DNA from: Geomonas agri
GTDB lineage: Bacteria; Desulfobacterota; Desulfuromonadia; Geobacterales; Geobacteraceae
Assembly (NCBI RefSeq): GCF_020179605.1
Contig: NZ_JAINZO010000002.1
Span: forward strand, 248,001-312,000
Reading direction: 5' to 3'
Length of the DNA stretch: 64,000 bases
Position 1 is the stretch's first letter. Each line of letters starts with the position of its first letter. The notes beneath the pieces were generated by a model, which saw only the letters and a list, made by a program, of their open reading frames with translations, did not search any database and was not told the DNA's origin. Positions 1-64,000 of the stretch are shown here, one piece after another. The position numbers were made by a program, and so were the translations under genes.

Positions 1-1079
1 GGATCGGACAAGTACCCGCAAGGGCACGGATTCATTGCTGTAACGAGCATTATTCGGCTCGGATACGTGACCGAGGAGAGCGCCCGGGAGATGGTGACCC
101 GGCCATCCTCCATGGGCTGGCGCAGCACTTCCAGGACGTGCTGCTTGAACTCGGGAAGCTCGTCCAGGAACAGGACGCCGTTGTGGGACAGCGAGACCTC
201 ACCGGGCTTCGGGGTGTTGCTACCGCCGATGAGGCCGACGTCGGATATGGTGTGATGCGGGGAACGGAAAGGGCGGGTGGAGATGAGCGCATGGTCCCGC
301 TCCAGTAGCCCCATCACGCTGTAGACCTTGGTGGTTTCGATGGCCTCCTCAAAGAGCATCGGGGGGAGGATGGAGGGGATGCGCCGGGCCAGCATGGTCT
401 TGCCGGATCCGGGCGGACCAATCATCAGGATATTGTGACTTCCCGCTGCGGCAACCTCGAGGGCACGCTTTGCGTGCTCCTGTCCTTTCACCTCGGAGAA
501 GTCGTCGCCGGCCTCGCACCCCTGGCTGAAGAGGGCCTCGATGTCGGCGCAGTACGGGGCGATGGCAAGGTTGCCGTTCAGGAATTCAACCACCTGGGAG
601 AGTTCGGTGACGCCGATTACCTCCACCCCCTCGACCACACCTCCCTCGCAAACGTTCTCCGCCGGGATGATGATGCCGGCCAGCCCCGCCTCGCGTGCGG
701 CGACCGCGACCGAGAGGCAGCCGCGCACGGGCTTGACACCGCCGTCCAGCGACAGCTCTCCCAAGAGGATGTAACGCTTGAGCAGTTCTTCTTTGATAAC
801 GCCGGTGGCGGCGAGGATACCGATGGAGATGGGAAGGTCGAAGGAGGCCCCCTCTTTCTTGACATCGGCGGGGGCGAGGTTGACGGTGATCTTGCGATTG
901 GGGAAATCGTAGCCGGAGTTTTTGAGCGCCGCCTTGACCCGGTCCTTGCTCTCCTTGACGGCGCCGTCGGGGAGCCCTACCGTGGCCAGTTGGGGAAGTC
1001 CCTGGGTGATGTCGACTTCCACGTCGACGAGGATGGCGTCGATGCCTAAGAGCGCGCTGGCGAGAACCTTGGCAAGCAT
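1..1079 (-). CDS. YifB/ComM-family Mg-chelatase-like AAA+ ATPase (3' end beyond window)
   Basis: The frame opens at an ATG ending at 1079 and stays open to base 1, so only the C-terminal part is missing. Its N-terminal half has the ribosomal-S5/Lon-protease-like fold typical of YifB ([20 protein letters not shown] near residue 20). The AAA+ module follows with a Walker A ([10 protein letters not shown], about residue 220), a Walker B ([11 protein letters not shown]) and sensor-region text [13 protein letters not shown] just before the edge. Family members such as ComM are hexameric helicases that promote branch migration during integration of transforming DNA; this role is inferred from the family. 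It is separated from trxB by 163 bases that hold a palindromic repeat. Confidence 0.93.
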
Positions 1080-1187
1080 GAGAACCCCCAACTAACGGTG
1101 AAGGGTAAGTTCCTGCGGTGGCTGCGGTGGTGCTCTGCTTCTGGTTTAGCGGCCCTCTTGCCTTCGCTCACCCGAAAGGGGGGAAAA

Positions 1188-1217
1188 GGGGACAGGCACC
1201 TGACGGCGCCAGTCCCC
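1188..1217. repeat. Imperfect GGGGACAGG-type palindrome between trxB and yifB
   Basis: GGGGACAGGCACC, loop TGAC, GGCGCCAGTCCCC: 11 of 13 positions pair. The same GGGGACAGG arm occurs in the hairpin at 5455-5491, so this is a dispersed palindrome. It lies downstream of trxB and could act as its terminator, but it has no clear T tract on the minus strand. Confidence 0.6.
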
Positions 1218-1242
1218 TTACTGGGAAGGAGAAGGAGGGTTA

Positions 1243-2265
<1,023 letters not shown>

Positions 2266-2339
2266 CTAACACATTGACCCCAATAGGGAGCTCTGCTAAG
2301 ATTCAACGCGTTGTGCCGTATAATGAAAAGGGGGGAACC

Positions 2340-3077
2340 ATGAAAAAGCTCGCGGTATTATTAGCCTTGACCTTCTCACTTTCCGGAGCCGTACAGGCCA
2401 TGGCCAAGGACATCAGCTTCACGAGCCCTCTGACGCAGCAGCAGTTCAGAGAGCTCACCAGGGAGGCGGGTGCCGCCATCTCTTACAAGAATATGGCCCC
2501 GGCCGAGCCCCTGGGTATTCCCGGGTTCGACATCGGCGTCGAGCTTTCAGCGATTGACATCAGCAACAGCAACTACTGGAATGCAGCCTACAGCGGCGAT
2601 GCTCCCTCCTACCTGGTGATCCCGAAGCTGCGCGCCAGGAAGGGCCTCCCCATGGGGATCGACATCGGCGCCATGTACTCCTACGTCCCCGACTCCAACA
2701 TCAAGCTCTGGGGCATCGAGGTGAGCAAAGCGATTCTCGAAGGGACTGCTGCGACGCCGGCCCTGGGAGTGCGCGCCACCTACAGTAGGCTTTCCGGCGT
2801 CAACGACCTCAACCTTCAAACGGCCGGCATCGACGCATCCATCAGCAAGGGATTGCTGATCATGACACCGTACGCCGGCGTGGGCGGCGTCTGGGTGAAC
2901 AGTGAGGCGAAGGGGCACCTGAAAACACTCGCGCCGAACCTGGATTCGGAAAACGTTTTCCAGCCCCGCGTTTTCGGGGGCATCAAGTTCTCTCCGCTCC
3001 CGCTGCTCGGCGTCACCGCCGAGGTGGAGTACCAGGAGCGCTTGATCTACTCCGTGAAGGCCGGGCTCAGCTTCTAA
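2340..3077 (+). CDS. Predicted outer-membrane beta-barrel protein, function unknown
   Basis: 245 residues with a clear Sec signal peptide (MKKLAVLLALTFSLSGAVQA, cleavage near AMA-KD) followed by alternating hydrophobic/polar strands and a terminal aromatic (AGLSF), as in outer-membrane barrels. The start at 2340 follows a purine-rich AAAAGGGGGGAA; the frame extends further upstream but only the signal peptide start makes sense. I do not recognise a named family with certainty; transport or structural roles are both possible. It is followed by a strong hairpin and then by a CDF transporter gene, which may or may not be co-transcribed. Confidence 0.75.
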   Translation: MKKLAVLLALTFSLSGAVQAMAKDISFTSPLTQQQFRELTREAGAAISYKNMAPAEPLGIPGFDIGVELSAIDISNSNYWNAAYSGDAPSYLVIPKLRARKGLPMGIDIGAMYSYVPDSNIKLWGIEVSKAILEGTAATPALGVRATYSRLSGVNDLNLQTAGIDASISKGLLIMTPYAGVGGVWVNSEAKGHLKTLAPNLDSENVFQPRVFGGIKFSPLPLLGVTAEVEYQERLIYSVKAGLSF

Positions 3078-3083
3078 CCAACG

Positions 3084-3106
3084 GGGAGGGGGCCTCGCCC
3101 CCTCCC
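3084..3106 (+). terminator. GC-rich hairpin after the outer-membrane protein gene
   Basis: GGGAGGGGGC, loop CTC, GCCCCCTCCC form a perfect 10-bp stem 7 bases after the stop codon at 3077. There is no T tract, so it could be a weak terminator or a stabilising 3' hairpin that partly separates this gene from the transporter at 3121. Confidence 0.5.
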
Positions 3107-3120
3107 ATCGGGACACGCCT

Positions 3121-4134
3121 ATGCATGCTCATGCCGACAGCCATCTGGATCAGAGCATAACCGGACGCTTCAAGTACGCCATCCTGCTGACCTCGCTGAC
3201 CCTGGTGGCAGAACTGGTCGGAGGCATCTGGACCAATTCGCTGGCTCTCTTGTCCGACGCCGCGCACGTGTTCCTCGACCTGTTTGCCCTGCTCCTCTCC
3301 CTGGGTGCAATCAAGCTCGCCTCCTACCCGGTCAGCGACACCCGGACCTTCGGCTGGCACCGCACCGAGGTCTTCGCTTCCTTCATCAACGGCAGCACCG
3401 TCTTCCTCATCGCCGGCATCATTTGCTACGAGGCCTTCGAGCGACTTCTGCAACCGCAAGCGGTAAAAAGCCTCGAGATGCTCATCATTGCCGCAGTCGG
3501 TCTGGCCATGAACCTGCTCTCCGCCGGCGCGCTGCACACGCACTCCCACGACGACCTCAACGTCCACAGCGCGTTCTTGCACGTGATCGGCGACGCGGCC
3601 GCTTCAGTCGGCGTCATCGTGGGCGGCATCATCATGTACTTCACCAACTGGTACCTGTTGGACGCCATCATCTCGGTGGGGATCGGCTTTATCATCTTCT
3701 GGGGTTCGTGGCGGGTCATGCGCGAGTCGGTGCACATCCTCCTGGAGGGTGTGCCGCGCGGCATCGACATCAACCAGGTTGCGTTTGCCATGCAGGAGGT
3801 TGAGGGGGTTGCGGAGGTACACCACCTCAACATCTGGACCATCTGCTCCCACATCATCGCCCTCTCTGCGCACGTGGTGGTACCCGACTGCGCCCCCAAT
3901 GAGCAGGGAGAGATCCTGCGCAAGATAGAGGAGAAGCTGTTCCAGCATTTCCACATCTCCCACACCACGCTGCAGGTGGAGACCACCCGCTGCGCCGAGG
4001 GTACGGGGGCCAAGCAGTTCCGCCACCGTCCCCGAGCCGCCTCGCTGGCACATGCCCACGCGCACCCACATCATCACCCGCACGGGACGTGCCAGGGGCA
4101 CCATCACTGCCACGACCATGACCACACACATTAA
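3121..4134 (+). CDS. Cation diffusion facilitator (CDF) family metal exporter with His-rich tail
   Basis: 337 residues. Six membrane segments are visible between about residues 18 and 205, including the metal-site helices LLSDAAHVFLD (helix II) and HVIGDAAASVGV (helix V), whose Asp/His residues bind Zn or Cd in CzcD/ZitB-type proteins. The cytoplasmic ferredoxin-like domain (about 210-300) carries VHHLNIWTI. The last 35 residues are very rich in His with several HxH and HHH clusters, a likely metal buffer or sensor. It would export divalent metals from the cytoplasm by proton antiport. It sits 20 bases before ilvA on the same strand, so the two may share a transcript. Confidence 0.92.
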   Translation: MHAHADSHLDQSITGRFKYAILLTSLTLVAELVGGIWTNSLALLSDAAHVFLDLFALLLSLGAIKLASYPVSDTRTFGWHRTEVFASFINGSTVFLIAGIICYEAFERLLQPQAVKSLEMLIIAAVGLAMNLLSAGALHTHSHDDLNVHSAFLHVIGDAAASVGVIVGGIIMYFTNWYLLDAIISVGIGFIIFWGSWRVMRESVHILLEGVPRGIDINQVAFAMQEVEGVAEVHHLNIWTICSHIIALSAHVVVPDCAPNEQGEILRKIEEKLFQHFHISHTTLQVETTRCAEGTGAKQFRHRPRAASLAHAHAHPHHHPHGTCQGHHHCHDHDHTH

Positions 4135-4153
4135 CCTGCGAATGGAAGAATAG

Positions 4154-5362
4154 ATGCTCGATTACAACCTGATCCTCGACGCGGCCCAGCGGCTCAAGAA
4201 AAGGGTGCGTCGCACGGAACTGATCCAAGCCCATCACTTCAGCGAACGCCTCGGCCTCCCCCTCTATTTCAAGTGCGAGAACCTTCAGCGCACCGGCGCC
4301 TTCAAGATCCGTGGTGCGCTCAACTTCATGACCGCCCAGTCGCGCGAAGCCCTCGCCGGCGGTGTGATCACCGCCTCGGCAGGCAACCATGCCCAAGGTG
4401 TCGCCTTCTCCGCCGACCTGCTCGGCGTCAAGGCCGTGGTCTACATGCCGGAAAGCACGCCGCCGCAGAAGGTGTTTGCCACCCGTGACTACGGCGCAGA
4501 GGTGGTCCTCGAAGGGAAGAATTTCGATGAGGCCTGTGCAGCCGCCCTGAGGCAGGCCGAGCAGACCGGCGCCCTGTTCGTGCACCCCTTCAATGATCCG
4601 CTGGTGATGGCCGGGCAAGGGACCATCGGACTGGAGCTGTTGGAGGACCTACCGGATCTCGCCAACGTGCTGGTCCCGATCGGCGGTGGAGGATTGATAG
4701 CCGGGATCGCCCGGGCCATCAAGGAAACCCATCCCCACGTGCGGGTCATCGGCGTCGAATCGGCTGCCGCCCCGTCGATGCGCCAAGCCGTGAAAGCGGG
4801 CGAGGTAATCACCGTGCCCATCCGTGCCAGTCTCGCCGACGGCATCGCTGTGAAGACGGCCGGGAGCAACACCTTTCCTGTTGTGCGGGATTACGTGGAC
4901 GAGATCGTACTGGTCGATGAGGAAGAGATCGCGCTGGCCATCGTGTCGCTCATGGAGCGCAACAAGTTGATGGTAGAGGGCGCCGGAGCCGTCGGCTTGG
5001 CGGCTCTGTTGAACGGGAAGGTAAAAAAGATTACCGGCAAGACCGTGGCGGTGCTATCGGGCGGCAACATCGACGTAAAGACCATCGCAGTGGTCGTCGA
5101 GCGAGGTCTGCTGGCGGCGGGGCGTTATCTGAAGCTGAAGGTGGAGTTGGACGACGTGCCGGGTGCGCTGGCGCGGCTCGCGGCCGAGATCGCGGAGGCG
5201 CGGGCCAATATCTCTATCATCACCCACGATCGTCGCTCAGAGTCGTTGCCGATAGGAAAGACCGAGGTATTGGTCGAGTTGGAGACCCGTGGCGCCGAGC
5301 ATATCCAGGAAGTCACCAGGCACCTCGGCAAGTGCGGATACCAGATCGAAGTCATTAAGTAG
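4154..5362 (+). CDS. ilvA: Threonine ammonia-lyase with one ACT domain
   Basis: 402 residues. A PLP fold type II catalytic domain comes first, with the Schiff-base lysine in TGAFKIRGA (about residue 54), the cofactor phosphate loop GGGGLIAG, and SAGNHAQG for substrate binding. A single ACT domain occupies roughly residues 325-402 (KLKVELDDVPGAL, then NISIITHDR). It deaminates threonine to 2-oxobutanoate, the first step toward isoleucine, although the short one-ACT form is also found in catabolic TdcB-like enzymes, so biosynthetic versus catabolic use is uncertain. It lies 20 bases after the CDF gene and converges on recQ. Confidence 0.9.
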   Translation: MLDYNLILDAAQRLKKRVRRTELIQAHHFSERLGLPLYFKCENLQRTGAFKIRGALNFMTAQSREALAGGVITASAGNHAQGVAFSADLLGVKAVVYMPESTPPQKVFATRDYGAEVVLEGKNFDEACAAALRQAEQTGALFVHPFNDPLVMAGQGTIGLELLEDLPDLANVLVPIGGGGLIAGIARAIKETHPHVRVIGVESAAAPSMRQAVKAGEVITVPIRASLADGIAVKTAGSNTFPVVRDYVDEIVLVDEEEIALAIVSLMERNKLMVEGAGAVGLAALLNGKVKKITGKTVAVLSGGNIDVKTIAVVVERGLLAAGRYLKLKVELDDVPGALARLAAEIAEARANISIITHDRRSESLPIGKTEVLVELETRGAEHIQEVTRHLGKCGYQIEVIK

Positions 5363-5454
5363 GAAGGTTAAACCAAAACACTTGGCCACGTTTGCGGACC
5401 ATAGCGCTCCAAGGCGGAGGCTCTGAGAAAATCTGAGGACATCTGAGAGGAAAA

Positions 5455-5499
5455 GGGGACAGGCTAACTTTCGAAAAAGTAGCCTGTCCCCATTTTATT
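5455..5499. terminator. Bidirectional hairpin terminator between ilvA and recQ
   Basis: GGGGACAGGCTAACTT pairs with AAGTAGCCTGTCCCC (one bulged A), flanked by TTTTATTT on the plus strand and by AAAA before the stem, which reads TTTT on the minus strand. It can therefore serve both convergent genes. Its arm shares GGGGACAGG with the hairpin at 1188-1217. Confidence 0.78.
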
Positions 5500-5526
5500 T
5501 GTCACGGGCGTGCCCACCGTAGCGCT

Positions 5527-7335
5527 TCAGCGCGAAGGTGGGTCGGTTTTCGCCTCGTGTCCCTTAATCACCCGCAGGAACGCGTCGCCGTAGCGCGCCA
5601 GCTTGTGCTGCCCGACGCCAGTGATCTTCAGTAACTCCCACTTGTCCTTGGGCATCTGCGCCGCCATTTCGGCCAAGGTTGCGTCCGGGAAGACCACATA
5701 CGGCGGCACCTGCTGCTCATCCGCAATCTGCTTGCGCAGCTCCCGCAACTCGCCAAAGAGCTCGCCGTCGTAACTCGGCTTCTTGGCTGCGGTCTTCTTC
5801 TCGACCACACGGGTATCCCTCGGCTTCGCCAACTCCAGCGCCATCTCCCCCCGTAACAGTGGTCGCGCCTTTTCCGTCAGCTTCAGCACCGAGAAATTAG
5901 CCAGATCCTGCTCCAGGTACCCCAAGTGGATCAACTGGCGTAAAAGGTTGCCCCAGACCTCCTGGGAGTGGTGCTTGCCGATCCCGAAGGTGGAGAGCTG
6001 GTCGTGCTTCAGTTCGTGGATCCTCTGATTCTGCGAGCCGCGCAACACGTCGATGACGTGCCCCATCCCGAAGCGCTGGCCGACGCGGTACACGCAGGAG
6101 AGCGCCTTCCGGGCATCGTCGGTGGCGTCGAAACGCTCCGGCGGACTCTCGCAGATGTCGCAGTTGCCGCACCCGGTCGCCAGGCTGTCGCCGAAGTAGC
6201 CCAGAAGCACTTGGCGCCGGCAGGTCTGGGCCTCGGCGAACCCCACCATGCAGTTAAGCTTGTGCAACTCGATCCGGTTCTGCTCCTCATTACCGCCGTT
6301 GCCGATCAGCCCACGCGCCACCGCGATGTCGCCGTAGCCAAAGAGCAGCAGGGCATCGGCGGGAAGCCCGTCTCGACCGGCGCGGCCTGTTTCCTGGTAG
6401 TAGCTCTCGATACTCTTGGGCATGTCGTAGTGCACCACGAAACGGACGTTGGACTTGTCGATCCCCATCCCGAACGCGACCGTCGCGACCACCACCTTCA
6501 CGTCGTCGCGCAGGAAGGCTTCCTGTACCTCGTGGCGCTCCTTGTCCGGCAGGCCCGCGTGGTAGGCGGCGGCCTTTACTCCCGCCTCGCACAGCTTCCT
6601 GGCCACCTCCTCTACCCTTTTGCGGGACAGGGCATAGACGATGCCCGCCTCGTCCTTGCGGGTGGCGAGAAAGGCCATCAGCTGGCTGAACGGCTTATTT
6701 TTCTCCATCACGCTGTAGCGGATATTGGGGCGGTCGAAACCGGTGCAGAAACAGGTAGCGTCCTGAAGCCCGAGCCGCGAGAGGATATCGCCGCGCGTCT
6801 GAGCATCGGCCGTGGCAGTGAGGGCGATCATCGGGATCTGCGGGAAGATATCGCGCAACTGGCCCAACTGCGCGTACTCGGGACGGAAGTCGTGCCCCCA
6901 TTGCGAGACGCAGTGAGCCTCGTCCACGGCGAAAAGTGAGATGGGAAGCGTCTTGATGCGATCGATAAAGCCGTCCGAGAGCAGTCGCTCCGGCGCCACG
7001 TAAAGGAGTTTCAGTTCGCCCGCGTGCAGTTCGGCCAGCACCCGGCGCGCCTCGGCCTCCCCCAGGGAGGAATTGTAGCAGGCAGCGGCGACGCCGTTCT
7101 CACGCAGCGCGTCGACCTGGTCTTTCATCAACGAGATAAGCGGAGAGACAATGAGCGCGGTGCCCGGGAGACACAGGGCGGGGACCTGGTAGCACAGGGA
7201 CTTGCCGCCGCCGGTCGGCATCAGCACGAAGGCATCCTTCCCGGAGAGCACCGTCTCCACGATCTCCTGCTGGCGCGGCCGGAAGGTCTTGAAGCCGAAA
7301 ACCTCGTTCAGGATCTGGGTGTGGGAAAGCGACAT
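5527..7335 (-). CDS. recQ: ATP-dependent DNA helicase RecQ
   Basis: 602 residues, typical full length. The superfamily-2 core starts with a RecQ motif 0 (FGFKTFRPRQQEIV), Walker A MPTGGGKS (about residue 42), DEAHCVSQWGHDFRP (about 140), and motif VI ETGRAGRDG. A zinc-binding RecQ-C-terminal region shows CRRQ...CGNCDIC, then a winged helix, and an HRDC domain near residues 525-595 ending in ITGVGQHKLARYGDAF. It unwinds 3'-5' in recombination and replication-fork repair. It appears monocistronic, with a bidirectional terminator downstream and the DUF2064 gene 91 bases upstream. Confidence 0.97.
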   Translation of the reverse strand: MSLSHTQILNEVFGFKTFRPRQQEIVETVLSGKDAFVLMPTGGGKSLCYQVPALCLPGTALIVSPLISLMKDQVDALRENGVAAACYNSSLGEAEARRVLAELHAGELKLLYVAPERLLSDGFIDRIKTLPISLFAVDEAHCVSQWGHDFRPEYAQLGQLRDIFPQIPMIALTATADAQTRGDILSRLGLQDATCFCTGFDRPNIRYSVMEKNKPFSQLMAFLATRKDEAGIVYALSRKRVEEVARKLCEAGVKAAAYHAGLPDKERHEVQEAFLRDDVKVVVATVAFGMGIDKSNVRFVVHYDMPKSIESYYQETGRAGRDGLPADALLLFGYGDIAVARGLIGNGGNEEQNRIELHKLNCMVGFAEAQTCRRQVLLGYFGDSLATGCGNCDICESPPERFDATDDARKALSCVYRVGQRFGMGHVIDVLRGSQNQRIHELKHDQLSTFGIGKHHSQEVWGNLLRQLIHLGYLEQDLANFSVLKLTEKARPLLRGEMALELAKPRDTRVVEKKTAAKKPSYDGELFGELRELRKQIADEQQVPPYVVFPDATLAEMAAQMPKDKWELLKITGVGQHKLARYGDAFLRVIKGHEAKTDPPSR

Positions 7336-7374
7336 GTAAGTCCCTTTAGGGCTGGTGTGGGTGGGAAAACGAAA

Positions 7375-7394
7375 GGCGCGGCCTGAGCCACGCC
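7375..7394 (-). terminator. Terminator after the DUF2064 gene
   Basis: Read on the minus strand, GGCGTGGC, loop TCAG, GCCGCGCC forms an 8-bp stem with one mismatch and is followed by TTTCGTTTTC. It lies between the DUF2064 gene stop and the recQ start. Confidence 0.6.
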
Positions 7395-7426
7395 ATAGAT
7401 CAAAACAGGTCTGGCAACCTTGTCAA

Positions 7427-8098
7427 CTACACCGCGTCCGCGGCAAGCGGAGCGGCAAGGTCCAGCGCCGCAATAAATGCGCGGGTGCGCGGGGCCCTGT
7501 TGGACTGCTCCAGGAGACTCGGGCGAAGCAGGTCATCCCAGCTGTCGACATCGTGCCAGGAAGAAAGCACGGCGGCGGTAAGCGCCGACGCTTCGGCACG
7601 CCGGAGGCTCGTCTCCAGCACCTTCTCGCTGGACCAGGGGATGTCCTGGAAGAGTGCGCCGTAGCTGTCTCTCACCCCGACCAGGTAGTAACCGCCATCT
7701 TCCGCCGGACCGAAAACAACATCGCTCCCCTGCTCCAGTTTTTGGAAAGCCTCCTCGATGAAGGCCAAGGGGAGGTCGGGGGAATCGGTTCCGATTACCA
7801 CGCGGGCACCATAGCCATGCCCGGAGAGTTCCTGGAAAGCGTGTTCCAGACGCTCACCTAGCCCGCCCGTGCTCTGGTGCACCAGGAGGGCCTCCGGCGC
7901 CGCTTTCCTGAAGAAGTCCGTGCTCCCCTCGTAGAAGATCACGATGGCAGCGCTGAGCCCCGCGGACCGCTCGATGATGTCGAGCAGCATGCAGCGGTAG
8001 AGCTCGGCCGCCTGCGCCGGCAGCAAGGGAGGAGAAAGACGGGTCTTCACCCGTCCCGGCAGCGGCGTCTTGGCAAAGATGGCGAGCGCGCGTTTCAT
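7427..8098 (-). CDS. TIGR04282/DUF2064-family transferase (nucleotidyltransferase/GT-A fold)
   Basis: 223 residues. The N terminus AIFAKTPLPGRVKTRL is the nucleotide-sugar/NTP-binding signature of this family, followed by VVIGTDSPDLP with the metal-binding Asp and VFGPAEDGGYYLVG. Relatives are annotated as rSAM/selenodomain-associated transferase 1 or as glycosyltransferases of arsenosugar biosynthesis. No radical-SAM partner is next to it here, so the substrate cannot be told from context. It is followed by its own terminator and preceded by a 126-base gap carrying two DnaA-box-like sites. Confidence 0.85.
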   Translation of the reverse strand: MKRALAIFAKTPLPGRVKTRLSPPLLPAQAAELYRCMLLDIIERSAGLSAAIVIFYEGSTDFFRKAAPEALLVHQSTGGLGERLEHAFQELSGHGYGARVVIGTDSPDLPLAFIEEAFQKLEQGSDVVFGPAEDGGYYLVGVRDSYGALFQDIPWSSEKVLETSLRRAEASALTAAVLSSWHDVDSWDDLLRPSLLEQSNRAPRTRAFIAALDLAAPLAADAV

Positions 8099-8146
8099 TA
8101 GAGAGCGAAACCTTAAGGGAGTTAAATGAAGGGGTAAAAGCTAGAG

Positions 8147-8186
8147 TTGTCCACAATTTTCCTACTTTTCAACAAAGTTATCCACA
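8147..8186. promoter_or_regulatory. Pair of DnaA-box-like sequences
   Basis: TTATCCACA (8178-8186) is a perfect DnaA box and TTGTCCACA (8147-8155) differs by one base. They face the same way, 31 bases apart (about three helical turns), in the gap between the DUF2064 gene and folE2. They could titrate DnaA or regulate a neighbour; nothing else marks an origin here. Confidence 0.45.
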
Positions 8187-8224
8187 GACCGAGCCAGTCA
8201 AGCTGTTGACCTTTGCGATACCGT

Positions 8225-9034
8225 CTACCCTTTTTTCCGCTCGATCGCGGCATAGGCGGAGTGCTTGTGGATCGACTCGAAGTTCTCGGCTTCCACGGAA
8301 AACCAAGTGATATTTTCCATAGATAGCAGACGCACCGTTGCCTCGCGCACCATATCCTCGACAAAACGGGGATTCTCGTAGGCCCGCTCGGTGACGAACT
8401 TCTCGTCCTCGCGCTTCAGCAGGGAATACACAGGCGAGGAACCGCACTCCTCGATGATGTCAATGAGGTCCTCGATCCAGATGAACTCGCTGTAGCGGAC
8501 CTGGACGGTCATGATGGAGCGCTGGTTGTGGGCGCCGTAGCTGGAGAGCTCCTTGCTGCAGGGGCAAAGCGAGGTGACCGGCACCTTGATGCCCAGCACG
8601 AAGTCGAAACGGTCGGAAAGCGACGCGCTGAAGGTGCAGGTGTACTCCATGAGGCTTTTCGCCTTGGAGACCGGCGCCTTCTTCTCCACGAAGTAGGGGA
8701 ATTCCATCTCCAGGTGCGCGTTGGAGGCCCCCAGCTTCTCCTTCATGGTGGAAAGAATCACTTCGAGCTTGTCGAGAGCGATGTTCTCCCGGTACTTGTT
8801 CAGGATCTCCACGAAACGGCTCATGTGGGTCCCCTTGAAGTGGTGCGGGAGGTCGACGTACATGTTGATGCGCGCGATGGTGTTCTGGAACTTCTTGTTC
8901 TTGTCCATCACCACAATAGGGTACGAGACGTCCTTCACACCCACTTTGCCGATGGCGATGTTGCGTGTATCGCGGGTAAGTTGCACGTCGGTGAGTGCCT
9001 TGCCTTCTGTCTTCTGCTCCATATCTTTGCTCAT
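8225..9034 (-). CDS. folE2: GTP cyclohydrolase FolE2 (type IB)
   Basis: 269 residues, matching the FolE2 (COG1469) family rather than the shorter FolE. Conserved stretches include GTHMSRFVEIL, the catalytic-site segment VTSLCPCSKELSSYGAHNQRS (here cited around residues 150-170) and ENPRFVEDMVRE. It opens GTP to 7,8-dihydroneopterin triphosphate, the precursor of both folate and queuosine, and family members can work with metals other than zinc. The start at 9034 has GAGGAAAAGG just upstream. queC lies 170 bases upstream on the same strand, suggesting supply of the 7-deazaguanine pathway; a palindromic repeat fills the gap. Confidence 0.93.
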   Translation of the reverse strand: MSKDMEQKTEGKALTDVQLTRDTRNIAIGKVGVKDVSYPIVVMDKNKKFQNTIARINMYVDLPHHFKGTHMSRFVEILNKYRENIALDKLEVILSTMKEKLGASNAHLEMEFPYFVEKKAPVSKAKSLMEYTCTFSASLSDRFDFVLGIKVPVTSLCPCSKELSSYGAHNQRSIMTVQVRYSEFIWIEDLIDIIEECGSSPVYSLLKREDEKFVTERAYENPRFVEDMVREATVRLLSMENITWFSVEAENFESIHKHSAYAAIERKKG

Positions 9035-9055
9035 GCCTTTTCCTCAGCCGTTATC

Positions 9056-9165
9056 CCCTCGCCCACCGGAGAGGGGAAGGGGTGAGGGCGTTGCCACGGA
9101 GTGACGAATCGCCTGTTGAGGCGCCCTCACCCCGGCCCTCTCCCGGCGGGAGAGGGAGGGACGGT
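9056..9165. repeat. GC-rich intergenic palindromic repeat, family A copy 1
   Basis: GGTGAGGGCG (9081-9090) pairs with CGCCCTCACC (9122-9131), and the flanks form further GGGAGAGG/CCTCTCCC-type stems. The loop text TTGCCACGGAGTGAC resembles TTTGCCATGGAGCGAC in the copy near 17260. It fills the queC-folE2 gap. Confidence 0.75.
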
Positions 9166-9204
9166 GGAATGATAGTAGACCTGCCCGTAAGAGACTTGGC
9201 GGGG

Positions 9205-9882
9205 TTAGCGCTTGACGTAGCGGACCGGGTCGGTGACGCCGAGTTCGGCGAACCCTTTCAGGCGCAGGCGGCAAGAGTCGCACAGGCCGCAGGCGGCGCC
9301 GTCCTCGGTGGGATCATAGCAGGAATGGGTCTTGCCGTAGTCCACCCCAAGGGTCAGGCCGGTCTTGATGATCTCCGCCTTGGTGAGGCTGATCAGCGGC
9401 GTGTGGATGGTCATCTTCTTCCCTTCCACGCCCGTCTTGGTGGCGAGGTTCGCCATCGTCTCGTAAGCCGCGATGTATTCCGGGCGGCAGTCGGGGTAGC
9501 CCGAGTAGTCCAGCGCGTTGACACCGATGAAGATGTCGAAGGCGCCCAGCGTCTCGGCCCAGCCCAGCGCGAACGAGAGGAAGATGGTGTTCCTGGCCGG
9601 CACGTAGGTAACGGGGATTTCCTCACCCACTCCTTCCTTGGGGACGGCGATATCGGAGGTGAGGGCGCTGCCACCCATCATCCTCAGGTCGAATTCGACC
9701 AGCATGTGGTCCACGGCACCCATCGGGCGCGCGTTCTTCTTAGCAAGGGCCACTTCGTGCTGGTGACGCTGTCCGTAGCTAAAACTCATGGCGTAGGGCT
9801 CGAAGCCCTGGTGCTTCGCGATGGCCATGCAGGTGGTCGAATCGAGCCCGCCGCTGTACAGGATTACCGCTTTCTTCTTCAT
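9205..9882 (-). CDS. queC: 7-cyano-7-deazaguanine synthase QueC
   Basis: 225 residues. The PP-loop SGGLDSTT near residue 11 binds ATP, and the C-terminal zinc site reads [17 protein letters not shown], giving the three spaced Cys plus the preceding one. The enzyme converts 7-carboxy-7-deazaguanine and ammonia to preQ0 at the expense of ATP. It is upstream of folE2 in the direction of transcription, so two queuosine-pathway genes are together; queD and queE are not in the window. Both flanks carry GC-rich palindromic repeats. Confidence 0.96.
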
Positions 9883-9898
9883 TGCTTACCTCTGTCTA

Positions 9899-9988
9899 TG
9901 CTCCTCTCCCCGGAGGGGGGGAGGTTGGGAGGGGGGAACTGTGGGGAACCTTCCCCCTCCCTAGCCCTCCCCCTCCAGGGGAGGGGAT
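9899..9988. repeat. GC-rich intergenic palindromic repeat, family B copy 1
   Basis: CTCCCCGGAGGGGGGGAGG on one side is complementary to CCCTCCCCCTCCAGGGGAG on the other, with GAGGTTGGGAGGGGGG in between. The same GAGGTTGGGAGGGGGG string occurs at 15561-15577, defining a family. It separates queC from rpoD. Confidence 0.72.
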
Positions 9989-10088
9989 GAAAGGCGGGTC
10001 CGGGGGGTGGGGCTGGGGTTGGACCTGAAGCGGCTTTACTCTGTGTCCGCTCCGGCTTTGCCTCGGTGCCCTCTGTGTTCCGGGTTTG

Positions 10089-10134
10089 TTTTTTTCAAAG
10101 AAAAAGGCCGCGCCGGCGATTCCGGTGCGGCCTT
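10089..10134 (-). terminator. Intrinsic terminator of the rpsU-rpoD operon
   Basis: On the minus strand AAGGCCGCACCGG, loop AATCG, CCGGCGCGGCCTT forms a 13-bp stem with one wobble, followed by TTTCTTTGAAAAAA. It starts 6 bases after the rpoD stop codon. Confidence 0.85.
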
Positions 10135-10139
10135 GGTGA

Positions 10140-11894
<1,755 letters not shown>

Positions 11895-11946
11895 TTACCA
11901 CGCTCCGCTACAGCTTGAATCCAGCACAGCTACCGCTTGAATCCTA

Positions 11947-13704
11947 CTATAGTAATTTCGATTTTTTATTACGCAACCGCTCAAGTTCAGACAGTATCTC
12001 CAAGTACCTCGGAGAATCCGGGTCGACCGTGGCCAACTCCCGTGCCAGGGCCTTGCCGTCCCCCTTGAGCGCTCGCCGTTCCAGGGCTTGGCAGCACTGC
12101 TCGAAGGCCTTGACCGGGTCAAGGTCCTCCAGGTGCGCATCCTCCACGAACAGCGAATAGAGACGGCTTCTTTCCTCGTGCGATTCGATCTGTTCCAACA
12201 CCAGGGGGAGATCGAGATCCCCCGTTTCCGACTGTGCCACGATGGCCTGCGCCAGCTTCAGGTGGCTGGCGCTGAACAGCTTATCGGCACCGTGGTCACG
12301 AACCCTTAACACGACATCCGGGTACTTCACCATCAAGGTAAGCAGCACCTCTTCGGTGCCAGTCTGCTTCGGAGCACCCTTGGGTTGCGGACGCGGCGCC
12401 TGAGGCCTTGCCGGTATGCCGACCTTCTGGAGCAGCATGGCGCGGTCGATGCCGAGCGCCCGGCAGATCTCCTTCTCGTAGAGGCCGCGCTCCACCGGGT
12501 CGCCGATCTTCTGCAGGCGGGGCGACACCTCGTTCACGAAGGCGACCTTCCCTTCCACGCTCTTCACATCCATGCGCTTGAGGAGTCCCTTGTAGAAGGA
12601 CTCAAAGATGGGTAGCGCCTTGTCCAAAAGCGGCTGGAAGGCCTCGCCACCCTCGCGGTTGATGAAGGTGTCCGGGTCGTCCTCCGCCGGGACTTCGACC
12701 ACCCGCGCCGGGAACCCCTCTTCGAGGAACAGTTCCATGGAACGGACCGTCGCCTTGCGTCCAGCCTCGTCGCCGTCAAAGAGCATGAAGGCCCGGTCGG
12801 CGTAGCGGCGCAGCAGCTTCACGTGCGGCGGCGTAAGCGCCGTGCCGCAGGTGGCCACCACGTTGGTGAAGCCGGCGCGGTACAGTGCCAGGTGATCGAA
12901 ATATCCCTCGACCACGATGGCGCTCCCCTTCTCCCGCATTCCCTTCTTGGCCAGGTCGACTCCGAAGAGGACCTCGCTTTTGCGGTACACGATGGACTCC
13001 GGAGAGTTTATGTACTTGGGGAGCGAGTCATCCATGACCCGCCCGCCGAAACCAATGGCGCGGCCGTGCAGGTCCGCGATGGTGAAGAGGAGACGGTTTC
13101 TGAAGGTATCGTAGTAGCCGTCCTTCCCTTCCCTTTTCCGTAGCAGGCCAAGCTTCTCGGCCGCATCCAGCGGAATCCCCTTGCGCCGGAGAAAGCTGGT
13201 CAGGTTGTCCCATCCCGCCGGTGCGAATCCCATGCGGTAGGTGGCGGCGGTCGCCTTATCAACCCCGCGTTTCTCCAGGTAGGCCCTGCCGGCGGCACCT
13301 GCCTCGTCGGACTCCAAAACCCGGCGGTAAAACTCGCAGGCCAGCTCGTTGATCTGGTAGGCCTGCTCCTGCTCGTCCACCTTGCGCTTCTCTTCGCGGG
13401 TCAGCGGACGTTCGGGGATCTCCACCCCCACTTTCTTGGCCAGGAACTTGACCGCCTGCGGGAAGGAAAGCCCTTCCATGCGCATGACGAAATCGACGGC
13501 ATTCCCTCCCACGCCGCAACCAAAGCAATGGAAGATGCCGCGCGCCGGGTTCACGTTGAATGACGCGGTCTTCTCGCCGTGAAAGGGGCAGACCCCCTGG
13601 TAGTTCGCCCCGGACTTCTTGAGGCTCATGTAGTCGGAGACAACCTGGAGGATCGGGGCCCTCTCGCGTACTTCCCTGATCTTCTCGTCCGGTATCGTCG
13701 ACAC
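11947..13704 (-). CDS. dnaG: DNA primase DnaG
   Basis: 585 residues. The N-terminal zinc ribbon shows CPFHGEK and FHCFGCGVGGNAVDF (CHC2 type). The TOPRIM catalytic core has the glutamate motif IVVEGYFDHLAL (about residue 265) and the metal-binding FDGDEAGRKA (about 315). The last 150 residues form the helical DnaB-interacting domain. It makes RNA primers for replication. It starts 12 bases downstream of cvpA and precedes rpoD, the classical macromolecular-synthesis order. Confidence 0.97.
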   Translation of the reverse strand: MSTIPDEKIREVRERAPILQVVSDYMSLKKSGANYQGVCPFHGEKTASFNVNPARGIFHCFGCGVGGNAVDFVMRMEGLSFPQAVKFLAKKVGVEIPERPLTREEKRKVDEQEQAYQINELACEFYRRVLESDEAGAAGRAYLEKRGVDKATAATYRMGFAPAGWDNLTSFLRRKGIPLDAAEKLGLLRKREGKDGYYDTFRNRLLFTIADLHGRAIGFGGRVMDDSLPKYINSPESIVYRKSEVLFGVDLAKKGMREKGSAIVVEGYFDHLALYRAGFTNVVATCGTALTPPHVKLLRRYADRAFMLFDGDEAGRKATVRSMELFLEEGFPARVVEVPAEDDPDTFINREGGEAFQPLLDKALPIFESFYKGLLKRMDVKSVEGKVAFVNEVSPRLQKIGDPVERGLYEKEICRALGIDRAMLLQKVGIPARPQAPRPQPKGAPKQTGTEEVLLTLMVKYPDVVLRVRDHGADKLFSASHLKLAQAIVAQSETGDLDLPLVLEQIESHEERSRLYSLFVEDAHLEDLDPVKAFEQCCQALERRALKGDGKALARELATVDPDSPRYLEILSELERLRNKKSKLL

Positions 13705-13716
13705 TGCGGTTAATCC

Positions 13717-14292
13717 TTATTTCTTATGCGCTCCGTGCGGAGTCGGCGCCTTTACTTCTTTGCTTTCGCTGCCTTCCTTGGTGTCGTTGGTCTCTTTCGT
13801 TTCCCTGGCGTGGGTTATAGCACCTTCCCAACCGGCCGCGATGTCCGCACCCGTCGAGGCGAACGCGGCCGCGGTTTTGGAACCGTGGATCCAGACCTTC
13901 ACCTTCTCCGGCATCGGCTTGGTGGTTGCCAGGTAGAGGAGCACGCAGAGTATGAAGCCACCCTGGAGGAAACCGAAGACGATCCCGCCGGCGCGGTTGA
14001 TCCCGCCCAGGAGCATGACTTTCAAGACGACGGTGAGCAGATGACCGAGGAAATAGAAAAGCATGCCGAGCAGCATGAAGATAAGGAGGAACGCCAGCGG
14101 CTGCGCGACCTGCGGGGGGAGGTTGATGAAGTGCCTGATCCCCAGACTGAGAGTGGAATAGTATCGGAAGGCGGCCCAGCCGCCAGTGACGAGGCCGAGC
14201 AGGGAGCAAGCCTCACGCACCAGCCCCTTCGAGAACCCCTTCGCCACAAAGAAAAGCAATACGACCCAGATAAGGATGTCGAGAAGGATCAT
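13717..14292 (-). CDS. cvpA: CvpA-family integral membrane protein
   Basis: 191 residues. Four hydrophobic segments occupy about residues 1-125 (LLDILIWVVLLFFVAKGFSKG first, with the conserved FSKGLVREACSLLG), matching the CvpA/colicin-V-production family, whose exact function is not settled. The C-terminal 55 residues are charged and low complexity (KETNDTKEGSESKEV). Insertion of cvpA between yqeY and dnaG is unlike the enteric rpsU-dnaG-rpoD operon, but close spacing on both sides indicates co-transcription. Confidence 0.88.
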   Translation of the reverse strand: MILLDILIWVVLLFFVAKGFSKGLVREACSLLGLVTGGWAAFRYYSTLSLGIRHFINLPPQVAQPLAFLLIFMLLGMLFYFLGHLLTVVLKVMLLGGINRAGGIVFGFLQGGFILCVLLYLATTKPMPEKVKVWIHGSKTAAAFASTGADIAAGWEGAITHARETKETNDTKEGSESKEVKAPTPHGAHKK

Positions 14293-14326
14293 GCAAACAC
14301 CTGGTCACTAGCCACAAAGCAAAAGA

Positions 14327-14401
14327 AGGGGGAATCGCTGCGATTCGCCCCTACTCATGACACCCAAAACCCGCAAGCTCCCCCGGGACTGGTCCCGGGG
14401 G
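14327..14401 (-). terminator. Two hairpins between yqeY and cvpA
   Basis: CCCCCGGGAC, TG, GTCCCGGGGG (14380-14401) is a perfect 10-bp stem immediately after the yqeY stop. A second, bulged stem GGGGGAATCG / CGATTCGCCCC lies at 14327-14352. Without T tracts they may be partial terminators or RNA-processing/stability elements that set different levels of rpsU-yqeY and dnaG-rpoD. Confidence 0.55.
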
Positions 14402-14407
14402 CATTGA

Positions 14408-14851
14408 TCATGCGAGTTTTTCCTTCACAACTTCGCTCACCAGTTTGCCTTCTGCACGGCCTGCGACCAGGGGCTGGACGGCCTTCATGACCTTGCCCAT
14501 ATCCTTGCCGCCGGTAGCGCCGACTTCCGCGATGACTTTCGCCACCAGGTCGCCCAGCTCTTCCCGTGTCAGCTGCTGGGGGAGGTAGTCCATAAGGAGC
14601 GCGAGCTCCGCTTCCTCTTTATCCACCAACTCCTGCCTGCCTGCTTCCTTAAAGAGTCGGATGGATTCCCTGCGCTGCTTGCAGAGGGTAACGATGGTTT
14701 CGGTGATCTCGCTATCGCTCAGTTCACGTCTGAGCTCGATATCGCGGTTTTTCACCGAGGAGAGTACCATGCGGATGGTGGATAAACGCAGGGCATCGCG
14801 ACTTTTCATCGCCTCCTTCAGTTCCGCGTTGAGTCTCTCCCTCAGTTGCAT
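14408..14851 (-). CDS. yqeY: GatB/YqeY domain protein
   Basis: 147 residues, the normal length of YqeY. The family shares its helical domain with the tail of GatB, the tRNA-dependent amidotransferase subunit, and may bind tRNA; its role is not established. Recognisable text is LNAELKEAMKSRDALRLSTIR at the N terminus (about 20 residues) and YLPQQLTREEL, GATGGKDMGKVMKA toward the C terminus. It follows rpsU by 12 bases, the usual arrangement outside enterics. GAGGG precedes its ATG. Confidence 0.94.
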   Translation of the reverse strand: MQLRERLNAELKEAMKSRDALRLSTIRMVLSSVKNRDIELRRELSDSEITETIVTLCKQRRESIRLFKEAGRQELVDKEEAELALLMDYLPQQLTREELGDLVAKVIAEVGATGGKDMGKVMKAVQPLVAGRAEGKLVSEVVKEKLA

Positions 14852-14863
14852 GAAACCCTCTTC

Positions 14864-15061
14864 TTAGTCGACCATCTTGCGCTGTTTTTTCAGAGCGCGC
14901 TTGCGAGCGGCAATGGCCTTTTTCTTCTTCTTGATGCTCGGCTTCTCGTAGTGCTCTCTTTTGCGGACCTCAGAAAGGATTCCGGCTTTCTCGCACTGCT
15001 TCTTGAACTTCTTGAGCGCAAGCTCAAACGGTTCAGCTTCTTTTACCTTTACTCCCGGCAT
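14864..15061 (-). CDS. rpsU: 30S ribosomal protein S21
   Basis: 65 residues, strongly basic, with the S21 hallmarks [18 protein letters not shown] and [15 protein letters not shown]21 sits on the 30S platform near the anti-Shine-Dalgarno and helps mRNA binding. It is the first gene of the operon, about 80 bases downstream of the sigma-70 promoter at 15140-15167, with a G-rich ribosome-binding site before the ATG. Confidence 0.98.
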
Positions 15062-15139
15062 TCATATTCCCCCCCCTTCTCTAGCTAGATTTACGACTTG
15101 TGTGGGTACGGGCCGGCAGACATTATTCAAGGAACCAGC

Positions 15140-15167
15140 AATATACCATTGCGGTCTTTTTTGTCAA
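15140..15167 (-). promoter_or_regulatory. Sigma-70 promoter of the rpsU-yqeY-cvpA-dnaG-rpoD operon
   Basis: Minus strand: perfect -35 TTGACA (15167-15162), 16-base spacer, -10 TATATT (15145-15140). It lies right after the hisE stop codon and about 80 bases upstream of the rpsU start. Confidence 0.85.
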
Positions 15168-15192
15168 GGCATTTGTGCCATTGTGGTACGAG

Positions 15193-15522
15193 CTACCCGA
15201 CGCGGGAGTTCTTCTCCTCGATGCCGGACATGCCGAAGCGGCGCCTGAGCTCCGCGTAGACCTCTTCGGGGTCGATGTCATAGAAGCCGAGCAGGACCAG
15301 GCTGTGGAAGAAAAGGTCGGCGGTCTCGTAGACGATCTCCTCACGCTTGCCCCCTTTGCCGGCGATGACGACCTCGGTCGCCTCCTCGCCCAGCTTCTTG
15401 AGGATCTTATCGATTCCCTTGGCCATGAGGCTTGCGGTGTAGGAGTTTTCGCTCGGGTTGGCCTTGCGTTCCTGGATGACGCGGTAGACCGCGGCGATGA
15501 TGTCGTCTTTGTGCTGCTCCAT
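15193..15522 (-). CDS. hisE: Phosphoribosyl-ATP pyrophosphatase HisE
   Basis: 109 residues, stand-alone HisE (not fused to HisI). The MazG-like helical bundle carries the metal-binding EEATEVVIA and ETADLFFHSLVLL segments. It removes pyrophosphate from PR-ATP in step 2 of histidine synthesis. AAGGAGC precedes the ATG. It is the last gene of the leftward his run; hisI, which catalyses the next step, is not in the window. Confidence 0.95.
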   Translation of the reverse strand: MEQHKDDIIAAVYRVIQERKANPSENSYTASLMAKGIDKILKKLGEEATEVVIAGKGGKREEIVYETADLFFHSLVLLGFYDIDPEEVYAELRRRFGMSGIEEKNSRVG

Positions 15523-15539
15523 GATGAAGCTCCTTCGTT

Positions 15540-15640
15540 TTGCTCCTCCCCCTGGAGGGGGGAGGTTGGGAGGGGGGCTATGCTAGCAGGACAAAACCAT
15601 CCCCCCATCCTGCCCTCCCCCTCCGGGGGAGGGAGCAAGA
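15540..15640. repeat. GC-rich intergenic palindromic repeat, family B copy 2
   Basis: CTCCCCCTGGAGGGGGGAGG is complementary to CCTCCCCCTCCGGGGGAG near 15615-15635. It shares GAGGTTGGGAGGGGGG with the copy at 9899-9988. It fills the hisF-hisE gap. Confidence 0.75.
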
Positions 15641-15652
15641 ATAGTCAAGGGA

Positions 15653-16411
<759 letters not shown>

Positions 16412-16431
16412 CTTAAAACTCCAGCTTTGTT

Positions 16432-17163
16432 TTAGCGCTGCTTCTTGGTCAGTGCGATGGCTTCGGCGAGGTTGATGGCGCCGGAGTAGATGGCCTTGCC
16501 GGTGATGACGCCGGTGACACCGGAGGACTCGATCGCGATCAGGTTCTCGATGTCCTTCAGCGACGAGAGGCCGCCGGAAGCGATCACCGGGATGTTGATG
16601 GCTTCGGCCAGCGCCTTGGTCGCCTCGATGTTCGGCCCCTGCATCATGCCGTCGCGGCTGATGTCGGTGTAGATGATGGCGGAGACGCCGTCACCCTCGA
16701 ACTGCCTGGCGAGCTCGGTGGCCGTGATGCCGGTCACCTCGGCCCAACCCTGGACCGCGACCATGCCGTTCTTGGCGTCGATGCCGACCACGATCTTGCC
16801 GGGGAACTTGGCGCAGGCTTCCTTCACGAAAGCAGGATTTCTCTGCGCGGCGGTGCCGATGATGACGCGGCCGATGCCGAGGGAGAGATAGGCTTCGATG
16901 GTGGCGATGTCGCGGATGCCGCCGCCGAGCTGGGTCGGGATGGTGACGGATTTCACGATGGACTCGATGGCGGAGCGGTTCTTCGGCTCGCCGGCGAAGG
17001 CGCCGTCCAGGTCGACGATGTGCAGGATCTCGCCGCCCTGGCGCTGCCACTCGGCCGCCTGTGCGCCCGGATCATCGTTGAAAACCGTGTCCTTCTCCAT
17101 CAGCCCCTGCTCAAGGCGGACGCAGCAGCCATTCTTCAGATCTATTGCCGGAATAATGATCAT
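16432..17163 (-). CDS. hisA: Phosphoribosylformimino-5-aminoimidazole carboxamide ribotide isomerase HisA
   Basis: 243 residues. A (beta/alpha)8 barrel related to HisF, with catalytic Asp-8 in [10 protein letters not shown] and the second in [14 protein letters not shown]. It performs the Amadori rearrangement of ProFAR to PRFAR. It lies between hisH and hisF, so the three enzymes that handle consecutive intermediates are together. Confidence 0.97.
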
Positions 17164-17199
17164 TTCAATTCCTCATCGATATTTCAATTCTCACCCCTG

Positions 17200-17325
17200 T
17201 CAAACCCCCTCCCCCTCCGGGGGAGGGTGGCCGGAGGCCGAGTGAGGGATTTGCCATGGAGCGACATTATTGCAGATTGCATTGCCCTCACCCCCGCCCC
17301 TCTCCCGGAGGGCGAGGGGAGACAA
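17200..17325. repeat. GC-rich intergenic palindromic repeat, family A copy 2
   Basis: CCCTCCCCCTCCGGGGGAGGG makes one stem, and CCCTCACCC..CCTCTCCCGGAGGGCGAGG another. The centre TTTGCCATGGAGCGAC resembles that of the 9056-9165 copy. It fills the hisH-hisA gap. Confidence 0.72.
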
Positions 17326-17341
17326 ACTACCCGGGCGAAGG

Positions 17342-17965
17342 CTAGTTCATTGCCGCGAAGTTCTTGAGCATGGCGAGCCCCTTGTCCTGGGACTTCTCCG
17401 GGTGGAACTGGGCGGCTACGACGTTGTCGCGCCAGATGGCGGCGCAGAAGTCGATGCCGTAGTTGGTGGTCGCCGCCACCACGCTCTCGTCGTTCGGCTT
17501 CACGTAGTAGGAGTGCACGAAGTAGACGTTGGAGCCGTTGTCGACGCCGTTGAACAGCGGCGAGGGGCGCTTGATGTCGAGTTGGTTCCAGCCCATGTGC
17601 GGCACCTTCAGTTCCTCACCCGCCTGCTCCATCCCTTCCGGGAAACGGAGCACCTTGCCGGGGATGATATCCAGCCCCTTGTGGATGCCGAATTCCTCAC
17701 TCTCGGTGAAGAGGAGCTGCAGGCCGAGGCATATGCCGAGGAAGGGTTTGCCTTCCTTGATCACCTTAAGGATCGGCTCGACGAAGCCCCCCTCCTCCAG
17801 GTTCCTGATGCAGTCGCGGAAGGCCCCGACGCCCGGGAGCACGACGCGCTCGGCGTCCAGAAGCACCTTCGAGTCCGTGGTGACCACAGCCTCGTAGCCA
17901 ACCTTCTCGAACCCTTTCTGCACGGAGCGCAGATTGCCCATGCCGTAATCTATGATCGCGATCAT
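17342..17965 (-). CDS. hisH: Imidazole glycerol phosphate synthase glutaminase subunit HisH
   Basis: 207 residues, class I glutamine amidotransferase. The nucleophile Cys is in FLGICLGLQLLF (about residue 84), the His/Glu of the triad in AQFHPEKSQDKG near the C terminus. It hydrolyses glutamine and channels ammonia to HisF. Palindromic repeats flank it on both sides. Confidence 0.97.
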   Translation of the reverse strand: MIAIIDYGMGNLRSVQKGFEKVGYEAVVTTDSKVLLDAERVVLPGVGAFRDCIRNLEEGGFVEPILKVIKEGKPFLGICLGLQLLFTESEEFGIHKGLDIIPGKVLRFPEGMEQAGEELKVPHMGWNQLDIKRPSPLFNGVDNGSNVYFVHSYYVKPNDESVVAATTNYGIDFCAAIWRDNVVAAQFHPEKSQDKGLAMLKNFAAMN

Positions 17966-18045
17966 CTATCTATCCTTCCGGCACGTTGCAGTGCCTGTCA
18001 CTTGCTACCAGTTTTTGTTGCTAGGGCGAGATTTGAGGAGATGCC

Positions 18046-18143
18046 AGCGCCCTCATCCGCCCCTTCGGGGCACCTTCCCCCGGCGGGGGAAGGGATGGAC
18101 TCTCCCCCTCGCCCTCCGGGAGAGGGCTGGGGTGAGGGCCGCC
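18046..18143. repeat. GC-rich intergenic palindromic repeat between hisB and hisH
   Basis: GCCCTCATCCGCCCC with GGGTGAGGGC form the outer arms, and CCTTCCCCCGGCGGGGGAAGG and CCCTCCGGGAGAGGG are internal stems. It resembles family A in its CCCTCACC-type arms, in the opposite orientation. It ends 2 bases from the hisB stop codon. Confidence 0.7.
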
Positions 18144-18144
18144 T

Positions 18145-18732
18145 TTACAGCTTGCCCTTGGTGGACATAACCCCTTCGATTCGGGAATCCATCTGGGTCG
18201 CCATGTCCAGCGCGCGGGCGGCGGCCTTGAAGCAGGCTTCCAGGATGTGGTGCACGTTGTCGCCGTACATGACGTTGATGTGGAGGTTCGCGCCGCAGTG
18301 GTTCACGAAGCCCTGGAAGAACTCGCGCACCAGCTCGACGTCGAAATCGCCGATCTTCACCTTGGGGAGCTGAACGTTGTAGACCAGGTAAGGACGACCG
18401 GAGAGGTCGGTAGCGACGCTGGCAAGGGTCTCGTCCATCGGCACGGTGGCCTGGCCGTAGCGGCGGATGCCGCACTTGTCGCCCAGCGCTTCCTTGAAGG
18501 CCGAACCGAGCACGATGCCGATGTCCTCGACGGTGTGATGGAAGTCAATGTCGATGTCGCCGTGCGCTTCAACCTTGAGGTTGAAGAGGCCGTGCCTGGC
18601 GAAAAGGTCCAGCATGTGGTCCAGGAAAGGAACCGAGGTGCAGACCTGCGCCTCGCCTTTGCCGTCGATTTCGAGGGAGAGCTTGATCTGCGTCTCCTTG
18701 GTGATGCGTTCGATGTTTGCCGACCGGGCCAT
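18145..18732 (-). CDS. hisB: Imidazoleglycerol-phosphate dehydratase HisB
   Basis: 195 residues, monofunctional (no HisN phosphatase domain). The duplicated metal-binding motifs are visible: [13 protein letters not shown] and [11 protein letters not shown] in the first half, [15 protein letters not shown] in the second. It dehydrates IGP to imidazole acetol phosphate with manganese. It follows hisD by 45 bases; the next enzyme, hisC, is not between them or elsewhere in the window. Confidence 0.97.
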
Positions 18733-18777
18733 GCTGCCTCCTTGAATTAGATGATCAAAGCCGCAATGAATTCCAAA

Positions 18778-20067
18778 CTAGCTGTCGAGCCTGAAGCTGA
18801 CCGACTTGCCGTGGGCCTCCAGCCCTTCCAGCGTTGCGATCCGGACGATGTCCTTGCCGACCCGCTGCAGGCCGCCCTTGGTGAAATAGATGAGGGAGCT
18901 TTTCTTGACGAAGTCATCCACCGAGAGGGGCGAGAAGAAGCGTGCCGTGCCGCCGGTCGGAAGGGTGTGGTTGGGGCCGGCCAGGTAGTCGCCGGAGGCC
19001 TCGGGGGTGTAGTGCCCCATGAAGATTGCGCCGGCATTGGTGATAAGCGGCATGATCTCGAAAGGGTTCTCCACGGCAAGTTCCAGGTGCTCCGGGGCGA
19101 TGCGATTGGAGAAGGCAATGGCCTCTTCCAGGTTGCCGGCAACGATGATGACCCCGAAGGATTCCCAGGACTTGCGGGCGATCGCTTCGCGGGACAGTTC
19201 CTTCAATTGGCGCTCTACTTCCGCCGCCGCCTTCTCACCGAAGCCACGGTCGGTGGTGATCAGGACAGAGGAGGCGAGTTCGTCGTGCTCGGCCTGGGAC
19301 AGAAGGTCGGCCGCGATGTGGGTCGGATTGCCGCTGCCGTCGTTGATGACCAGGATCTCGCTCGGGCCGGCGATCATGTCGATGCCGACCTGGCCGAAAA
19401 CCAGCTTCTTCGCGGTGGCGACGTAGATGTTGCCCGGGCCGGTGATCTTGTCGACCCTGGGGACGGTGGCGGTGCCGTAGGCGAGTGCAGCGACGGCCTG
19501 AGCGCCGCCGATGCGGAAGACGCGGTCCACGCCGGCAAGCTTGGCAGCGACCAGCACGTGTGCGTTGGTTTCGCCGCCCGGAGTGGGGACGACCATGATG
19601 ATCTCGCCGACGCCGGCAACCTTGGCGGGAACGGCGTTCATGATGACGCTGGAGGGATAGCAGGCCTTGCCGCCGGGGACGTAGATGCCCACTTTGGCGA
19701 GCGGTGTCACCTTCTGCCCCAGCATGATGTCGGCTTCCTCAGTGGAAAGCCAAGTCTGCTGCTTCTGCTTCTCGTGGTAGCGGGCGACGCGCTCGACGGC
19801 GAGCTTCAGCGCCGCGAGGTCCTTCTCGTCCACTTGGGCGAACGCCTTGGCGAACTCTTCCTCGGTGATCTCTAGCCCAGCCGCGTCGCACTCGACCCGG
19901 TCAAAACGGCGGGTGTACTCAAGGAGCGCCTCGTCGCCGCGCTTGCGCACATCCGAGATGATGCCCAGCACCACCTCTTCGACCTCGCGCCCCGACTCCT
20001 CGCCACGTTCAACAATGGCATCGAACTTCGCCTGAAAATCTGCTTCCCTGATGTCGAGGAACTGCAT
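18778..20067 (-). CDS. hisD: Histidinol dehydrogenase HisD
   Basis: 429 residues. Zinc and substrate motifs include GPSEILVINDGS, QAEHDELASSVLIT and, near the C terminus, GPNHTLPTGGTARF. It oxidises histidinol to histidine with two NAD in the final two steps. It lies downstream of hisG and is separated from it by a palindromic repeat. Confidence 0.97.
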   Translation of the reverse strand: MQFLDIREADFQAKFDAIVERGEESGREVEEVVLGIISDVRKRGDEALLEYTRRFDRVECDAAGLEITEEEFAKAFAQVDEKDLAALKLAVERVARYHEKQKQQTWLSTEEADIMLGQKVTPLAKVGIYVPGGKACYPSSVIMNAVPAKVAGVGEIIMVVPTPGGETNAHVLVAAKLAGVDRVFRIGGAQAVAALAYGTATVPRVDKITGPGNIYVATAKKLVFGQVGIDMIAGPSEILVINDGSGNPTHIAADLLSQAEHDELASSVLITTDRGFGEKAAAEVERQLKELSREAIARKSWESFGVIIVAGNLEEAIAFSNRIAPEHLELAVENPFEIMPLITNAGAIFMGHYTPEASGDYLAGPNHTLPTGGTARFFSPLSVDDFVKKSSLIYFTKGGLQRVGKDIVRIATLEGLEAHGKSVSFRLDS

Positions 20068-20116
20068 CTTTAAACCTCGCGAATGGTGGCAATAAATTTT
20101 ATATAGTCTGGCATTT

Positions 20117-20214
20117 ACCCCCCTTTGCGAAGGGGGGACAGGGGGGATTTAGCCCAGGTGGCCACGGCATCCTGGCTGCAACGAAGTCAAATCCCCCTTT
20201 GCAAAAGGGGAAGC
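20117..20214. repeat. Intergenic palindromic repeat, family C, between hisG and hisD
   Basis: CCCCCCTTTGCGAAGGGGGG is a near-perfect hairpin; GGGGGATTT further on pairs with AAATCCCCC, and a second CCCCTTTTGCAAAAGGGG closes the element. This layout differs from families A and B. Confidence 0.72.
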
Positions 20215-20260
20215 TGGATTGAGCTTGGAGAAGGTTGGCGAACCCTCCGCACCTATTTTC

Positions 20261-20899
20261 TTATATATGCTGCTCCAGCCCTTCGATGATCTTGGAGATG
20301 CGCTCGTGCTTGGTCTTGAGGCTCGCCCGGTTGACGATCAGGCGGCAGGTGATCTCGGCGATGGTCTCAATCTCGGCCAAGCCGTTTTGCTTCAGCGTCT
20401 CGCCGGTGGAAACAAGGTCAACGATGCGCTCGGAGAGGCCGACCAGCGGGGCCAACTCGATAGAGCCGTAGAGCTTGATCAGCTCGACCTGCACGCCCTT
20501 GGCCGCGAAATACTTCTCGGTGACGTTGGGGTACTTGGTGGCGATTCTGATGTTGTTCCAGGCGGCAGGATCGTCCTTGCTGGAGAGCTCGACCGGCTCG
20601 GCGACCATCAGGCGGCAGTAGCCGAACTTCAGGTCGAGCGGTTCATAGAGATCCTTCTCCGCCTCCATCAGGGTGTCCTTGCCGACGATGCCGAGGTCGG
20701 CGCAGCCGTACTCCACGTAGGTGGGGACGTCGGTGGCGCGCACGATCATGTAGCGCATCTTCTGCTCGTGGTTCTCGAAGACCAGCTTGCGGGTGTCGGA
20801 GAGGAGCTCTTCACAGTCGATGCCGATCTTCTTGAACAGGGCAACGGAGTCCTGCAGGATGCGGCCTTTCGGGATGGCGATGGTGACGTAGTCGGTCAT
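20261..20899 (-). CDS. hisG: ATP phosphoribosyltransferase catalytic subunit HisG (short form)
   Basis: 212 residues from the chosen start at 20899 (MTDYVTIAIPKGR), which has GGAG upstream; an earlier in-frame codon at 20926 adds nine residues without homology. The protein has the periplasmic-binding-protein-like fold with GCADLGIVGKD and LVSTGETLKQNGL, and lacks the roughly 80-residue C-terminal regulatory domain of long HisG. Short HisG normally needs HisZ for activity and feedback control. hisZ is not in the window. The enzyme condenses ATP with PRPP in the first step of histidine synthesis. Confidence 0.96.
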   Translation of the reverse strand: MTDYVTIAIPKGRILQDSVALFKKIGIDCEELLSDTRKLVFENHEQKMRYMIVRATDVPTYVEYGCADLGIVGKDTLMEAEKDLYEPLDLKFGYCRLMVAEPVELSSKDDPAAWNNIRIATKYPNVTEKYFAAKGVQVELIKLYGSIELAPLVGLSERIVDLVSTGETLKQNGLAEIETIAEITCRLIVNRASLKTKHERISKIIEGLEQHI

Positions 20900-20961
20900 T
20901 TTAAAAACTCCGTGGGAGCATGGCATTTGTCGGACCCGGGGAATCCGCCGGGGGTAAAGCT

Positions 20962-20993
20962 GGGGGGCACAACATCAGCGTGTTGTGCCCCCC
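20962..20993 (-). terminator. Strong hairpin between murA and hisG
   Basis: GGGGGGCACAACA, loop TCAGCG, TGTTGTGCCCCCC: a perfect 13-bp stem starting 10 bases after the murA stop. The minus strand continues AGCTTTACCCC, so the T tract is weak. It may terminate, or attenuate, transcription entering the his genes. Confidence 0.65.
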
Positions 20994-21002
20994 CGGTAAT
21001 TG

Positions 21003-22268
21003 CTACGGCGCGTCAACATCCGGGACGCGGACGATATCCGCGCCGAGGCCGGCGAGCTTCTTCTCGATATTCTCGTAACCGCGGTCCAGGTGATAGATCC
21101 TTGAGATCTCGCTGGTGTTGTCGGCGGCGAGGGCGGCGAGGATCAGGGAGGCGGAGGCCCTGAGGTCGGTGGCCATGACCGGCGCGCCGGAGAGCTTCTT
21201 GACGCCCTTCACGGTGGCGCTGTTCCCCTCGCAGATGATGTCCGCGCCGAAACGCAGCAGCTCCGAGACGTGCATGAAGCGGTTCTCGAAGATGTTCTCG
21301 GAGATCACGCTGGCACCTTCCGCGATGCACATGAGGGCCATGAACTGGGCCTGCATGTCGGTCGGGAAGCCCGGGTAGGGACGGGTCTTGATGTTGACGT
21401 TGCGGATTTTCTTGGGCCCCTTGACGCGGACCACGTTGTCCTTGTTGATGATCTCCACGCCGGCGTCCTGCAGCTTGAAGGTCAGCGCGTCCAGGTGCTC
21501 CAGGCGCATGTTCTTGATCTTGACGTCGCCGCCGGTGATGGCGGAGGCGATCATGAAGGTCCCGGCCTCGATGCGGTCCGGCATCACGGCGTGCTCGGCT
21601 GCCGTCAACTGCTCTACCCCCTTGATGCGGATAGTGTCGGTGCCGGCGCCCTCGATGTTGGCGCCCATCTTGGTAAGGATGTCGGCAAGGTCGACGATCT
21701 CCGGCTCGCGGGCCGCGTTTTCGAGGATGGTCTCACCCTGCGCGGTGGCTGCCGCCATGAGGAGCTGTTCGGTGCCGCCGACGGTGGAGATGTCGAAGTT
21801 GATGCGGGCGCCTTTCAGTTTCTTGGCTTTCGCCTCGACATAGCCGTGCTCCAGGGTGATCTCGGCGCCCAGCGCGGCAAGGCCTTTGAGGTGCAGGTTG
21901 ATGGGACGTGCGCCGATGGCGCAGCCGCCGGGGAGCGATACGCGGGCCTGGCCGAAGCGGGCCAAAAGCGGGCCGAGAACCAGGACCGACGCGCGCATGG
22001 TGCGCACCAGGTCGTAAGTCGCTTCCCAGCTGTTCAGGTCGGTGGTGTCGATCTTGACCACGTTGCCGCGGCCGTCGACCCTGGCGCCCAGTTTTTCCAG
22101 CACCTTGATGGTGGTGTTGATGTCCCTCAGGAAGGGAACGTTACTGATGGTGTGGCACCCGGGTGCCAGAATGGTCGAGATGAATATGGGGAGGGCGGCG
22201 TTCTTCGACCCGCTGACGGTCACTTCTCCGGAGAGTTTGTTGCCACCTTTGATTACCAGTTTTTCCAC
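21003..22268 (-). CDS. murA: UDP-N-acetylglucosamine 1-carboxyvinyltransferase MurA
   Basis: 421 residues. Substrate-binding lysine in [11 protein letters not shown] (about residue 22) and the active-site loop [16 protein letters not shown] with the Cys that fosfomycin alkylates. It transfers enolpyruvate from PEP to UDP-GlcNAc, the committed step of peptidoglycan synthesis. It follows prmC by 56 bases in the same direction and precedes hisG. Confidence 0.97.
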
Positions 22269-22324
22269 TGTTACCTCTGTGCTCTTTTCTTTTGTTCAAG
22301 GCCCCGAGGGGCGGAAGGAAATGT

Positions 22325-23185
22325 TCAGGCGGTCAGCCTGCCGCCGACCACGCGCTCGATGCCTGCGGGATCGGTTTGGGTGAAGGCTTCTCCGGCGAAA
22401 CCGCCGGCCTTCAAAAGCCCCAGCACCTGGGGTGCCTGTCCGGCTCCGACCTCGAAGATCAGCCAGCCGCCGGGGTTCAGATAGCCGGGCGCGTCGCCCA
22501 CGATCCGCCGGTAGAAGTCGAGACCATCGGCCCCGCCGTCGAGCGCGCCCATCGGTTCGAAGCCGCGCACTTCGGCCTGCAACGTGGCCAGTTCGGAATT
22601 GGGAATATAGGGCGGGTTGGATACTACCATGTCGAAGCGTCGTCCCGCAAACGGTTCGAACAGGGAGCCCTGGAAAAATTGCACGGCGGCCTCGTTACGG
22701 TCGGCGTTACCGCGTGCCACCTCGAGGGCTTCCGCGGAAACGTCCACGGTGCAGACCTCGGCCTGCGGCATGGACTTGGCAAGCGCAATCGCCACGCAAC
22801 CGCTACCGGTGCCGATATCGAGGATGCTGTTCGCGGCAGTAGCCCGGTTAATCGCCTCGGTCACCAGCACCTCGGTATCGTGGCGCGGGATCAGGACCGC
22901 CGGGGTGACTCGGAACTCGAGCCCCATGAATTCCTGGGTACCCAGGATGTACTGCAGCGGCTCGCGCTTGCCGCGCCGCGCCACCATGGTGCGGTAGGCG
23001 GCCAGCTCGGCGTCGGAAAGAGGCTTGTCGAAGTTCAGGTAGAGCCCGACCCGGTCCAGGGAGAGCGCCTCGCACAGCATCCACTCCGCTTCGAGACGCG
23101 GGTTTTCCACGCCTTTCTCGGCAAGGTAGCCTTTGGTCCAATTGAGAACCTTGAGGACATCCCATTTTTCGGGGGTGGTGGTCAT
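22325..23185 (-). CDS. prmC: Release factor glutamine methyltransferase PrmC (HemK)
   Basis: 286 residues. A helical N-terminal domain is followed by a Rossmann methyltransferase with SAM motif ILDIGTGSGCVAIAL and the glutamine-binding NPPY (VVSNPPYIPNSEL). It methylates the Gln of the GGQ motif in class I release factors, and its substrate gene prfA is directly upstream with a 61-base gap, a conserved pairing. Confidence 0.96.
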   Translation of the reverse strand: MTTTPEKWDVLKVLNWTKGYLAEKGVENPRLEAEWMLCEALSLDRVGLYLNFDKPLSDAELAAYRTMVARRGKREPLQYILGTQEFMGLEFRVTPAVLIPRHDTEVLVTEAINRATAANSILDIGTGSGCVAIALAKSMPQAEVCTVDVSAEALEVARGNADRNEAAVQFFQGSLFEPFAGRRFDMVVSNPPYIPNSELATLQAEVRGFEPMGALDGGADGLDFYRRIVGDAPGYLNPGGWLIFEVGAGQAPQVLGLLKAGGFAGEAFTQTDPAGIERVVGGRLTA

Positions 23186-23246
23186 GTCAAAATACCTGGG
23201 CGCTGTGGATGCGATGCCGTGGTGACCACGGCGCCGGGCAGCGGGA

Positions 23247-24326
23247 TTACATACCTTCGCTTTGAGCCTGCAGGGCTTCCATCTGGTAGTGGGCGCGCAG
23301 GGCGTCGGCGATTTCGGCGATGTCGCCGGCCATGATGGAATCGAGGCGATACAGCGTGAGCCCGATGCGGTGATCGGTCATGCGCCCCTGCGGGAAGTTG
23401 TAGGTCCTGATACGCTCGCTGCGGTCGCCGCTGCCCACCTGGCTCTTCCTGTCGGCGGCCATCTTGGCGTTCTGCTCCATCACGATATTGTCCAGGATCC
23501 TGGACTTCAAGACCTTCATCGCTTTCGCGCGGTTCTTGATCTGGCTGCGCTCTTCCTGGCAGGCAACGACAGTGCCGGTCGGGAGGTGGGTGATCCTGAC
23601 CGCGGAGTCGGTGGTGTTGACGTGCTGGCCACCCGCGCCGGAGGAACGATACACGTCGATCTTCAGGTCGGCCGGGTTGATGTCGATGTCGACGTCCTCG
23701 GCCTCGGGCATGACCGCCACGGTGCAGGCGGAGGTATGGATACGACCCTGCGCCTCGGTCTCGGGAACGCGCTGTACGCGATGGGTGCCGGACTCGTACT
23801 TCAGCTTCGCGAAGACGCCGTCGCCCTCGACCAGGGCGATCACCTCTTTGAAGCCGCCGCGCTCGGATTCGGAGGCGGAGATCACCTCAACCTTCCAGCG
23901 GTTCGTCTCGGCGAAGCGGCTGTACATGCGGAACAGGTCGCCCGCGAAGAGGGCGGACTCGTCGCCGCCGGTGCCAGCACGGATCTCGAGCACGACGCTC
24001 TTGTCGTCGTTGGGGTCCTTGGGGAGCAAGAGCAGTTGGATCTCGCTTTCCAGCTGCTCGCGGCGCTCCTCCAGGGTTTCGAGCTCGGCCTGGGCCATCT
24101 CGCGCATCTCCTGGTCCGGCTCCTTCAGGAGCTCCTGGTTGCCTTCGATGTCGGAGAGCACCTTTTTGTACTCGCGGTAGGCCGCGATCAGCTCGGACAG
24201 ACCGGCGTGCTCCTTGGAGAGCTTCCGGAACTCCACCTGGTTCGCGAGCACCTCCGGATCGGAGAGGAGCGATTCCAGCTCGCCGAAACGGGTTTCAAGA
24301 TCTGCTATTTTGTCGAACATGGACAT
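23247..24326 (-). CDS. prfA: Peptide chain release factor 1
   Basis: 359 residues. The stop-codon-reading PxT motif appears as PET in [15 protein letters not shown], typical for RF1, and the peptidyl-tRNA hydrolysis motif is [15 protein letters not shown]. It terminates translation at UAA and UAG. The start at 24326 has TGAGGA 8 bases upstream; a second ATG two codons later is possible. Confidence 0.97.
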
Positions 24327-24393
24327 GCGATATTCCTCAACAGGCCAACGGCCTCATTTTAATTAGTCACCCCCCCTTGCGGGAGAAGTTCAT

Positions 24394-25299
24394 TTACACG
24401 ACGAGCCGATCGTCCTTGAAGCCGTCGTTCAGTTCGAGGGCCACCTGCATCGACTTGATGGCGACTTCGATCTGGGAATCGTCGGGCTCGCGGGTGGTCA
24501 GCCGCTGCAGGGCGAGACCCGGGGCGATCACCATTCTCACCAGCGCGTGGTTGTCGTGCTTCGCCGTCCACTTGAGGACCTCGTAGGAAAGCCCGGCGAT
24601 CATCGGCAGCAGGATCACCCTGGACCCGGCCTTGAAGTAGAAGGGCCACAGCTTCGGGATCAGGGAGAACACCACGATGCTCACCAGCATGACGATCAAG
24701 AGGAAGCTGGTGCCGCAACGCGGGTGCAGGCAGCTGTACTTCCTCACGTTGTCGACGGTGAGCTCCTCGCCCGCCTCGAAGGTGAAAATCGACTTGTGCT
24801 CGGCGCCGTGGTACTGGAACACCCGCTGGATGTCCTTCATGCGCGAGATGCCGATGATGTAGATCAGGAACACCGCGACCCGGATCACGCCGTCAACCAG
24901 GTTGAAAACGATGTTGGAGTCGCCGATGATCGGGACGAGCAGCTTGGTCAGGTAGAGCGGCAGGATGAAGAAGAGCAGGATGCCGAAGCCGAAGGCCGCG
25001 GCCATGGTGCCGGCGATGGCCCAGCTGTTGACCTCTTCCTTCTCCTCGTCCTCTGCGAGCGCCTCGTTGGCGGAGAAGTTGAGCGCCTTGATGCCGATGA
25101 TGAGCGACGAGAAGAGCGCCACCGCTCCACGGACGATGGGGAGCTTGGTGATGGGGAAACGCTCGGAAAGCGGGATCACCGTCTCGCTCTTAACCGAGAT
25201 GTCGCCGTCGGGCCTTCTCACCGCGATGGCCATCGAGCGCGGAGCCCGCATCATGACACCTTCCAGAACCGCCTGTCCGCCTATGTTTATCTTTGACAC
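24394..25299 (-). CDS. DUF1385 family membrane protein (YqhQ-like)
   Basis: 301 residues. The N terminus GGQAVLEGVMMRAPRSMAIAVR is diagnostic for DUF1385, followed by four or five hydrophobic segments (about residues 90-115, 130-160, 195-240) and the conserved YHGAEHKSIFTFE with an AEHK motif and SCLHPRCGTSFL. Function is not known; relatives are often annotated as metal-dependent enzymes. It lies upstream of prfA in the same run, which is a common neighbourhood together with rpmE. Confidence 0.93.
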   Translation of the reverse strand: MSKINIGGQAVLEGVMMRAPRSMAIAVRRPDGDISVKSETVIPLSERFPITKLPIVRGAVALFSSLIIGIKALNFSANEALAEDEEKEEVNSWAIAGTMAAAFGFGILLFFILPLYLTKLLVPIIGDSNIVFNLVDGVIRVAVFLIYIIGISRMKDIQRVFQYHGAEHKSIFTFEAGEELTVDNVRKYSCLHPRCGTSFLLIVMLVSIVVFSLIPKLWPFYFKAGSRVILLPMIAGLSYEVLKWTAKHDNHALVRMVIAPGLALQRLTTREPDDSQIEVAIKSMQVALELNDGFKDDRLVV

Positions 25300-25366
25300 G
25301 TATTACCTCGTAAAACCCTTAGCCACGGAGACACTGAGAAAATCTGAGAAACCGGAATGGGTGGGC

Positions 25367-26056
25367 CTACATCTCCCGGAAGAATTCCCTGACATCGGCC
25401 ATCTTGCCGCAGCACATGGCACCTTCGGGGCAGGGGCCGGCAAGACATCCGGGGCCGGCCTTGTCGAAAACGGTGGGCGCCACAGGCTTCACGAGACGGA
25501 GCATCTCGATGGCCATGGCGCGGATCTCCCACTGGGCCCGCTCGCAGCAGCGCACGGCAAAGAAGTGCAGAAGCTCCCGGGCGTTCATGGTGATGATGAT
25601 CTTGGTTTCGGTGGCATTAGGGAGCAGGTAGCGCGCATCCTCGGCCGGAACACCCGCCTCGACCAGGGCGGCATAGGCCGCGTGCAGCGAGGCGACCTGG
25701 GCCTCGAAGAGCTCCAGGTGCTTGGGATTGTCCGCGATGGACTGCGGCGTAACCACCGCGAAGCGCTCCTTGTGCGAAACGTAGCGTTGGGACTGCTGGG
25801 AGAAAGAGGCGACCCGGTGCCGTACCAGCTGGTGGCTGGTGACGCGCGAGATCCCGTCCACACCGAAGGTGAAGGAGGCGTGCTCCAGCACCGACTGGTG
25901 CCCAAGCGACATGATCTTGTCCAGGAATTTTTTGACGTCAGCGCCGGAGAGTTTGTCCTTGAGCGCCTCGATGTCGGCCGACGAATAGCAGAGCCGGGCG
26001 GCCAGGGCGATGGTCAACTCGGGATCGGGGGTGTGCTGCAGAAGGGCAACCTTCAT
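25367..26056 (-). CDS. thyX: FAD-dependent thymidylate synthase ThyX
   Basis: 229 residues. The ThyX signature RHRxxSxxxxSxRY is present as RHRVASFSQQSQRY (about residues 79-92). It methylates dUMP to dTMP using methylene-THF and reduced FAD, and replaces ThyA. The C terminus carries several Cys (CLAGPCPEGAMCCGK), a feature seen in some homologues. It lies between rpmE and the DUF1385 gene. Confidence 0.96.
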   Translation of the reverse strand: MKVALLQHTPDPELTIALAARLCYSSADIEALKDKLSGADVKKFLDKIMSLGHQSVLEHASFTFGVDGISRVTSHQLVRHRVASFSQQSQRYVSHKERFAVVTPQSIADNPKHLELFEAQVASLHAAYAALVEAGVPAEDARYLLPNATETKIIITMNARELLHFFAVRCCERAQWEIRAMAIEMLRLVKPVAPTVFDKAGPGCLAGPCPEGAMCCGKMADVREFFREM

Positions 26057-26110
26057 GAAGATCCTTCACATGCTGCGTTGTTTTGCAATCGGGCCATAGA
26101 AAACGAAACA

Positions 26111-26139
26111 AGGGGATTTCGCCATAGACAAAATCCCCT
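26111..26139 (-). terminator. Terminator after rpmE
   Basis: Minus strand: AGGGGATTT, 11-base loop, AAATCCCCT, followed by TGTTTCGTTTTC. It begins 27 bases after the rpmE stop and would reduce read-through into thyX. Confidence 0.68.
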
Positions 26140-26165
26140 CCGAACGGATTCGCAACCGCGAAAGC

Positions 26166-26369
26166 CTACTTCTCCAGGTTGTATCTCTTGCGGAAGCGCT
26201 CGACACGGCCTGCGGTGTCGATGAGCTTCTGCTTGCCGGTGTAGAACGGGTGGCACTGCGAGCAGATCTCGGTGGAGATCTCCGCTTTGGTGGAACGGGT
26301 CTGGAACTGGTTACCGCACAGGCACTTTACGGTAATTTCTTCGTACTTGGGGTGGATCCCTTCTTTCAT
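26166..26369 (-). CDS. rpmE: 50S ribosomal protein L31, zinc-binding form
   Basis: 67 residues. The zinc-binding Cys residues are all present (VKCLCGN and [14 protein letters not shown]), so this is the C+ version of L31 rather than the zinc-free paralogue. It sits in the central protuberance of the 50S subunit. It follows rho by about 100 bases, a frequent pairing, and is followed by a terminator. GGAGGA lies just before the ATG. Confidence 0.98.
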
Positions 26370-26468
26370 ATCTTCCTCCTGGCGGGGCGCACCCCGTTAT
26401 CTAACTTTGATGTTCTTGCCGGAAAGTAGTCATAAATAGCACCTTCACTGCAAGATTTCAACACTTTT

Positions 26469-27716
<1,248 letters not shown>

Positions 27717-27960
27717 CTGTTCTCCTGATATGGCGCAAATATAGATCTAACGGCAAAATGCCTGACTGGGAATATGGGAATGTCTCACCGATGCGGCATG
27801 GGTAACATGCGAGGCGTGCCTGACGAGCGCTATCGTGTAAAGGATCTGTGAGTAAGTACGCCTTGAATTTATTCTTGAGGTGTCGGTACCGGTTCGGTAT
27901 GAGAAAAAAATTGGGGTATTAAAAGGTGTCTGCAAAAGGTCTTATTGAGGATATTGAGAA
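27717..27960 (-). promoter_or_regulatory. Long rho leader, C-rich and G-poor
   Basis: This gene-free stretch is transcribed from the promoter at 27961-27990. Read in the rho direction it is rich in C and pyrimidine and poor in G (for example ACATTCCCATATTCCCAG), as expected of a rut site used for Rho autoregulation. I see no convincing leader peptide. Confidence 0.5.
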
Positions 27961-27990
27961 TTTATACCCTTCCCCTCGTTACCTTGTCAA
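27961..27990 (-). promoter_or_regulatory. Sigma-70 promoter of rho
   Basis: Minus strand: perfect -35 TTGACA (27990-27985), 18-base spacer, -10 TATAAA (27966-27961). It is the only good promoter between rho and the convergent-side gene at 28074. Confidence 0.82.
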
Positions 27991-28073
27991 CTTTATTTTT
28001 TCCGTCCTTTATAGCCGGGGCGGCGCCCGAACAACTGGAACCTACAGGGATTCCACGGCTGAAGGTGGTCAAA

Positions 28074-28502
28074 TTATTGGCTCTCATTCCGGATAGTTGA
28101 CGCTACAGACCCCGTTTCCGGGCCTTGGTCAACATCTTTTGCAGTATCGGTGCCATACTTGGCACCGCTGCGCCGCTTTCTGCGAGCCTTCTGCCTTTTC
28201 AGCTTTTCCGCAGCCAATTCTTTCTTGGTCATGCCGCCGCCGGCCCCCTCGATCTTCTCCAGCAGCAGCCGCCGCGCCAGGAACCGGTTCAGTGACTGGC
28301 TGCGCGATTCCATGCATTTCACTTCCAGCCCGCTGGGGAGGTGTTTCAGGTAGACGCAGGACGAGCTCTTGTTGACGTGCTGACCGCCGCGGCCTGAGGA
28401 ATGGACAAAGCGCTCCTCCAGGTCCTTCTCCGCGATCCCGAGCTGTTCCATCTTCGCCTTCAGCCAGCGGTTCTTTTCCTCGCTCACCGCAAAATCAGCC
28501 AT
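28074..28502 (-). CDS. Stand-alone GGQ release-factor-like protein (ArfB/RF-H-like)
   Basis: 142 residues from the start at 28502 (GGGAGGGGG upstream); an earlier start at 28589 would add 29 residues with no homology. The catalytic loop SGRGGQHVNKSSSCVYLKH is the peptidyl-tRNA hydrolase module of class I release factors, but the codon-recognition domain is absent. The C terminus is basic (KLKRQKARRKRRSGAKYG), like the ribosome-channel tail of ArfB/ICT1. It probably rescues stalled ribosomes. Distance from ArfB itself is uncertain: the spacing between GGQ and the basic tail differs, and it could be another member of the RF-1-domain family. Confidence 0.85.
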   Translation of the reverse strand: MADFAVSEEKNRWLKAKMEQLGIAEKDLEERFVHSSGRGGQHVNKSSSCVYLKHLPSGLEVKCMESRSQSLNRFLARRLLLEKIEGAGGGMTKKELAAEKLKRQKARRKRRSGAKYGTDTAKDVDQGPETGSVASTIRNESQ

Positions 28503-28745
28503 TGCCCCCTCCCTTCTTCGAGTCCGGCCATGATAGCGTCCGGCAATGGGGAAGTCAAAAGGTGCCGACAAGAGGACGAACGGGAGCACCCGTAATCCCG
28601 AAAGAGATTGCTACTGGCAAATAACTATTTGCCCTGCCAAAGCCCCACCCACACCGCCCGATGGCTAGCGAGGTCCGGGGCCGCCGTAAGGGAGAATAAT
28701 TGTTCGCCCTTGCAGGTCGCGGAACGACAACCTGGGCCTCCTTGG

Positions 28746-28751
28746 TATAAT
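28746..28751 (+). promoter_or_regulatory. Possible -10 element of the metallophosphoesterase gene
   Basis: A perfect TATAAT lies 27 bases before the ATG at 28778 with GGAGG in between. The -35 position (about 17 bases upstream) has only a poor match, so confidence is modest. Confidence 0.4.
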
Positions 28752-28777
28752 CTCCGGCTGATTCCGGAGGTGCGTTT

Positions 28778-29632
28778 ATGACAGCTATCAGCAGGCGCGC
28801 ATTCCTAGCCGGCGGGATCGCCTTTTTTCCCTACCTCTACTACCAGCGGGTTTCGGTGGCGGTGCGGCGCTACCGGGTGCCGGTGCACAACCTACCCCCA
28901 CCTTTCCACGGCTTCACCATCCTGCATATCACCGACCTGCACGACAAGGAATTCGGGGACCACGGTGAGGATCTGCTTGCGATACTGCGTCCATTGCACT
29001 TTGACCTCGTGGCCGTCACGGGAGACCTGGTGCTGCGGACCTCGCCAAGGGTGGAGGCAGCCCTCGAATTGATCAGGGGAATTCGCAGCTTTTCCAAGAG
29101 CCCGATCTTCTCGGTGAGCGGCAATCACGAATGGGGCGCGCAACTGGCACCGCAAGTCAACGCGGAACTGGAACAGGCTGGTGTCAGGGTGCTGACCAAC
29201 GAAGCGGAGCTGCTGCGAGGTGGGGAGGACCGGCTCTGGGTGGCCGGGGTGGACGATCCCGTAACCGGAAGGGCGAACTTGACGCAGGCGCTAAGCCGTA
29301 CTGATACCCGCCAACCGCGCCTGCTGCTGGCCCATTCGCCGCACCCCTTCCCGCAGGCGGTGCAGGACGGTGTGGACCTGATGCTGGTTGGCCACACCCA
29401 CGGGGGACAGATCCGCGTCCCCTTGATCGGCGCCCTCTACGTTCCCTTCATGGGTTACCTGCCAAGGTGGGATTACGGCCTGTACCGACAAGGGAAGAGC
29501 ACCATGATCGTCAACGGCGGTCTGGGGGAGAGTGGGGTCCCGATCCGCATCAACAACCCTCCCGAAGTGGCGCTGGTAACCCTGTACCCTTCGGACCCCA
29601 CCCAGTTCTCAGCAAAGGAGGTAATGGGCTAG
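28778..29632 (+). CDS. Metallophosphoesterase with Tat-like signal (YkuE/YaeI type)
   Basis: 284 residues. The N terminus ISRRAFLAGGIAFF resembles a twin-arginine signal or signal anchor. The calcineurin-like core shows all metal motifs: TDLHD, VTGDLV, GNHEWG, and HTHGGQI near residue 208. The YkuE-like family acts on membrane-associated phosphoesters, in some cases UDP-2,3-diacylglucosamine or similar; the substrate here is unknown. GGAGG precedes the ATG. Its TAG stop overlaps the TAG of the convergent kinase-like gene in a shared CTAG. Confidence 0.9.
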   Translation: MTAISRRAFLAGGIAFFPYLYYQRVSVAVRRYRVPVHNLPPPFHGFTILHITDLHDKEFGDHGEDLLAILRPLHFDLVAVTGDLVLRTSPRVEAALELIRGIRSFSKSPIFSVSGNHEWGAQLAPQVNAELEQAGVRVLTNEAELLRGGEDRLWVAGVDDPVTGRANLTQALSRTDTRQPRLLLAHSPHPFPQAVQDGVDLMLVGHTHGGQIRVPLIGALYVPFMGYLPRWDYGLYRQGKSTMIVNGGLGESGVPIRINNPPEVALVTLYPSDPTQFSAKEVMG

Positions 29633-30327
29633 TCGCGCGTCGTCGGCATGACGACGTCGGCCATAATATCCGCGATCCGCTGCGCCGACAGGCGGGCGTT
29701 GTTGAAGACCAGGTGGTACAGGGTCGGGTCGACGATATCGCGCCCCAGGAAGTCCTTCAGGAAAGCATCGCGCTGGCGCTGCTTCTCCGTGACCATGTCC
29801 TGCGCCTGGTCCGCGGAGATCCCGCAGCGGGTGGCCACAGCCTTCACTTTGAAGCTCATGGGTGCGATGATGCGAAAGTGGTAGCAGTTGCCGGTGTTCT
29901 GGGTGAGGATGGAAGCACCCCTTCCCACCAGGATTACGTTTCCCTCGGTGGCCAGCGCCACGATCTGGCGGCAGAGCAGGCGGTAGTAGTCCTTGTCGCT
30001 TTTCCAGCGCGAGGAGAAACTGGAGAGCATGTCGTCGAGGAAACGGTTCTTGGTGCCCAGGTTGCGCAGGATTCCTTCGGAAAGGTTATGGTCCTTGGCC
30101 ACCGCGTCGAGCAGGGCCCGGTCCATGACCACCCAGGTCTTGCCGCTGCGCTTCTCGAGGATGCCCTGCAGCCTTTCCGCCACCGGGTACCCCTCGCAGC
30201 CGAACTCGCGGGTTATGGTCACCGTCGGGTTGGCCCGCTCCATGCCATGTTCGTGCAGGTTCCTCCGGCCAACCTCCATCAAGCCGTGCAATCGCTGTTC
30301 AATCGACGGGATTAAAATGTTGCCCAT
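29629..30327 (-). CDS. Cytidylate kinase-like family protein
   Basis: 232 residues from the start at 30327 (GGGGAGGG upstream). The pattern ITREFGCEGYPVAERL replaces the usual P-loop region of Cmk and is typical of the Cytidylate_kin2 family; VILVGRGASIL and a Tyr/Arg-rich lid (TEKQRQRDAFLKDFLGRD) follow. Family members are predicted nucleoside-monophosphate kinases, but the substrate has not been fixed by what I can see. It converges on the metallophosphoesterase gene with a four-base overlap. Confidence 0.85.
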   Translation of the reverse strand: MGNILIPSIEQRLHGLMEVGRRNLHEHGMERANPTVTITREFGCEGYPVAERLQGILEKRSGKTWVVMDRALLDAVAKDHNLSEGILRNLGTKNRFLDDMLSSFSSRWKSDKDYYRLLCRQIVALATEGNVILVGRGASILTQNTGNCYHFRIIAPMSFKVKAVATRCGISADQAQDMVTEKQRQRDAFLKDFLGRDIVDPTLYHLVFNNARLSAQRIADIMADVVMPTTRD

Positions 30328-30482
30328 GATGACGCCCTCCCCTGAAGGATTAACTGCCTCACCCCACATCTTTAATTAGGCCCCCGATTCCGGTCGCAGT
30401 CAACAGAAGTGGCGATATTTGTGCTGCCTGGGGTTATCAAAGCGGTGCTGCGTCCCGCCGCTTTTCGGTTATCATTAACGCC

Positions 30483-31352
30483 ATGATGCCACTATGGTTC
30501 CCGCTCACCGTTCTCTCCGCCTTCTTCCTCGCCACCAGCGACGCGACCACCAAGCGCGCGCTGACCGGCAGGAACGAGTACCTGGTCACCTGGTTGCGCA
30601 TCGTCCCCACCCTGCCGCTGTTCCTGGTCGCACTCCCCTTCATTCCGATCCCCAAAATCGGCGACGACTTCTACTTCTGCATCTTCGCGGGACTACCGCT
30701 GGAGGCGGTGGCCATTATCCTCTACACCAAGGCCCTCAAGCTCTCGCCGCTCTCGCTCACCCTGCCCCTGCTCTCGCTCACGCCGCTTTTGCTGCTGGTA
30801 GTGCCGTACCTCCTCCTGGGCGAAAGGATCTCGCCCACCGGAGGCATCGGAATCCTGCTGATCGCCCTGGGCGGCTACCTGCTCAACACGGGCAGGGGCG
30901 AAACCGGGGTGCTCGCGCCGCTGAAAGCACTGGCCAGGGAGAAAGGAGCGCTCTGTATGCTCGCCGTCGCCACCATCTACAGCGTCACTTCCACCCTGGG
31001 CAAGCGCGCCATCGCGGCCTCCTCGCCCCTTTTCTTCGCCGGGGTCTACCTCCCCCTCTTGGTGCTCGTCCTCACGCCGCTCGCCTTGTACAAGTCCCGC
31101 GGTGAACTGGGCCCGGCGCTGCGCAACGGAACCGCCAAGGCCGTCATCCTCCCTGCCATCTGCTACGCCCTCCAGGCACTCACCCACGTCTTTGCCGTCA
31201 ACCTCACTAACGTCGCCTACATGATAGCGGTTAAGCGCCTGAGCCTCCTTTTCGGCGTGCTCTACGGCCACTACCTGTTCAAGGAACGCGGCGGCATCGT
31301 CTCCACTATCATCATGCTCCTGGGAGTCTTCCTCATCGTTGCCGGAGGATGA
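30483..31352 (+). CDS. EamA/DMT-superfamily permease
   Basis: 289 residues with about ten hydrophobic segments arranged as two EamA repeats. The first repeat ends with LGERISPTGGIGILLIALGGYLL, the second with FKERGGIVSTIIMLLGVFLIVAGG, the usual repeat-end signature. It would be an inner-membrane exporter or permease for a small metabolite; the substrate is not indicated. It stands immediately before the glycosylation island and reads into it. Confidence 0.9.
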   Translation: MMPLWFPLTVLSAFFLATSDATTKRALTGRNEYLVTWLRIVPTLPLFLVALPFIPIPKIGDDFYFCIFAGLPLEAVAIILYTKALKLSPLSLTLPLLSLTPLLLLVVPYLLLGERISPTGGIGILLIALGGYLLNTGRGETGVLAPLKALAREKGALCMLAVATIYSVTSTLGKRAIAASSPLFFAGVYLPLLVLVLTPLALYKSRGELGPALRNGTAKAVILPAICYALQALTHVFAVNLTNVAYMIAVKRLSLLFGVLYGHYLFKERGGIVSTIIMLLGVFLIVAGG

Positions 31353-31644
31353 CGGCGCGCCCCTCTTCGGGCCAAGGCGCCGGCATAACCCCGGAGCGCT
31401 CCATGGTCATCGAGCTGTCTCCTTCCACGGACATCACGCGTGCAACATCCTCCCATGCCACCAGTTGCACCACCGCTACTTCCAACTCACCAGCGCCTGC
31501 CACTACAAGGGCTACCCGCATGGCTACGTCATCGAGGTGCACCTGCCGATACTGGAGATGATCCTGGAAAAAGGAGCTGTCGGGTTTCTGACTCACGTCG
31601 CGGGGCGCACTTTTCAAAAAATTGACCACGCAGGGAATCGCTGA
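31339..31644 (+). CDS. Possible small hypothetical protein or gene remnant
   Basis: An open frame of about 100 codons overlaps the end of the permease gene. From about 31440 to 31575 the third codon positions are almost all G or C, as in the real genes here, and the text reads YKGYPHGYVIEVHLPILEM, which suggests genuine coding. No good start with a ribosome-binding site is visible (only a TTG at 31339), so it may be a truncated or degraded gene. I do not recognise it. Confidence 0.3.
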   Translation: MPEDDGAPLFGPRRRHNPGALHGHRAVSFHGHHACNILPCHQLHHRYFQLTSACHYKGYPHGYVIEVHLPILEMILEKGAVGFLTHVAGRTFQKIDHAGNR

Positions 31645-31671
31645 CGCCACGCCGCTATACCGTCGATGCGC

Positions 31672-31721
31672 GCACGGTCAAAAACCGTGCAAGATCAGCA
31701 GTATCCCCGGACGTACCGGGG
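31672..31721. promoter_or_regulatory. Two inverted repeats upstream of the first glycosyltransferase gene
   Basis: GCACGGT-CAAAA-ACCGTGC (31672-31690) and CCCCGG-ACGTA-CCGGGG (31705-31721). They lie 70-115 bases upstream of the sigma-54-type promoter, the usual position for enhancer-binding-protein sites. They could instead be a terminator for the genes before them, but no T tract follows. The rest of 31645-31888 has no coding signal that I can see. Confidence 0.4.
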
Positions 31722-31788
31722 CAAGGGAAGCGGGCGGAGTGGGACCGTGCCCTGCCAAAAGCTTCCGGCCCAGGGATAGTGCCAACGC

Positions 31789-31804
31789 TGGCATGGCAGT
31801 TGCT
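31789..31804 (+). promoter_or_regulatory. Sigma-54-type promoter upstream of the GT2-TPR gene
   Basis: TGGCATGGCAGTTGCT matches TGGCACG-N4-TTGCW with one mismatch; the -24 GG and -12 GC are exactly ten bases apart. Transcription would start near 31815, leaving a leader of about 75 bases. Confidence 0.6.
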
Positions 31805-31821
31805 TCCCTTATTTCTGTTTA

Positions 31822-31855
31822 CCCCGTGTCCACTCATCACCTGCCAGACACGGGG
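31822..31855 (+). other. Leader hairpin before the GT2-TPR gene
   Basis: CCCCGTGTC and GACACGGGG form a perfect 9-bp stem with a 16-base loop, inside the predicted leader and 34 bases before the start codon. It may protect the mRNA 5' end or control translation. Confidence 0.45.
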
Positions 31856-31889
31856 ACCAGCAGGCCATCAAACCCAAATGGAGAAATTC

Positions 31890-33686
31890 ATGAGCCAGTT
31901 AGTCACCCGCCCCAGCGGCGCGATTGCCGTTATGGAGAATGGACCGCTTGTTTCCGCCATAGTCGTGACCCGGGATCGGGAAGCCCACCTCAGGGAATGC
32001 CTTGGCGAGCTGATGGAGCAGACGGTCTCCAGCAGGATGGAAGTAATCGTCGTCGACGCGGGCTCGGCGCAGTGCGAATGGGCAGTGGTGGCGGACCTGC
32101 AGCAACGTTACGCGAACCTCACCGCGCTGAAGCTCCCTTCCGGGGCGGTGTGCCGTGGGGTCAACATGGCTCTCAAGATGGCGTCGGGGAGATACCTCAC
32201 CATCCTTGACGTAACCGATCGCCTCAGGCGCGACGCCTACGAGCAGTTGGCGCTGGTCCTGGAGCAAAACGCAGCGGCCATGGTCGCTTACGGCGATACC
32301 TGCTTCACCGCGATCGCCCACGAAAGCTTCGCCAACCACACCAGCTACGGCAAGGTGATCTGGCCTGACTACACCCCTCAGCAGCTCTCCCAGCTCTCCG
32401 AAGTGGCCCCTCACCTGCTCTGGCGCAGGGAGGTGCACGACAGCGTCGGTTACCTCCCCGAAGGCTACCCGAACCACGGGCTGCGCGAGTTCCTGCTCAA
32501 TGTGCTGGAGCGCTTCCGCATCCAGCACATCAACGAATTCACCGGCCTCAAGCTGATTGCCGCCGTCCCGCAATCGGCACCGCAACAGGCGCCGCAACCG
32601 GTGGAGGTGCCGAGTGCTCCCGCCGCGGCGCAGGCCGTCACAGCCCCGCTACAGGCGGAGCCCGCCCCGATGCCGACGCCTGGGCCGGTCACGGTGCCGA
32701 GCGCCGAAGATGCTTACGCCGCCCTGAGGTCGCAGTTTCCCGCCGACGACATCGAACAGGCTGCCACCATGTTGCGGCAGCACCTTGCCAAGTATCCGCG
32801 GCACGCCGTCGCCCACAACGACCTCGCCGCGGTCAGCTACCAGCTCGGCGATCCCGACCAGGCCCTGGTCCATTACCGCGAGGCGGTGGCCCTGGAGTCC
32901 GACGAGGACGTCTACCTGAAGAACCTCGCCGACCTCCTCTACGTCGAGACCGGACAGACGGACGAGGCGATCAACATCTACCTGAAACTGCTCGAGAGGT
33001 CGCCGCGTGACGTGGAGACCCTGCTGAACCTCGGCATCATCTGCGAGGGGGTCGGACAGCCCAACGCAGCAGAGTCGTTCCTGCAAAGGGCGCTGGAGAT
33101 TGAACCGGCCAACATGACGGTGCGCGAGCGGCTTTCCGAACTAAGGCAAAACGCGGCAGTACCTGTGGCACCGGCGACAGCTGCAGCACCGGCACCAGCA
33201 GCCGAGGAGGAGGACGACCTCACGGCTGAAGACCACTACCTGAACTCGCAGGAACTGGTGAACCGGGGCGACCTCGCTGGGGCCGATCGGGAACTGCAGA
33301 GAATCGTGGCACTCTATCCCGATTTCGCGCCGGCCTATAATGACCTTGCCGTACTCGCCTACCAAAACGGTGACAAGGACACCGCCCGTCGCAACTACGA
33401 AAAGGCGGCGACGCTGGCCCCGGGCAACAGCACCTTCCAGAAGAATCTTGCCGACTTCTATTTCGTCGAGGGATACGACGTGGACGGGGCCATCAAGATC
33501 TACCTGGAGCAGCTCAGGAAAGAGCCCCGCGACATCGAGACGCTGATGAACCTCGGCAAGATCTGCACCATCCTGGACCGGCCGGAGGAAGCCCAGACCT
33601 TCTACGGCAAGGTGATCCACCTGGAACCCTGGAACCGCGACGCCCGCGAGTGCCTGGACACCCTGAAGCAGGCCGCCAACTCCTAG
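31890..33686 (+). CDS. GT2 glycosyltransferase-TPR fusion protein
   Basis: 598 residues from the ATG at 31890, which has GGAGA six bases upstream (another ATG at 31878 lacks a site). Residues 19-215 form a family-2 glycosyltransferase domain (VSAIVVTRDREAHLRECL, VIVVDAGS), though the later metal motif is not the usual DxD (LDVTDR). A Pro/Ala-rich linker (about 230-270) leads to TPR units at 270-417 and, after a second Ala/Pro/acidic linker, more TPRs at 444-594. TPR-bearing transferases usually dock on protein acceptors. It is first in the island, behind a sigma-54-type promoter, and is followed by its own terminator. Confidence 0.85.
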   Translation: MSQLVTRPSGAIAVMENGPLVSAIVVTRDREAHLRECLGELMEQTVSSRMEVIVVDAGSAQCEWAVVADLQQRYANLTALKLPSGAVCRGVNMALKMASGRYLTILDVTDRLRRDAYEQLALVLEQNAAAMVAYGDTCFTAIAHESFANHTSYGKVIWPDYTPQQLSQLSEVAPHLLWRREVHDSVGYLPEGYPNHGLREFLLNVLERFRIQHINEFTGLKLIAAVPQSAPQQAPQPVEVPSAPAAAQAVTAPLQAEPAPMPTPGPVTVPSAEDAYAALRSQFPADDIEQAATMLRQHLAKYPRHAVAHNDLAAVSYQLGDPDQALVHYREAVALESDEDVYLKNLADLLYVETGQTDEAINIYLKLLERSPRDVETLLNLGIICEGVGQPNAAESFLQRALEIEPANMTVRERLSELRQNAAVPVAPATAAAPAPAAEEEDDLTAEDHYLNSQELVNRGDLAGADRELQRIVALYPDFAPAYNDLAVLAYQNGDKDTARRNYEKAATLAPGNSTFQKNLADFYFVEGYDVDGAIKIYLEQLRKEPRDIETLMNLGKICTILDRPEEAQTFYGKVIHLEPWNRDARECLDTLKQAANS

Positions 33687-33711
33687 CAAGAAGGCGCGCC
33701 AAGAAGAGCCC

Positions 33712-33749
33712 AAAACGCCCGGCGGCCTAAAGGTGCAACCGGGCGTTTT
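33712..33749 (+). terminator. Intrinsic terminator after the GT2-TPR gene
   Basis: AAAACGCCCGG and CCGGGCGTTTT pair perfectly (11 bp) around a 16-base loop, with the T run inside the 3' arm followed by CGTT. It separates the first island gene from the FliA-driven gene that follows. Confidence 0.8.
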
Positions 33750-33771
33750 CGTTAGTGAATGCAGTTTTGAT

Positions 33772-33799
33772 TAAAGTTAACAGCGCGGGATGCCGATAC
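33772..33799 (+). promoter_or_regulatory. FliA (sigma-28) promoter of the TPR/Ig-like protein gene
   Basis: TAAAGTTA, 12-base spacer, GCCGATAC: each box matches the sigma-28 consensus (TAAAGTTT, GCCGATAA) at seven of eight positions. The flagellin promoter at 60022-60049 has the same 12-base spacing. It lies 37 bases before the start codon at 33837. Confidence 0.82.
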
Positions 33800-33836
33800 G
33801 ACAGGCGGCTAATGAGCATCTAGCGCGGAGGATGTT

Positions 33837-35030
33837 ATGGCAACCCAGAAGACGGCCTGGGACTACCTGGGCGACATGTTCGACACGTTGACCTCCCAGA
33901 CCAGCATGAAGGCCCAGGCAGCGACCAGCGCCATGGCCAGCGGCGCCGGTTTTTTCCAGAAGAAGGACTACGCCCGTGCCACCAACGAGTTCAAGCGAGC
34001 CATCTCACTGGACCCCACCAACGCCCAGTCCTACAACTACCTGGCCAACGCCTACCTGGCGCAGAAGAAGTACGACGAGGCGATCAAGACCTACAAGAGT
34101 TCCCTTTCCCTCGATCCGACCCAGGATTCGGTACACACGAACCTCGGCAACATCTACCTGCAGCAGAAGAACTACAACCTCGCCGAGAAGGAGTTCAAGG
34201 ATGCGGCACGGTTGAACCCGACCGACACGGTGGCGCCGTACACCCTCGGGCAGCTCTATGTCCAGACCGGGCGCTATGCCGAGGCGGAGACGCAATTCAA
34301 GAAGGTCTCCAGGATGGCCCCCAACGACCCCAACCCCTACTACAGCCTGGGAGCGACCTACAACAAGGAAGGCAAATACGCCGAGGCGGTCAAGCAGCTG
34401 ACCCAGGCGGTGAAGCTGCGTCCCAAGATGACAGCTGCCCACTTCGAACTCGGGGTCGCCTACGCCGCCCTGGGGGACAGCACCAACGCACAGGCGGAGC
34501 TTACCACCGTGACCCAGCTTGACGCGACGCAGGGCGCCCTCCTGCAGCAGACCATCGCCCAACCCAAGTTCGTGGCCGCCGGCGGCGGTGATACCGACAC
34601 ATTCACCCCTGCACTCCAGGCCGGTACCGACCTCGGTAGTCTCCTCGGCGTCGACACCACCGGGACCAACATCCAGGCCAAGGAGTTCAGCCTCACCTTC
34701 TACTTCGACTCCTCAATGGATGCCAACTCGGTGCAGGACACCAGTAACTGGACCATCACCAAGGCCAGCGGCGGCGCGGCAGGTTACTACAACAACCTCC
34801 TGCCGGTGCTCCCCACCGAGGCCTACATCCCGCAGAACCCGACCAGCGTGATTTACGACCCGGAAAAACAAAGCGCCACCGTGACCTTCATGCTGAGCCA
34901 GAACTCCACCGGCGACGCCACCATCGATCCGGCGCACATGGTCTTCAAGTTCACCGGCACCGATGCCCGCGGCAAGGTCATGGACCCGACGGCGGACGAA
35001 TACGCCGGCGCGGCCGACGAACCGTTCTAA
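33837..35030 (+). CDS. TPR protein with C-terminal Ig-like domain, FliA-controlled
   Basis: 397 residues. About six TPR units fill residues 35-235 (for example SYNYLANAYLAQKKYDEAIKTY, HTNLGNIYLQQKNYNLAEKEF; both about 20 residues). The C-terminal 130 residues form a beta-rich domain with TFYFDSSMDANSVQDTSNWTI-like text resembling bacterial Ig-like (Big_5) modules. There is no signal peptide or catalytic motif. GGAGG precedes the ATG. A sigma-28 promoter directly upstream and a terminator before that make it a separate late-flagellar transcription unit. It could be a flagellar-export chaperone or scaffold that brings flagellin to the glycosyltransferases; this is inference. Confidence 0.8.
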   Translation: MATQKTAWDYLGDMFDTLTSQTSMKAQAATSAMASGAGFFQKKDYARATNEFKRAISLDPTNAQSYNYLANAYLAQKKYDEAIKTYKSSLSLDPTQDSVHTNLGNIYLQQKNYNLAEKEFKDAARLNPTDTVAPYTLGQLYVQTGRYAEAETQFKKVSRMAPNDPNPYYSLGATYNKEGKYAEAVKQLTQAVKLRPKMTAAHFELGVAYAALGDSTNAQAELTTVTQLDATQGALLQQTIAQPKFVAAGGGDTDTFTPALQAGTDLGSLLGVDTTGTNIQAKEFSLTFYFDSSMDANSVQDTSNWTITKASGGAAGYYNNLLPVLPTEAYIPQNPTSVIYDPEKQSATVTFMLSQNSTGDATIDPAHMVFKFTGTDARGKVMDPTADEYAGAADEPF

Positions 35031-35649
35031 CTCTCGCGTCAGCATTCGCCGCGCGAGGTGGAAACGCCTCCGGCCACTCGACATGCTTGGCCTGCCGGGC
35101 CGCCCCCCCACGCCCCCCGTTACTCTTCTCTAGAGCCCCCGGACAGCCATGACCCGGTCCAGGCAGAGTATTGTGGCAGAAACATTGAAGCCAAAAACAT
35201 CCCCCTACCGTCGCGGACTATGACGACGCCCCCACCCCGGCCATTAGGTACCCTGCAGGTGGCAGCGAAATGCTGAAACCGGAGCCTCTATCCCGTCCGC
35301 CGTTTTCCCCAGCCAGCCTTTCATATTTTTGACATGCAGTCGCGCGCAAAATTTATCTTCGCCATTTCAGGCACATAACACGACAAGCACAGGCCGGCAC
35401 GCACATTGCTAAGACTGTATGCGATTCTGACCCTGGCACTATGCCACATCAGCATCAAAGCCCTGGAAGGAAGCCGAATCGGCCTGCAGGGATGAACCAC
35501 CTGAACTACCAACTGCGGCGGCTCCTTGATTAGCCGTATGACGTGGTCCCCTGACAGTGTCCCATCGCGGGATGTCCCCGCATCCAGGCACAACAATGCG
35601 CAAGAAGGCACCGGCATGCAGTGAGAGCCGGTATAGAGGGAGAGCAGGA
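35031..35649. other. Gene-free stretch of 619 bases before asnB
   Basis: No frame here has the coding bias of its neighbours. It contains the sigma-54-type promoter at 35395-35410 and some A/T-rich sequence near 35325-35365. I see no hairpin followed by a T tract, although a terminator for the upstream gene would be expected. Confidence 0.6.
35395..35410 (+). promoter_or_regulatory. Sigma-54-type promoter upstream of asnB
   Basis: CGGCACGCACATTGCT fits TGGCACG-N4-TTGCW with one mismatch, and GG and GC are ten bases apart. It is about 240 bases before the asnB start codon, so the leader would be long. Confidence 0.62.
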
Positions 35650-37473
35650 ATGTGCGGCATATGCGGCATTATCGGTGAAAGTCGGCACGGCGCTGTCGTC
35701 TCGATGGTAAAGGCCCTCAGACACCGGGGGCCGGATGATTTCGGTATTCACGTCGAGACAGGGGCAGCCTTCGGCATGACCCGCCTCGCCATCCTTGACC
35801 TCTCTCCCGGGGGGCACCAGCCGATGCTGAGCCATGATGGCAACGTGCTCATCATCTACAATGGCGAACTCTACAACTTCAAAGAAGAGCGGACGATCCT
35901 CGAAGGGCGTGGCCATAGTTTCAGATCCCAGTCTGACACCGAAGTCGTCCTGGCGATGTACCTAGAGTACGGCGATGCCTTCCTCTCACGGATGCGCGGG
36001 ATGTTTGCTCTCGGCATCTACGACAAGCGCCCCGGCACCGGCAGGGAACGGCTACTGCTCGCACGTGACCAGTTCGGCATCAAGCCGCTTCTCTATCATT
36101 TGGCCAACTCCCGCCTCGTGTTCGCCTCTGAGATGAAGGCGATCCTCGCCAGCGGATTGGTCCCCAAGAACTTCAACCCCGATGCACTCCCCTTTCTTCT
36201 GGTGAAGGGATCGATACCGCAGCCGCTTTCCGCCATCACCGGCGTGACCATGCTCCCCCCCGCGCACTACCTCGTTATGCAGAATGGCTGCTGCAATACC
36301 AAACGCTACTGGTCTTTCGGGATCGATCGCGTACCCGGGCTCAGGGGCGCCAGTTTCCAGGAGCAGGTGGCCGCCGTGCGGCAACGGTTGGAGGAATCGG
36401 TACGGCTCCAGATGGTAAGCGACGTGCCAGTGGGTGCCTTCTTGAGTGGTGGGGTGGACTCCTCGCTCATGGTAGCCATGATGGCTCGCCTCTCCGACCA
36501 CCGCGTCAAGACCTTTTCGGTCGGTTTCGGCCCCGAAGGGAGCGCCATGGATGAAACCGACGATGCACGGCGTACGGCACAATTCGTAGGCAGCGACCAT
36601 ACGCGGGTGGAAATCGGTGGAAGCGATGTCCGCGACCGGATCTCACACATTGCGGCATCCCTTGACCAACCGACCGTTGATGGCGTCAACTCGTACCTCG
36701 TTTCGCTGGCCGTTAGCCGGCACGTCAAGGTAGCCATTTCCGGTACCGGTGGCGACGAACTCTTCGCTGGGTACCCGTGGTTCCTTAACGTCTTGCGGGC
36801 GGCACGTGCCGGGGACCGCGACTTGGCCCTCAGGTACGCCTCGGAGTACCTCATCTTCGATCTGCAACCTGCACTGTCGCTCCTTTCCGACGAGACGCAA
36901 CGCAACTTCGACGCCGACCGCTTCATGCACGATACGGTTCGCCTCCCCGACGAGCTCCCCGAAGCCGATCCTATTGAACGGGTATCGGTGCTGTGCCTCA
37001 GGGGATATACCCAAAATCAACTGCTGCGTGACATAGACGCCGCTTCCATGGCGCACTCTCTCGAAGTCCGGGTTCCCTTTTTGGACATTCCGCTGCTCGA
37101 TACGGCACTTTCACTCCCCCTCGCGGCCAAGCTCAACCCGGACACCGACCAGCTTGACCCGTACGCGGCAACCTATCGGCAGACGGGTGTAAAGCGTGCC
37201 CTCATCGAGATAGGGCGCAGCATCCTGCCTCCGGACATGGATGTCCAGCCTAAACGAGGTTTCGGAATGCCTTTTGCCACCTGGCTCAAGGGACCGCTAC
37301 GCGAAGTGATGGAGGACACGCTGTCCCCAACTGCAGTGGCTGGAAGGGGGCTGTTCAGTGTGCAGGGAGTGTCACGGGTTCGGGATGAGTTCTTGGCCGG
37401 CAGGGGAGGGTGGCCACAGCTCTGGATCCCGATGATGACCGAGCTTTGGTGTCGGGAGCTCCTGGACCAGTAG
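35650..37473 (+). CDS. asnB: Asparagine synthase (glutamine-hydrolysing), AsnB family
   Basis: 607 residues beginning MCGICG; the start at 35650 is fixed because Cys-2 must be the N-terminal nucleophile of the glutaminase domain, and GGAGAG lies upstream. The Ntn-type glutaminase shows RLAILDLSPGGHQPM and YNGELYN. The synthetase half shows the PP-loop SGGVDSS (about residue 265), GTGGDELFAGYPW and SLEVRVPFLD. It may make asparagine, but AsnB paralogues in polysaccharide clusters can amidate sugar acids or other carboxylates, which fits its position at the head of a glycosyltransferase operon. Confidence 0.9.
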   Translation: MCGICGIIGESRHGAVVSMVKALRHRGPDDFGIHVETGAAFGMTRLAILDLSPGGHQPMLSHDGNVLIIYNGELYNFKEERTILEGRGHSFRSQSDTEVVLAMYLEYGDAFLSRMRGMFALGIYDKRPGTGRERLLLARDQFGIKPLLYHLANSRLVFASEMKAILASGLVPKNFNPDALPFLLVKGSIPQPLSAITGVTMLPPAHYLVMQNGCCNTKRYWSFGIDRVPGLRGASFQEQVAAVRQRLEESVRLQMVSDVPVGAFLSGGVDSSLMVAMMARLSDHRVKTFSVGFGPEGSAMDETDDARRTAQFVGSDHTRVEIGGSDVRDRISHIAASLDQPTVDGVNSYLVSLAVSRHVKVAISGTGGDELFAGYPWFLNVLRAARAGDRDLALRYASEYLIFDLQPALSLLSDETQRNFDADRFMHDTVRLPDELPEADPIERVSVLCLRGYTQNQLLRDIDAASMAHSLEVRVPFLDIPLLDTALSLPLAAKLNPDTDQLDPYAATYRQTGVKRALIEIGRSILPPDMDVQPKRGFGMPFATWLKGPLREVMEDTLSPTAVAGRGLFSVQGVSRVRDEFLAGRGGWPQLWIPMMTELWCRELLDQ

Positions 37474-37593
37474 CCATGCCACGGCGGTGCATCGAGCCGG
37501 GAATGAATTGGGCAGTGCCGCAGCAAAAACAACGAAAATCATGAGCACCACACGTGGAAGGAGGCGGGTACGACACGACAAGCTGCTGTAGAA

Positions 37594-39930
37594 ATGAGCG
37601 CCATAAAAGCGGAGCACGGGATCAATGCCGCCGGCGAAAAGGAAGGACTGGCAAGCATCAGCATGGTCTGTAACGAGCATTCTCTGCCACTTACCGTCCG
37701 CGATGCACCGGATCCTTCAATGGCGAAGCTCGGCTGCGACGCCGGCTGCCTCTTTCCGGTGGTGGAAGGGGTCCCTCGCTTCGTAGGGTCGGAACAGTAC
37801 GCCTCTTCGTTCGGACTGCAATGGAAAACCTTCCGGAGCACCCAGCTCGACTCCTGCAACGGTACGACCATCTCGAGGGATCGCCTGCAGCGGCTTTTTG
37901 GGGGAGACCTTTCGCTTTTAAAGGGGAAGAACGTGCTGGAGGCAGGGTGCGGCGCCGGACGCTTCACCGAGATCATGCTGAAGGAGGGCGCAAACGTCTT
38001 CGCCTGCGACATCTCCAGCGCCGTGGAGGCAAATTTCGACAACTGCCGCAACCTGCAGCGGGGAACCAACTACTTCGTATGCCAGGCCGACCTGCGCCAG
38101 CTCCCGCTCGCCCCGGAACAGTTCGACATCGTGATCTGCATCGGGGTGATTCAGCACACGCCCGACCCCGAGGAAACCATGGCGGCCCTTTGCCGGCAGG
38201 TCAAACCGGGAGGGATCCTGGTGATCGATCACTACACTTACGGCTACCCCGTGTCCCGCTCACGGGAAATGTTGCGCAAACTGCTGCTCCAGGTCCCCCC
38301 CCAGGCGGCCCTCGACTTCTGCACGGACCTGGTTGATCTTTACTGGCCGACACATGAATTCTTCTGGCAGAACCGTGGCACGCCTCCCTTCGACCGGCTG
38401 CGCCCGTCCTTCCTCGAACTTTCCCCCATCGTTGACTACCACGAGGCCTACCCGGAGCTTGGCAAGGAACTGAAGACGTGGGCCCTTCTCGATACCCACG
38501 ACACCCTCACAGACACCTTCAAACACCTGAGGGATGCAGCGTCGATAAAACAGCAGCTGGAGAGTTGCGGCATGGGAGAGGTCGTGACTTCCGAGGGCGG
38601 CAACGGCATCGAGGCCAGGGCAGTTAAGCCTTTACGCCGCCCCCCCGCAGAGGCGCCGTTTTTGCCACCGGACCGGGCCCAGGAAAAGACCAGGATACTG
38701 ATCGTAGCCTGGGGGTATTCCATCCACGCGCGCCGTCGCATCCAGGTATTCACTGCCGACCCGCGCTTCGACGTGGTAGTGGCCTCGAACCACGACTACA
38801 ACTTCGCCGGGGCCCGAAACGTGATGCTAGACGGCAACAGCGAGAACACCTTCAACGTCGATCCCGATGGCGAGGAAGTAAGGTTCCTGTCCGACTACGC
38901 CCAAAGGCTCGGAGTTACCAACCTTGAACCGTTCACCAAGGAGATCTGCACGGGACTGCATGATTACATCATCCTGCGCGACCTGGTGCGTGAATTCGCT
39001 CCGCAGGTCATGCTACTGCAGACGCTGCTGTACCCCTGCTACCTAGCCCTCACCCTGGGGCGAAACATCCCGTACCTCGTCACCTTCTGGAACGGCGACG
39101 TCACGTGGTGGGCACAGTACGACGGCATCGAACAGAGGTTCAAGAAGGAGATCGTAACGCAGGGCGCTTTGAACGCAGCGGCCGTCACCGTGAATTCCGA
39201 AAAAGCCTTCCAGGCCTGCCTCGACTACGGGGTCGCCCCGGAAAGAATCCACCTGATCCGCTACCCCGGTGCCGACCTCGCGCGCTTTTGCCGGCGAGAC
39301 CAGGAAGAAGCACGAGTAGCCCTGGCAATAAACAACAGAAAGGTGGTCCTTTGCCCGCGTGGCCTCGGCGCATACCTGAACGCCGATGTCATTATCGAGG
39401 CAGCAGGCCTCGTCTGCCGCGCCCATCCCGAGGTCCTGTTCCTCTTTGTCTCGGGCGTGGGGATGGAGCTGTGGGAGGAGTACCTGGCCCGCGGAAGGGA
39501 ACTCGGAATTGCCGAACAGCTGCGCCACGACGGGCAGGTAGAGTGGGAAAAGATGCCGCTTTACTACAACGCCGCCGACCTCATGGTTTCGATCTCCTCG
39601 AAAGATTCGCTGCCGAACTGCATGCTGGAGGCCATGGCGTCGCATACCCCCGTCCTGATGGGCGACATCCCTCCCATAAGGGACTGGGTTTCTGAGGGCG
39701 AGACGGGGTTCTTCACCCCGCCAACCGACCACCGCGTACTGGCGCAAAGGATCGTAGAACTGCTTTACGGTGCCGACGAAAAAGTCGAGAAGGCAGTGCA
39801 AAAGGCGGCAGCGCTTGTTGCTGCACAGGCCAACTCTGCCGTCAACAATGCCAGGATGCTTGACCTCGCGCTTTCAGTCGCCGCCTCCGGCAAGGCACCA
39901 GCGCAGGCATTTGCCGCACCGGCCCCATGA
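37594..39930 (+). CDS. SAM methyltransferase-GT4 glycosyltransferase fusion
   Basis: 778 residues. A short Cys-containing N-terminal segment (MVCNEHSLPL..LGCDAGCLFPVVEGVPRF) resembles a Trm112-like zinc element. A class I methyltransferase follows with VLEAGCGAGRFTEIM (about residue 115), DLRQLPLAPEQFDIVIC and LCRQVKPGGILVIDH. The second half, from about residue 365, is a GT-B family-4 glycosyltransferase with NSEKAFQACLDYGVAPERI and the donor-site region SISSKDSLPNCMLEAMA (about 665). It would add and methylate sugars in one polypeptide. No good ribosome-binding site lies near the chosen ATG, so the true start could be slightly different. Confidence 0.87.
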   Translation: MSAIKAEHGINAAGEKEGLASISMVCNEHSLPLTVRDAPDPSMAKLGCDAGCLFPVVEGVPRFVGSEQYASSFGLQWKTFRSTQLDSCNGTTISRDRLQRLFGGDLSLLKGKNVLEAGCGAGRFTEIMLKEGANVFACDISSAVEANFDNCRNLQRGTNYFVCQADLRQLPLAPEQFDIVICIGVIQHTPDPEETMAALCRQVKPGGILVIDHYTYGYPVSRSREMLRKLLLQVPPQAALDFCTDLVDLYWPTHEFFWQNRGTPPFDRLRPSFLELSPIVDYHEAYPELGKELKTWALLDTHDTLTDTFKHLRDAASIKQQLESCGMGEVVTSEGGNGIEARAVKPLRRPPAEAPFLPPDRAQEKTRILIVAWGYSIHARRRIQVFTADPRFDVVVASNHDYNFAGARNVMLDGNSENTFNVDPDGEEVRFLSDYAQRLGVTNLEPFTKEICTGLHDYIILRDLVREFAPQVMLLQTLLYPCYLALTLGRNIPYLVTFWNGDVTWWAQYDGIEQRFKKEIVTQGALNAAAVTVNSEKAFQACLDYGVAPERIHLIRYPGADLARFCRRDQEEARVALAINNRKVVLCPRGLGAYLNADVIIEAAGLVCRAHPEVLFLFVSGVGMELWEEYLARGRELGIAEQLRHDGQVEWEKMPLYYNAADLMVSISSKDSLPNCMLEAMASHTPVLMGDIPPIRDWVSEGETGFFTPPTDHRVLAQRIVELLYGADEKVEKAVQKAAALVAAQANSAVNNARMLDLALSVAASGKAPAQAFAAPAP

Positions 39931-40026
39931 CAGGCGGGCTGCCTGGATAGGACATGCCGCTTGGCGCAGTGCGGCTGAGCCCACCGCACCCAGGGCGAAG
40001 GTCAAAATAGTGACAACAAAGACAAA

Positions 40027-40042
40027 AGGCCCGACAGGGCCT
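40027..40042 (+). other. Short hairpin before the giant glycosyltransferase gene
   Basis: AGGCCC, loop GACA, GGGCCT: a perfect 6-bp stem 14 bases before the ATG at 40057, close to the ribosome-binding site GCGAGGGA. It may modulate translation. Confidence 0.35.
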
Positions 40043-40056
40043 GATCGCGAGGGAAC

Positions 40057-43000
40057 ATGAACGCCAGTGACAGGCCGCAGCGGAAAACCGGATCGACCAC
40101 CCCGATCACGGAGTGCATGGTCATGGCCGGGGAACCGGGGAAGTTCCTACTGCTGCTCGCCTGCGAAAAAAACGGGGTACAGCACAAGGGCGCCCTCTCG
40201 CTCCCCTACACCGCAAGCCTCGCACCCCTTACCCTCGCGCATCGTGCCAGCGGCGAACAGGTGACGGTCACCCCGGAGCAGATCAAGGATTTCCTGAGCT
40301 ACGGCTATGATTTCGACACCGAATCCGAGATCTATGCCGCGGGACGACGGACGGGGGAGCGGCCACGGGTGGCCTTCCTGATCAACGATCCCACCTACAT
40401 GGGTGGCGGGACCATCGTGTTCTGCCGCTACATAAACTGGCTGGCAGACATGGGGGTCGAGGTGACCCTCTACACCGAAGGCCCCCTCCCCTCCTGGACC
40501 ACTATCAATGCCCGCATCCGCAGCATCCCGGACTTCAAGGAGCGCTACGCCGCGGTGAGCGAACCGGTCGTCATCGCCTTTTCGGTCTGGTACATCCCCT
40601 ACTTCCTGTGCCACAACGACACCCGCGGCAAGCGCATCTACCACCTGTGCCAGGGCGCCGAGGAATTCCACTTCTGCACCGAGACTACCGATCTCATGCG
40701 CCCGTTGCCGGTGTTCGACCTCCTGAACACCCTCCCGGTGGGACGCATCGTCGTGTCGCCCAGTCTGCAGCGGTACTTCCAGGACAAGTACGGCCAGCAG
40801 CCCCTGCTCATCAACAACGGCATCGACCTCGAACTCTTTAGCCCCGGCGCACGCCGCCAGGTGGGAGCAGCCTGGACGGTCATGGTGAACGGCAACCCCG
40901 GTGACGAGCTGAAAGGGGTGGCTACGGTGCGCGAGGCGCTCGCCATGGTCGCCCGGCGTCGATCGGACCGGAGGTTCACCCTGGTGAACGTCTGCGGTGC
41001 ACAACCTGAGCTCTGCCCCCCACTGGATACGGCCTTTACCTGCGAGATCGTGCACGGGCTTACCCCCGGGGAGATGCGCGACCGCTACCGTACCGCCGAC
41101 GTCTACGTGAACGCCTCCCGCTACGAGGGGTTCGGCCTGCCGAGCATCGAGGCGATGGCCTGCGGCACCCCGGTGATCCAGGCTGACAACCACGGCCTCG
41201 ACGGTGTGGTCGAGGACGGCCGCGACTGCCTCATGGTCCCCCCCGGCTCGCCGGCGGCGCTGGCAACCGCGCTGGAGCGGCTTCTTGACGACGGGGAACT
41301 GTGCGAGCGGCTGGCGAAAAACGGTCGCGCCACCGCCGGGCATTTCTCTTTGGCCAGCCAGCACCGGATGCTGGCCGAGGCCTTCAGCACCATCACCGGC
41401 ACCACGCTGACAGGGGAAGCCCACGCCTTTGCCGGCGCATCCCCCGCACCGCTTTTTTCCGTCATGGTCCCCTGCTATAACCAAGCGTCTTTCCTGGTAC
41501 AGGCCCTGGACAGCCTGATCGCCCAGAGCTACCCGAACTGGGAAGCGGTGGTTGTGAACGACGGGTCCAGCGACGACACGGCCCAGGTCATGGCCGACTA
41601 CGCGGCCAGGGACCCGCGCGTTCGCCCCTTCCACAAGGAAAACGGCGGGGTCGCCTCGGCGCTGAACCGGGCTGTTGCCGAAGCCCGCGGCGAATGGATC
41701 TGCTGGCTCTCCTCCGATGACCTGTTCCTGCCGGACAAGCTCGCCCTCCACCTCGAGGAAATGGGCCGCGACCCCGGGGCACGCCTGTTGCAAACCAACT
41801 ACCTGGTACTGTACGACGAAAGCGGCGCCACCGTTCCGTCCTCGATCGATACGGCACGCTTCATCCCGCCGGTGGCGGAGCAGGTGGTCCGGTTCTTCCA
41901 GATCAACTACTACAACGGCATCAGCGTCGCCGTGCACAGATCCGTCTTCGAGACAGTGGGAGGCTTCAACGAGGCGTACCGCTACGGTCAGGACTTTGAC
42001 TTCTGGCTGCGTGCATCGGCGCGCTTTCGTTCCCGTTTCCTGGATCGCGCGACGTGCGTCACCCGCATCCATCCCGGGCAGGGGACGAACCTCTTTACCG
42101 AGGCGGGCATCTACGACTCTGCCAGGGCCGCGCTTGAATTTCTCAACAGCCACGAGTTCGCCGACATCTTCCCCTGCTACGACCTGTCCCAGGTCGAACA
42201 GGCGCTCGCCGCGGTGGCCGCGGTCAGCGCCGTCCTCGCCAGCGCCGATTCCTTCCTGGGGCGCTGCGGCTACCGCCCCGCCCTCGCGGACCGGCTGGGA
42301 CAGTGGCTCATGGAAGCGGCACCCACGGAAGCGCACGAAGAAGTCCGCGCCCTCTGGCACGGCGCGCAAGGGAGCTACCGGGCACTGCTGCAACGGGCAC
42401 TCGGCCCGGTAGCGAAGGGGTACCGCCCCCACGATGCCCTCGGCGCGCTGGAAAACGAACTGGAGCAGGTCAGAAAGCGGGGGAACCTGCAGGAAGAGCG
42501 GGCGATGGTCCGCTATCTCGCCATGGTGCGGGAACTGAACACGCAACAAGGAGCATCCATGAACCCCGACCAGAAGGCGGCCCGGGTGCCGTTTTTCTCC
42601 GTACTGATCCCGACTTACAACCAGGCCGCATTCCTGCCGGCGGCCCTTGAGAGCCTCCTGGCACAAACGTTTGATGACTGGGAGGCGGTCATCGTCAACG
42701 ATGGCTCCACCGACGACACCGCGGCCGTCATGGAGCGCTGCGCGGCGGGCGAACCCCGCTTCCGGTGCTTCACCCAGGACAACGGCGGTGTGGGCGCCGC
42801 CCTGAACACGGCCCTCGCGCAAGCCCGTGGCAGATGGATCTGCTGGCTCTCCTCGGACGATCTCTTCGAGCCGGACAAGCTCGCCGTGCACCGTGCCGCC
42901 ATCGAGGCGTATCCGGAGACCGCCTTCTTCTTCACCCATTTCTACTACCTGGACGACAACACCGGGGAAAAAAGCGCCCCCGAGCTCTGGAACCCAGTGC

Positions 43001-46000
43001 CACAGCCCCAGTTCCAGGTGGCGCGCTTCTTCCTTGGCCCCTACGTGCACGGCAACAGCGTCGCGGTGCGGCGCGACGTCTTCGACCGGGTCGGCAGCTT
43101 CGATGCCTCGCTGCGCAACGGCCAGGACTTCGACATGTGGCTGCGCATCAGCGCCCGCTTCCCCTCGCTCTTCATCGACAGCCGCACCTGCGTCACCAGG
43201 TGGCACAAGGGGCAGTCCACCAACGCCTTCCCCGAGGCGGGGTTCTACGACTCGGCGCGTGCCCTGGCGCAGTTTATCAACCACCACGACTTCCGGCAGC
43301 TTTTCCCGCTCCTGGATCTCTCCTCCGTCGGAGATGCGGTACAGGCGGTGCAGGAGACGCTCAACGTATCCCTCTCCCCCGGCGCGGTGATGCACCGCTG
43401 CGGCCCGTCGACGGCCCTCCTGGAGCGGCTGCACGAGTGGCTCGACTGCCACGCCCCGGCAGAGATCGCGGCCTCGTTGCGCCCGCAGATCGTCGCCGTC
43501 GCCGCCAGCGCTGCACAGTCCGGAGCCGACCCGGAACTGGTCGCGGCAATAAGGGACTTCGGGCATCCCTACCCGCAGGGGTACCGCTTCGCTCCCCAGG
43601 ACTTCAAGGCGCGGGCCGAGGCGTTCCAGGCAAGGGTCGCACAGGCAGGAGAAGCTGCCGCAGCGTCAAGCCTGGCGAAGTACATCCAGGCCCTGCCGGC
43701 ACCCGCTCCCCACGCGCCGGCAGCCAACCACGGCACCAGCGGCACTGAAGCTTCGCTGCGCATCCTCTTTTACTACGCAGGGCTGCACAACTCGGCGCGG
43801 CCTTTTGCCGGTAGCAGCAACGTCACCGTACAACTTGCCCGGCAGCTCGCCGCAAAAGATCCCGCCTGCAGCGTGACACTCACCGGCGACCACGTCACCT
43901 CCAGGGAAGAGACGGGTGGGGGCGTGCTAGTCCCGCTGCCTCCCCCCGCGGAACGGGCGGCCTTTCTGCACAGCTTCGATGTCGTCGTTTTCGCCACGCA
44001 CCTGGGCAGCTTCGGCAACATCGTCAAGCCCGCGGCACAGCGCTGGATACTGCACCAGCACTGCTGGGATCTCAACCCCGCGGAGCGCACCCGGCTCGAG
44101 GATTTCGACCTGGTCATCGGCCTCACCCAGGGACAGAAACGGCGCTTCGAAGAGCAGGGGGTTCCCTCATCCCGGTTAGCCGTCCTCGCCAACGCCATCG
44201 ACACGGACTTCTTCTCGCCGCGCCCGGTGCCGAGAAAGCCGCACTCGGTCATGTTCAGCGGGGCCGTTGTGCCGCACAAGGGAGTGCACATACTGCTGCA
44301 GGCCTTCACCTCGGTGCGCGCCCAGTTCCCGGACGCGGAACTGCACGTCTACGGCAACGCCGCCATGTGGCGCGAGGATGCAGGCTACGAGCGCGAGCTG
44401 ATGGCCTCAGCACCGGAAGGCACCTACTTCCACGGCGCGGTCGCCAACAACGAGATGCCGGAGATCTACTCGAGCCACAGCGTGCTGTGCCTCCCGTCCC
44501 AGTTGGAAAGCTTCGGGCTGGTGACCGTCGAGGCCCAGGCATGCGGCTGCGTCCCCATCGTGAACGAGGCCGGGGGGATGCCCGAGACGGTGCAAAACCG
44601 CATCACCGGCCTGGTCTACACCCCGAACCAACCCGACGTGCTGGCGGCGCACATCGTCGCCGCGTTTCAGTCCCTCGACGCCGACCCTGCCATCCGGCAG
44701 AGGTGTGTCGACTTCGCGCGACAGATGTTCCGCCTGGAGGACCAGGGGGCAAGGTTCCAAAAGCTGGTCCGGGCGCTGGCCCAAGGGGAAGCGGTGGCCG
44801 TGCAGGACTCGGAACTGGACCGGATCATCGCCCCCGAGGTGAAAAACGACGAACTCTACCACCTGATCACCGAACTGGCACAGGCCGCCGACATCCGGAC
44901 CGTGCTGGAGATCGGCTCCTCCGCTGGCGGGGGGAGCACGGAGGCCTTCGTCGCGGGCCTTGCCGCCAACCCCGGCGATGCGCGCCTTTTCTGCATGGAG
45001 GTATCCCGCGCCCGGTTCAAGGAGCTGAGCCGGCGCTATGCCGACCGCGGCTTCGTCAAATGCTACAACACATCCTCGGTCCCCCTGCGTGCCTTCGCCA
45101 CGCCGGACGATGTCGAGGGCTTTTACCACTCGACCCGTACCAACCTCAACCAGTACCCACTAGCACAGATTCTCGGTTGGCTCCAGCAGGACATCGACTA
45201 CGTGGCCGGCGCCGGCTTCGACCAGGACGGGATCAGGCTGATCCAGCAGGAAAACGGCATCGAGCACTTCGACATGGTGCTCATCGACGGCTCCGAGTTC
45301 ACCGGCGAGGCGGAACTGGAGCGGGTGTACGGCGCCCGCTGGCTGATCCTGGACGACGTCAACGCCTATAAGAATTACGTGAACTACCACCGGCTCAAAA
45401 AGGACCCGACCTACGAGCTCTACCGCGAAAACTGGCAGCTCAGAAACGGCTATGCCGTCTTCAGGAAAAAGGAAGACGAGCTCCCGGTCCACTTCTTCAC
45501 CATCGTGTTGAACGGCATGCCGTTCATCCGCTACCACGCCGACGTGTTCAGGACGCTCCCCTTCAAATGGCACTGGCACATCGTGGAAGGGGTCGCCGAC
45601 CTCGTGCACGACACCGCCTGGTCGGTACAGCTGGGGGGGAAGATCTCCGATGCCTTCCACAGCGGCGGGCGCAGCATCGACGGTACCACCGAGTACCTGG
45701 ACAAGCTCAAGCGGCTCTTCCCGGAGCAGGTTACCGTCTACCGCAAGCCGGAGGGAAAATTCTGGCACGGGAAACTGGAGATGGTACAGGCCCCGGTGGC
45801 AAACCTCCCGGAGCACTGCCTGTTGTGGCAGGTGGACGTGGATGAATTCTGGACCGCGGCACAGCTCAGCAAGGCACGGGAACGCTTCCTGGCCAACCCC
45901 GAAAAGACCGCAGCCTTGTACTGGTGCCACTTCTTCGTTGGTCCGCGCCTCGTGGTAGGCAGCCGCAACTGCTACAGCCAAAACCCCGCCATGGAATGGC

Positions 46001-47541
46001 TCAGGACCTGGCGCTACACCAAGGGGTGCCAATGGATCGCCCACGAGCCGCCACGCCTGCACCGCCCCCTCCCCGACGGCGGCTCCGTTGATCTCGCCTG
46101 CATCGATCCCTTCCTGCACGGCGAGACTGAGCGGGAAGGGATCGTGTTCCAGCATTTCGCCTACGTCCTGCCGGAGCAGCTCCGGTTCAAGGAAACCTAC
46201 TACGGCTACCGGGGCGCGCTCGCCTGCTGGCAGCGCCTCCAGGAGCAAAAGCGCTTCCCCCTCCTGCTCAGGGACTACTTCCCCTGGGTCTGCGACCAGA
46301 CCACGGTGGTTCCGGTCGAAGAAAAGGGAATCGTGCCCATCGAGCTCCCGGTGACGCCCGCCCCGCAGCTGCCGGTCACCGTGGTGGACGGCGTCTTTTA
46401 CCAGATGAACATGACGGGGATCGCCCGGGTCTGGACCTCGCTCCTCATCCAATGGGCCGGGACCGACTTCGGCCGGTCACTGGTGGTGCTGGACCGGGCG
46501 GGGACCGCGCCGAGGGTGCCGGGCATCCGCTACCGCAGCGTCCCGTGCTACGAGGCGGGGGATTGGGACCGGACCATGCTGCAGACGGTGTGCGACGACG
46601 AGGGGGCCGACGTCTTCGTTTCCACCTACTACTCGACGCCGCTCACCACGCCATCGCTGTTTCTGGCCCACGACATGATTCCAGAATTCACCGACTGCTA
46701 CGACCTGTCCGACGCCCAGTGGCAGGAGAAGCACCATGCCATCAACCGCGCCTCCGCCTTCGTGGCCGTTTCCCGCAGTACCGCGAGGGACCTCGTGAAG
46801 CTCTACCCCAACCTCGAAGATCACGTGGTGGTGGCGCACAACGGCATCGACCACGACACCTTCGCGCCGGCCCCGGAGGAGGAGGTACAGGCCTTCCGCA
46901 GGCGCCACGGACTGGACAAGCCCTACTTCCTCTTCGTCGGCATGCGCCAGGCATACAAGAACGGGTTGCTCCCCCTGCACGCGCTCAAAAAGCTCCCGGA
47001 CCCGGGCGCCTTCACCCTGCTGTACGTCGGCGGAGTGGGGGTGCTGGAGCCGGAAGTGAAAGCGCTGGCGCGGAATCTGGACGTGCGGCTGGCAAAGCTC
47101 AGCGACCGGGAACTCATCTGCGCCTACAGCGGTGCCGCGGCACTGCTCTATCCCTCGACCTATGAAGGTTTCGGCCTCCCTATCCTCGAGGCCATGGCCT
47201 GCCGCTGCCCGGTCATCACCTGCCAAAACTCGTCCATACCCGAGGTAGCCGGCGCCGCTGCGCTGTACGTATCGCCGACCGACCCCGGTGAACTGTCCGC
47301 CGCCATGATGCAAGTCACCACTCCCGAAGTCCGGCAGCACCTGGTCCACCTGGGGAGCCGACAGGTGGCCAAGTTCTCCTGGAAGAAGATGGCGGACATC
47401 ATCAGGGGGGTGATCTGCAGCACGTTCCCGGCGCGGGGGGGCGGCAACCGCACCCGGGAGGACGCAACCGCACCGGCCGTCACACGACAGTGCACGCCTC
47501 AACCGCACGAGGGAACCAGATGCCACAGCATGGCAAAGTAG
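40057..47541 (+). CDS. Giant multidomain glycosyltransferase/methyltransferase (2494 residues)
   Basis: Seven catalytic-looking modules follow one another. GT4 (about 100-450; EAMACGTPVI). GT2 (460-700; PCYNQASFL, WICWLSSDDLF). A second GT2 (845-1090; PTYNQAAFL, WICWLSSDDLF) offset by exactly 380 residues, a tandem duplication. GT4 (1230-1580; SGAVVPHKGVHILLQAF, EAQACGCVPIVNEAGG). A class I methyltransferase/CmcI-like domain (1610-1805; VLEIGSSAGGGSTEAF, FDMVLIDGSEF). A GT-A-like domain with QVDVDEFW (1808-2100). A third GT4 (2107-2460; LFVGMRQAYKNG, EGFGLPILEAMACRCPVI). No signal peptide or membrane segment is seen, so it is probably cytoplasmic. It likely assembles an oligosaccharide stepwise. 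Its 3' end overlaps the next gene by 22 bases. Confidence 0.9.
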   Translation: MNASDRPQRKTGSTTPITECMVMAGEPGKFLLLLACEKNGVQHKGALSLPYTASLAPLTLAHRASGEQVTVTPEQIKDFLSYGYDFDTESEIYAAGRRTGERPRVAFLINDPTYMGGGTIVFCRYINWLADMGVEVTLYTEGPLPSWTTINARIRSIPDFKERYAAVSEPVVIAFSVWYIPYFLCHNDTRGKRIYHLCQGAEEFHFCTETTDLMRPLPVFDLLNTLPVGRIVVSPSLQRYFQDKYGQQPLLINNGIDLELFSPGARRQVGAAWTVMVNGNPGDELKGVATVREALAMVARRRSDRRFTLVNVCGAQPELCPPLDTAFTCEIVHGLTPGEMRDRYRTADVYVNASRYEGFGLPSIEAMACGTPVIQADNHGLDGVVEDGRDCLMVPPGSPAALATALERLLDDGELCERLAKNGRATAGHFSLASQHRMLAEAFSTITGTTLTGEAHAFAGASPAPLFSVMVPCYNQASFLVQALDSLIAQSYPNWEAVVVNDGSSDDTAQVMADYAARDPRVRPFHKENGGVASALNRAVAEARGEWICWLSSDDLFLPDKLALHLEEMGRDPGARLLQTNYLVLYDESGATVPSSIDTARFIPPVAEQVVRFFQINYYNGISVAVHRSVFETVGGFNEAYRYGQDFDFWLRASARFRSRFLDRATCVTRIHPGQGTNLFTEAGIYDSARAALEFLNSHEFADIFPCYDLSQVEQALAAVAAVSAVLASADSFLGRCGYRPALADRLGQWLMEAAPTEAHEEVRALWHGAQGSYRALLQRALGPVAKGYRPHDALGALENELEQVRKRGNLQEERAMVRYLAMVRELNTQQGASMNPDQKAARVPFFSVLIPTYNQAAFLPAALESLLAQTFDDWEAVIVNDGSTDDTAAVMERCAAGEPRFRCFTQDNGGVGAALNTALAQARGRWICWLSSDDLFEPDKLAVHRAAIEAYPETAFFFTHFYYLDDNTGEKSAPELWNPVPQPQFQVARFFLGPYVHGNSVAVRRDVFDRVGSFDASLRNGQDFDMWLRISARFPSLFIDSRTCVTRWHKGQSTNAFPEAGFYDSARALAQFINHHDFRQLFPLLDLSSVGDAVQAVQETLNVSLSPGAVMHRCGPSTALLERLHEWLDCHAPAEIAASLRPQIVAVAASAAQSGADPELVAAIRDFGHPYPQGYRFAPQDFKARAEAFQARVAQAGEAAAASSLAKYIQALPAPAPHAPAANHGTSGTEASLRILFYYAGLHNSARPFAGSSNVTVQLARQLAAKDPACSVTLTGDHVTSREETGGGVLVPLPPPAERAAFLHSFDVVVFATHLGSFGNIVKPAAQRWILHQHCWDLNPAERTRLEDFDLVIGLTQGQKRRFEEQGVPSSRLAVLANAIDTDFFSPRPVPRKPHSVMFSGAVVPHKGVHILLQAFTSVRAQFPDAELHVYGNAAMWREDAGYERELMASAPEGTYFHGAVANNEMPEIYSSHSVLCLPSQLESFGLVTVEAQACGCVPIVNEAGGMPETVQNRITGLVYTPNQPDVLAAHIVAAFQSLDADPAIRQRCVDFARQMFRLEDQGARFQKLVRALAQGEAVAVQDSELDRIIAPEVKNDELYHLITELAQAADIRTVLEIGSSAGGGSTEAFVAGLAANPGDARLFCMEVSRARFKELSRRYADRGFVKCYNTSSVPLRAFATPDDVEGFYHSTRTNLNQYPLAQILGWLQQDIDYVAGAGFDQDGIRLIQQENGIEHFDMVLIDGSEFTGEAELERVYGARWLILDDVNAYKNYVNYHRLKKDPTYELYRENWQLRNGYAVFRKKEDELPVHFFTIVLNGMPFIRYHADVFRTLPFKWHWHIVEGVADLVHDTAWSVQLGGKISDAFHSGGRSIDGTTEYLDKLKRLFPEQVTVYRKPEGKFWHGKLEMVQAPVANLPEHCLLWQVDVDEFWTAAQLSKARERFLANPEKTAALYWCHFFVGPRLVVGSRNCYSQNPAMEWLRTWRYTKGCQWIAHEPPRLHRPLPDGGSVDLACIDPFLHGETEREGIVFQHFAYVLPEQLRFKETYYGYRGALACWQRLQEQKRFPLLLRDYFPWVCDQTTVVPVEEKGIVPIELPVTPAPQLPVTVVDGVFYQMNMTGIARVWTSLLIQWAGTDFGRSLVVLDRAGTAPRVPGIRYRSVPCYEAGDWDRTMLQTVCDDEGADVFVSTYYSTPLTTPSLFLAHDMIPEFTDCYDLSDAQWQEKHHAINRASAFVAVSRSTARDLVKLYPNLEDHVVVAHNGIDHDTFAPAPEEEVQAFRRRHGLDKPYFLFVGMRQAYKNGLLPLHALKKLPDPGAFTLLYVGGVGVLEPEVKALARNLDVRLAKLSDRELICAYSGAAALLYPSTYEGFGLPILEAMACRCPVITCQNSSIPEVAGAAALYVSPTDPGELSAAMMQVTTPEVRQHLVHLGSRQVAKFSWKKMADIIRGVICSTFPARGGGNRTREDATAPAVTRQCTPQPHEGTRCHSMAK

Positions 47542-48329
47542 CGACTGCACCAGAGACATCCGTGAGCGGAGCCCCACGCATCTCAGTGGTGGTTCCCTCC
47601 TACAACTACGCCCGCTACCTTGAGGTGTGCCTCGAATCGATCCTGTCCCAGCGTTACCCCAACCTGGAACTGATCGTCCTCGACGGGGGGTCCACCGACG
47701 GCACGGTTGAACTCCTGCAACGCTACGACATGCACATTGCCTACTGGCGCAGCCACAAGGATGCCGGGCAGTACGCCGCTATCGAGGAGGGGCTGAACCG
47801 CGCCAGCGGCGAGATCATGACCTGGTTGAACGCCGACGACATGTTCCACCCCGGCGCCTTCGACGCCGTCGGCCGCATCTTCGCGCAGTGCGCCGAGGTC
47901 GAGTGGCTCATGGGGCGCCCCAACAGCTTCGACGAGCAGGGGAGGCAAAAGCACGTCCTCACCTACCTGCCGCTCAACTCGCGCGCCAAGTACCTGGCGG
48001 ATGAGGAGTTCATCCAGCAGGAGGGGGTGTTCTGGCGCCGCGCGCTTTGGGAGAGAAGCGGGGCCTACATCGACAAGACCCTGCCGCTGGCAGCCGACCT
48101 GGAGCTGTGGGCCCGATTCTTCAGGAGCGCGCGCCTGTTCTCGGTCGACCAGTTGCTCGCCGGGTTCCGCGACCACCCGCTGCAGAAATCCAAGGACAAG
48201 GCTGGCTACACCACCGAGGCGGACCGGGTGCTGGCCCGCGAGCGCGAGCTCTTCGCCGCCGAAAAGACACCTTTCAACCCACCGGCGCCGCTCCCCATCC
48301 TGATCCAGGGCGACCGGGTGATCCTGTGA
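47520..48329 (+). CDS. GT2 family glycosyltransferase
   Basis: 269 residues from the ATG at 47520, which has GAGGGA upstream and overlaps the preceding gene by 22 bases, suggesting translational coupling. Single GT-A domain: SVVVPSYNYARYLEVCL, IVLDGGSTDGTVELL, the metal site LNADDMFHPGAF, and QEGVFWRRALWERSG for acceptor binding. The pattern resembles transferases of O-antigen and exopolysaccharide clusters. The stop TGA overlaps a possible GTG start of the next gene. Confidence 0.9.
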   Translation: MPQHGKVATAPETSVSGAPRISVVVPSYNYARYLEVCLESILSQRYPNLELIVLDGGSTDGTVELLQRYDMHIAYWRSHKDAGQYAAIEEGLNRASGEIMTWLNADDMFHPGAFDAVGRIFAQCAEVEWLMGRPNSFDEQGRQKHVLTYLPLNSRAKYLADEEFIQQEGVFWRRALWERSGAYIDKTLPLAADLELWARFFRSARLFSVDQLLAGFRDHPLQKSKDKAGYTTEADRVLARERELFAAEKTPFNPPAPLPILIQGDRVIL

Positions 48330-48337
48330 CCGCATCC

Positions 48338-51300
48338 ATGCCCAACAAATACCTGGTTTCCGCCATCGTCTCCACCTACAACGCGGACCGCTTCCTGGCC
48401 GGTAAGCTCGAGGACCTGGAGGCGCAGACCATCGCGCCCGAACTGGAGATCATCGTCATCGACGCCGCCTCGCCGGGAAACGAACGCGCCATCGTGGAGG
48501 AGTTCCAAAAGCGCTACGACAACATCCGGTATCTCAGGACCGAGAAGCGCGAGACCGTGTACCAGGCCTGGAACCGCGGCATCCGCATGGCGGCCGGAGA
48601 ATTCGTCACCAACGCCAACACGGATGACCGGCTCAGGAACGATGCCTACGCGGTGCTGGTGCGCGCTCTCTGGGAGCGCCCGGAGTGCATGGTTGCCTAT
48701 CCGGACATGCGCATTACCAATGACGAAAACGGCACCTTCGAGCGGCACCAGCGCCTGGGCTTTCGCGACTGGCCCGAATTCGACCGCACCGACCTCCTGG
48801 AGCTTTGCTGCGTCGGCCCCTTCCCGCTCTGGAGAAAATCGCTGCACGACCAAATCGGCTACTTCGACGAGCGCTTCAAGAGCGCCGCGGACTACGAGTT
48901 CTGGCTGCGCGCGGCGCTCACGTACGACTTCGTCCACGTCCCGGAGTTCCTGGGACTGTACTTGCTTTCCGAGGAGACCGTATCCCGGAAAGGGGACCTC
49001 CCCACCCTCGAGTACATGGAGGTGCAGCGGGAATACCGTGACCGCTACGCCCGGTTCGCCCCGCCCCCGGTGGAACTGGAGCCCGACGCATGGCAGGAAT
49101 TCAAGCTCCTGGCCGCGCGCGTGGAGGCAGGGCACCCCGGTGTGGTCGCGGAAGTGGAACGTTTCAGCAAGCTGCACCCGCGCGCGCCCCGCTTCCACCT
49201 GGAAATCGCCCGCATCTTCTACAAGAAGGGGGAGATCGGCCACGCCAGGAAGTATTTTGAAAAGGCCGCCATCGTCGCCCCCGGCTGCGACACCTACCGA
49301 GACAACCTCCTCTCCTTCCTGAAGACCGAACTCTACCAGGCGCTGCAGCACCAGACCGCGTTCCTGGTGGCGGACCCTGATGACCTGGAGGGCCACCTCT
49401 GCGCCGGGATGATCCTGATCCTCATGGAGCGCTACCAGGCGGCCCTGCCCCACTACCGGCGCGCCCTGGAGATCAACCCGGACAGCGCGCTGGCCCGGGA
49501 GAACATCGCCTTCCTGGAGCGGGAGTTGCGCCCCAAGGTGCACCCGCTCACCTCCATCGTGGTGGCGGCCGGTGACAATGCCGGATGCGCCCGCGAGTGC
49601 CTGGAGAGCATCGAGCGCCACACCCCGGAGCCGCACGAAGTGATCGTGGTGTTCCGTGGCAGCGACGAGGCGCCCCTCGCGGAACTGCAGCACTTCTGCG
49701 CCGGGCGCAGCGGCCTCATCCTGGTCGACTGCGGCGGGCGCTCTTCTGCCGCCGCCTTCGGCGCCGGCCTGCGTGAGGCGGTCGGGCGGGAGCTGGTGCT
49801 GTTGGAAGGCGACGTGGTACTGACCCGCGGCTGGCTGTCGCGCATGCTGGACGCCCTGGCCCGCCAGGAGAGAGCCGGGCTGTGCGGTCCCATGACCAAC
49901 CGGGCGCACGGCTCCCAGGGCCAGGTCGCCTGCAGCTACCGAAACCTCTCCGAGCTGGAAAGCTGCGCCGAAACCTTCGCCGGCGCTCACTACGGCCGCC
50001 GCATCGATGCGCCGTGCCTCTCCGGTTTTTGCCTGCTCTTCTCGCGCGAGCTTTTGGACGAAGTCGGAGGGCCGGATGGCAGCTTCGCTTCGGACGCCTG
50101 GGCCGAAGACTTCTCGTTGCGTGCGGCGCTCAAGGGATATCGTTGCGTCGTCGCCGGGGACGTCTTCGTGCATCGCTACGGCACCCCCGACGAAGAGTTC
50201 CTGCGCCACCGCGAGCACCCGCTCCTGGAACAAAAGTGGGGACCGTCTGCCCTGGAGCCGGAACTTGCCGCGCGCCTTTTGCGACACCGGGCCGAGGTCG
50301 AGGGGAACCGGCTCGCCCGCGCCGGGAAACTGAAGCTGGCGGTGGAACTTATGATCGAGCAGGGGGTGCATCTCGCCAACGGCGACCCCGCCCCCTACCT
50401 CGCCCTGGCCCGGACATTGGCCGAGGCGGGGGAAAGCCGCGAGGCGCTCGAGGTGCTGAAACACGTCCCGCCGGGCGCTGCGCTCGCGACGCATCTCGTG
50501 CGGACACGCTGCCACGAGGCCGTCGGGGAGCCCGACCTCGCGCGCGCTGAGCTGGAGCGGGCCGCCGCACTCGACGACCAGTCCCCCGAGTTCCTGACCC
50601 TGCAAGGGGCGCTGGCACTGCAGGGGGGCGAGCGGGACCGGGCCGAGGAGCTGCTGCGCCGCACCCTGGTTGCCGACCCCGGCTGCGCCCGGGCCTGCGC
50701 CGCCCTTGCCGCCATCGTCTGGGAGCGGGGGGAAAGGGAACAGGGACTGCAGTTGGCCGAGCGCGCTTTCATCCTCGATCCGCTGGAGCTAGCCGCGCTG
50801 GGGCGTTACCACGACTACGCCACCGCGCTGGACCGGCTGCCGCGCGAGGAGGAGCACCTGCGCGAGGCGATCGCCCTTTACCCGGAGGACAAGGGACTTT
50901 GCTACGGCTTGATCGAGCTCCTGGTCAGGAGCGCCCGCTACGGCGAAGCGATCCGCGAGATCGAGCGCGCCGCCGCCCGTTTCGGGCTGGACGGCGCCGG
51001 CATCGACGCCGCTCTGCAGATCAGGGGCCTCGCCGGCACCCCGTCCCCTCCCGAAAGAGGCACCGGCAGCGTCTCGGTCTGCATGATCGTCAAGAACGAG
51101 GCGCGTAATCTCGCCGCCGCGCTGGACTCGGTGCGCGCCCTGGCCGGCGAGCTGGTCGTGGTGGACACCGGCTCTACGGACCGCACCCGCGACATCGCCC
51201 GCATCTTCGGTGCGCGCGTCCTCGACTTCCCCTGGACCGGGAGTTTCGCCGAAGCGAGGAACTTCTCCCTGGCCCAGGCCGCGGGGGATTGGATCCTGGT

Positions 51301-52222
51301 GCTGGACGCCGACGAGGTGCTCGCGCCGAACGACCTCGGGCCGCTCGCCGACCTGGCGCGGCAAGGGGGCAGGGTAGCCTACTCCTTCACAACCAGGAAC
51401 TACATCGACGACATCGCCCGGCGCGGCTGGGTCGCCAACAGCGGCGAGTACCCGGAACAGGAGCGCGGCCGCGGCTGGACCGGCAGCGACAAGGTGCGCC
51501 TGTTCCCGAACCTGCCCACGCTGCGCTTCGAGGGAGCGGTGCACGAGCTCCTGGAGCTGTCCCTGCTGCGTCAGGAGATCCCGATCCATGCCTGCGACGT
51601 GCCGGTGCACCACTACGGCAAGCTGGACCCGGCTGCCGTCCGGGCCAAGCAGGAGTTCTACTACCGCCTGGGGGTGCAAAAGCTGGAGGAGACCGGCGCG
51701 AGCCACGAGGCGCTGGCGGAGCTGGCCCGGCAGGCCACCGAACTCGGGCTCCTCGACGAGGCTGAACGGCTCTGGCAGCAGCTGTTGCGGGATAAGCCCG
51801 ACCACCCCGAAGCCTATTTCAACCTGGGCTACCTCTACCTCACCCGCGGCGACTACCGCCAGGCGCAGGCCCACGCCCTCCGGGGGGTGGAACTCGCCCC
51901 GGACCTCAAGGAGGCCGCCTTCAACCTGGCCAAGTGCGAGTTGTACCTGGGTCAGGTCGCGGCGGCGCTGGCTTGCTGTCAGGACATGCTGCACCACTGG
52001 CCCGGCTACCCCGCGGCGCGCTCGCTCCTGGCGGTCTGCCTTCTGCTGCAGGGGGATCGTGCCGGCGGCGAGGCCGAGGTGGCGCGCCTGGCGGCACAGG
52101 GCTATGACTGTGGCGATTTCCTGAACGAATACGCAGGCGGGTTGCGGCGCGGTGGTCTGGAGCACCTGGGCGCCCCCCTTGCCGACCTGGCAGCGCGGCT
52201 CCAGGCGGGGGTGCGGCCATGA
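48338..52222 (+). CDS. Triple GT2 glycosyltransferase interleaved with TPR blocks
   Basis: 1294 residues from ATG 48338; a GTG at 48326, overlapping the previous stop, is an alternative start. Module order: GT2 (1-230; AIVSTYNADRFLAG, NANTDDRLRNDAY), TPR (250-400), a GT2 with unusual text (400-620; SIVVAAGDNAGCAREC), a long TPR block (665-905), a third GT2 of the SunS/WaaE-like type (910-1100; VCMIVKNEARNLAAALDSV, VLDADEVLAP), and terminal TPRs (1120-1280). Three transferases alternate with protein-binding repeats, which suggests action on a protein-bound glycan. The ATGA at its end overlaps the start of the next gene. Confidence 0.88.
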   Translation: MPNKYLVSAIVSTYNADRFLAGKLEDLEAQTIAPELEIIVIDAASPGNERAIVEEFQKRYDNIRYLRTEKRETVYQAWNRGIRMAAGEFVTNANTDDRLRNDAYAVLVRALWERPECMVAYPDMRITNDENGTFERHQRLGFRDWPEFDRTDLLELCCVGPFPLWRKSLHDQIGYFDERFKSAADYEFWLRAALTYDFVHVPEFLGLYLLSEETVSRKGDLPTLEYMEVQREYRDRYARFAPPPVELEPDAWQEFKLLAARVEAGHPGVVAEVERFSKLHPRAPRFHLEIARIFYKKGEIGHARKYFEKAAIVAPGCDTYRDNLLSFLKTELYQALQHQTAFLVADPDDLEGHLCAGMILILMERYQAALPHYRRALEINPDSALARENIAFLERELRPKVHPLTSIVVAAGDNAGCARECLESIERHTPEPHEVIVVFRGSDEAPLAELQHFCAGRSGLILVDCGGRSSAAAFGAGLREAVGRELVLLEGDVVLTRGWLSRMLDALARQERAGLCGPMTNRAHGSQGQVACSYRNLSELESCAETFAGAHYGRRIDAPCLSGFCLLFSRELLDEVGGPDGSFASDAWAEDFSLRAALKGYRCVVAGDVFVHRYGTPDEEFLRHREHPLLEQKWGPSALEPELAARLLRHRAEVEGNRLARAGKLKLAVELMIEQGVHLANGDPAPYLALARTLAEAGESREALEVLKHVPPGAALATHLVRTRCHEAVGEPDLARAELERAAALDDQSPEFLTLQGALALQGGERDRAEELLRRTLVADPGCARACAALAAIVWERGEREQGLQLAERAFILDPLELAALGRYHDYATALDRLPREEEHLREAIALYPEDKGLCYGLIELLVRSARYGEAIREIERAAARFGLDGAGIDAALQIRGLAGTPSPPERGTGSVSVCMIVKNEARNLAAALDSVRALAGELVVVDTGSTDRTRDIARIFGARVLDFPWTGSFAEARNFSLAQAAGDWILVLDADEVLAPNDLGPLADLARQGGRVAYSFTTRNYIDDIARRGWVANSGEYPEQERGRGWTGSDKVRLFPNLPTLRFEGAVHELLELSLLRQEIPIHACDVPVHHYGKLDPAAVRAKQEFYYRLGVQKLEETGASHEALAELARQATELGLLDEAERLWQQLLRDKPDHPEAYFNLGYLYLTRGDYRQAQAHALRGVELAPDLKEAAFNLAKCELYLGQVAAALACCQDMLHHWPGYPAARSLLAVCLLLQGDRAGGEAEVARLAAQGYDCGDFLNEYAGGLRRGGLEHLGAPLADLAARLQAGVRP

Positions 52223-55200
52223 CCGAGTCGCAGAGCCTGAAGGACCTTTTCGCGGCGGCCAACGCCCTCTTCGCCTCTGGCGATCTTTCCGGCGCCGCCG
52301 AGCGCTACCGGCGCGTGCTGCAGCTCGATCCCTATTTTGCCCAAGCGAGCTTCAACCTGGGCTGCACATTGGACCGACTCTGCGGGCCAGGCGAGGGACT
52401 CCCCCACTTCGAGCGGGCGGCCCAGCTCGTGCCGCAGTGGAGCGAGGCGCACGGCAACTTCGGCCTCGCGCTGGCGCGGGTGGGGCGCATGGAGGAGGCG
52501 TCCGGCGAGCTGGCCGAGGCGTGCCGCCTGGCGCCGGAACACGCCGGCTACCGCAACAACCTGGGGCTCGCCCTGAGCGCGCTCGGGCGCGGCGAGGAGG
52601 CACAGGCAAGCTTCCAGGAGGCGATCCGCCTCGACCCCGACTACCCGGAACCGCACAGCAACCTGGCCATCCTCTACGAGCGCTTCGGCAACGGCGCCGC
52701 CGCCATCGGATCCCTGAGCCAGGCGCTGCGGCTTCGCCCCGACTACCCCGAGGCACACCACAACCTGGCCAACGCGCTCAAGTCGCAAGGGAGGCACGAT
52801 GAGGCGGTGGCCCACTACCGCGAGGCACTCCGGCTCAAGCACGACTACCTCGAGGCGCAGAGTTCGCTGCTGTTTGCGCTCCTCTACGGCACCCAGACCA
52901 CCGAGGAGAGCATCTTCGCCGAGCATGCCGCCTTCGGCGCCGCCCAGCGCCGCGCCGTCAAGCCGCACGGCAACGTCCCCGACCCGGACCGGGTACTTAC
53001 CATAGGCTACGTCTCGGCGGACTTCCGCGAGCATGCGGTGGCCCGCTTCATAACCCCGGTCCTCGCCCACCACGACCGGAGCCGCTTCCGGGTCTACTGC
53101 TACTCCAACGTAGAGGTCCCCGACGGCAAGAGCGAGGCGCTGGCGCAGTTGTGCGACCGCTTCGTCAATATCGCCGGCCTGCGCGACGACCAGGCCGAAG
53201 AGCTGGTACGCGAGGACGGGGTTGACATCCTCGTCGACCTTTCCGGCCACTCCGCGGGGAACCGCCTCACGCTCTTCGCGCGCAAGCCGGCGCCGCTGCA
53301 GGTGACCTGGATCGGCTACCCCTTCAGCACCGGACTGGACAGCATCGACTACCGCATCAGCGACGCCATCTGCGACCCCCCCGGTGAGACCGAGCGTTTC
53401 CACAGCGAGGAGCTGATCCGGCTCCCGGGGACCTTCTCCTGCTTCGCGCCCCCCGAGGAAGCGCCGCCCGTAGCCCCGCTCCCCTGCCTGGCCTCGGGAT
53501 CGGTGACCTTCGGCTCGTTTAACAATCCCGCCAAGATCACCCGCGAGACCCTGGCCATGTGGGCCGACGTGCTGCGCGCGGTGCCTGGCTCGCGGCTCTT
53601 GCTCAAGGGGTATTCGCTCGCCTGTCCGCAGGGGCGGCAGCGCTTCCTGGACGCCTTCGCCGCGGCCGGTATCGAAACCGAGCGGCTGGAACTGATCGGC
53701 AACACCCCGTCCTACCGCGATCACCTGGCGCTCTACGCCGGCGTCGACATCGCCCTGGACACCTTCCCCTACCACGGCACCACCACCACCTGCGAGGCGC
53801 TCTGGATGGGGGTCCCGGTGGTAACGCTGGCCGGTGCCTCGCACCGCTCCCGCGTCGGCGCCTCACTTCTACACAGCGTCGGGCTAGACGGCATGGTCGC
53901 CGACGACGGCCGCAGTTTCGTGCAGATCGCCCGCGCCCTCGCCCTGGACCGGAACCGGCTCCAGGGGCTCAGGGAGACGCTGCGCGCCACCATGGCCGCC
54001 GCCACGCTCACCGACGGCGCCGGTTTCACCAGGGGACTGGAGCAGGAACTGATCGCCGCCTGGGGGAGATGGTGCCGCCGCAATGCTCCCCCCGCCGCTG
54101 ATCCGAAACAGGAGGGGCGCGAGCTGCTGCGCGGGGGGAGGCTCGATGCCGCCTTGCAGCGTTTCCTGGAGCCGCTGCGCTCCGGCGACAAGTCTACCCT
54201 CACCGATATCCAGGAAACCCTGAACGCCCAGACCGCCGCCGACCAGGCGCGCGCCCTGGCGCTCGAAGAAGGGCATGAAGCGGCAGGGGTTCCGGAACGG
54301 ATCGCCAGCGACACCCTGGCCGAGTGCGCCGAGCTGCTCTGCAGCGCCGGCTTCGTCACCCCCGCCGATCTCATCTGCCGCTACCTCGGCGACCACGGCT
54401 ATGACTCCGCCCGCGTCAGTCGCACCATCGGCGCGGTGGCCCTGGCCATCGGGCAGCCGGGCGCAGCGGTGACCGCGCTCGCGCGCGCCCTGGAGCAGGG
54501 GGATGCCTCGCGCGCCACCCGCATCCTGCTGGTGAAGGCCCAGCAGGCGGAACAGTTCCCGCCGCCCCGCGAGCGGGGAGAACGACTGCTGCTGATCAAG
54601 GCCTGGGGCTACGGCTTCTGGAGCGATGTGAACCACGCGCTCGGGCAATTCCTGGTGGCCGAGATCACCGGGCGCACGCCGGTGGTGCACTGGGGGGCCA
54701 ACTCGCTCTTCAGCGACGACCCGCTCGACAACGCATTCAACCACTTCTTCGAGCCGGTCTCTCCGCTCACCATCGGTGACGTCATCTCGCGCCGGCACAG
54801 CTTCTATCCACCCAAGTGGCAACGCGACAACCTGCGCCACGAGAACCTGGCCAAGTTCGACGGCCCCTGGTCCCGCGGCTCCGCGCTCTGGACCCTGGAA
54901 CGAAACGAAGAGGTCGTGGTGAGCGACTTCCACTACGCGGTCAACGACCTCGCCCCCTGGATTCCCGCCAGTCACCCGCTGCACGGACGCTCCACCGAGG
55001 AGCTCTACCTCTACCTGCTCGAGCGCTACCTGAAGGTGCAGCCCTACATCCTGAAGCGGGTGGAGGCCTTCTACCGCGAGCACCTGGCTGGCGCCCCGGT
55101 CATCGGGCTGCACGTGAGGGGAGGAGACAAGGTGGGCGAGGATCCCGGCCTTGCCAGGCTGAACGCCCTCTACCTCCCGGAACTGGAGCGGCTGCTTGCC

Positions 55201-55536
55201 GCAACGCCGCAGGCACGCATCTTCCTGAGCACCGACGACGAGCGTATCCTGGCCCGCTACCGCGAACGCTTCGGGGAGCGGCTGGTCTACACCGTCTCGA
55301 CCCGCACCGCCAACGTGCAGGGGGTGCACTACCAGAAACAGGCGAGCCGCCGCGCGCTGGGCGAGGAGGTGCTCATCGACGCGCTCCTCGCCGCCCGCTG
55401 CGATCATTTCCTGGGCAACGGCCTCTCCAACGTGTCGCTCGCCGTTGCGCAGATGAGGCGCTGGGCGCCCGGGACCTGCCGACTCTTCGGCACCCGGCTC
55501 GACTACCTGCGCCAGCTTACCCTGTACCGGAGCTGA
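52219..55536 (+). CDS. TPR-GT41 (OGT/SPINDLY-like) transferase fused to a GT23-like fucosyltransferase domain
   Basis: 1105 residues. TPRs (8-225) lead to a GT41 catalytic region (256-620) with GYVSADFREHAVARF, VDLSGHSAGNRL, APLQVTWIGYPFSTGL, GSFNNPAKI and DTFPYHGTTTTCEALWMGVP, the residues that bind nucleotide sugar and acceptor. GT41 enzymes put GlcNAc or fucose on Ser/Thr of proteins. After a linker, residues 790-1105 contain APVIGLHVRGGDKVGE, IFLSTDDERIL and FLGNGLSNVSLAVAQM, which resemble the NodZ/FUT8 (GT23) donor site. I know of no such fusion as standard; the GT23 call rests on motif resemblance only. It is translationally coupled (ATGA) to the upstream gene. Confidence 0.87.
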   Translation: MTESQSLKDLFAAANALFASGDLSGAAERYRRVLQLDPYFAQASFNLGCTLDRLCGPGEGLPHFERAAQLVPQWSEAHGNFGLALARVGRMEEASGELAEACRLAPEHAGYRNNLGLALSALGRGEEAQASFQEAIRLDPDYPEPHSNLAILYERFGNGAAAIGSLSQALRLRPDYPEAHHNLANALKSQGRHDEAVAHYREALRLKHDYLEAQSSLLFALLYGTQTTEESIFAEHAAFGAAQRRAVKPHGNVPDPDRVLTIGYVSADFREHAVARFITPVLAHHDRSRFRVYCYSNVEVPDGKSEALAQLCDRFVNIAGLRDDQAEELVREDGVDILVDLSGHSAGNRLTLFARKPAPLQVTWIGYPFSTGLDSIDYRISDAICDPPGETERFHSEELIRLPGTFSCFAPPEEAPPVAPLPCLASGSVTFGSFNNPAKITRETLAMWADVLRAVPGSRLLLKGYSLACPQGRQRFLDAFAAAGIETERLELIGNTPSYRDHLALYAGVDIALDTFPYHGTTTTCEALWMGVPVVTLAGASHRSRVGASLLHSVGLDGMVADDGRSFVQIARALALDRNRLQGLRETLRATMAAATLTDGAGFTRGLEQELIAAWGRWCRRNAPPAADPKQEGRELLRGGRLDAALQRFLEPLRSGDKSTLTDIQETLNAQTAADQARALALEEGHEAAGVPERIASDTLAECAELLCSAGFVTPADLICRYLGDHGYDSARVSRTIGAVALAIGQPGAAVTALARALEQGDASRATRILLVKAQQAEQFPPPRERGERLLLIKAWGYGFWSDVNHALGQFLVAEITGRTPVVHWGANSLFSDDPLDNAFNHFFEPVSPLTIGDVISRRHSFYPPKWQRDNLRHENLAKFDGPWSRGSALWTLERNEEVVVSDFHYAVNDLAPWIPASHPLHGRSTEELYLYLLERYLKVQPYILKRVEAFYREHLAGAPVIGLHVRGGDKVGEDPGLARLNALYLPELERLLAATPQARIFLSTDDERILARYRERFGERLVYTVSTRTANVQGVHYQKQASRRALGEEVLIDALLAARCDHFLGNGLSNVSLAVAQMRRWAPGTCRLFGTRLDYLRQLTLYRS

Positions 55537-55537
55537 C

Positions 55538-57316
55538 ATGAGCGCGGAGCACTCGTCACAGGGGCAGGCACAGCTGAAATACGTCGAGCTTCTCCTGCGC
55601 AAGGGGATGCAGGAGGAGGCACGCGCCCGGCTCGAGGAGCTGGTGCGGCAGGAGCCGCCGGTGGCAGCGGCCTGTTACCTGTTGGCGGTGCTCAAGGGGG
55701 AGGACGGCGAGGCGCGCGAGGCGGTCGATTTGCTGCTCAAAACCCTCTCGCTGGAGCCGGAGAACACCAAGGCACTCAACGCGTTGGGAGCCGCGCTGCG
55801 GCAGATGGGGCAGCTCGAGCAGGCCGCGGCGGCATTCGCCGAGACGCTGCGCATCGAACCCGGTTTCGGCGAGGCGCGCATCAACCTGGCTCTGCTCCTG
55901 AAGGAGGCACTGCGCTTCACCGAGGCGGAAGAGCTGCTGCGGACCGGGATAGCACTGGAGCCCGGCTCGGTGCGCCTCAACTACAACCTCGCCAACGTGC
56001 TGCACGCGCAGGGAAGGAGCCTGGCAGCTGTGGCGGCCTACCGGGAGACGCTGCGCCTGGACCCGGACCACCTGGACGCCCGGCAGAACCTCCTCTTCGC
56101 CCTGCACTACTCGCCGCAGTTCAGCCGACGCGAGATCTACGCCGAGCACTTGAAGGCAGCCCGCAGCCGGCCGTTCCGGCCTGAGCGCCGGGACCTTGCC
56201 GACCGCCCCCATCCCGGAGGCCGCATCAGGGTCGGCTACCTCTCCCCCGACTTCCGAGGCCACGCCGTGGCGAGCTTCATTGAGCCGGTGCTGCGCGAGC
56301 ACGACCGCGGCCGCTTCCAAATCTTTTGCTACGCCAACGTCGCCGCTCCCGACGCAACCACCGAGCGCCTCAAGGGGCTGTGCGACCAGTGGCGCGACAT
56401 CCACGGCATGGCCGACCACAACGCCGCTGCCCTCATCGCCGGCGACGGCATCGACATCCTCTTCGACCTGGCCGGGCACACTTCCGGTAGCCGGCTCCCG
56501 CTCTTTTGTCACCGTCCCGCCCCGATCCAGATCACCTGGATCGGCTATCCCGACAGCACCGGGTTAAGGGAGATGGACTACCGCATCACCGACGCGCTGG
56601 CCGACCCGCCGGGAACCGACGACCGCCTGCACAGCGAATTGCTGCTACGCCTCCCCCGCACCTTCTGCTGCTACCTTCCCCCCGCCGAGGCGCCGGAGCT
56701 GGTCCCGCCCCCCTGCGGAGGCAACGGCCACATCACCTTCGGCTCCTTCAACAACTTGGCGAAAGTCACCCCGGAGGTAATTGCACTCTGGAGCCGCGTG
56801 CTGCACGCGGTCCCCGACTCCCGCCTGCTCCTGAAGGCCAAGCCGCTGGTGGACCACGGCGTGCGCGGCCGCATCCTGGCACTGTTCCAGGAGCACGGGG
56901 TAGCGGCCGAGCGCATCGAGCTGGACCAGGGGCAGCCCGGCACCCGCGAACACCTGGAGCGGTACCAGCGCGTCGACATCGGCCTCGACACCTTCCCCTA
57001 CAATGGCACCACCACGACCTGCGAGGCGCTCTGGATGGGGGTCCCGGTTATCTCCCTCGCCGGCGACCGCCACTGTTCGCGCACCGGCGCGAGCATCCTC
57101 ACCAACTGCGGACTGGCGGACCTGGTGACCACGAGCGAAGCGGCCTATCTGGACATGACGCGACAGGTGGCCAAGGATCACGCCACCCTGCGCGAATTCA
57201 GGGCAGGCGCACGTGAGCGACTGCGGCGCTCGCCGCTTTTGGATGCGGGCGGGGTGACGCGGGAACTGGAGACGGTGCTGGCAGAACTGTGGGCGACCTC
57301 GCGCAGGCCTAAGTAG
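55538..57316 (+). CDS. TPR-GT41 O-GlcNAc-transferase-like protein
   Basis: 592 residues. About five TPRs (8-195) precede a GT41 catalytic region (228-585): GYLSPDFRGHAVASF, DLAGHTSGSRLPLF, IQITWIGYPDSTGL, GSFNNLAKVTPEV and DTFPYNGTTTTCEALWMGVPV. It is a paralogue of the preceding protein without the extra C-terminal domain, and starts one base after its stop codon. It probably adds the first sugar to Ser/Thr of a protein, plausibly the flagellin encoded nearby; the donor sugar is unknown. Confidence 0.92.
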   Translation: MSAEHSSQGQAQLKYVELLLRKGMQEEARARLEELVRQEPPVAAACYLLAVLKGEDGEAREAVDLLLKTLSLEPENTKALNALGAALRQMGQLEQAAAAFAETLRIEPGFGEARINLALLLKEALRFTEAEELLRTGIALEPGSVRLNYNLANVLHAQGRSLAAVAAYRETLRLDPDHLDARQNLLFALHYSPQFSRREIYAEHLKAARSRPFRPERRDLADRPHPGGRIRVGYLSPDFRGHAVASFIEPVLREHDRGRFQIFCYANVAAPDATTERLKGLCDQWRDIHGMADHNAAALIAGDGIDILFDLAGHTSGSRLPLFCHRPAPIQITWIGYPDSTGLREMDYRITDALADPPGTDDRLHSELLLRLPRTFCCYLPPAEAPELVPPPCGGNGHITFGSFNNLAKVTPEVIALWSRVLHAVPDSRLLLKAKPLVDHGVRGRILALFQEHGVAAERIELDQGQPGTREHLERYQRVDIGLDTFPYNGTTTTCEALWMGVPVISLAGDRHCSRTGASILTNCGLADLVTTSEAAYLDMTRQVAKDHATLREFRAGARERLRRSPLLDAGGVTRELETVLAELWATSRRPK

Positions 57317-57418
57317 GGTTAGTTACGGCACAGGGTATCGCGGTCGGGATGAGGCAAGGTGGGAGCCGGCTGGCGGAGTGATGGCGGGTAAGCGGTGAGG
57401 GCGCCGGGCGAACGTCAT

Positions 57419-57449
57419 CGAGGGGGTCACCGTGCGGCGATCCCCCTCG
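57419..57449. terminator. Hairpin between convergent GT41 and flaF genes
   Basis: CGAGGGGG and CCCCCTCG form a perfect 8-bp stem with a 15-base loop in the middle of the 154-base convergent gap. T tracts are weak on both sides, so this is a probable rather than a certain bidirectional terminator. Confidence 0.55.
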
Positions 57450-57470
57450 AAGAGTTGCTGTTGCAATGAA

Positions 57471-57860
57471 CTAACCCGCGGTCTCGGGGTTGGTCCTCAA
57501 CCCCGCAGCGATATTGAAGTTGATGTCGATGACGATGGAGAGCTTTTCCGCAGTCGGGAAAGCCATCACCTCGAAGAACCTCTTGTCCACGAACAGGCTC
57601 AGGTTCAGGAGGTCTTCCCGCAGTTTCCTGGGCATCGGGTGGTTGGGCTCCGTCAATTCGGCCTGAAAGAAGCTCCAGACCTTCTGGTTATACTTTATCG
57701 CCTCCAGCATCTTGGCTTCGCGGTCCGGGGCATCCCAGTTTTCCTGGACGGCCTTGAGCATCAGCCCCGCTTTGGTCAGCACGGAGGCTTCGAGTTCGCG
57801 TCCCGACATGCTCTCCTTCTGGATACCGACGTACTCCTTGATCGCGTTGTTAGTTTGCAT
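57471..57860 (-). CDS. flaF: Flagellar biosynthesis regulator FlaF
   Basis: 129 residues. The FlaF family pattern is clear: LTKAGLMLKAVQENWD, EAIKYNQKVWSFFQAEL, LPRKLREDLLNLSLFVDKR-like text and IDINFNIAAGL at the C terminus. In alphaproteobacteria FlaF promotes flagellin translation or secretion and works against FlbT. It overlaps flbT by 11 bases and is last in the flagellin-unknown-flbT-flaF unit. Confidence 0.92.
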   Translation of the reverse strand: MQTNNAIKEYVGIQKESMSGRELEASVLTKAGLMLKAVQENWDAPDREAKMLEAIKYNQKVWSFFQAELTEPNHPMPRKLREDLLNLSLFVDKRFFEVMAFPTAEKLSIVIDINFNIAAGLRTNPETAG

Positions 57861-58239
57861 TTTTCAGTAGCTCCTCTTCGTACTCGATGAGATTCTTCGC
57901 ATTTTTGAGTGCCTGGTAGTAGTTCCCGGTCTCTATCCGTTCGTTCAACTGCTCGATGTAGGTCCTGGTGCTCGGGGCCGCCTTCAGTATCTCGGCCGCC
58001 AGCTCCGAGTACGCCTTGACGTAGTTCGGGATGTTGGGCTCGTCGATATACATGAGCTGGAGGGTGAAGTAGATCCTCTTGCAGGGCGTGGTGATGTCCT
58101 TTTCGCCCAGGATGTCCTTTTCGCGCAGTATGGGGACCGTGTTCTCGATGAAGAGAACGGTGCCCTTGCCGCCGTTTCTGACCACTGCGCCGCCTACGAT
58201 TAGCCGCTCGTTGCTCTTCAAAGTGATTTTTAGGGACAT
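57850..58239 (-). CDS. flbT: Flagellin mRNA regulator FlbT
   Basis: 129 residues. It has the FlbT hallmarks LKITLKSNERLIVGGAVVRN near the start (20 residues), PILREKDIL, ITTPCKRIYFTLQLMYID and YYQALKNAKNLIEYEE. In Caulobacter FlbT binds the 5' leader of flagellin mRNA and destabilises it when hook assembly is incomplete. Its gene starts five bases after the stop of the upstream unknown gene, with AAGGA inside that gene's 3' end. Confidence 0.93.
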   Translation of the reverse strand: MSLKITLKSNERLIVGGAVVRNGGKGTVLFIENTVPILREKDILGEKDITTPCKRIYFTLQLMYIDEPNIPNYVKAYSELAAEILKAAPSTRTYIEQLNERIETGNYYQALKNAKNLIEYEEELLKNAN

Positions 58240-58244
58240 GTCGG

Positions 58245-58988
58245 TTAGCTCAATCCTTTTAGGAATTGAGGGTGCTGTTGCGCCACCCCCTGAGTAACCG
58301 ATTCTGCAAATTGCTGGCCAATTTCGACACTTTTTTGTGCCGCGCGCGATTCGCTGGCAATGGGGTCAGAAACCAGTGATTCCGAGCCCTTGGGCGCCGA
58401 GAAGATGTTGGCGAAACGCCCGTCGGCAACGAAATTCGCGGTAGCCGCGGCAATGTCACCTCGCAGCCCCGTCAGCGACTGCGCCGCCGCGTCAAGTTTG
58501 TCCACGTGGTCAGCAATTTGACTGTCGTCCGCATTCATACCGAGCGGCTCGGGAAGCGCCACCTGCTTGCGGGCCTCGACAACGGATGGAGGGGGAGGAA
58601 GGGTTAGCTCATCGATCTCCTTGCGAAGCGCGTTGTAGCTCCTGAGGAGTTTGACCCTTTCCTTGTCTTGCGGTGCGAAGGGAGGAAAATTTTTTACTAT
58701 CGTTTCCAGAGGTTGCTTTAGCTTGTCAATCTTTTGACCCAGTTCCTGGGCCACCTTGTCGGTCTCCCTGATGGCAGCTGCGGTGGTGTTTTGCCGCTCG
58801 TTTTGCAAACGGATGTCCGCCAGCTTGCGGTCCCCCTGCCCGGAAAAGAGCACCTGGTCTGCGATTACGGGGTCTTGGGTGTTTTGTTTTTCGGGTTGGG
58901 GATTTTGGATAGAGCTGGAGAGGGAGGCGAGTTGGGGCGAGGAAGTGGTGACTGGAACGCTCTCTGGTTGCAGTCGATCTATTAGCAT
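58245..58988 (-). CDS. Unknown coiled-coil protein between flagellin and flbT
   Basis: 247 residues, not recognised. The N-terminal 45 residues are rich in Ser, Pro, Gln and Asn and look disordered, like flagellar secretion signals. Residues about 60-110 (AAIRETDKVAQELGQKIDKL) form a predicted coiled coil; a PPPPSV stretch and another helical region with Ala-rich repeats (about 165-200) follow. No Cys, membrane segment or enzyme motif is seen. A G-rich ribosome-binding site precedes the ATG. Its position suggests an exported flagellar component, a FlaG-like accessory or a chaperone; FlaG itself is usually shorter. Confidence 0.8.
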   Translation of the reverse strand: MLIDRLQPESVPVTTSSPQLASLSSSIQNPQPEKQNTQDPVIADQVLFSGQGDRKLADIRLQNERQNTTAAAIRETDKVAQELGQKIDKLKQPLETIVKNFPPFAPQDKERVKLLRSYNALRKEIDELTLPPPPSVVEARKQVALPEPLGMNADDSQIADHVDKLDAAAQSLTGLRGDIAAATANFVADGRFANIFSAPKGSESLVSDPIASESRAAQKSVEIGQQFAESVTQGVAQQHPQFLKGLS

Positions 58989-59011
58989 ACGCTACCCCCC
59001 TTGAAGAGGGA

Positions 59012-59039
59012 TTGCGGAGCGGGTTACCCCGCTCCGCAA
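59012..59039 (-). terminator. Hairpin directly after the flagellin gene
   Basis: TTGCGGAGCGGG, 4-base loop, CCCGCTCCGCAA: a perfect 12-bp stem beginning nine bases after the flagellin stop. The minus strand continues TCCCTCTTC without a real T tract, so it probably stabilises flagellin mRNA and partly terminates it, letting less transcript reach flbT and flaF. Confidence 0.65.
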
Positions 59040-59047
59040 AGCTAGGG

Positions 59048-59866
59048 TTAGAACAGTCTGAGGACTGCCTGAGCTGCCTGAGAAGACATGGAGAGCGAGG
59101 TGGTGCCCAAGCTCTGACGGGTCTGCAGCATCAGCATGTTGGCACCTTCCTGGTTCATATCGGCCAGGGTCAGGTTGTCAGCACCGGTTTGCAGGGTGTT
59201 GATCATGGAGTCGGTGAAGTTCTGACGGGTCGTGATGATGTTCAGGTTTGCCGCCAGGGTCTGGGTGTTCGACCTGAGAGTCGAGATCGCGGTATCCATC
59301 TTCGCCGTGTCGGTGGTGATGTCCGAGTTGGTTGACCAGCTGCTGCTGGCCGGAGAGAGGCTCAGACCGCTTGCGTTCCCCAGGAAGCCAACAACGTTCA
59401 GGTTGGAGCTCGCATCTTCGTTGAAGTTGACGGTCAGGGTGTTGGTGGAGCTCAGCAGGTTAAGGCCGCGGTAACCGGAGTCGGAGGAGATGTTGTTGAC
59501 CTGGCTGCGGATGGTGTCGTACTGGGTTGCCAGTTTCGACCTGGTAGCGGTGTCGCTGGTCGACAGAGCCGACTGGGCGATACCTTTAGCAGCGTTGATC
59601 AGACCGGTGATAGCGGTGATACCTGCGTTGGCTGCCGAAACCGTCTGAACCGCCTCGGACATGCCGTCCTTGCGGTCAGCAAGGTCGCTGGCACGCTGGT
59701 TTGCGTTCTGGGCTGCGAAGTAGTTGGTCGGGTTGTCCAGAGCGCTGTTGACCTGCTTGCCAGAGGAAAGCCTCTGCTGGGTCCTGTTCAGGAGCTGGCT
59801 GGTCTGTTGGAGGTTGAGAAGGTTGGTCCTCATGCCTGCGGTGAGAGAGATGTCGCTAGTTGCCAT
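59048..59866 (-). CDS. fliC: Flagellin, short form
   Basis: 272 residues. The start at 59866 has AGGAG seven bases upstream; an earlier in-frame start at 59950 adds residues that do not fit flagellin. The conserved D0/D1 helices are intact at the N terminus (ISLTAGMRTNLLNLQQ, LSSGKQVNSALDNPTNYF) and C terminus (ITTRQNFTDSMINTLQTGADN cited around residues 210-230, ending VLRLF). The centre (about 135-190) is short and rich in Ser, Thr and Asn (SSTNTLTVNF, SPASSSWSTNSD), so outer D2/D3 domains are lacking and many hydroxyl acceptors are exposed. The N-terminal pattern is of the type I know from alphaproteobacterial flagellins. Confidence 0.96.
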   Translation of the reverse strand: MATSDISLTAGMRTNLLNLQQTSQLLNRTQQRLSSGKQVNSALDNPTNYFAAQNANQRASDLADRKDGMSEAVQTVSAANAGITAITGLINAAKGIAQSALSTSDTATRSKLATQYDTIRSQVNNISSDSGYRGLNLLSSTNTLTVNFNEDASSNLNVVGFLGNASGLSLSPASSSWSTNSDITTDTAKMDTAISTLRSNTQTLAANLNIITTRQNFTDSMINTLQTGADNLTLADMNQEGANMLMLQTRQSLGTTSLSMSSQAAQAVLRLF

Positions 59867-59892
59867 GGTACTTCTCCTTTTCTGGGTGTTTG

Positions 59893-59908
59893 CCGGCATT
59901 CTTGCCGG
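59893..59908 (-). other. Hairpin in the flagellin 5' leader
   Basis: CCGGCA, loop of four, TGCCGG: a perfect 6-bp stem 27 bases upstream of the flagellin ATG inside a leader of about 150 bases. A FlbT-type regulator could act here. Confidence 0.4.
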
Positions 59909-60021
59909 GTTGAAAACCGTGTCGATACTGTCTTCTTCAGTGTCGGGCATCCTGCCCTACGGCGAGTAACTGATGAATTTCACCCCCTCATCGCCGGCGC
60001 GTCCTGCGCGTTTGTAAAGAA

Positions 60022-60049
60022 TATCGACACGGCGGGCCCAAAACTTTAA
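60022..60049 (-). promoter_or_regulatory. FliA (sigma-28) promoter of flagellin
   Basis: Minus strand: perfect -35 TAAAGTTT (60049-60042), 12-base spacer, -10 GTCGATAT (60029-60022; consensus GCCGATAA). It lies about 150 bases upstream of the flagellin ATG. Confidence 0.85.
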
Positions 60050-60084
60050 CGGAAAAGCACCACCTTACGATTATTTTTGTCAAA

Positions 60085-63057
60085 TTATTGGCAGCTCAAT
60101 CTCTCTTCCAGGGCGGCGCGGATGCGGCGCATCACGCCGGGCCAGGCGCCTGGGCGCTCCTGCCTGAAGATACGCATGGTGGGATACCAGGGGGAATCCT
60201 CGCGCTCGGCAAACCAGCGCCAGTCGCAGGAGTAGGGCAACAGAAGCCAGACCGGCATCCCCATGCCGCCGGCCAGGTGCGCGGCCGCGGTGTCCACGGT
60301 GATGAGCAGATCGAGCCCGGCCAGGATGGCGGCGCTGTCGCCGAAATCCTGGATCTGCGGCGCGAGGTCGATGGCGGGAAGTACCTCGAGGTCAGGGGCT
60401 TCGCCCAGCTGCAGAGAATAAAAGAGCACACCAGGCATATCGGCAAGAGTGCCCAAATGCTTGAAAGGGCAGGCGCGATTCTTGGGCAGCGGCCCGCCGC
60501 GCCACACCAGCCCGACCTTGAGCGTAGCCCCCTCCTCGAGCATGAGGCTCCAGAGGGTGGCGCGCCGCTCCTCAGGAAAGAGATAGGGGTGCCAGGGGGG
60601 CATGTTGTCCAGGGTGGTGCCGAACAGGTGCGGCAGGGAAATGAGCTGGACCTGGTAGTCGCACGCCGGGAGCTGGTCCGCCGGGCCGCAGACCGTCGCG
60701 GCACCGGGAACGCGCGCCAAGAGCGGCTTGAGCGCCGGGATCTGGCAGCGAACTACCACCCTCCCCCCGCGCTGCGCCACTAGCGGAGCATAGCGGATGA
60801 ACTGCAGCGTGTCGCCCAGCCCCTGCTCGCACTGCAGCAGGATGGTGCGCCCGGAAAGTTCTTCGCCGCGCCACACCGGTACGGCGAGTTCCGGCTCGCA
60901 CCCCGCCAGGCGCCACTGGTACTCGCGCCACCCCTCTTGAAAATCCCCCACCGACAAAAGGCTCAAGGCGAGGTTCCAGTGCGCCTCAGGGTGATCGGGC
61001 GCCAGGCGCAACAGTTCCCGGTAGGTAGCGATGGCCTGTTGCGGCTGCATCAGGTCCTGGTAGGCGGTGCCCAGGTTTATGCGGGCCTCCAGGTAGCCGG
61101 GGTCGAGCGCGATGGCGCGCAGGTACAGCTCCACCGCCTGCGCCGGCTGTTCCAGCACCTGCAGACAGGAGCCCAGGTTCGCGTAGGCGGGAAGGTAGCC
61201 CGGGTTCAGCTCGACGGCGCGCCGAAAGAGGGGCTCGGCGGCGGCGTGCTCGGCGCGGCCAACCAAAAGCGTCCCGAGGTTGTTGTAGGCGTCGGCGAGG
61301 GCCGGCTTCAGCTCCATGGCGCGCCGGTAGCTTGCCTCGGCCGCGACCACGAGCCCCTGGTCCTGCAGCGCGAGCCCGAGGTTGTTGTGGACCTCGGCGC
61401 AGTCGGGTAGCCGGGACAAGAGGGCGCGGTAGAGCCTCACCGCCCCGTCGAGATCCCCCTCACCCCTCAGCCGGTTCGCCTCCCGGAACAGGAGGTTCGG
61501 GTCCTGGAGCGACGCCTCGGGGAGGGGCGTAATCTGGCGCACCACCGCCTCGATGACCGGCTGCCACTGTCCCGGGGCCGGCTGGCGGTGCAGGGTGACG
61601 CTCGGATACCAGGGCGAGTCGGCGCGGCCGTAGAGCCAGCGCCAGTCGCAGGAGAAGGGAAGCAGCAGGTGAACCGGCTTGCCCATGGCGGCGGCGAGGT
61701 GGGCCACCGCGGTGTCCACCGAAACCACCAAGTCGAGGTTGTCGATGAGGGCGGCGGTGTGCGTGAAGTCCTTGAGGTCGGCAGTCAGGTCGACGAGGGT
61801 GTCGGCACCGGACAGCAGTGCCACGTCCTCGGGGGCCGCGCCCAGTTGCAGGTTGTACAGGGTCACCCCGGGCACGGATGCCAAGGGAGCCAGGGCCTGC
61901 GCCGCAAGCGAGCGGTAGCGGTCCCTCTTGTAGCCGACACTGCCGGCCCAGACCACGCCGACCTTGAGTCCCGCCGCCGGCGCCACCTTTTGGCGCCACT
62001 CATCGCCCAGTGCGGCGTCCGTCTTGAGCGGCGGCGATTGCGGCGGGATGGAGTCGAGGGTGGTGCCCAGCAGGTGCGGCAGGCTCATGAGATAGGTGTA
62101 GCTGTCGAAGGGGGGCGGAGCGTCGCCGGCGGCAAAGAGAGCGATGGCGTCTCCCTGCGCGGCGAAAAGCGGCAAAAGCTCGCGGCGGCACTCGAGCACC
62201 ACCTTTTCCCCGCGCCACGCCAGCAACTGCGCGTAGCGGTAGAACTGGATGGCGTCGCCGAACCCCTGCTCGGCCCGGACCAGGAGCGTGCGGCCGTTCA
62301 AAGGGGATCCGTCCCACATCTGCCGTCCCATGAAGGCGGGATCGAAGCCGCCGGCGGGGGCCTTCAGCCGCCACTGGTACTCGCGCCACCCCTCCCGGTA
62401 GTCGCCGAGGGCGAGCAGGGCGAGGGCGAGGTTCCAGTGGGCGTCGACGCTGTTAGGATCGAGCGCCAGGGCCACGCGCAGGGACGCCAGCGCATCGTCG
62501 AACTGGTTCAGGGCAAGCAGCGAGCCGCCGAGATTCACCCACCCTTTCAGGTGATCCGGCTGCAGTTCCACCACCTTCCGGTAGCACTGCACCGCCCCCT
62601 GCCACTCTCCCTGGGCGCGCAGGGCGTGCCCGAGGTGGTAATAGGCGTTGGCGTAGCCGGGATCAAGCGCGATGGCGTCGCAGAAGCGGGCCACGGCCGC
62701 ATTCAGTTGCCCCTGCTTCAAGAGCGTGTTGCCTAAGTTGCCCATGGCCTCCGGGTAGTCGGCTTTCAGTTCCAGGGCGGTGCGGTAACACTGCTCCGCC
62801 TCGTCGATCCGCCCCAGGTCCTCGAGGATCACGCCCAGGTTGTTGTGTAGCTCGGCCTGCGCCGGGTCGAGGGCTAGGGCCCGGGAGAAGGCATCCAAAG
62901 CCTGCTGCTGTCGCCCTAAAATACGCGCCAGGGCGCCCGAAAGGGTGAGCAGGTCCACGTCGTCCGGCGTCTCCCGCAGGAGTTCCCGGCACAACTCGTC
63001 CGCCCGCTCGACCCGGTTTTCGGCCAGGGTCCGTTTCAGTTCATCGCGGTTTTGCAT
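60085..63057 (-). CDS. Duplicated TPR-GT9-like glycosyltransferase
   Basis: 990 residues built as two copies of TPR block plus transferase-like domain: TPR 1-225, domain 255-485, TPR 490-700, domain 735-985. Each domain contains an (E/A)EQG(F/L)GD(A/T)(I/L)QF motif, a Walker-like VGVVWAGS / VGLVWRGG, and near the end SVDTAVAHLAAAMGKP or TVDTAAAHLAGGMGMP followed by SCDWRW and DSPWYP. These fit the heptosyltransferase-like GT9 group found fused to TPRs. The donor and acceptor are unknown; a protein acceptor is plausible because of the TPRs. It starts three bases after the upstream gene's stop codon, so the two are one operon. Confidence 0.88.
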   Translation of the reverse strand: MQNRDELKRTLAENRVERADELCRELLRETPDDVDLLTLSGALARILGRQQQALDAFSRALALDPAQAELHNNLGVILEDLGRIDEAEQCYRTALELKADYPEAMGNLGNTLLKQGQLNAAVARFCDAIALDPGYANAYYHLGHALRAQGEWQGAVQCYRKVVELQPDHLKGWVNLGGSLLALNQFDDALASLRVALALDPNSVDAHWNLALALLALGDYREGWREYQWRLKAPAGGFDPAFMGRQMWDGSPLNGRTLLVRAEQGFGDAIQFYRYAQLLAWRGEKVVLECRRELLPLFAAQGDAIALFAAGDAPPPFDSYTYLMSLPHLLGTTLDSIPPQSPPLKTDAALGDEWRQKVAPAAGLKVGVVWAGSVGYKRDRYRSLAAQALAPLASVPGVTLYNLQLGAAPEDVALLSGADTLVDLTADLKDFTHTAALIDNLDLVVSVDTAVAHLAAAMGKPVHLLLPFSCDWRWLYGRADSPWYPSVTLHRQPAPGQWQPVIEAVVRQITPLPEASLQDPNLLFREANRLRGEGDLDGAVRLYRALLSRLPDCAEVHNNLGLALQDQGLVVAAEASYRRAMELKPALADAYNNLGTLLVGRAEHAAAEPLFRRAVELNPGYLPAYANLGSCLQVLEQPAQAVELYLRAIALDPGYLEARINLGTAYQDLMQPQQAIATYRELLRLAPDHPEAHWNLALSLLSVGDFQEGWREYQWRLAGCEPELAVPVWRGEELSGRTILLQCEQGLGDTLQFIRYAPLVAQRGGRVVVRCQIPALKPLLARVPGAATVCGPADQLPACDYQVQLISLPHLFGTTLDNMPPWHPYLFPEERRATLWSLMLEEGATLKVGLVWRGGPLPKNRACPFKHLGTLADMPGVLFYSLQLGEAPDLEVLPAIDLAPQIQDFGDSAAILAGLDLLITVDTAAAHLAGGMGMPVWLLLPYSCDWRWFAEREDSPWYPTMRIFRQERPGAWPGVMRRIRAALEERLSCQ

Positions 63058-63060
63058 CTA

Positions 63061-64000
63061 CTATCGATCTCCTTTGGCACGGACCAGCAGTACCAGCTGC
63101 TGTGCCACCCGCTCCACCACCTCGCCCCAATCACCGCGGCGGCGCTGGCGGAACAGCCGGGCGGTCGGGTACCACGGGGAATCCTCCCGCTCCATCAGCC
63201 AGCGCCAGTCGCACGCCATGGGCAACAGCACCCAGACCGGCACGCCCAGCCCCCCGGCCAGGTGCGCTACGGCGGTGTCGGCCGAGATGACCAGGTCGAG
63301 CTGGCTCAGGATGGCGGCGGTATCGGCGAAGCTCTTGATGCCGGCGCCCAAGTCGGTAAGCTCCATCCCCGGCGGCGGGGTGGCCGCCTGCTCCGCACCG
63401 TCCCCTACCTGGAGCGCACAGAAGCGAGCCCCGGTGACCCGCGCCAGCGGCGCAAAGAGCGAGAGGGTGAGCGAGCGTTTCAGGTCGTCCTTGTAGGTCT
63501 TCCTGCCGGCCCAGACCAGCCCGACCAGTACCCCCTCAGCCGGCAGCGCGCCCTTCCAACGCTCCACCAAGGCAGGGTCGGCGGCGAGATAGGGCACGGC
63601 GGCTGGGATAGAGTCGAGGAGCGTGCCGCACAGGTACGGCAGGCTCATGAGCGACGCGTGGCAGTCAAAGTCGGGGAACGGCTCGCCGCGCACCAGCACC
63701 CGCGCGACACCCGGCACCGTGGTGAGCACCGGCGCTATAGGCTTCGCCTGGCACTGCACCAGTACCGTCGCTCCCTGCGCCGCCAAAACCGGCGCGTAGC
63801 GCACGAACTGCAAGGTGTCGCCGAAGCCCTGCTCGGCGTGGAGCAGGATGGTCCTTCCCTGCAGGGAAGAGCCGTCCCAAAGCGGCTGCGGCAGGTCCAG
63901 GCGCGGGATCGGATCGACCTTCTCAAAGCGCTGTTCGTACCCTCGCCATCCTTCACGGTACTCGCCGAGCTGCAGTTGTACCAAGGCGAGGTTCCAGCGC
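63061..64000 (-). CDS. TPR-GT9-like glycosyltransferase (N-terminal part beyond window)
   Basis: Only the C-terminal 313 residues are inside. The frame is open to the last base (RWNLALVQLQLGEYREGW), the usual last TPR before the transferase domain, so the start lies beyond the window. The domain repeats the motifs of its downstream neighbour: AEQGFGDTLQF, VGLVWAGRKTYKDD, SADTAVAHLAGGLGVP, ACDWRW and DSPWYP. It is the third copy of this domain in tandem and the first gene of the pair in the direction of transcription. Confidence 0.87.
   Translation of the reverse strand, partial: RWNLALVQLQLGEYREGWRGYEQRFEKVDPIPRLDLPQPLWDGSSLQGRTILLHAEQGFGDTLQFVRYAPVLAAQGATVLVQCQAKPIAPVLTTVPGVARVLVRGEPFPDFDCHASLMSLPYLCGTLLDSIPAAVPYLAADPALVERWKGALPAEGVLVGLVWAGRKTYKDDLKRSLTLSLFAPLARVTGARFCALQVGDGAEQAATPPPGMELTDLGAGIKSFADTAAILSQLDLVISADTAVAHLAGGLGVPVWVLLPMACDWRWLMEREDSPWYPTARLFRQRRRGDWGEVVERVAQQLVLLVRAKGDR

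Follow-up and report, generated by a model that had tools for sequence, protein, structure and literature searches.

A candidate flagellin glycosylation island of TPR-fused glycosyltransferases in Geomonas agri and its relatives in the Geobacterales

Introduction

Maf proteins encoded together with nonulosonic-acid genes form an established flagellin-glycosylating system, and FlbT is known from Caulobacter-type flagella. In Caulobacter crescentus, as set out in the parts of PMC7591256 on which we rely, the TPR domain of FlmG binds flagellin, which its GT-B domain glycosylates in the cytoplasm ahead of FlaF-dependent export, and the sugar that FlmG transfers is pseudaminic acid from the NeuB pathway. 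A second relevant enzyme is SPINDLY, a plant protein O-fucosyltransferase of TPR-GT41 architecture; its residue Y744 is tied to the choice of GDP-fucose, and XcOGT and TtOGT carry a Tyr too, according to the excerpted text of PMC9715652. Clusters of transferase genes at a flagellin or flagellar locus have also been described, for Aeromonas Group II (PMC7874193) and Geobacillus (PMC5109656). A search of open literature returned no paper on flagellin glycosylation in the Geobacterales. Here we compare with these systems a locus of Geomonas agri in which large TPR-fused transferases surround flagellin, FlbT and FlaF.

Results

The window, the whole stretch of DNA that was analysed, comprises 64,000 nucleotides (bases 248001-312000 of contig C2) of a genome of 4.68 Mb in 7 contigs; unless stated otherwise, positions are those of the window. 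Its FlbT is 95% identical to the FlbT of Geomonas paludis and Geomonas azotofigens, placing the genome in the Geomonas/Citrifermentans group of the Geobacterales, the order that had been guessed from the sequence at the outset. Every gene tested in the first 31 kb has a housekeeping role (recQ, rpoD, dnaG, hisD, murA, prfA and rho), and an EamA transporter gene (30483-31352) lies just left of the island. The island itself consists of nine plus-strand genes at about 31.9-57.3 kb, followed by minus-strand genes from 57.5 kb. A first-pass annotation had described nine plus-strand and two minus-strand glycan-related genes around flagellin, FlbT and FlaF. All are present, but two of the nine are not glycosyltransferases, one being a TPR protein and the other an asparagine-synthase-like amidotransferase, which leaves seven glycosyltransferases on the plus strand. 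The six TPR proteins that it counted in the window were confirmed by Pfam.

The left end of the plus-strand set is a GT2 domain followed by TPR repeats (about 31878-33686 by Pfam; the start codon is uncertain and the open reading frame begins at 31779). A sigma-28-like promoter site on the same strand (33772-33799, 12 of 13 consensus bases) precedes the gene for a 397-residue TPR protein (33837-35030), in which Pfam and NCBIfam show no transferase domain and whose C-terminal region is without a Pfam match. The amidotransferase follows (about 35650-37473 if the MCGIC start is assumed, within a frame open from 35557; Asn_synthase 262.7 bits, TIGR01536), and after it come a methyltransferase-GT4 fusion (37594-39930) and a protein of 2494 residues in which Pfam places GT4, GT2, GT2, GT4 and GT4 regions in that order (40057-47541). 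An easily overlooked gene for a 269-residue GT2 (47520-48329) separates this giant from a protein of about 1294 residues in which Pfam finds TPR repeats besides three GT2 regions (about 48338-52222). Two TPR-GT41 genes complete the set: one encodes 1105 residues (52219-55536) and ends in a fused GT23-like (NodZ/FUT8) domain (54544-55533), and the other encodes 592 residues (55538-57316).

On the minus strand lie FlaF (57471-57860; PF07309, 113 bits), the sole FlbT of the genome (57850-58239; PF07378, 145 bits), a 247-residue protein that neither Pfam nor NCBIfam matches (58245-58988) and the likely acceptor, a flagellin of 272 residues when counted from MATSDIS (59048-59866; open reading frame from 59950), with its own sigma-28-like site upstream on the same strand (60021-60048, 11 of 13 bases). 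Two TPR-GT9 genes follow on this strand. The first encodes a 990-residue TPR-GT9-TPR-GT9 protein, a candidate starter enzyme (60085-63057, by Pfam), and the second a 1470-residue TPR-GT9 protein of which the window holds the C-terminal part (63061-64000), the gene extending past the window end (L004:3062-7474). To the right of the window are a GT4-like gene, motB, motA, flgL, flgK, flgI, flgH, flgA and a gene of the flgE/F/G type; thus the island adjoins a flagellar cluster.

As had been claimed at the outset, the hallmarks of a Wzx/Wzy polysaccharide locus were not found: among the island proteins scanned, Pfam reports neither a polymerase nor a flippase nor an initiating lipid-carrier transferase. 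Of 14 proteins put through a simple hydropathy scan, 12 showed no segment above threshold and two showed one borderline segment, against six segments in the EamA control.

Two further flagellin genes of the genome, 92% and 82% identical to that of the island, are unlinked to FlbT (G000:C2:751698-752522 and G000:C1:763972-764835). Their loci (19 kb) gave one GT2 and one GT4 match, and no GT9 or GT41 match was found within 19 kb of either gene.

The two GT41 enzymes named in the first-pass annotation were borne out by Pfam (PF13844, 180 and 197 bits). By whole-protein score, the best PDB match of the 1105-residue protein is plant SPINDLY (449 bits), with Thermobaculum OGT at 312 and human OGT at 305 bits. 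The motifs corresponding to SPINDLY H495, N661, K665, Y744 and T748 are conserved in both GT41 domains of the window, equivalents of the catalytic Lys and His being present in each; the place of S496 is taken by Ala. Among 58 GT41 domains of the loci compared below, strict patterns recovered the His in 50, the Lys in 38 and the GTTT-type motif in 51, with Tyr at the Y744 place in all 51 matched motifs. A gmd gene lies elsewhere in the window genome (585 bits). Of the four GT41 matches in that genome, the two listed are the island genes, and we take the other two to be their second halves.

The C-terminal domain of the 1105-residue protein resembles GT23 enzymes in sequence (NodZ 46.8 bits, FUT8 24.3 bits) and in motifs, HVRGGDK (HxR) and TDD being invariant in eight sequences. 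The fold predicted for it (pLDDT 67.7, a moderate value) is also that of GT23, since Foldseek returned FUT8 and NodZ as its best matches. A search of 277 genomes of the class found relatives of this domain in 16, and in 13 of these 16, the window genome included, it stands at the FlbT locus in one open reading frame with GT41. These 13 include 12 of the 15 FlbT-bearing genomes of the genus. In the genome G118, both domains share a 1036-residue frame about 13 kb from FlbT.

The GT9 assignment of the 990-residue protein rests on PF01075 (38.5 bits against a cut-off of 22) and on a confident AlphaFold2 model of its first GT9-like domain (pLDDT 87.6), which has a GT-B heptosyltransferase fold and matches WaaC, heptosyltransferase II and TibC at TM values of about 0.5-0.58. 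At E 0.1 the domain matched no PDB sequence.

FlbT is present in 89 of the 141 genomes of the order. We compared 89 FlbT loci of 86 further genomes of the order (4-20 kb each, 67 of them at the full 19.9 kb), mapping domains by phmmer with queries cut from the window and its right flank. A complete flagellin was found at 83 of the 89, and its length falls into two groups, 241-308 residues (73 loci) and 498-678 residues (10 loci). GT2, GT4, GT9 or GT41 matches occur at 70 of the 73 short-flagellin loci and are TPR-fused at 68, so the expectation that transferases would stay linked to flagellin across the Geobacterales was upheld. By comparison, 20 control stretches of 20 kb, taken at round coordinates in 20 of the same genomes, held no GT9, GT41 or TPR-fused transferase, and two of the 20 gave plain GT2/GT4 matches. 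The three short-flagellin loci without transferases in the stretch analysed are L085, L097 and L126; in the genomes of L097 and L126, a second FlbT locus carries them. TPR-fused transferases were found at two of the ten long-flagellin loci, a TPR-GT41 at L084 and a TPR-GT9 at L125.

Enzyme sets vary by lineage, with GT9 only at 22 short-flagellin loci and mixtures at the rest. The giant fusions had been judged unusual. This view could not be kept, since a transferase frame of at least 900 residues is found at 61 of the 73 short-flagellin loci, making such fusions common in the order; with all loci taken together, the two longest run to 3532 and 3388 residues. Frames of 3769 (G074:C23), 3750 (G101:C20) and 3044 residues (G065:C114), each with several GT41 matches, lie outside the FlbT stretch analysed. 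FlbT and GT41 tend to occur jointly: of the 141 genomes, 70 have both, 19 FlbT only, 18 GT41 only and 34 neither; as the genomes are related, any test value on these counts is a guide only.

Within the genus, 11 relatives of the window locus keep its right end, namely the multi-domain GT2 protein, one or two TPR-GT41 proteins and then FlaF to TPR-GT9. The left end is kept as well: all six pieces that reach EamA carry GT2 and the TPR protein beside it, a further two stop at GT2 or at the TPR protein, and those of G030, G031 and G045 do not extend as far as the left end. Between these conserved ends, some 6-19 kb differ among the 11 relatives. An AsnB match was found in two of them, and the methyltransferase-GT4 fusion in none. 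The amidotransferase, the methyltransferase-GT4 gene and the 2494-residue protein all lie in this variable part, which makes it more likely that they set the kind of glycan than that they attach it.

The slot next to FlaF has another occupant in some relatives. At L067 it holds Maf (PF01973, 107.5 bits), PseB-like and PseC-like proteins, NeuB (204.5 bits) and a CMP-sugar synthetase. Full-length Maf occurs at five of the ten long-flagellin loci (L067, L068, L082, L090 and L121; flagellins of 562-678 residues) and at none of the 73 short-flagellin loci, and GT2, GT4, GT9 and GT41 transferases are absent from all five Maf loci. Neither system was seen at the long-flagellin loci L066 (an 8.0 kb piece), L071 (11.5 kb) and L080 (8.1 kb), of which the last ends in a TPR frame adjoining FlbT, so that a cut-off TPR-transferase is possible there. 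The window genome has no PF01973 match and one partial match to the NeuB family, at 50.6 bits, a score obtained in a different search mode from the 204.5 bits of the L067 protein.

The proposition that Maf-like domains never occur in TPR-transferase islands was rejected. Five genomes gave weak matches to PF01973 (29-42 bits, in two cases under the cut-off), placed 14-15 kb from FlbT in G030, G031, G038 and G045 and inside the 3388-residue transferase frame in G058; islands of this kind are thus not wholly free of Maf-like domains. Such small or weak Maf/MptE-like domains sit in the variable part. The protein concerned in G030 (L142:17358-18407) has 349 residues, scores 39.8 bits and shows a TPR match below the cut-off.

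FlbT is absent from some mates of the genus and family that have another flagellin class together with Maf; among them, the genus mates G039, G041 and G044 have strong Maf matches. An equation of Maf with long flagellin was likewise rejected as a general rule, as it holds at FlbT loci only: in the FlbT-less strong-Maf genomes G039, G041, G044, G023, G048 and G050, the flagellin frames on the Maf contig have 288-324 residues (high-scoring class). G023 also has a 503-residue flagellin frame elsewhere, and G022 gave no flagellin match. Whole flagellin systems seem to have been exchanged within the Geobacterales.

In a tree of FlbT and FlaF, the five Maf loci group in a single clade despite belonging to two families, a pattern suggestive of a locus that moves as a block. 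The tree holds three changes of flagellin length and five of transferase presence, giving one independent pair on supported branches and three on all branches, and a sign test of the coupling was not significant. A Fisher test of the same coupling gives 1.8e-7, a value that ignores the relatedness of the loci and is not taken as proof. Hence we regard the coupling of flagellin length with glycosylation system, drawn from genome comparison, as suggestive.

Promoter sites were scanned in stretches of 250-300 bases with the sigma-28-like consensus TAAAG-N14-16-GCCGATAA, at a threshold of 11 of 13 bases. A site lies upstream of 66 of 87 flagellin genes, against a background of 8 in 778 random stretches and 1 of 90 stretches upstream of FlbT; none was found upstream of GT41 (0/57), GT9 (0/64) or GT2 (0/73) genes. 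The TPR protein of the left end has a site in 10 of 18 rows and in nine of the ten from the genus, the tenth being a 125-residue fragment. This placement, as well as the presence of its homologues at the transferase-free FlbT loci L071, L085, L097 and L126, indicates that the 397-residue protein is probably the product of a late flagellar gene rather than a transferase. A sigma-54 pattern gave no signal (15 matches against 10.9 expected, with 14 of 100 shuffles reaching 15).

The 247-residue protein has a homologue at 79 of the 89 FlbT loci, with or without transferases. No clear Ser/Thr acceptor patch was seen in flagellin, the conserved Ser/Thr columns being spread over the protein; Ser and Thr make up 29% of the middle region of short flagellins against 25% overall, and 27% against 26% in long flagellins.

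Discussion

Taken together, the layout of the locus and its comparison across the order make it probable that the island serves to glycosylate flagellin in the cytoplasm, with no need of a lipid carrier; the flagellin acceptor, the starter, the sugars and the order of steps we infer. In this scheme the TPR-fused transferases would hold newly made flagellin and attach a first sugar to Ser/Thr, the likeliest starters being the TPR-GT9 and TPR-GT41 proteins encoded beside flagellin, FlbT and FlaF. The chain could then be extended or modified by the GT23-like domain, the GT2/GT4 multidomain proteins, the methyltransferase and the amidotransferase, after which FlaF would hand flagellin to the export apparatus. 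The earlier proposal of a protein acceptor, flagellin, thus gains support from comparison rather than from chemistry, given transferases at 70 of 73 short-flagellin loci and Maf in the same slot at five loci. So does that of a complex glycan built on flagellin by multidomain enzymes, with the reservation that the three proteins of the variable part more likely concern the kind of glycan than its attachment. Also in favour of glycosylation of flagellin are the contrast with the control stretches, the joint occurrence of FlbT and GT41, the match to SPINDLY, the result of the hydropathy scan and the precedent of FlmG. Against it count the TPR-transferases at the long-flagellin loci L084 and L125, their lack at L085, L097 and L126, the weak Maf-like domains, the want of a clear acceptor patch in flagellin, of a PDB sequence match for GT9 and of sigma-28-like sites before the transferase genes, and the 18 genomes with GT41 that are without FlbT.

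The strongest alternative is that the island makes LPS, capsule or another surface polysaccharide and that its flagellin neighbourhood is historical only. Polysaccharide loci commonly contain GT9, GT2 and GT4 domains, the middle of the island varies in the manner of an antigen locus, and two LPS enzymes, WaaC and heptosyltransferase II, are likewise close to the GT9 model. Nevertheless, we consider this reading improbable, since Pfam reports none of the polymerase, flippase and initiating-transferase genes in the island, the linkage to flagellin and FlbT is kept across genera despite different enzyme sets, and in relatives the same slot holds Maf and nonulosonic-acid genes.

A second alternative keeps the flagellar link and moves the acceptor: the TPR protein, the 247-residue protein or a hook-associated protein, rather than flagellin, would be the main substrate. 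In its favour, the sigma-28 site before the TPR protein in the genus is like that of flagellin, and the 247-residue protein stands between flagellin and FlbT at most loci. Both, however, have homologues at transferase-free loci (the 247-residue protein at L067, the TPR protein at L071 and L085), and FlmG modifies flagellin itself, as the consulted part of PMC7591256 describes, so that we give this reading very little credence. Slighter still is the chance that the TPR-GT41 and TPR-GT9 enzymes act broadly on cytoplasmic proteins, in the manner of eukaryotic OGT and SPINDLY, with flagellin as one substrate among many, for although the similarity to both enzymes and the 18 FlbT-less genomes with GT41 fit it, the listed GT41 matches of the window genome (two of four) are the island genes and chain-extending enzymes alongside would be odd for a single-sugar mark.

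Returning to glycosylation of flagellin, we put forward a more detailed version as a speculation that is doubtful as a whole. A carrier-free line would build a complex heteroglycan on cytoplasmic flagellin, with TPR-GT9 and SPINDLY-like GT41 enzymes starting it, the GT41-GT23 fusion able to perform two steps within a single polypeptide and multi-transferase proteins of 1300-2500 residues extending it. In the Geobacterales the locus would switch between a minimal, short flagellin with TPR-transferases and Maf/nonulosonic acid with a flagellin that has a large extra region, a glycan coat thereby replacing the outer domains. If this is true, O-glycosylation of the FlmG kind would be untied from nonulosonic acids and would form a modular platform, its TPR domains bringing transferases of several families to flagellin. 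Work on Geomonas and Citrifermentans could then address whether the outer domains of flagellin are replaceable by a sugar coat, and these genera would offer a route to the donor of bacterial SPINDLY-like enzymes as well as TPR-transferase fusions for protein glyco-engineering.

Among described systems, we read this one as FlmG-like, with an oligosaccharide that would be built on flagellin without nonulosonic acid. Like FlmG, as far as the portion of PMC7591256 drawn on here describes it, the Geomonas proteins join TPR to a GT-B domain and are encoded beside flagellin, FlbT and FlaF; binding of flagellin by their TPR repeats is putative, and modification would likewise take place in the cytoplasm before export. 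In contrast to FlmG, as judged from its description in that source, the Geomonas genome shows no PF01973 match and no full-strength NeuB match that would point to a nonulosonic-acid donor pathway, and it has other transferase families, several candidate starters and many putative extenders. The Maf and nonulosonic-acid system occupies the same slot next to FlaF at the loci of five relatives, but its enzymes are unrelated and at FlbT loci it accompanies long flagellins.

Similarly, SPINDLY shares with the window enzymes the TPR-GT41 architecture and the active-site motifs in both domains (PMC9715652, in the excerpt used), and differs in that S496 is Ala in the window and one window enzyme carries the C-terminal GT23-like domain; use of GDP-fucose by the window enzymes is putative. 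The alpha-1,6-fucosyltransferases NodZ and FUT8 (GT23) agree with that domain in sequence, in the HxR and TDD motifs and in predicted fold; unlike them, it is the C-terminal module of a TPR-GT41 protein, and its scores are weak. TibC-type protein heptosyltransferases have the GT-B heptosyltransferase fold predicted for the window GT9, which differs in being TPR-fused and doubled and which WaaC matches just as closely or better. Finally, as described in the text available to us, the Aeromonas Group II (PMC7874193) and Geobacillus (PMC5109656) islands resemble the Geomonas island in having transferases clustered with flagellin or flagellar genes and in their conserved and variable parts. A word search of that text found no mention of TPR in either paper; the enzymes of those islands are mostly single-domain, and Aeromonas Group II has pse genes and Maf-2, whereas the Geomonas island combines its clustered genes with TPR-fused, multidomain transferases.
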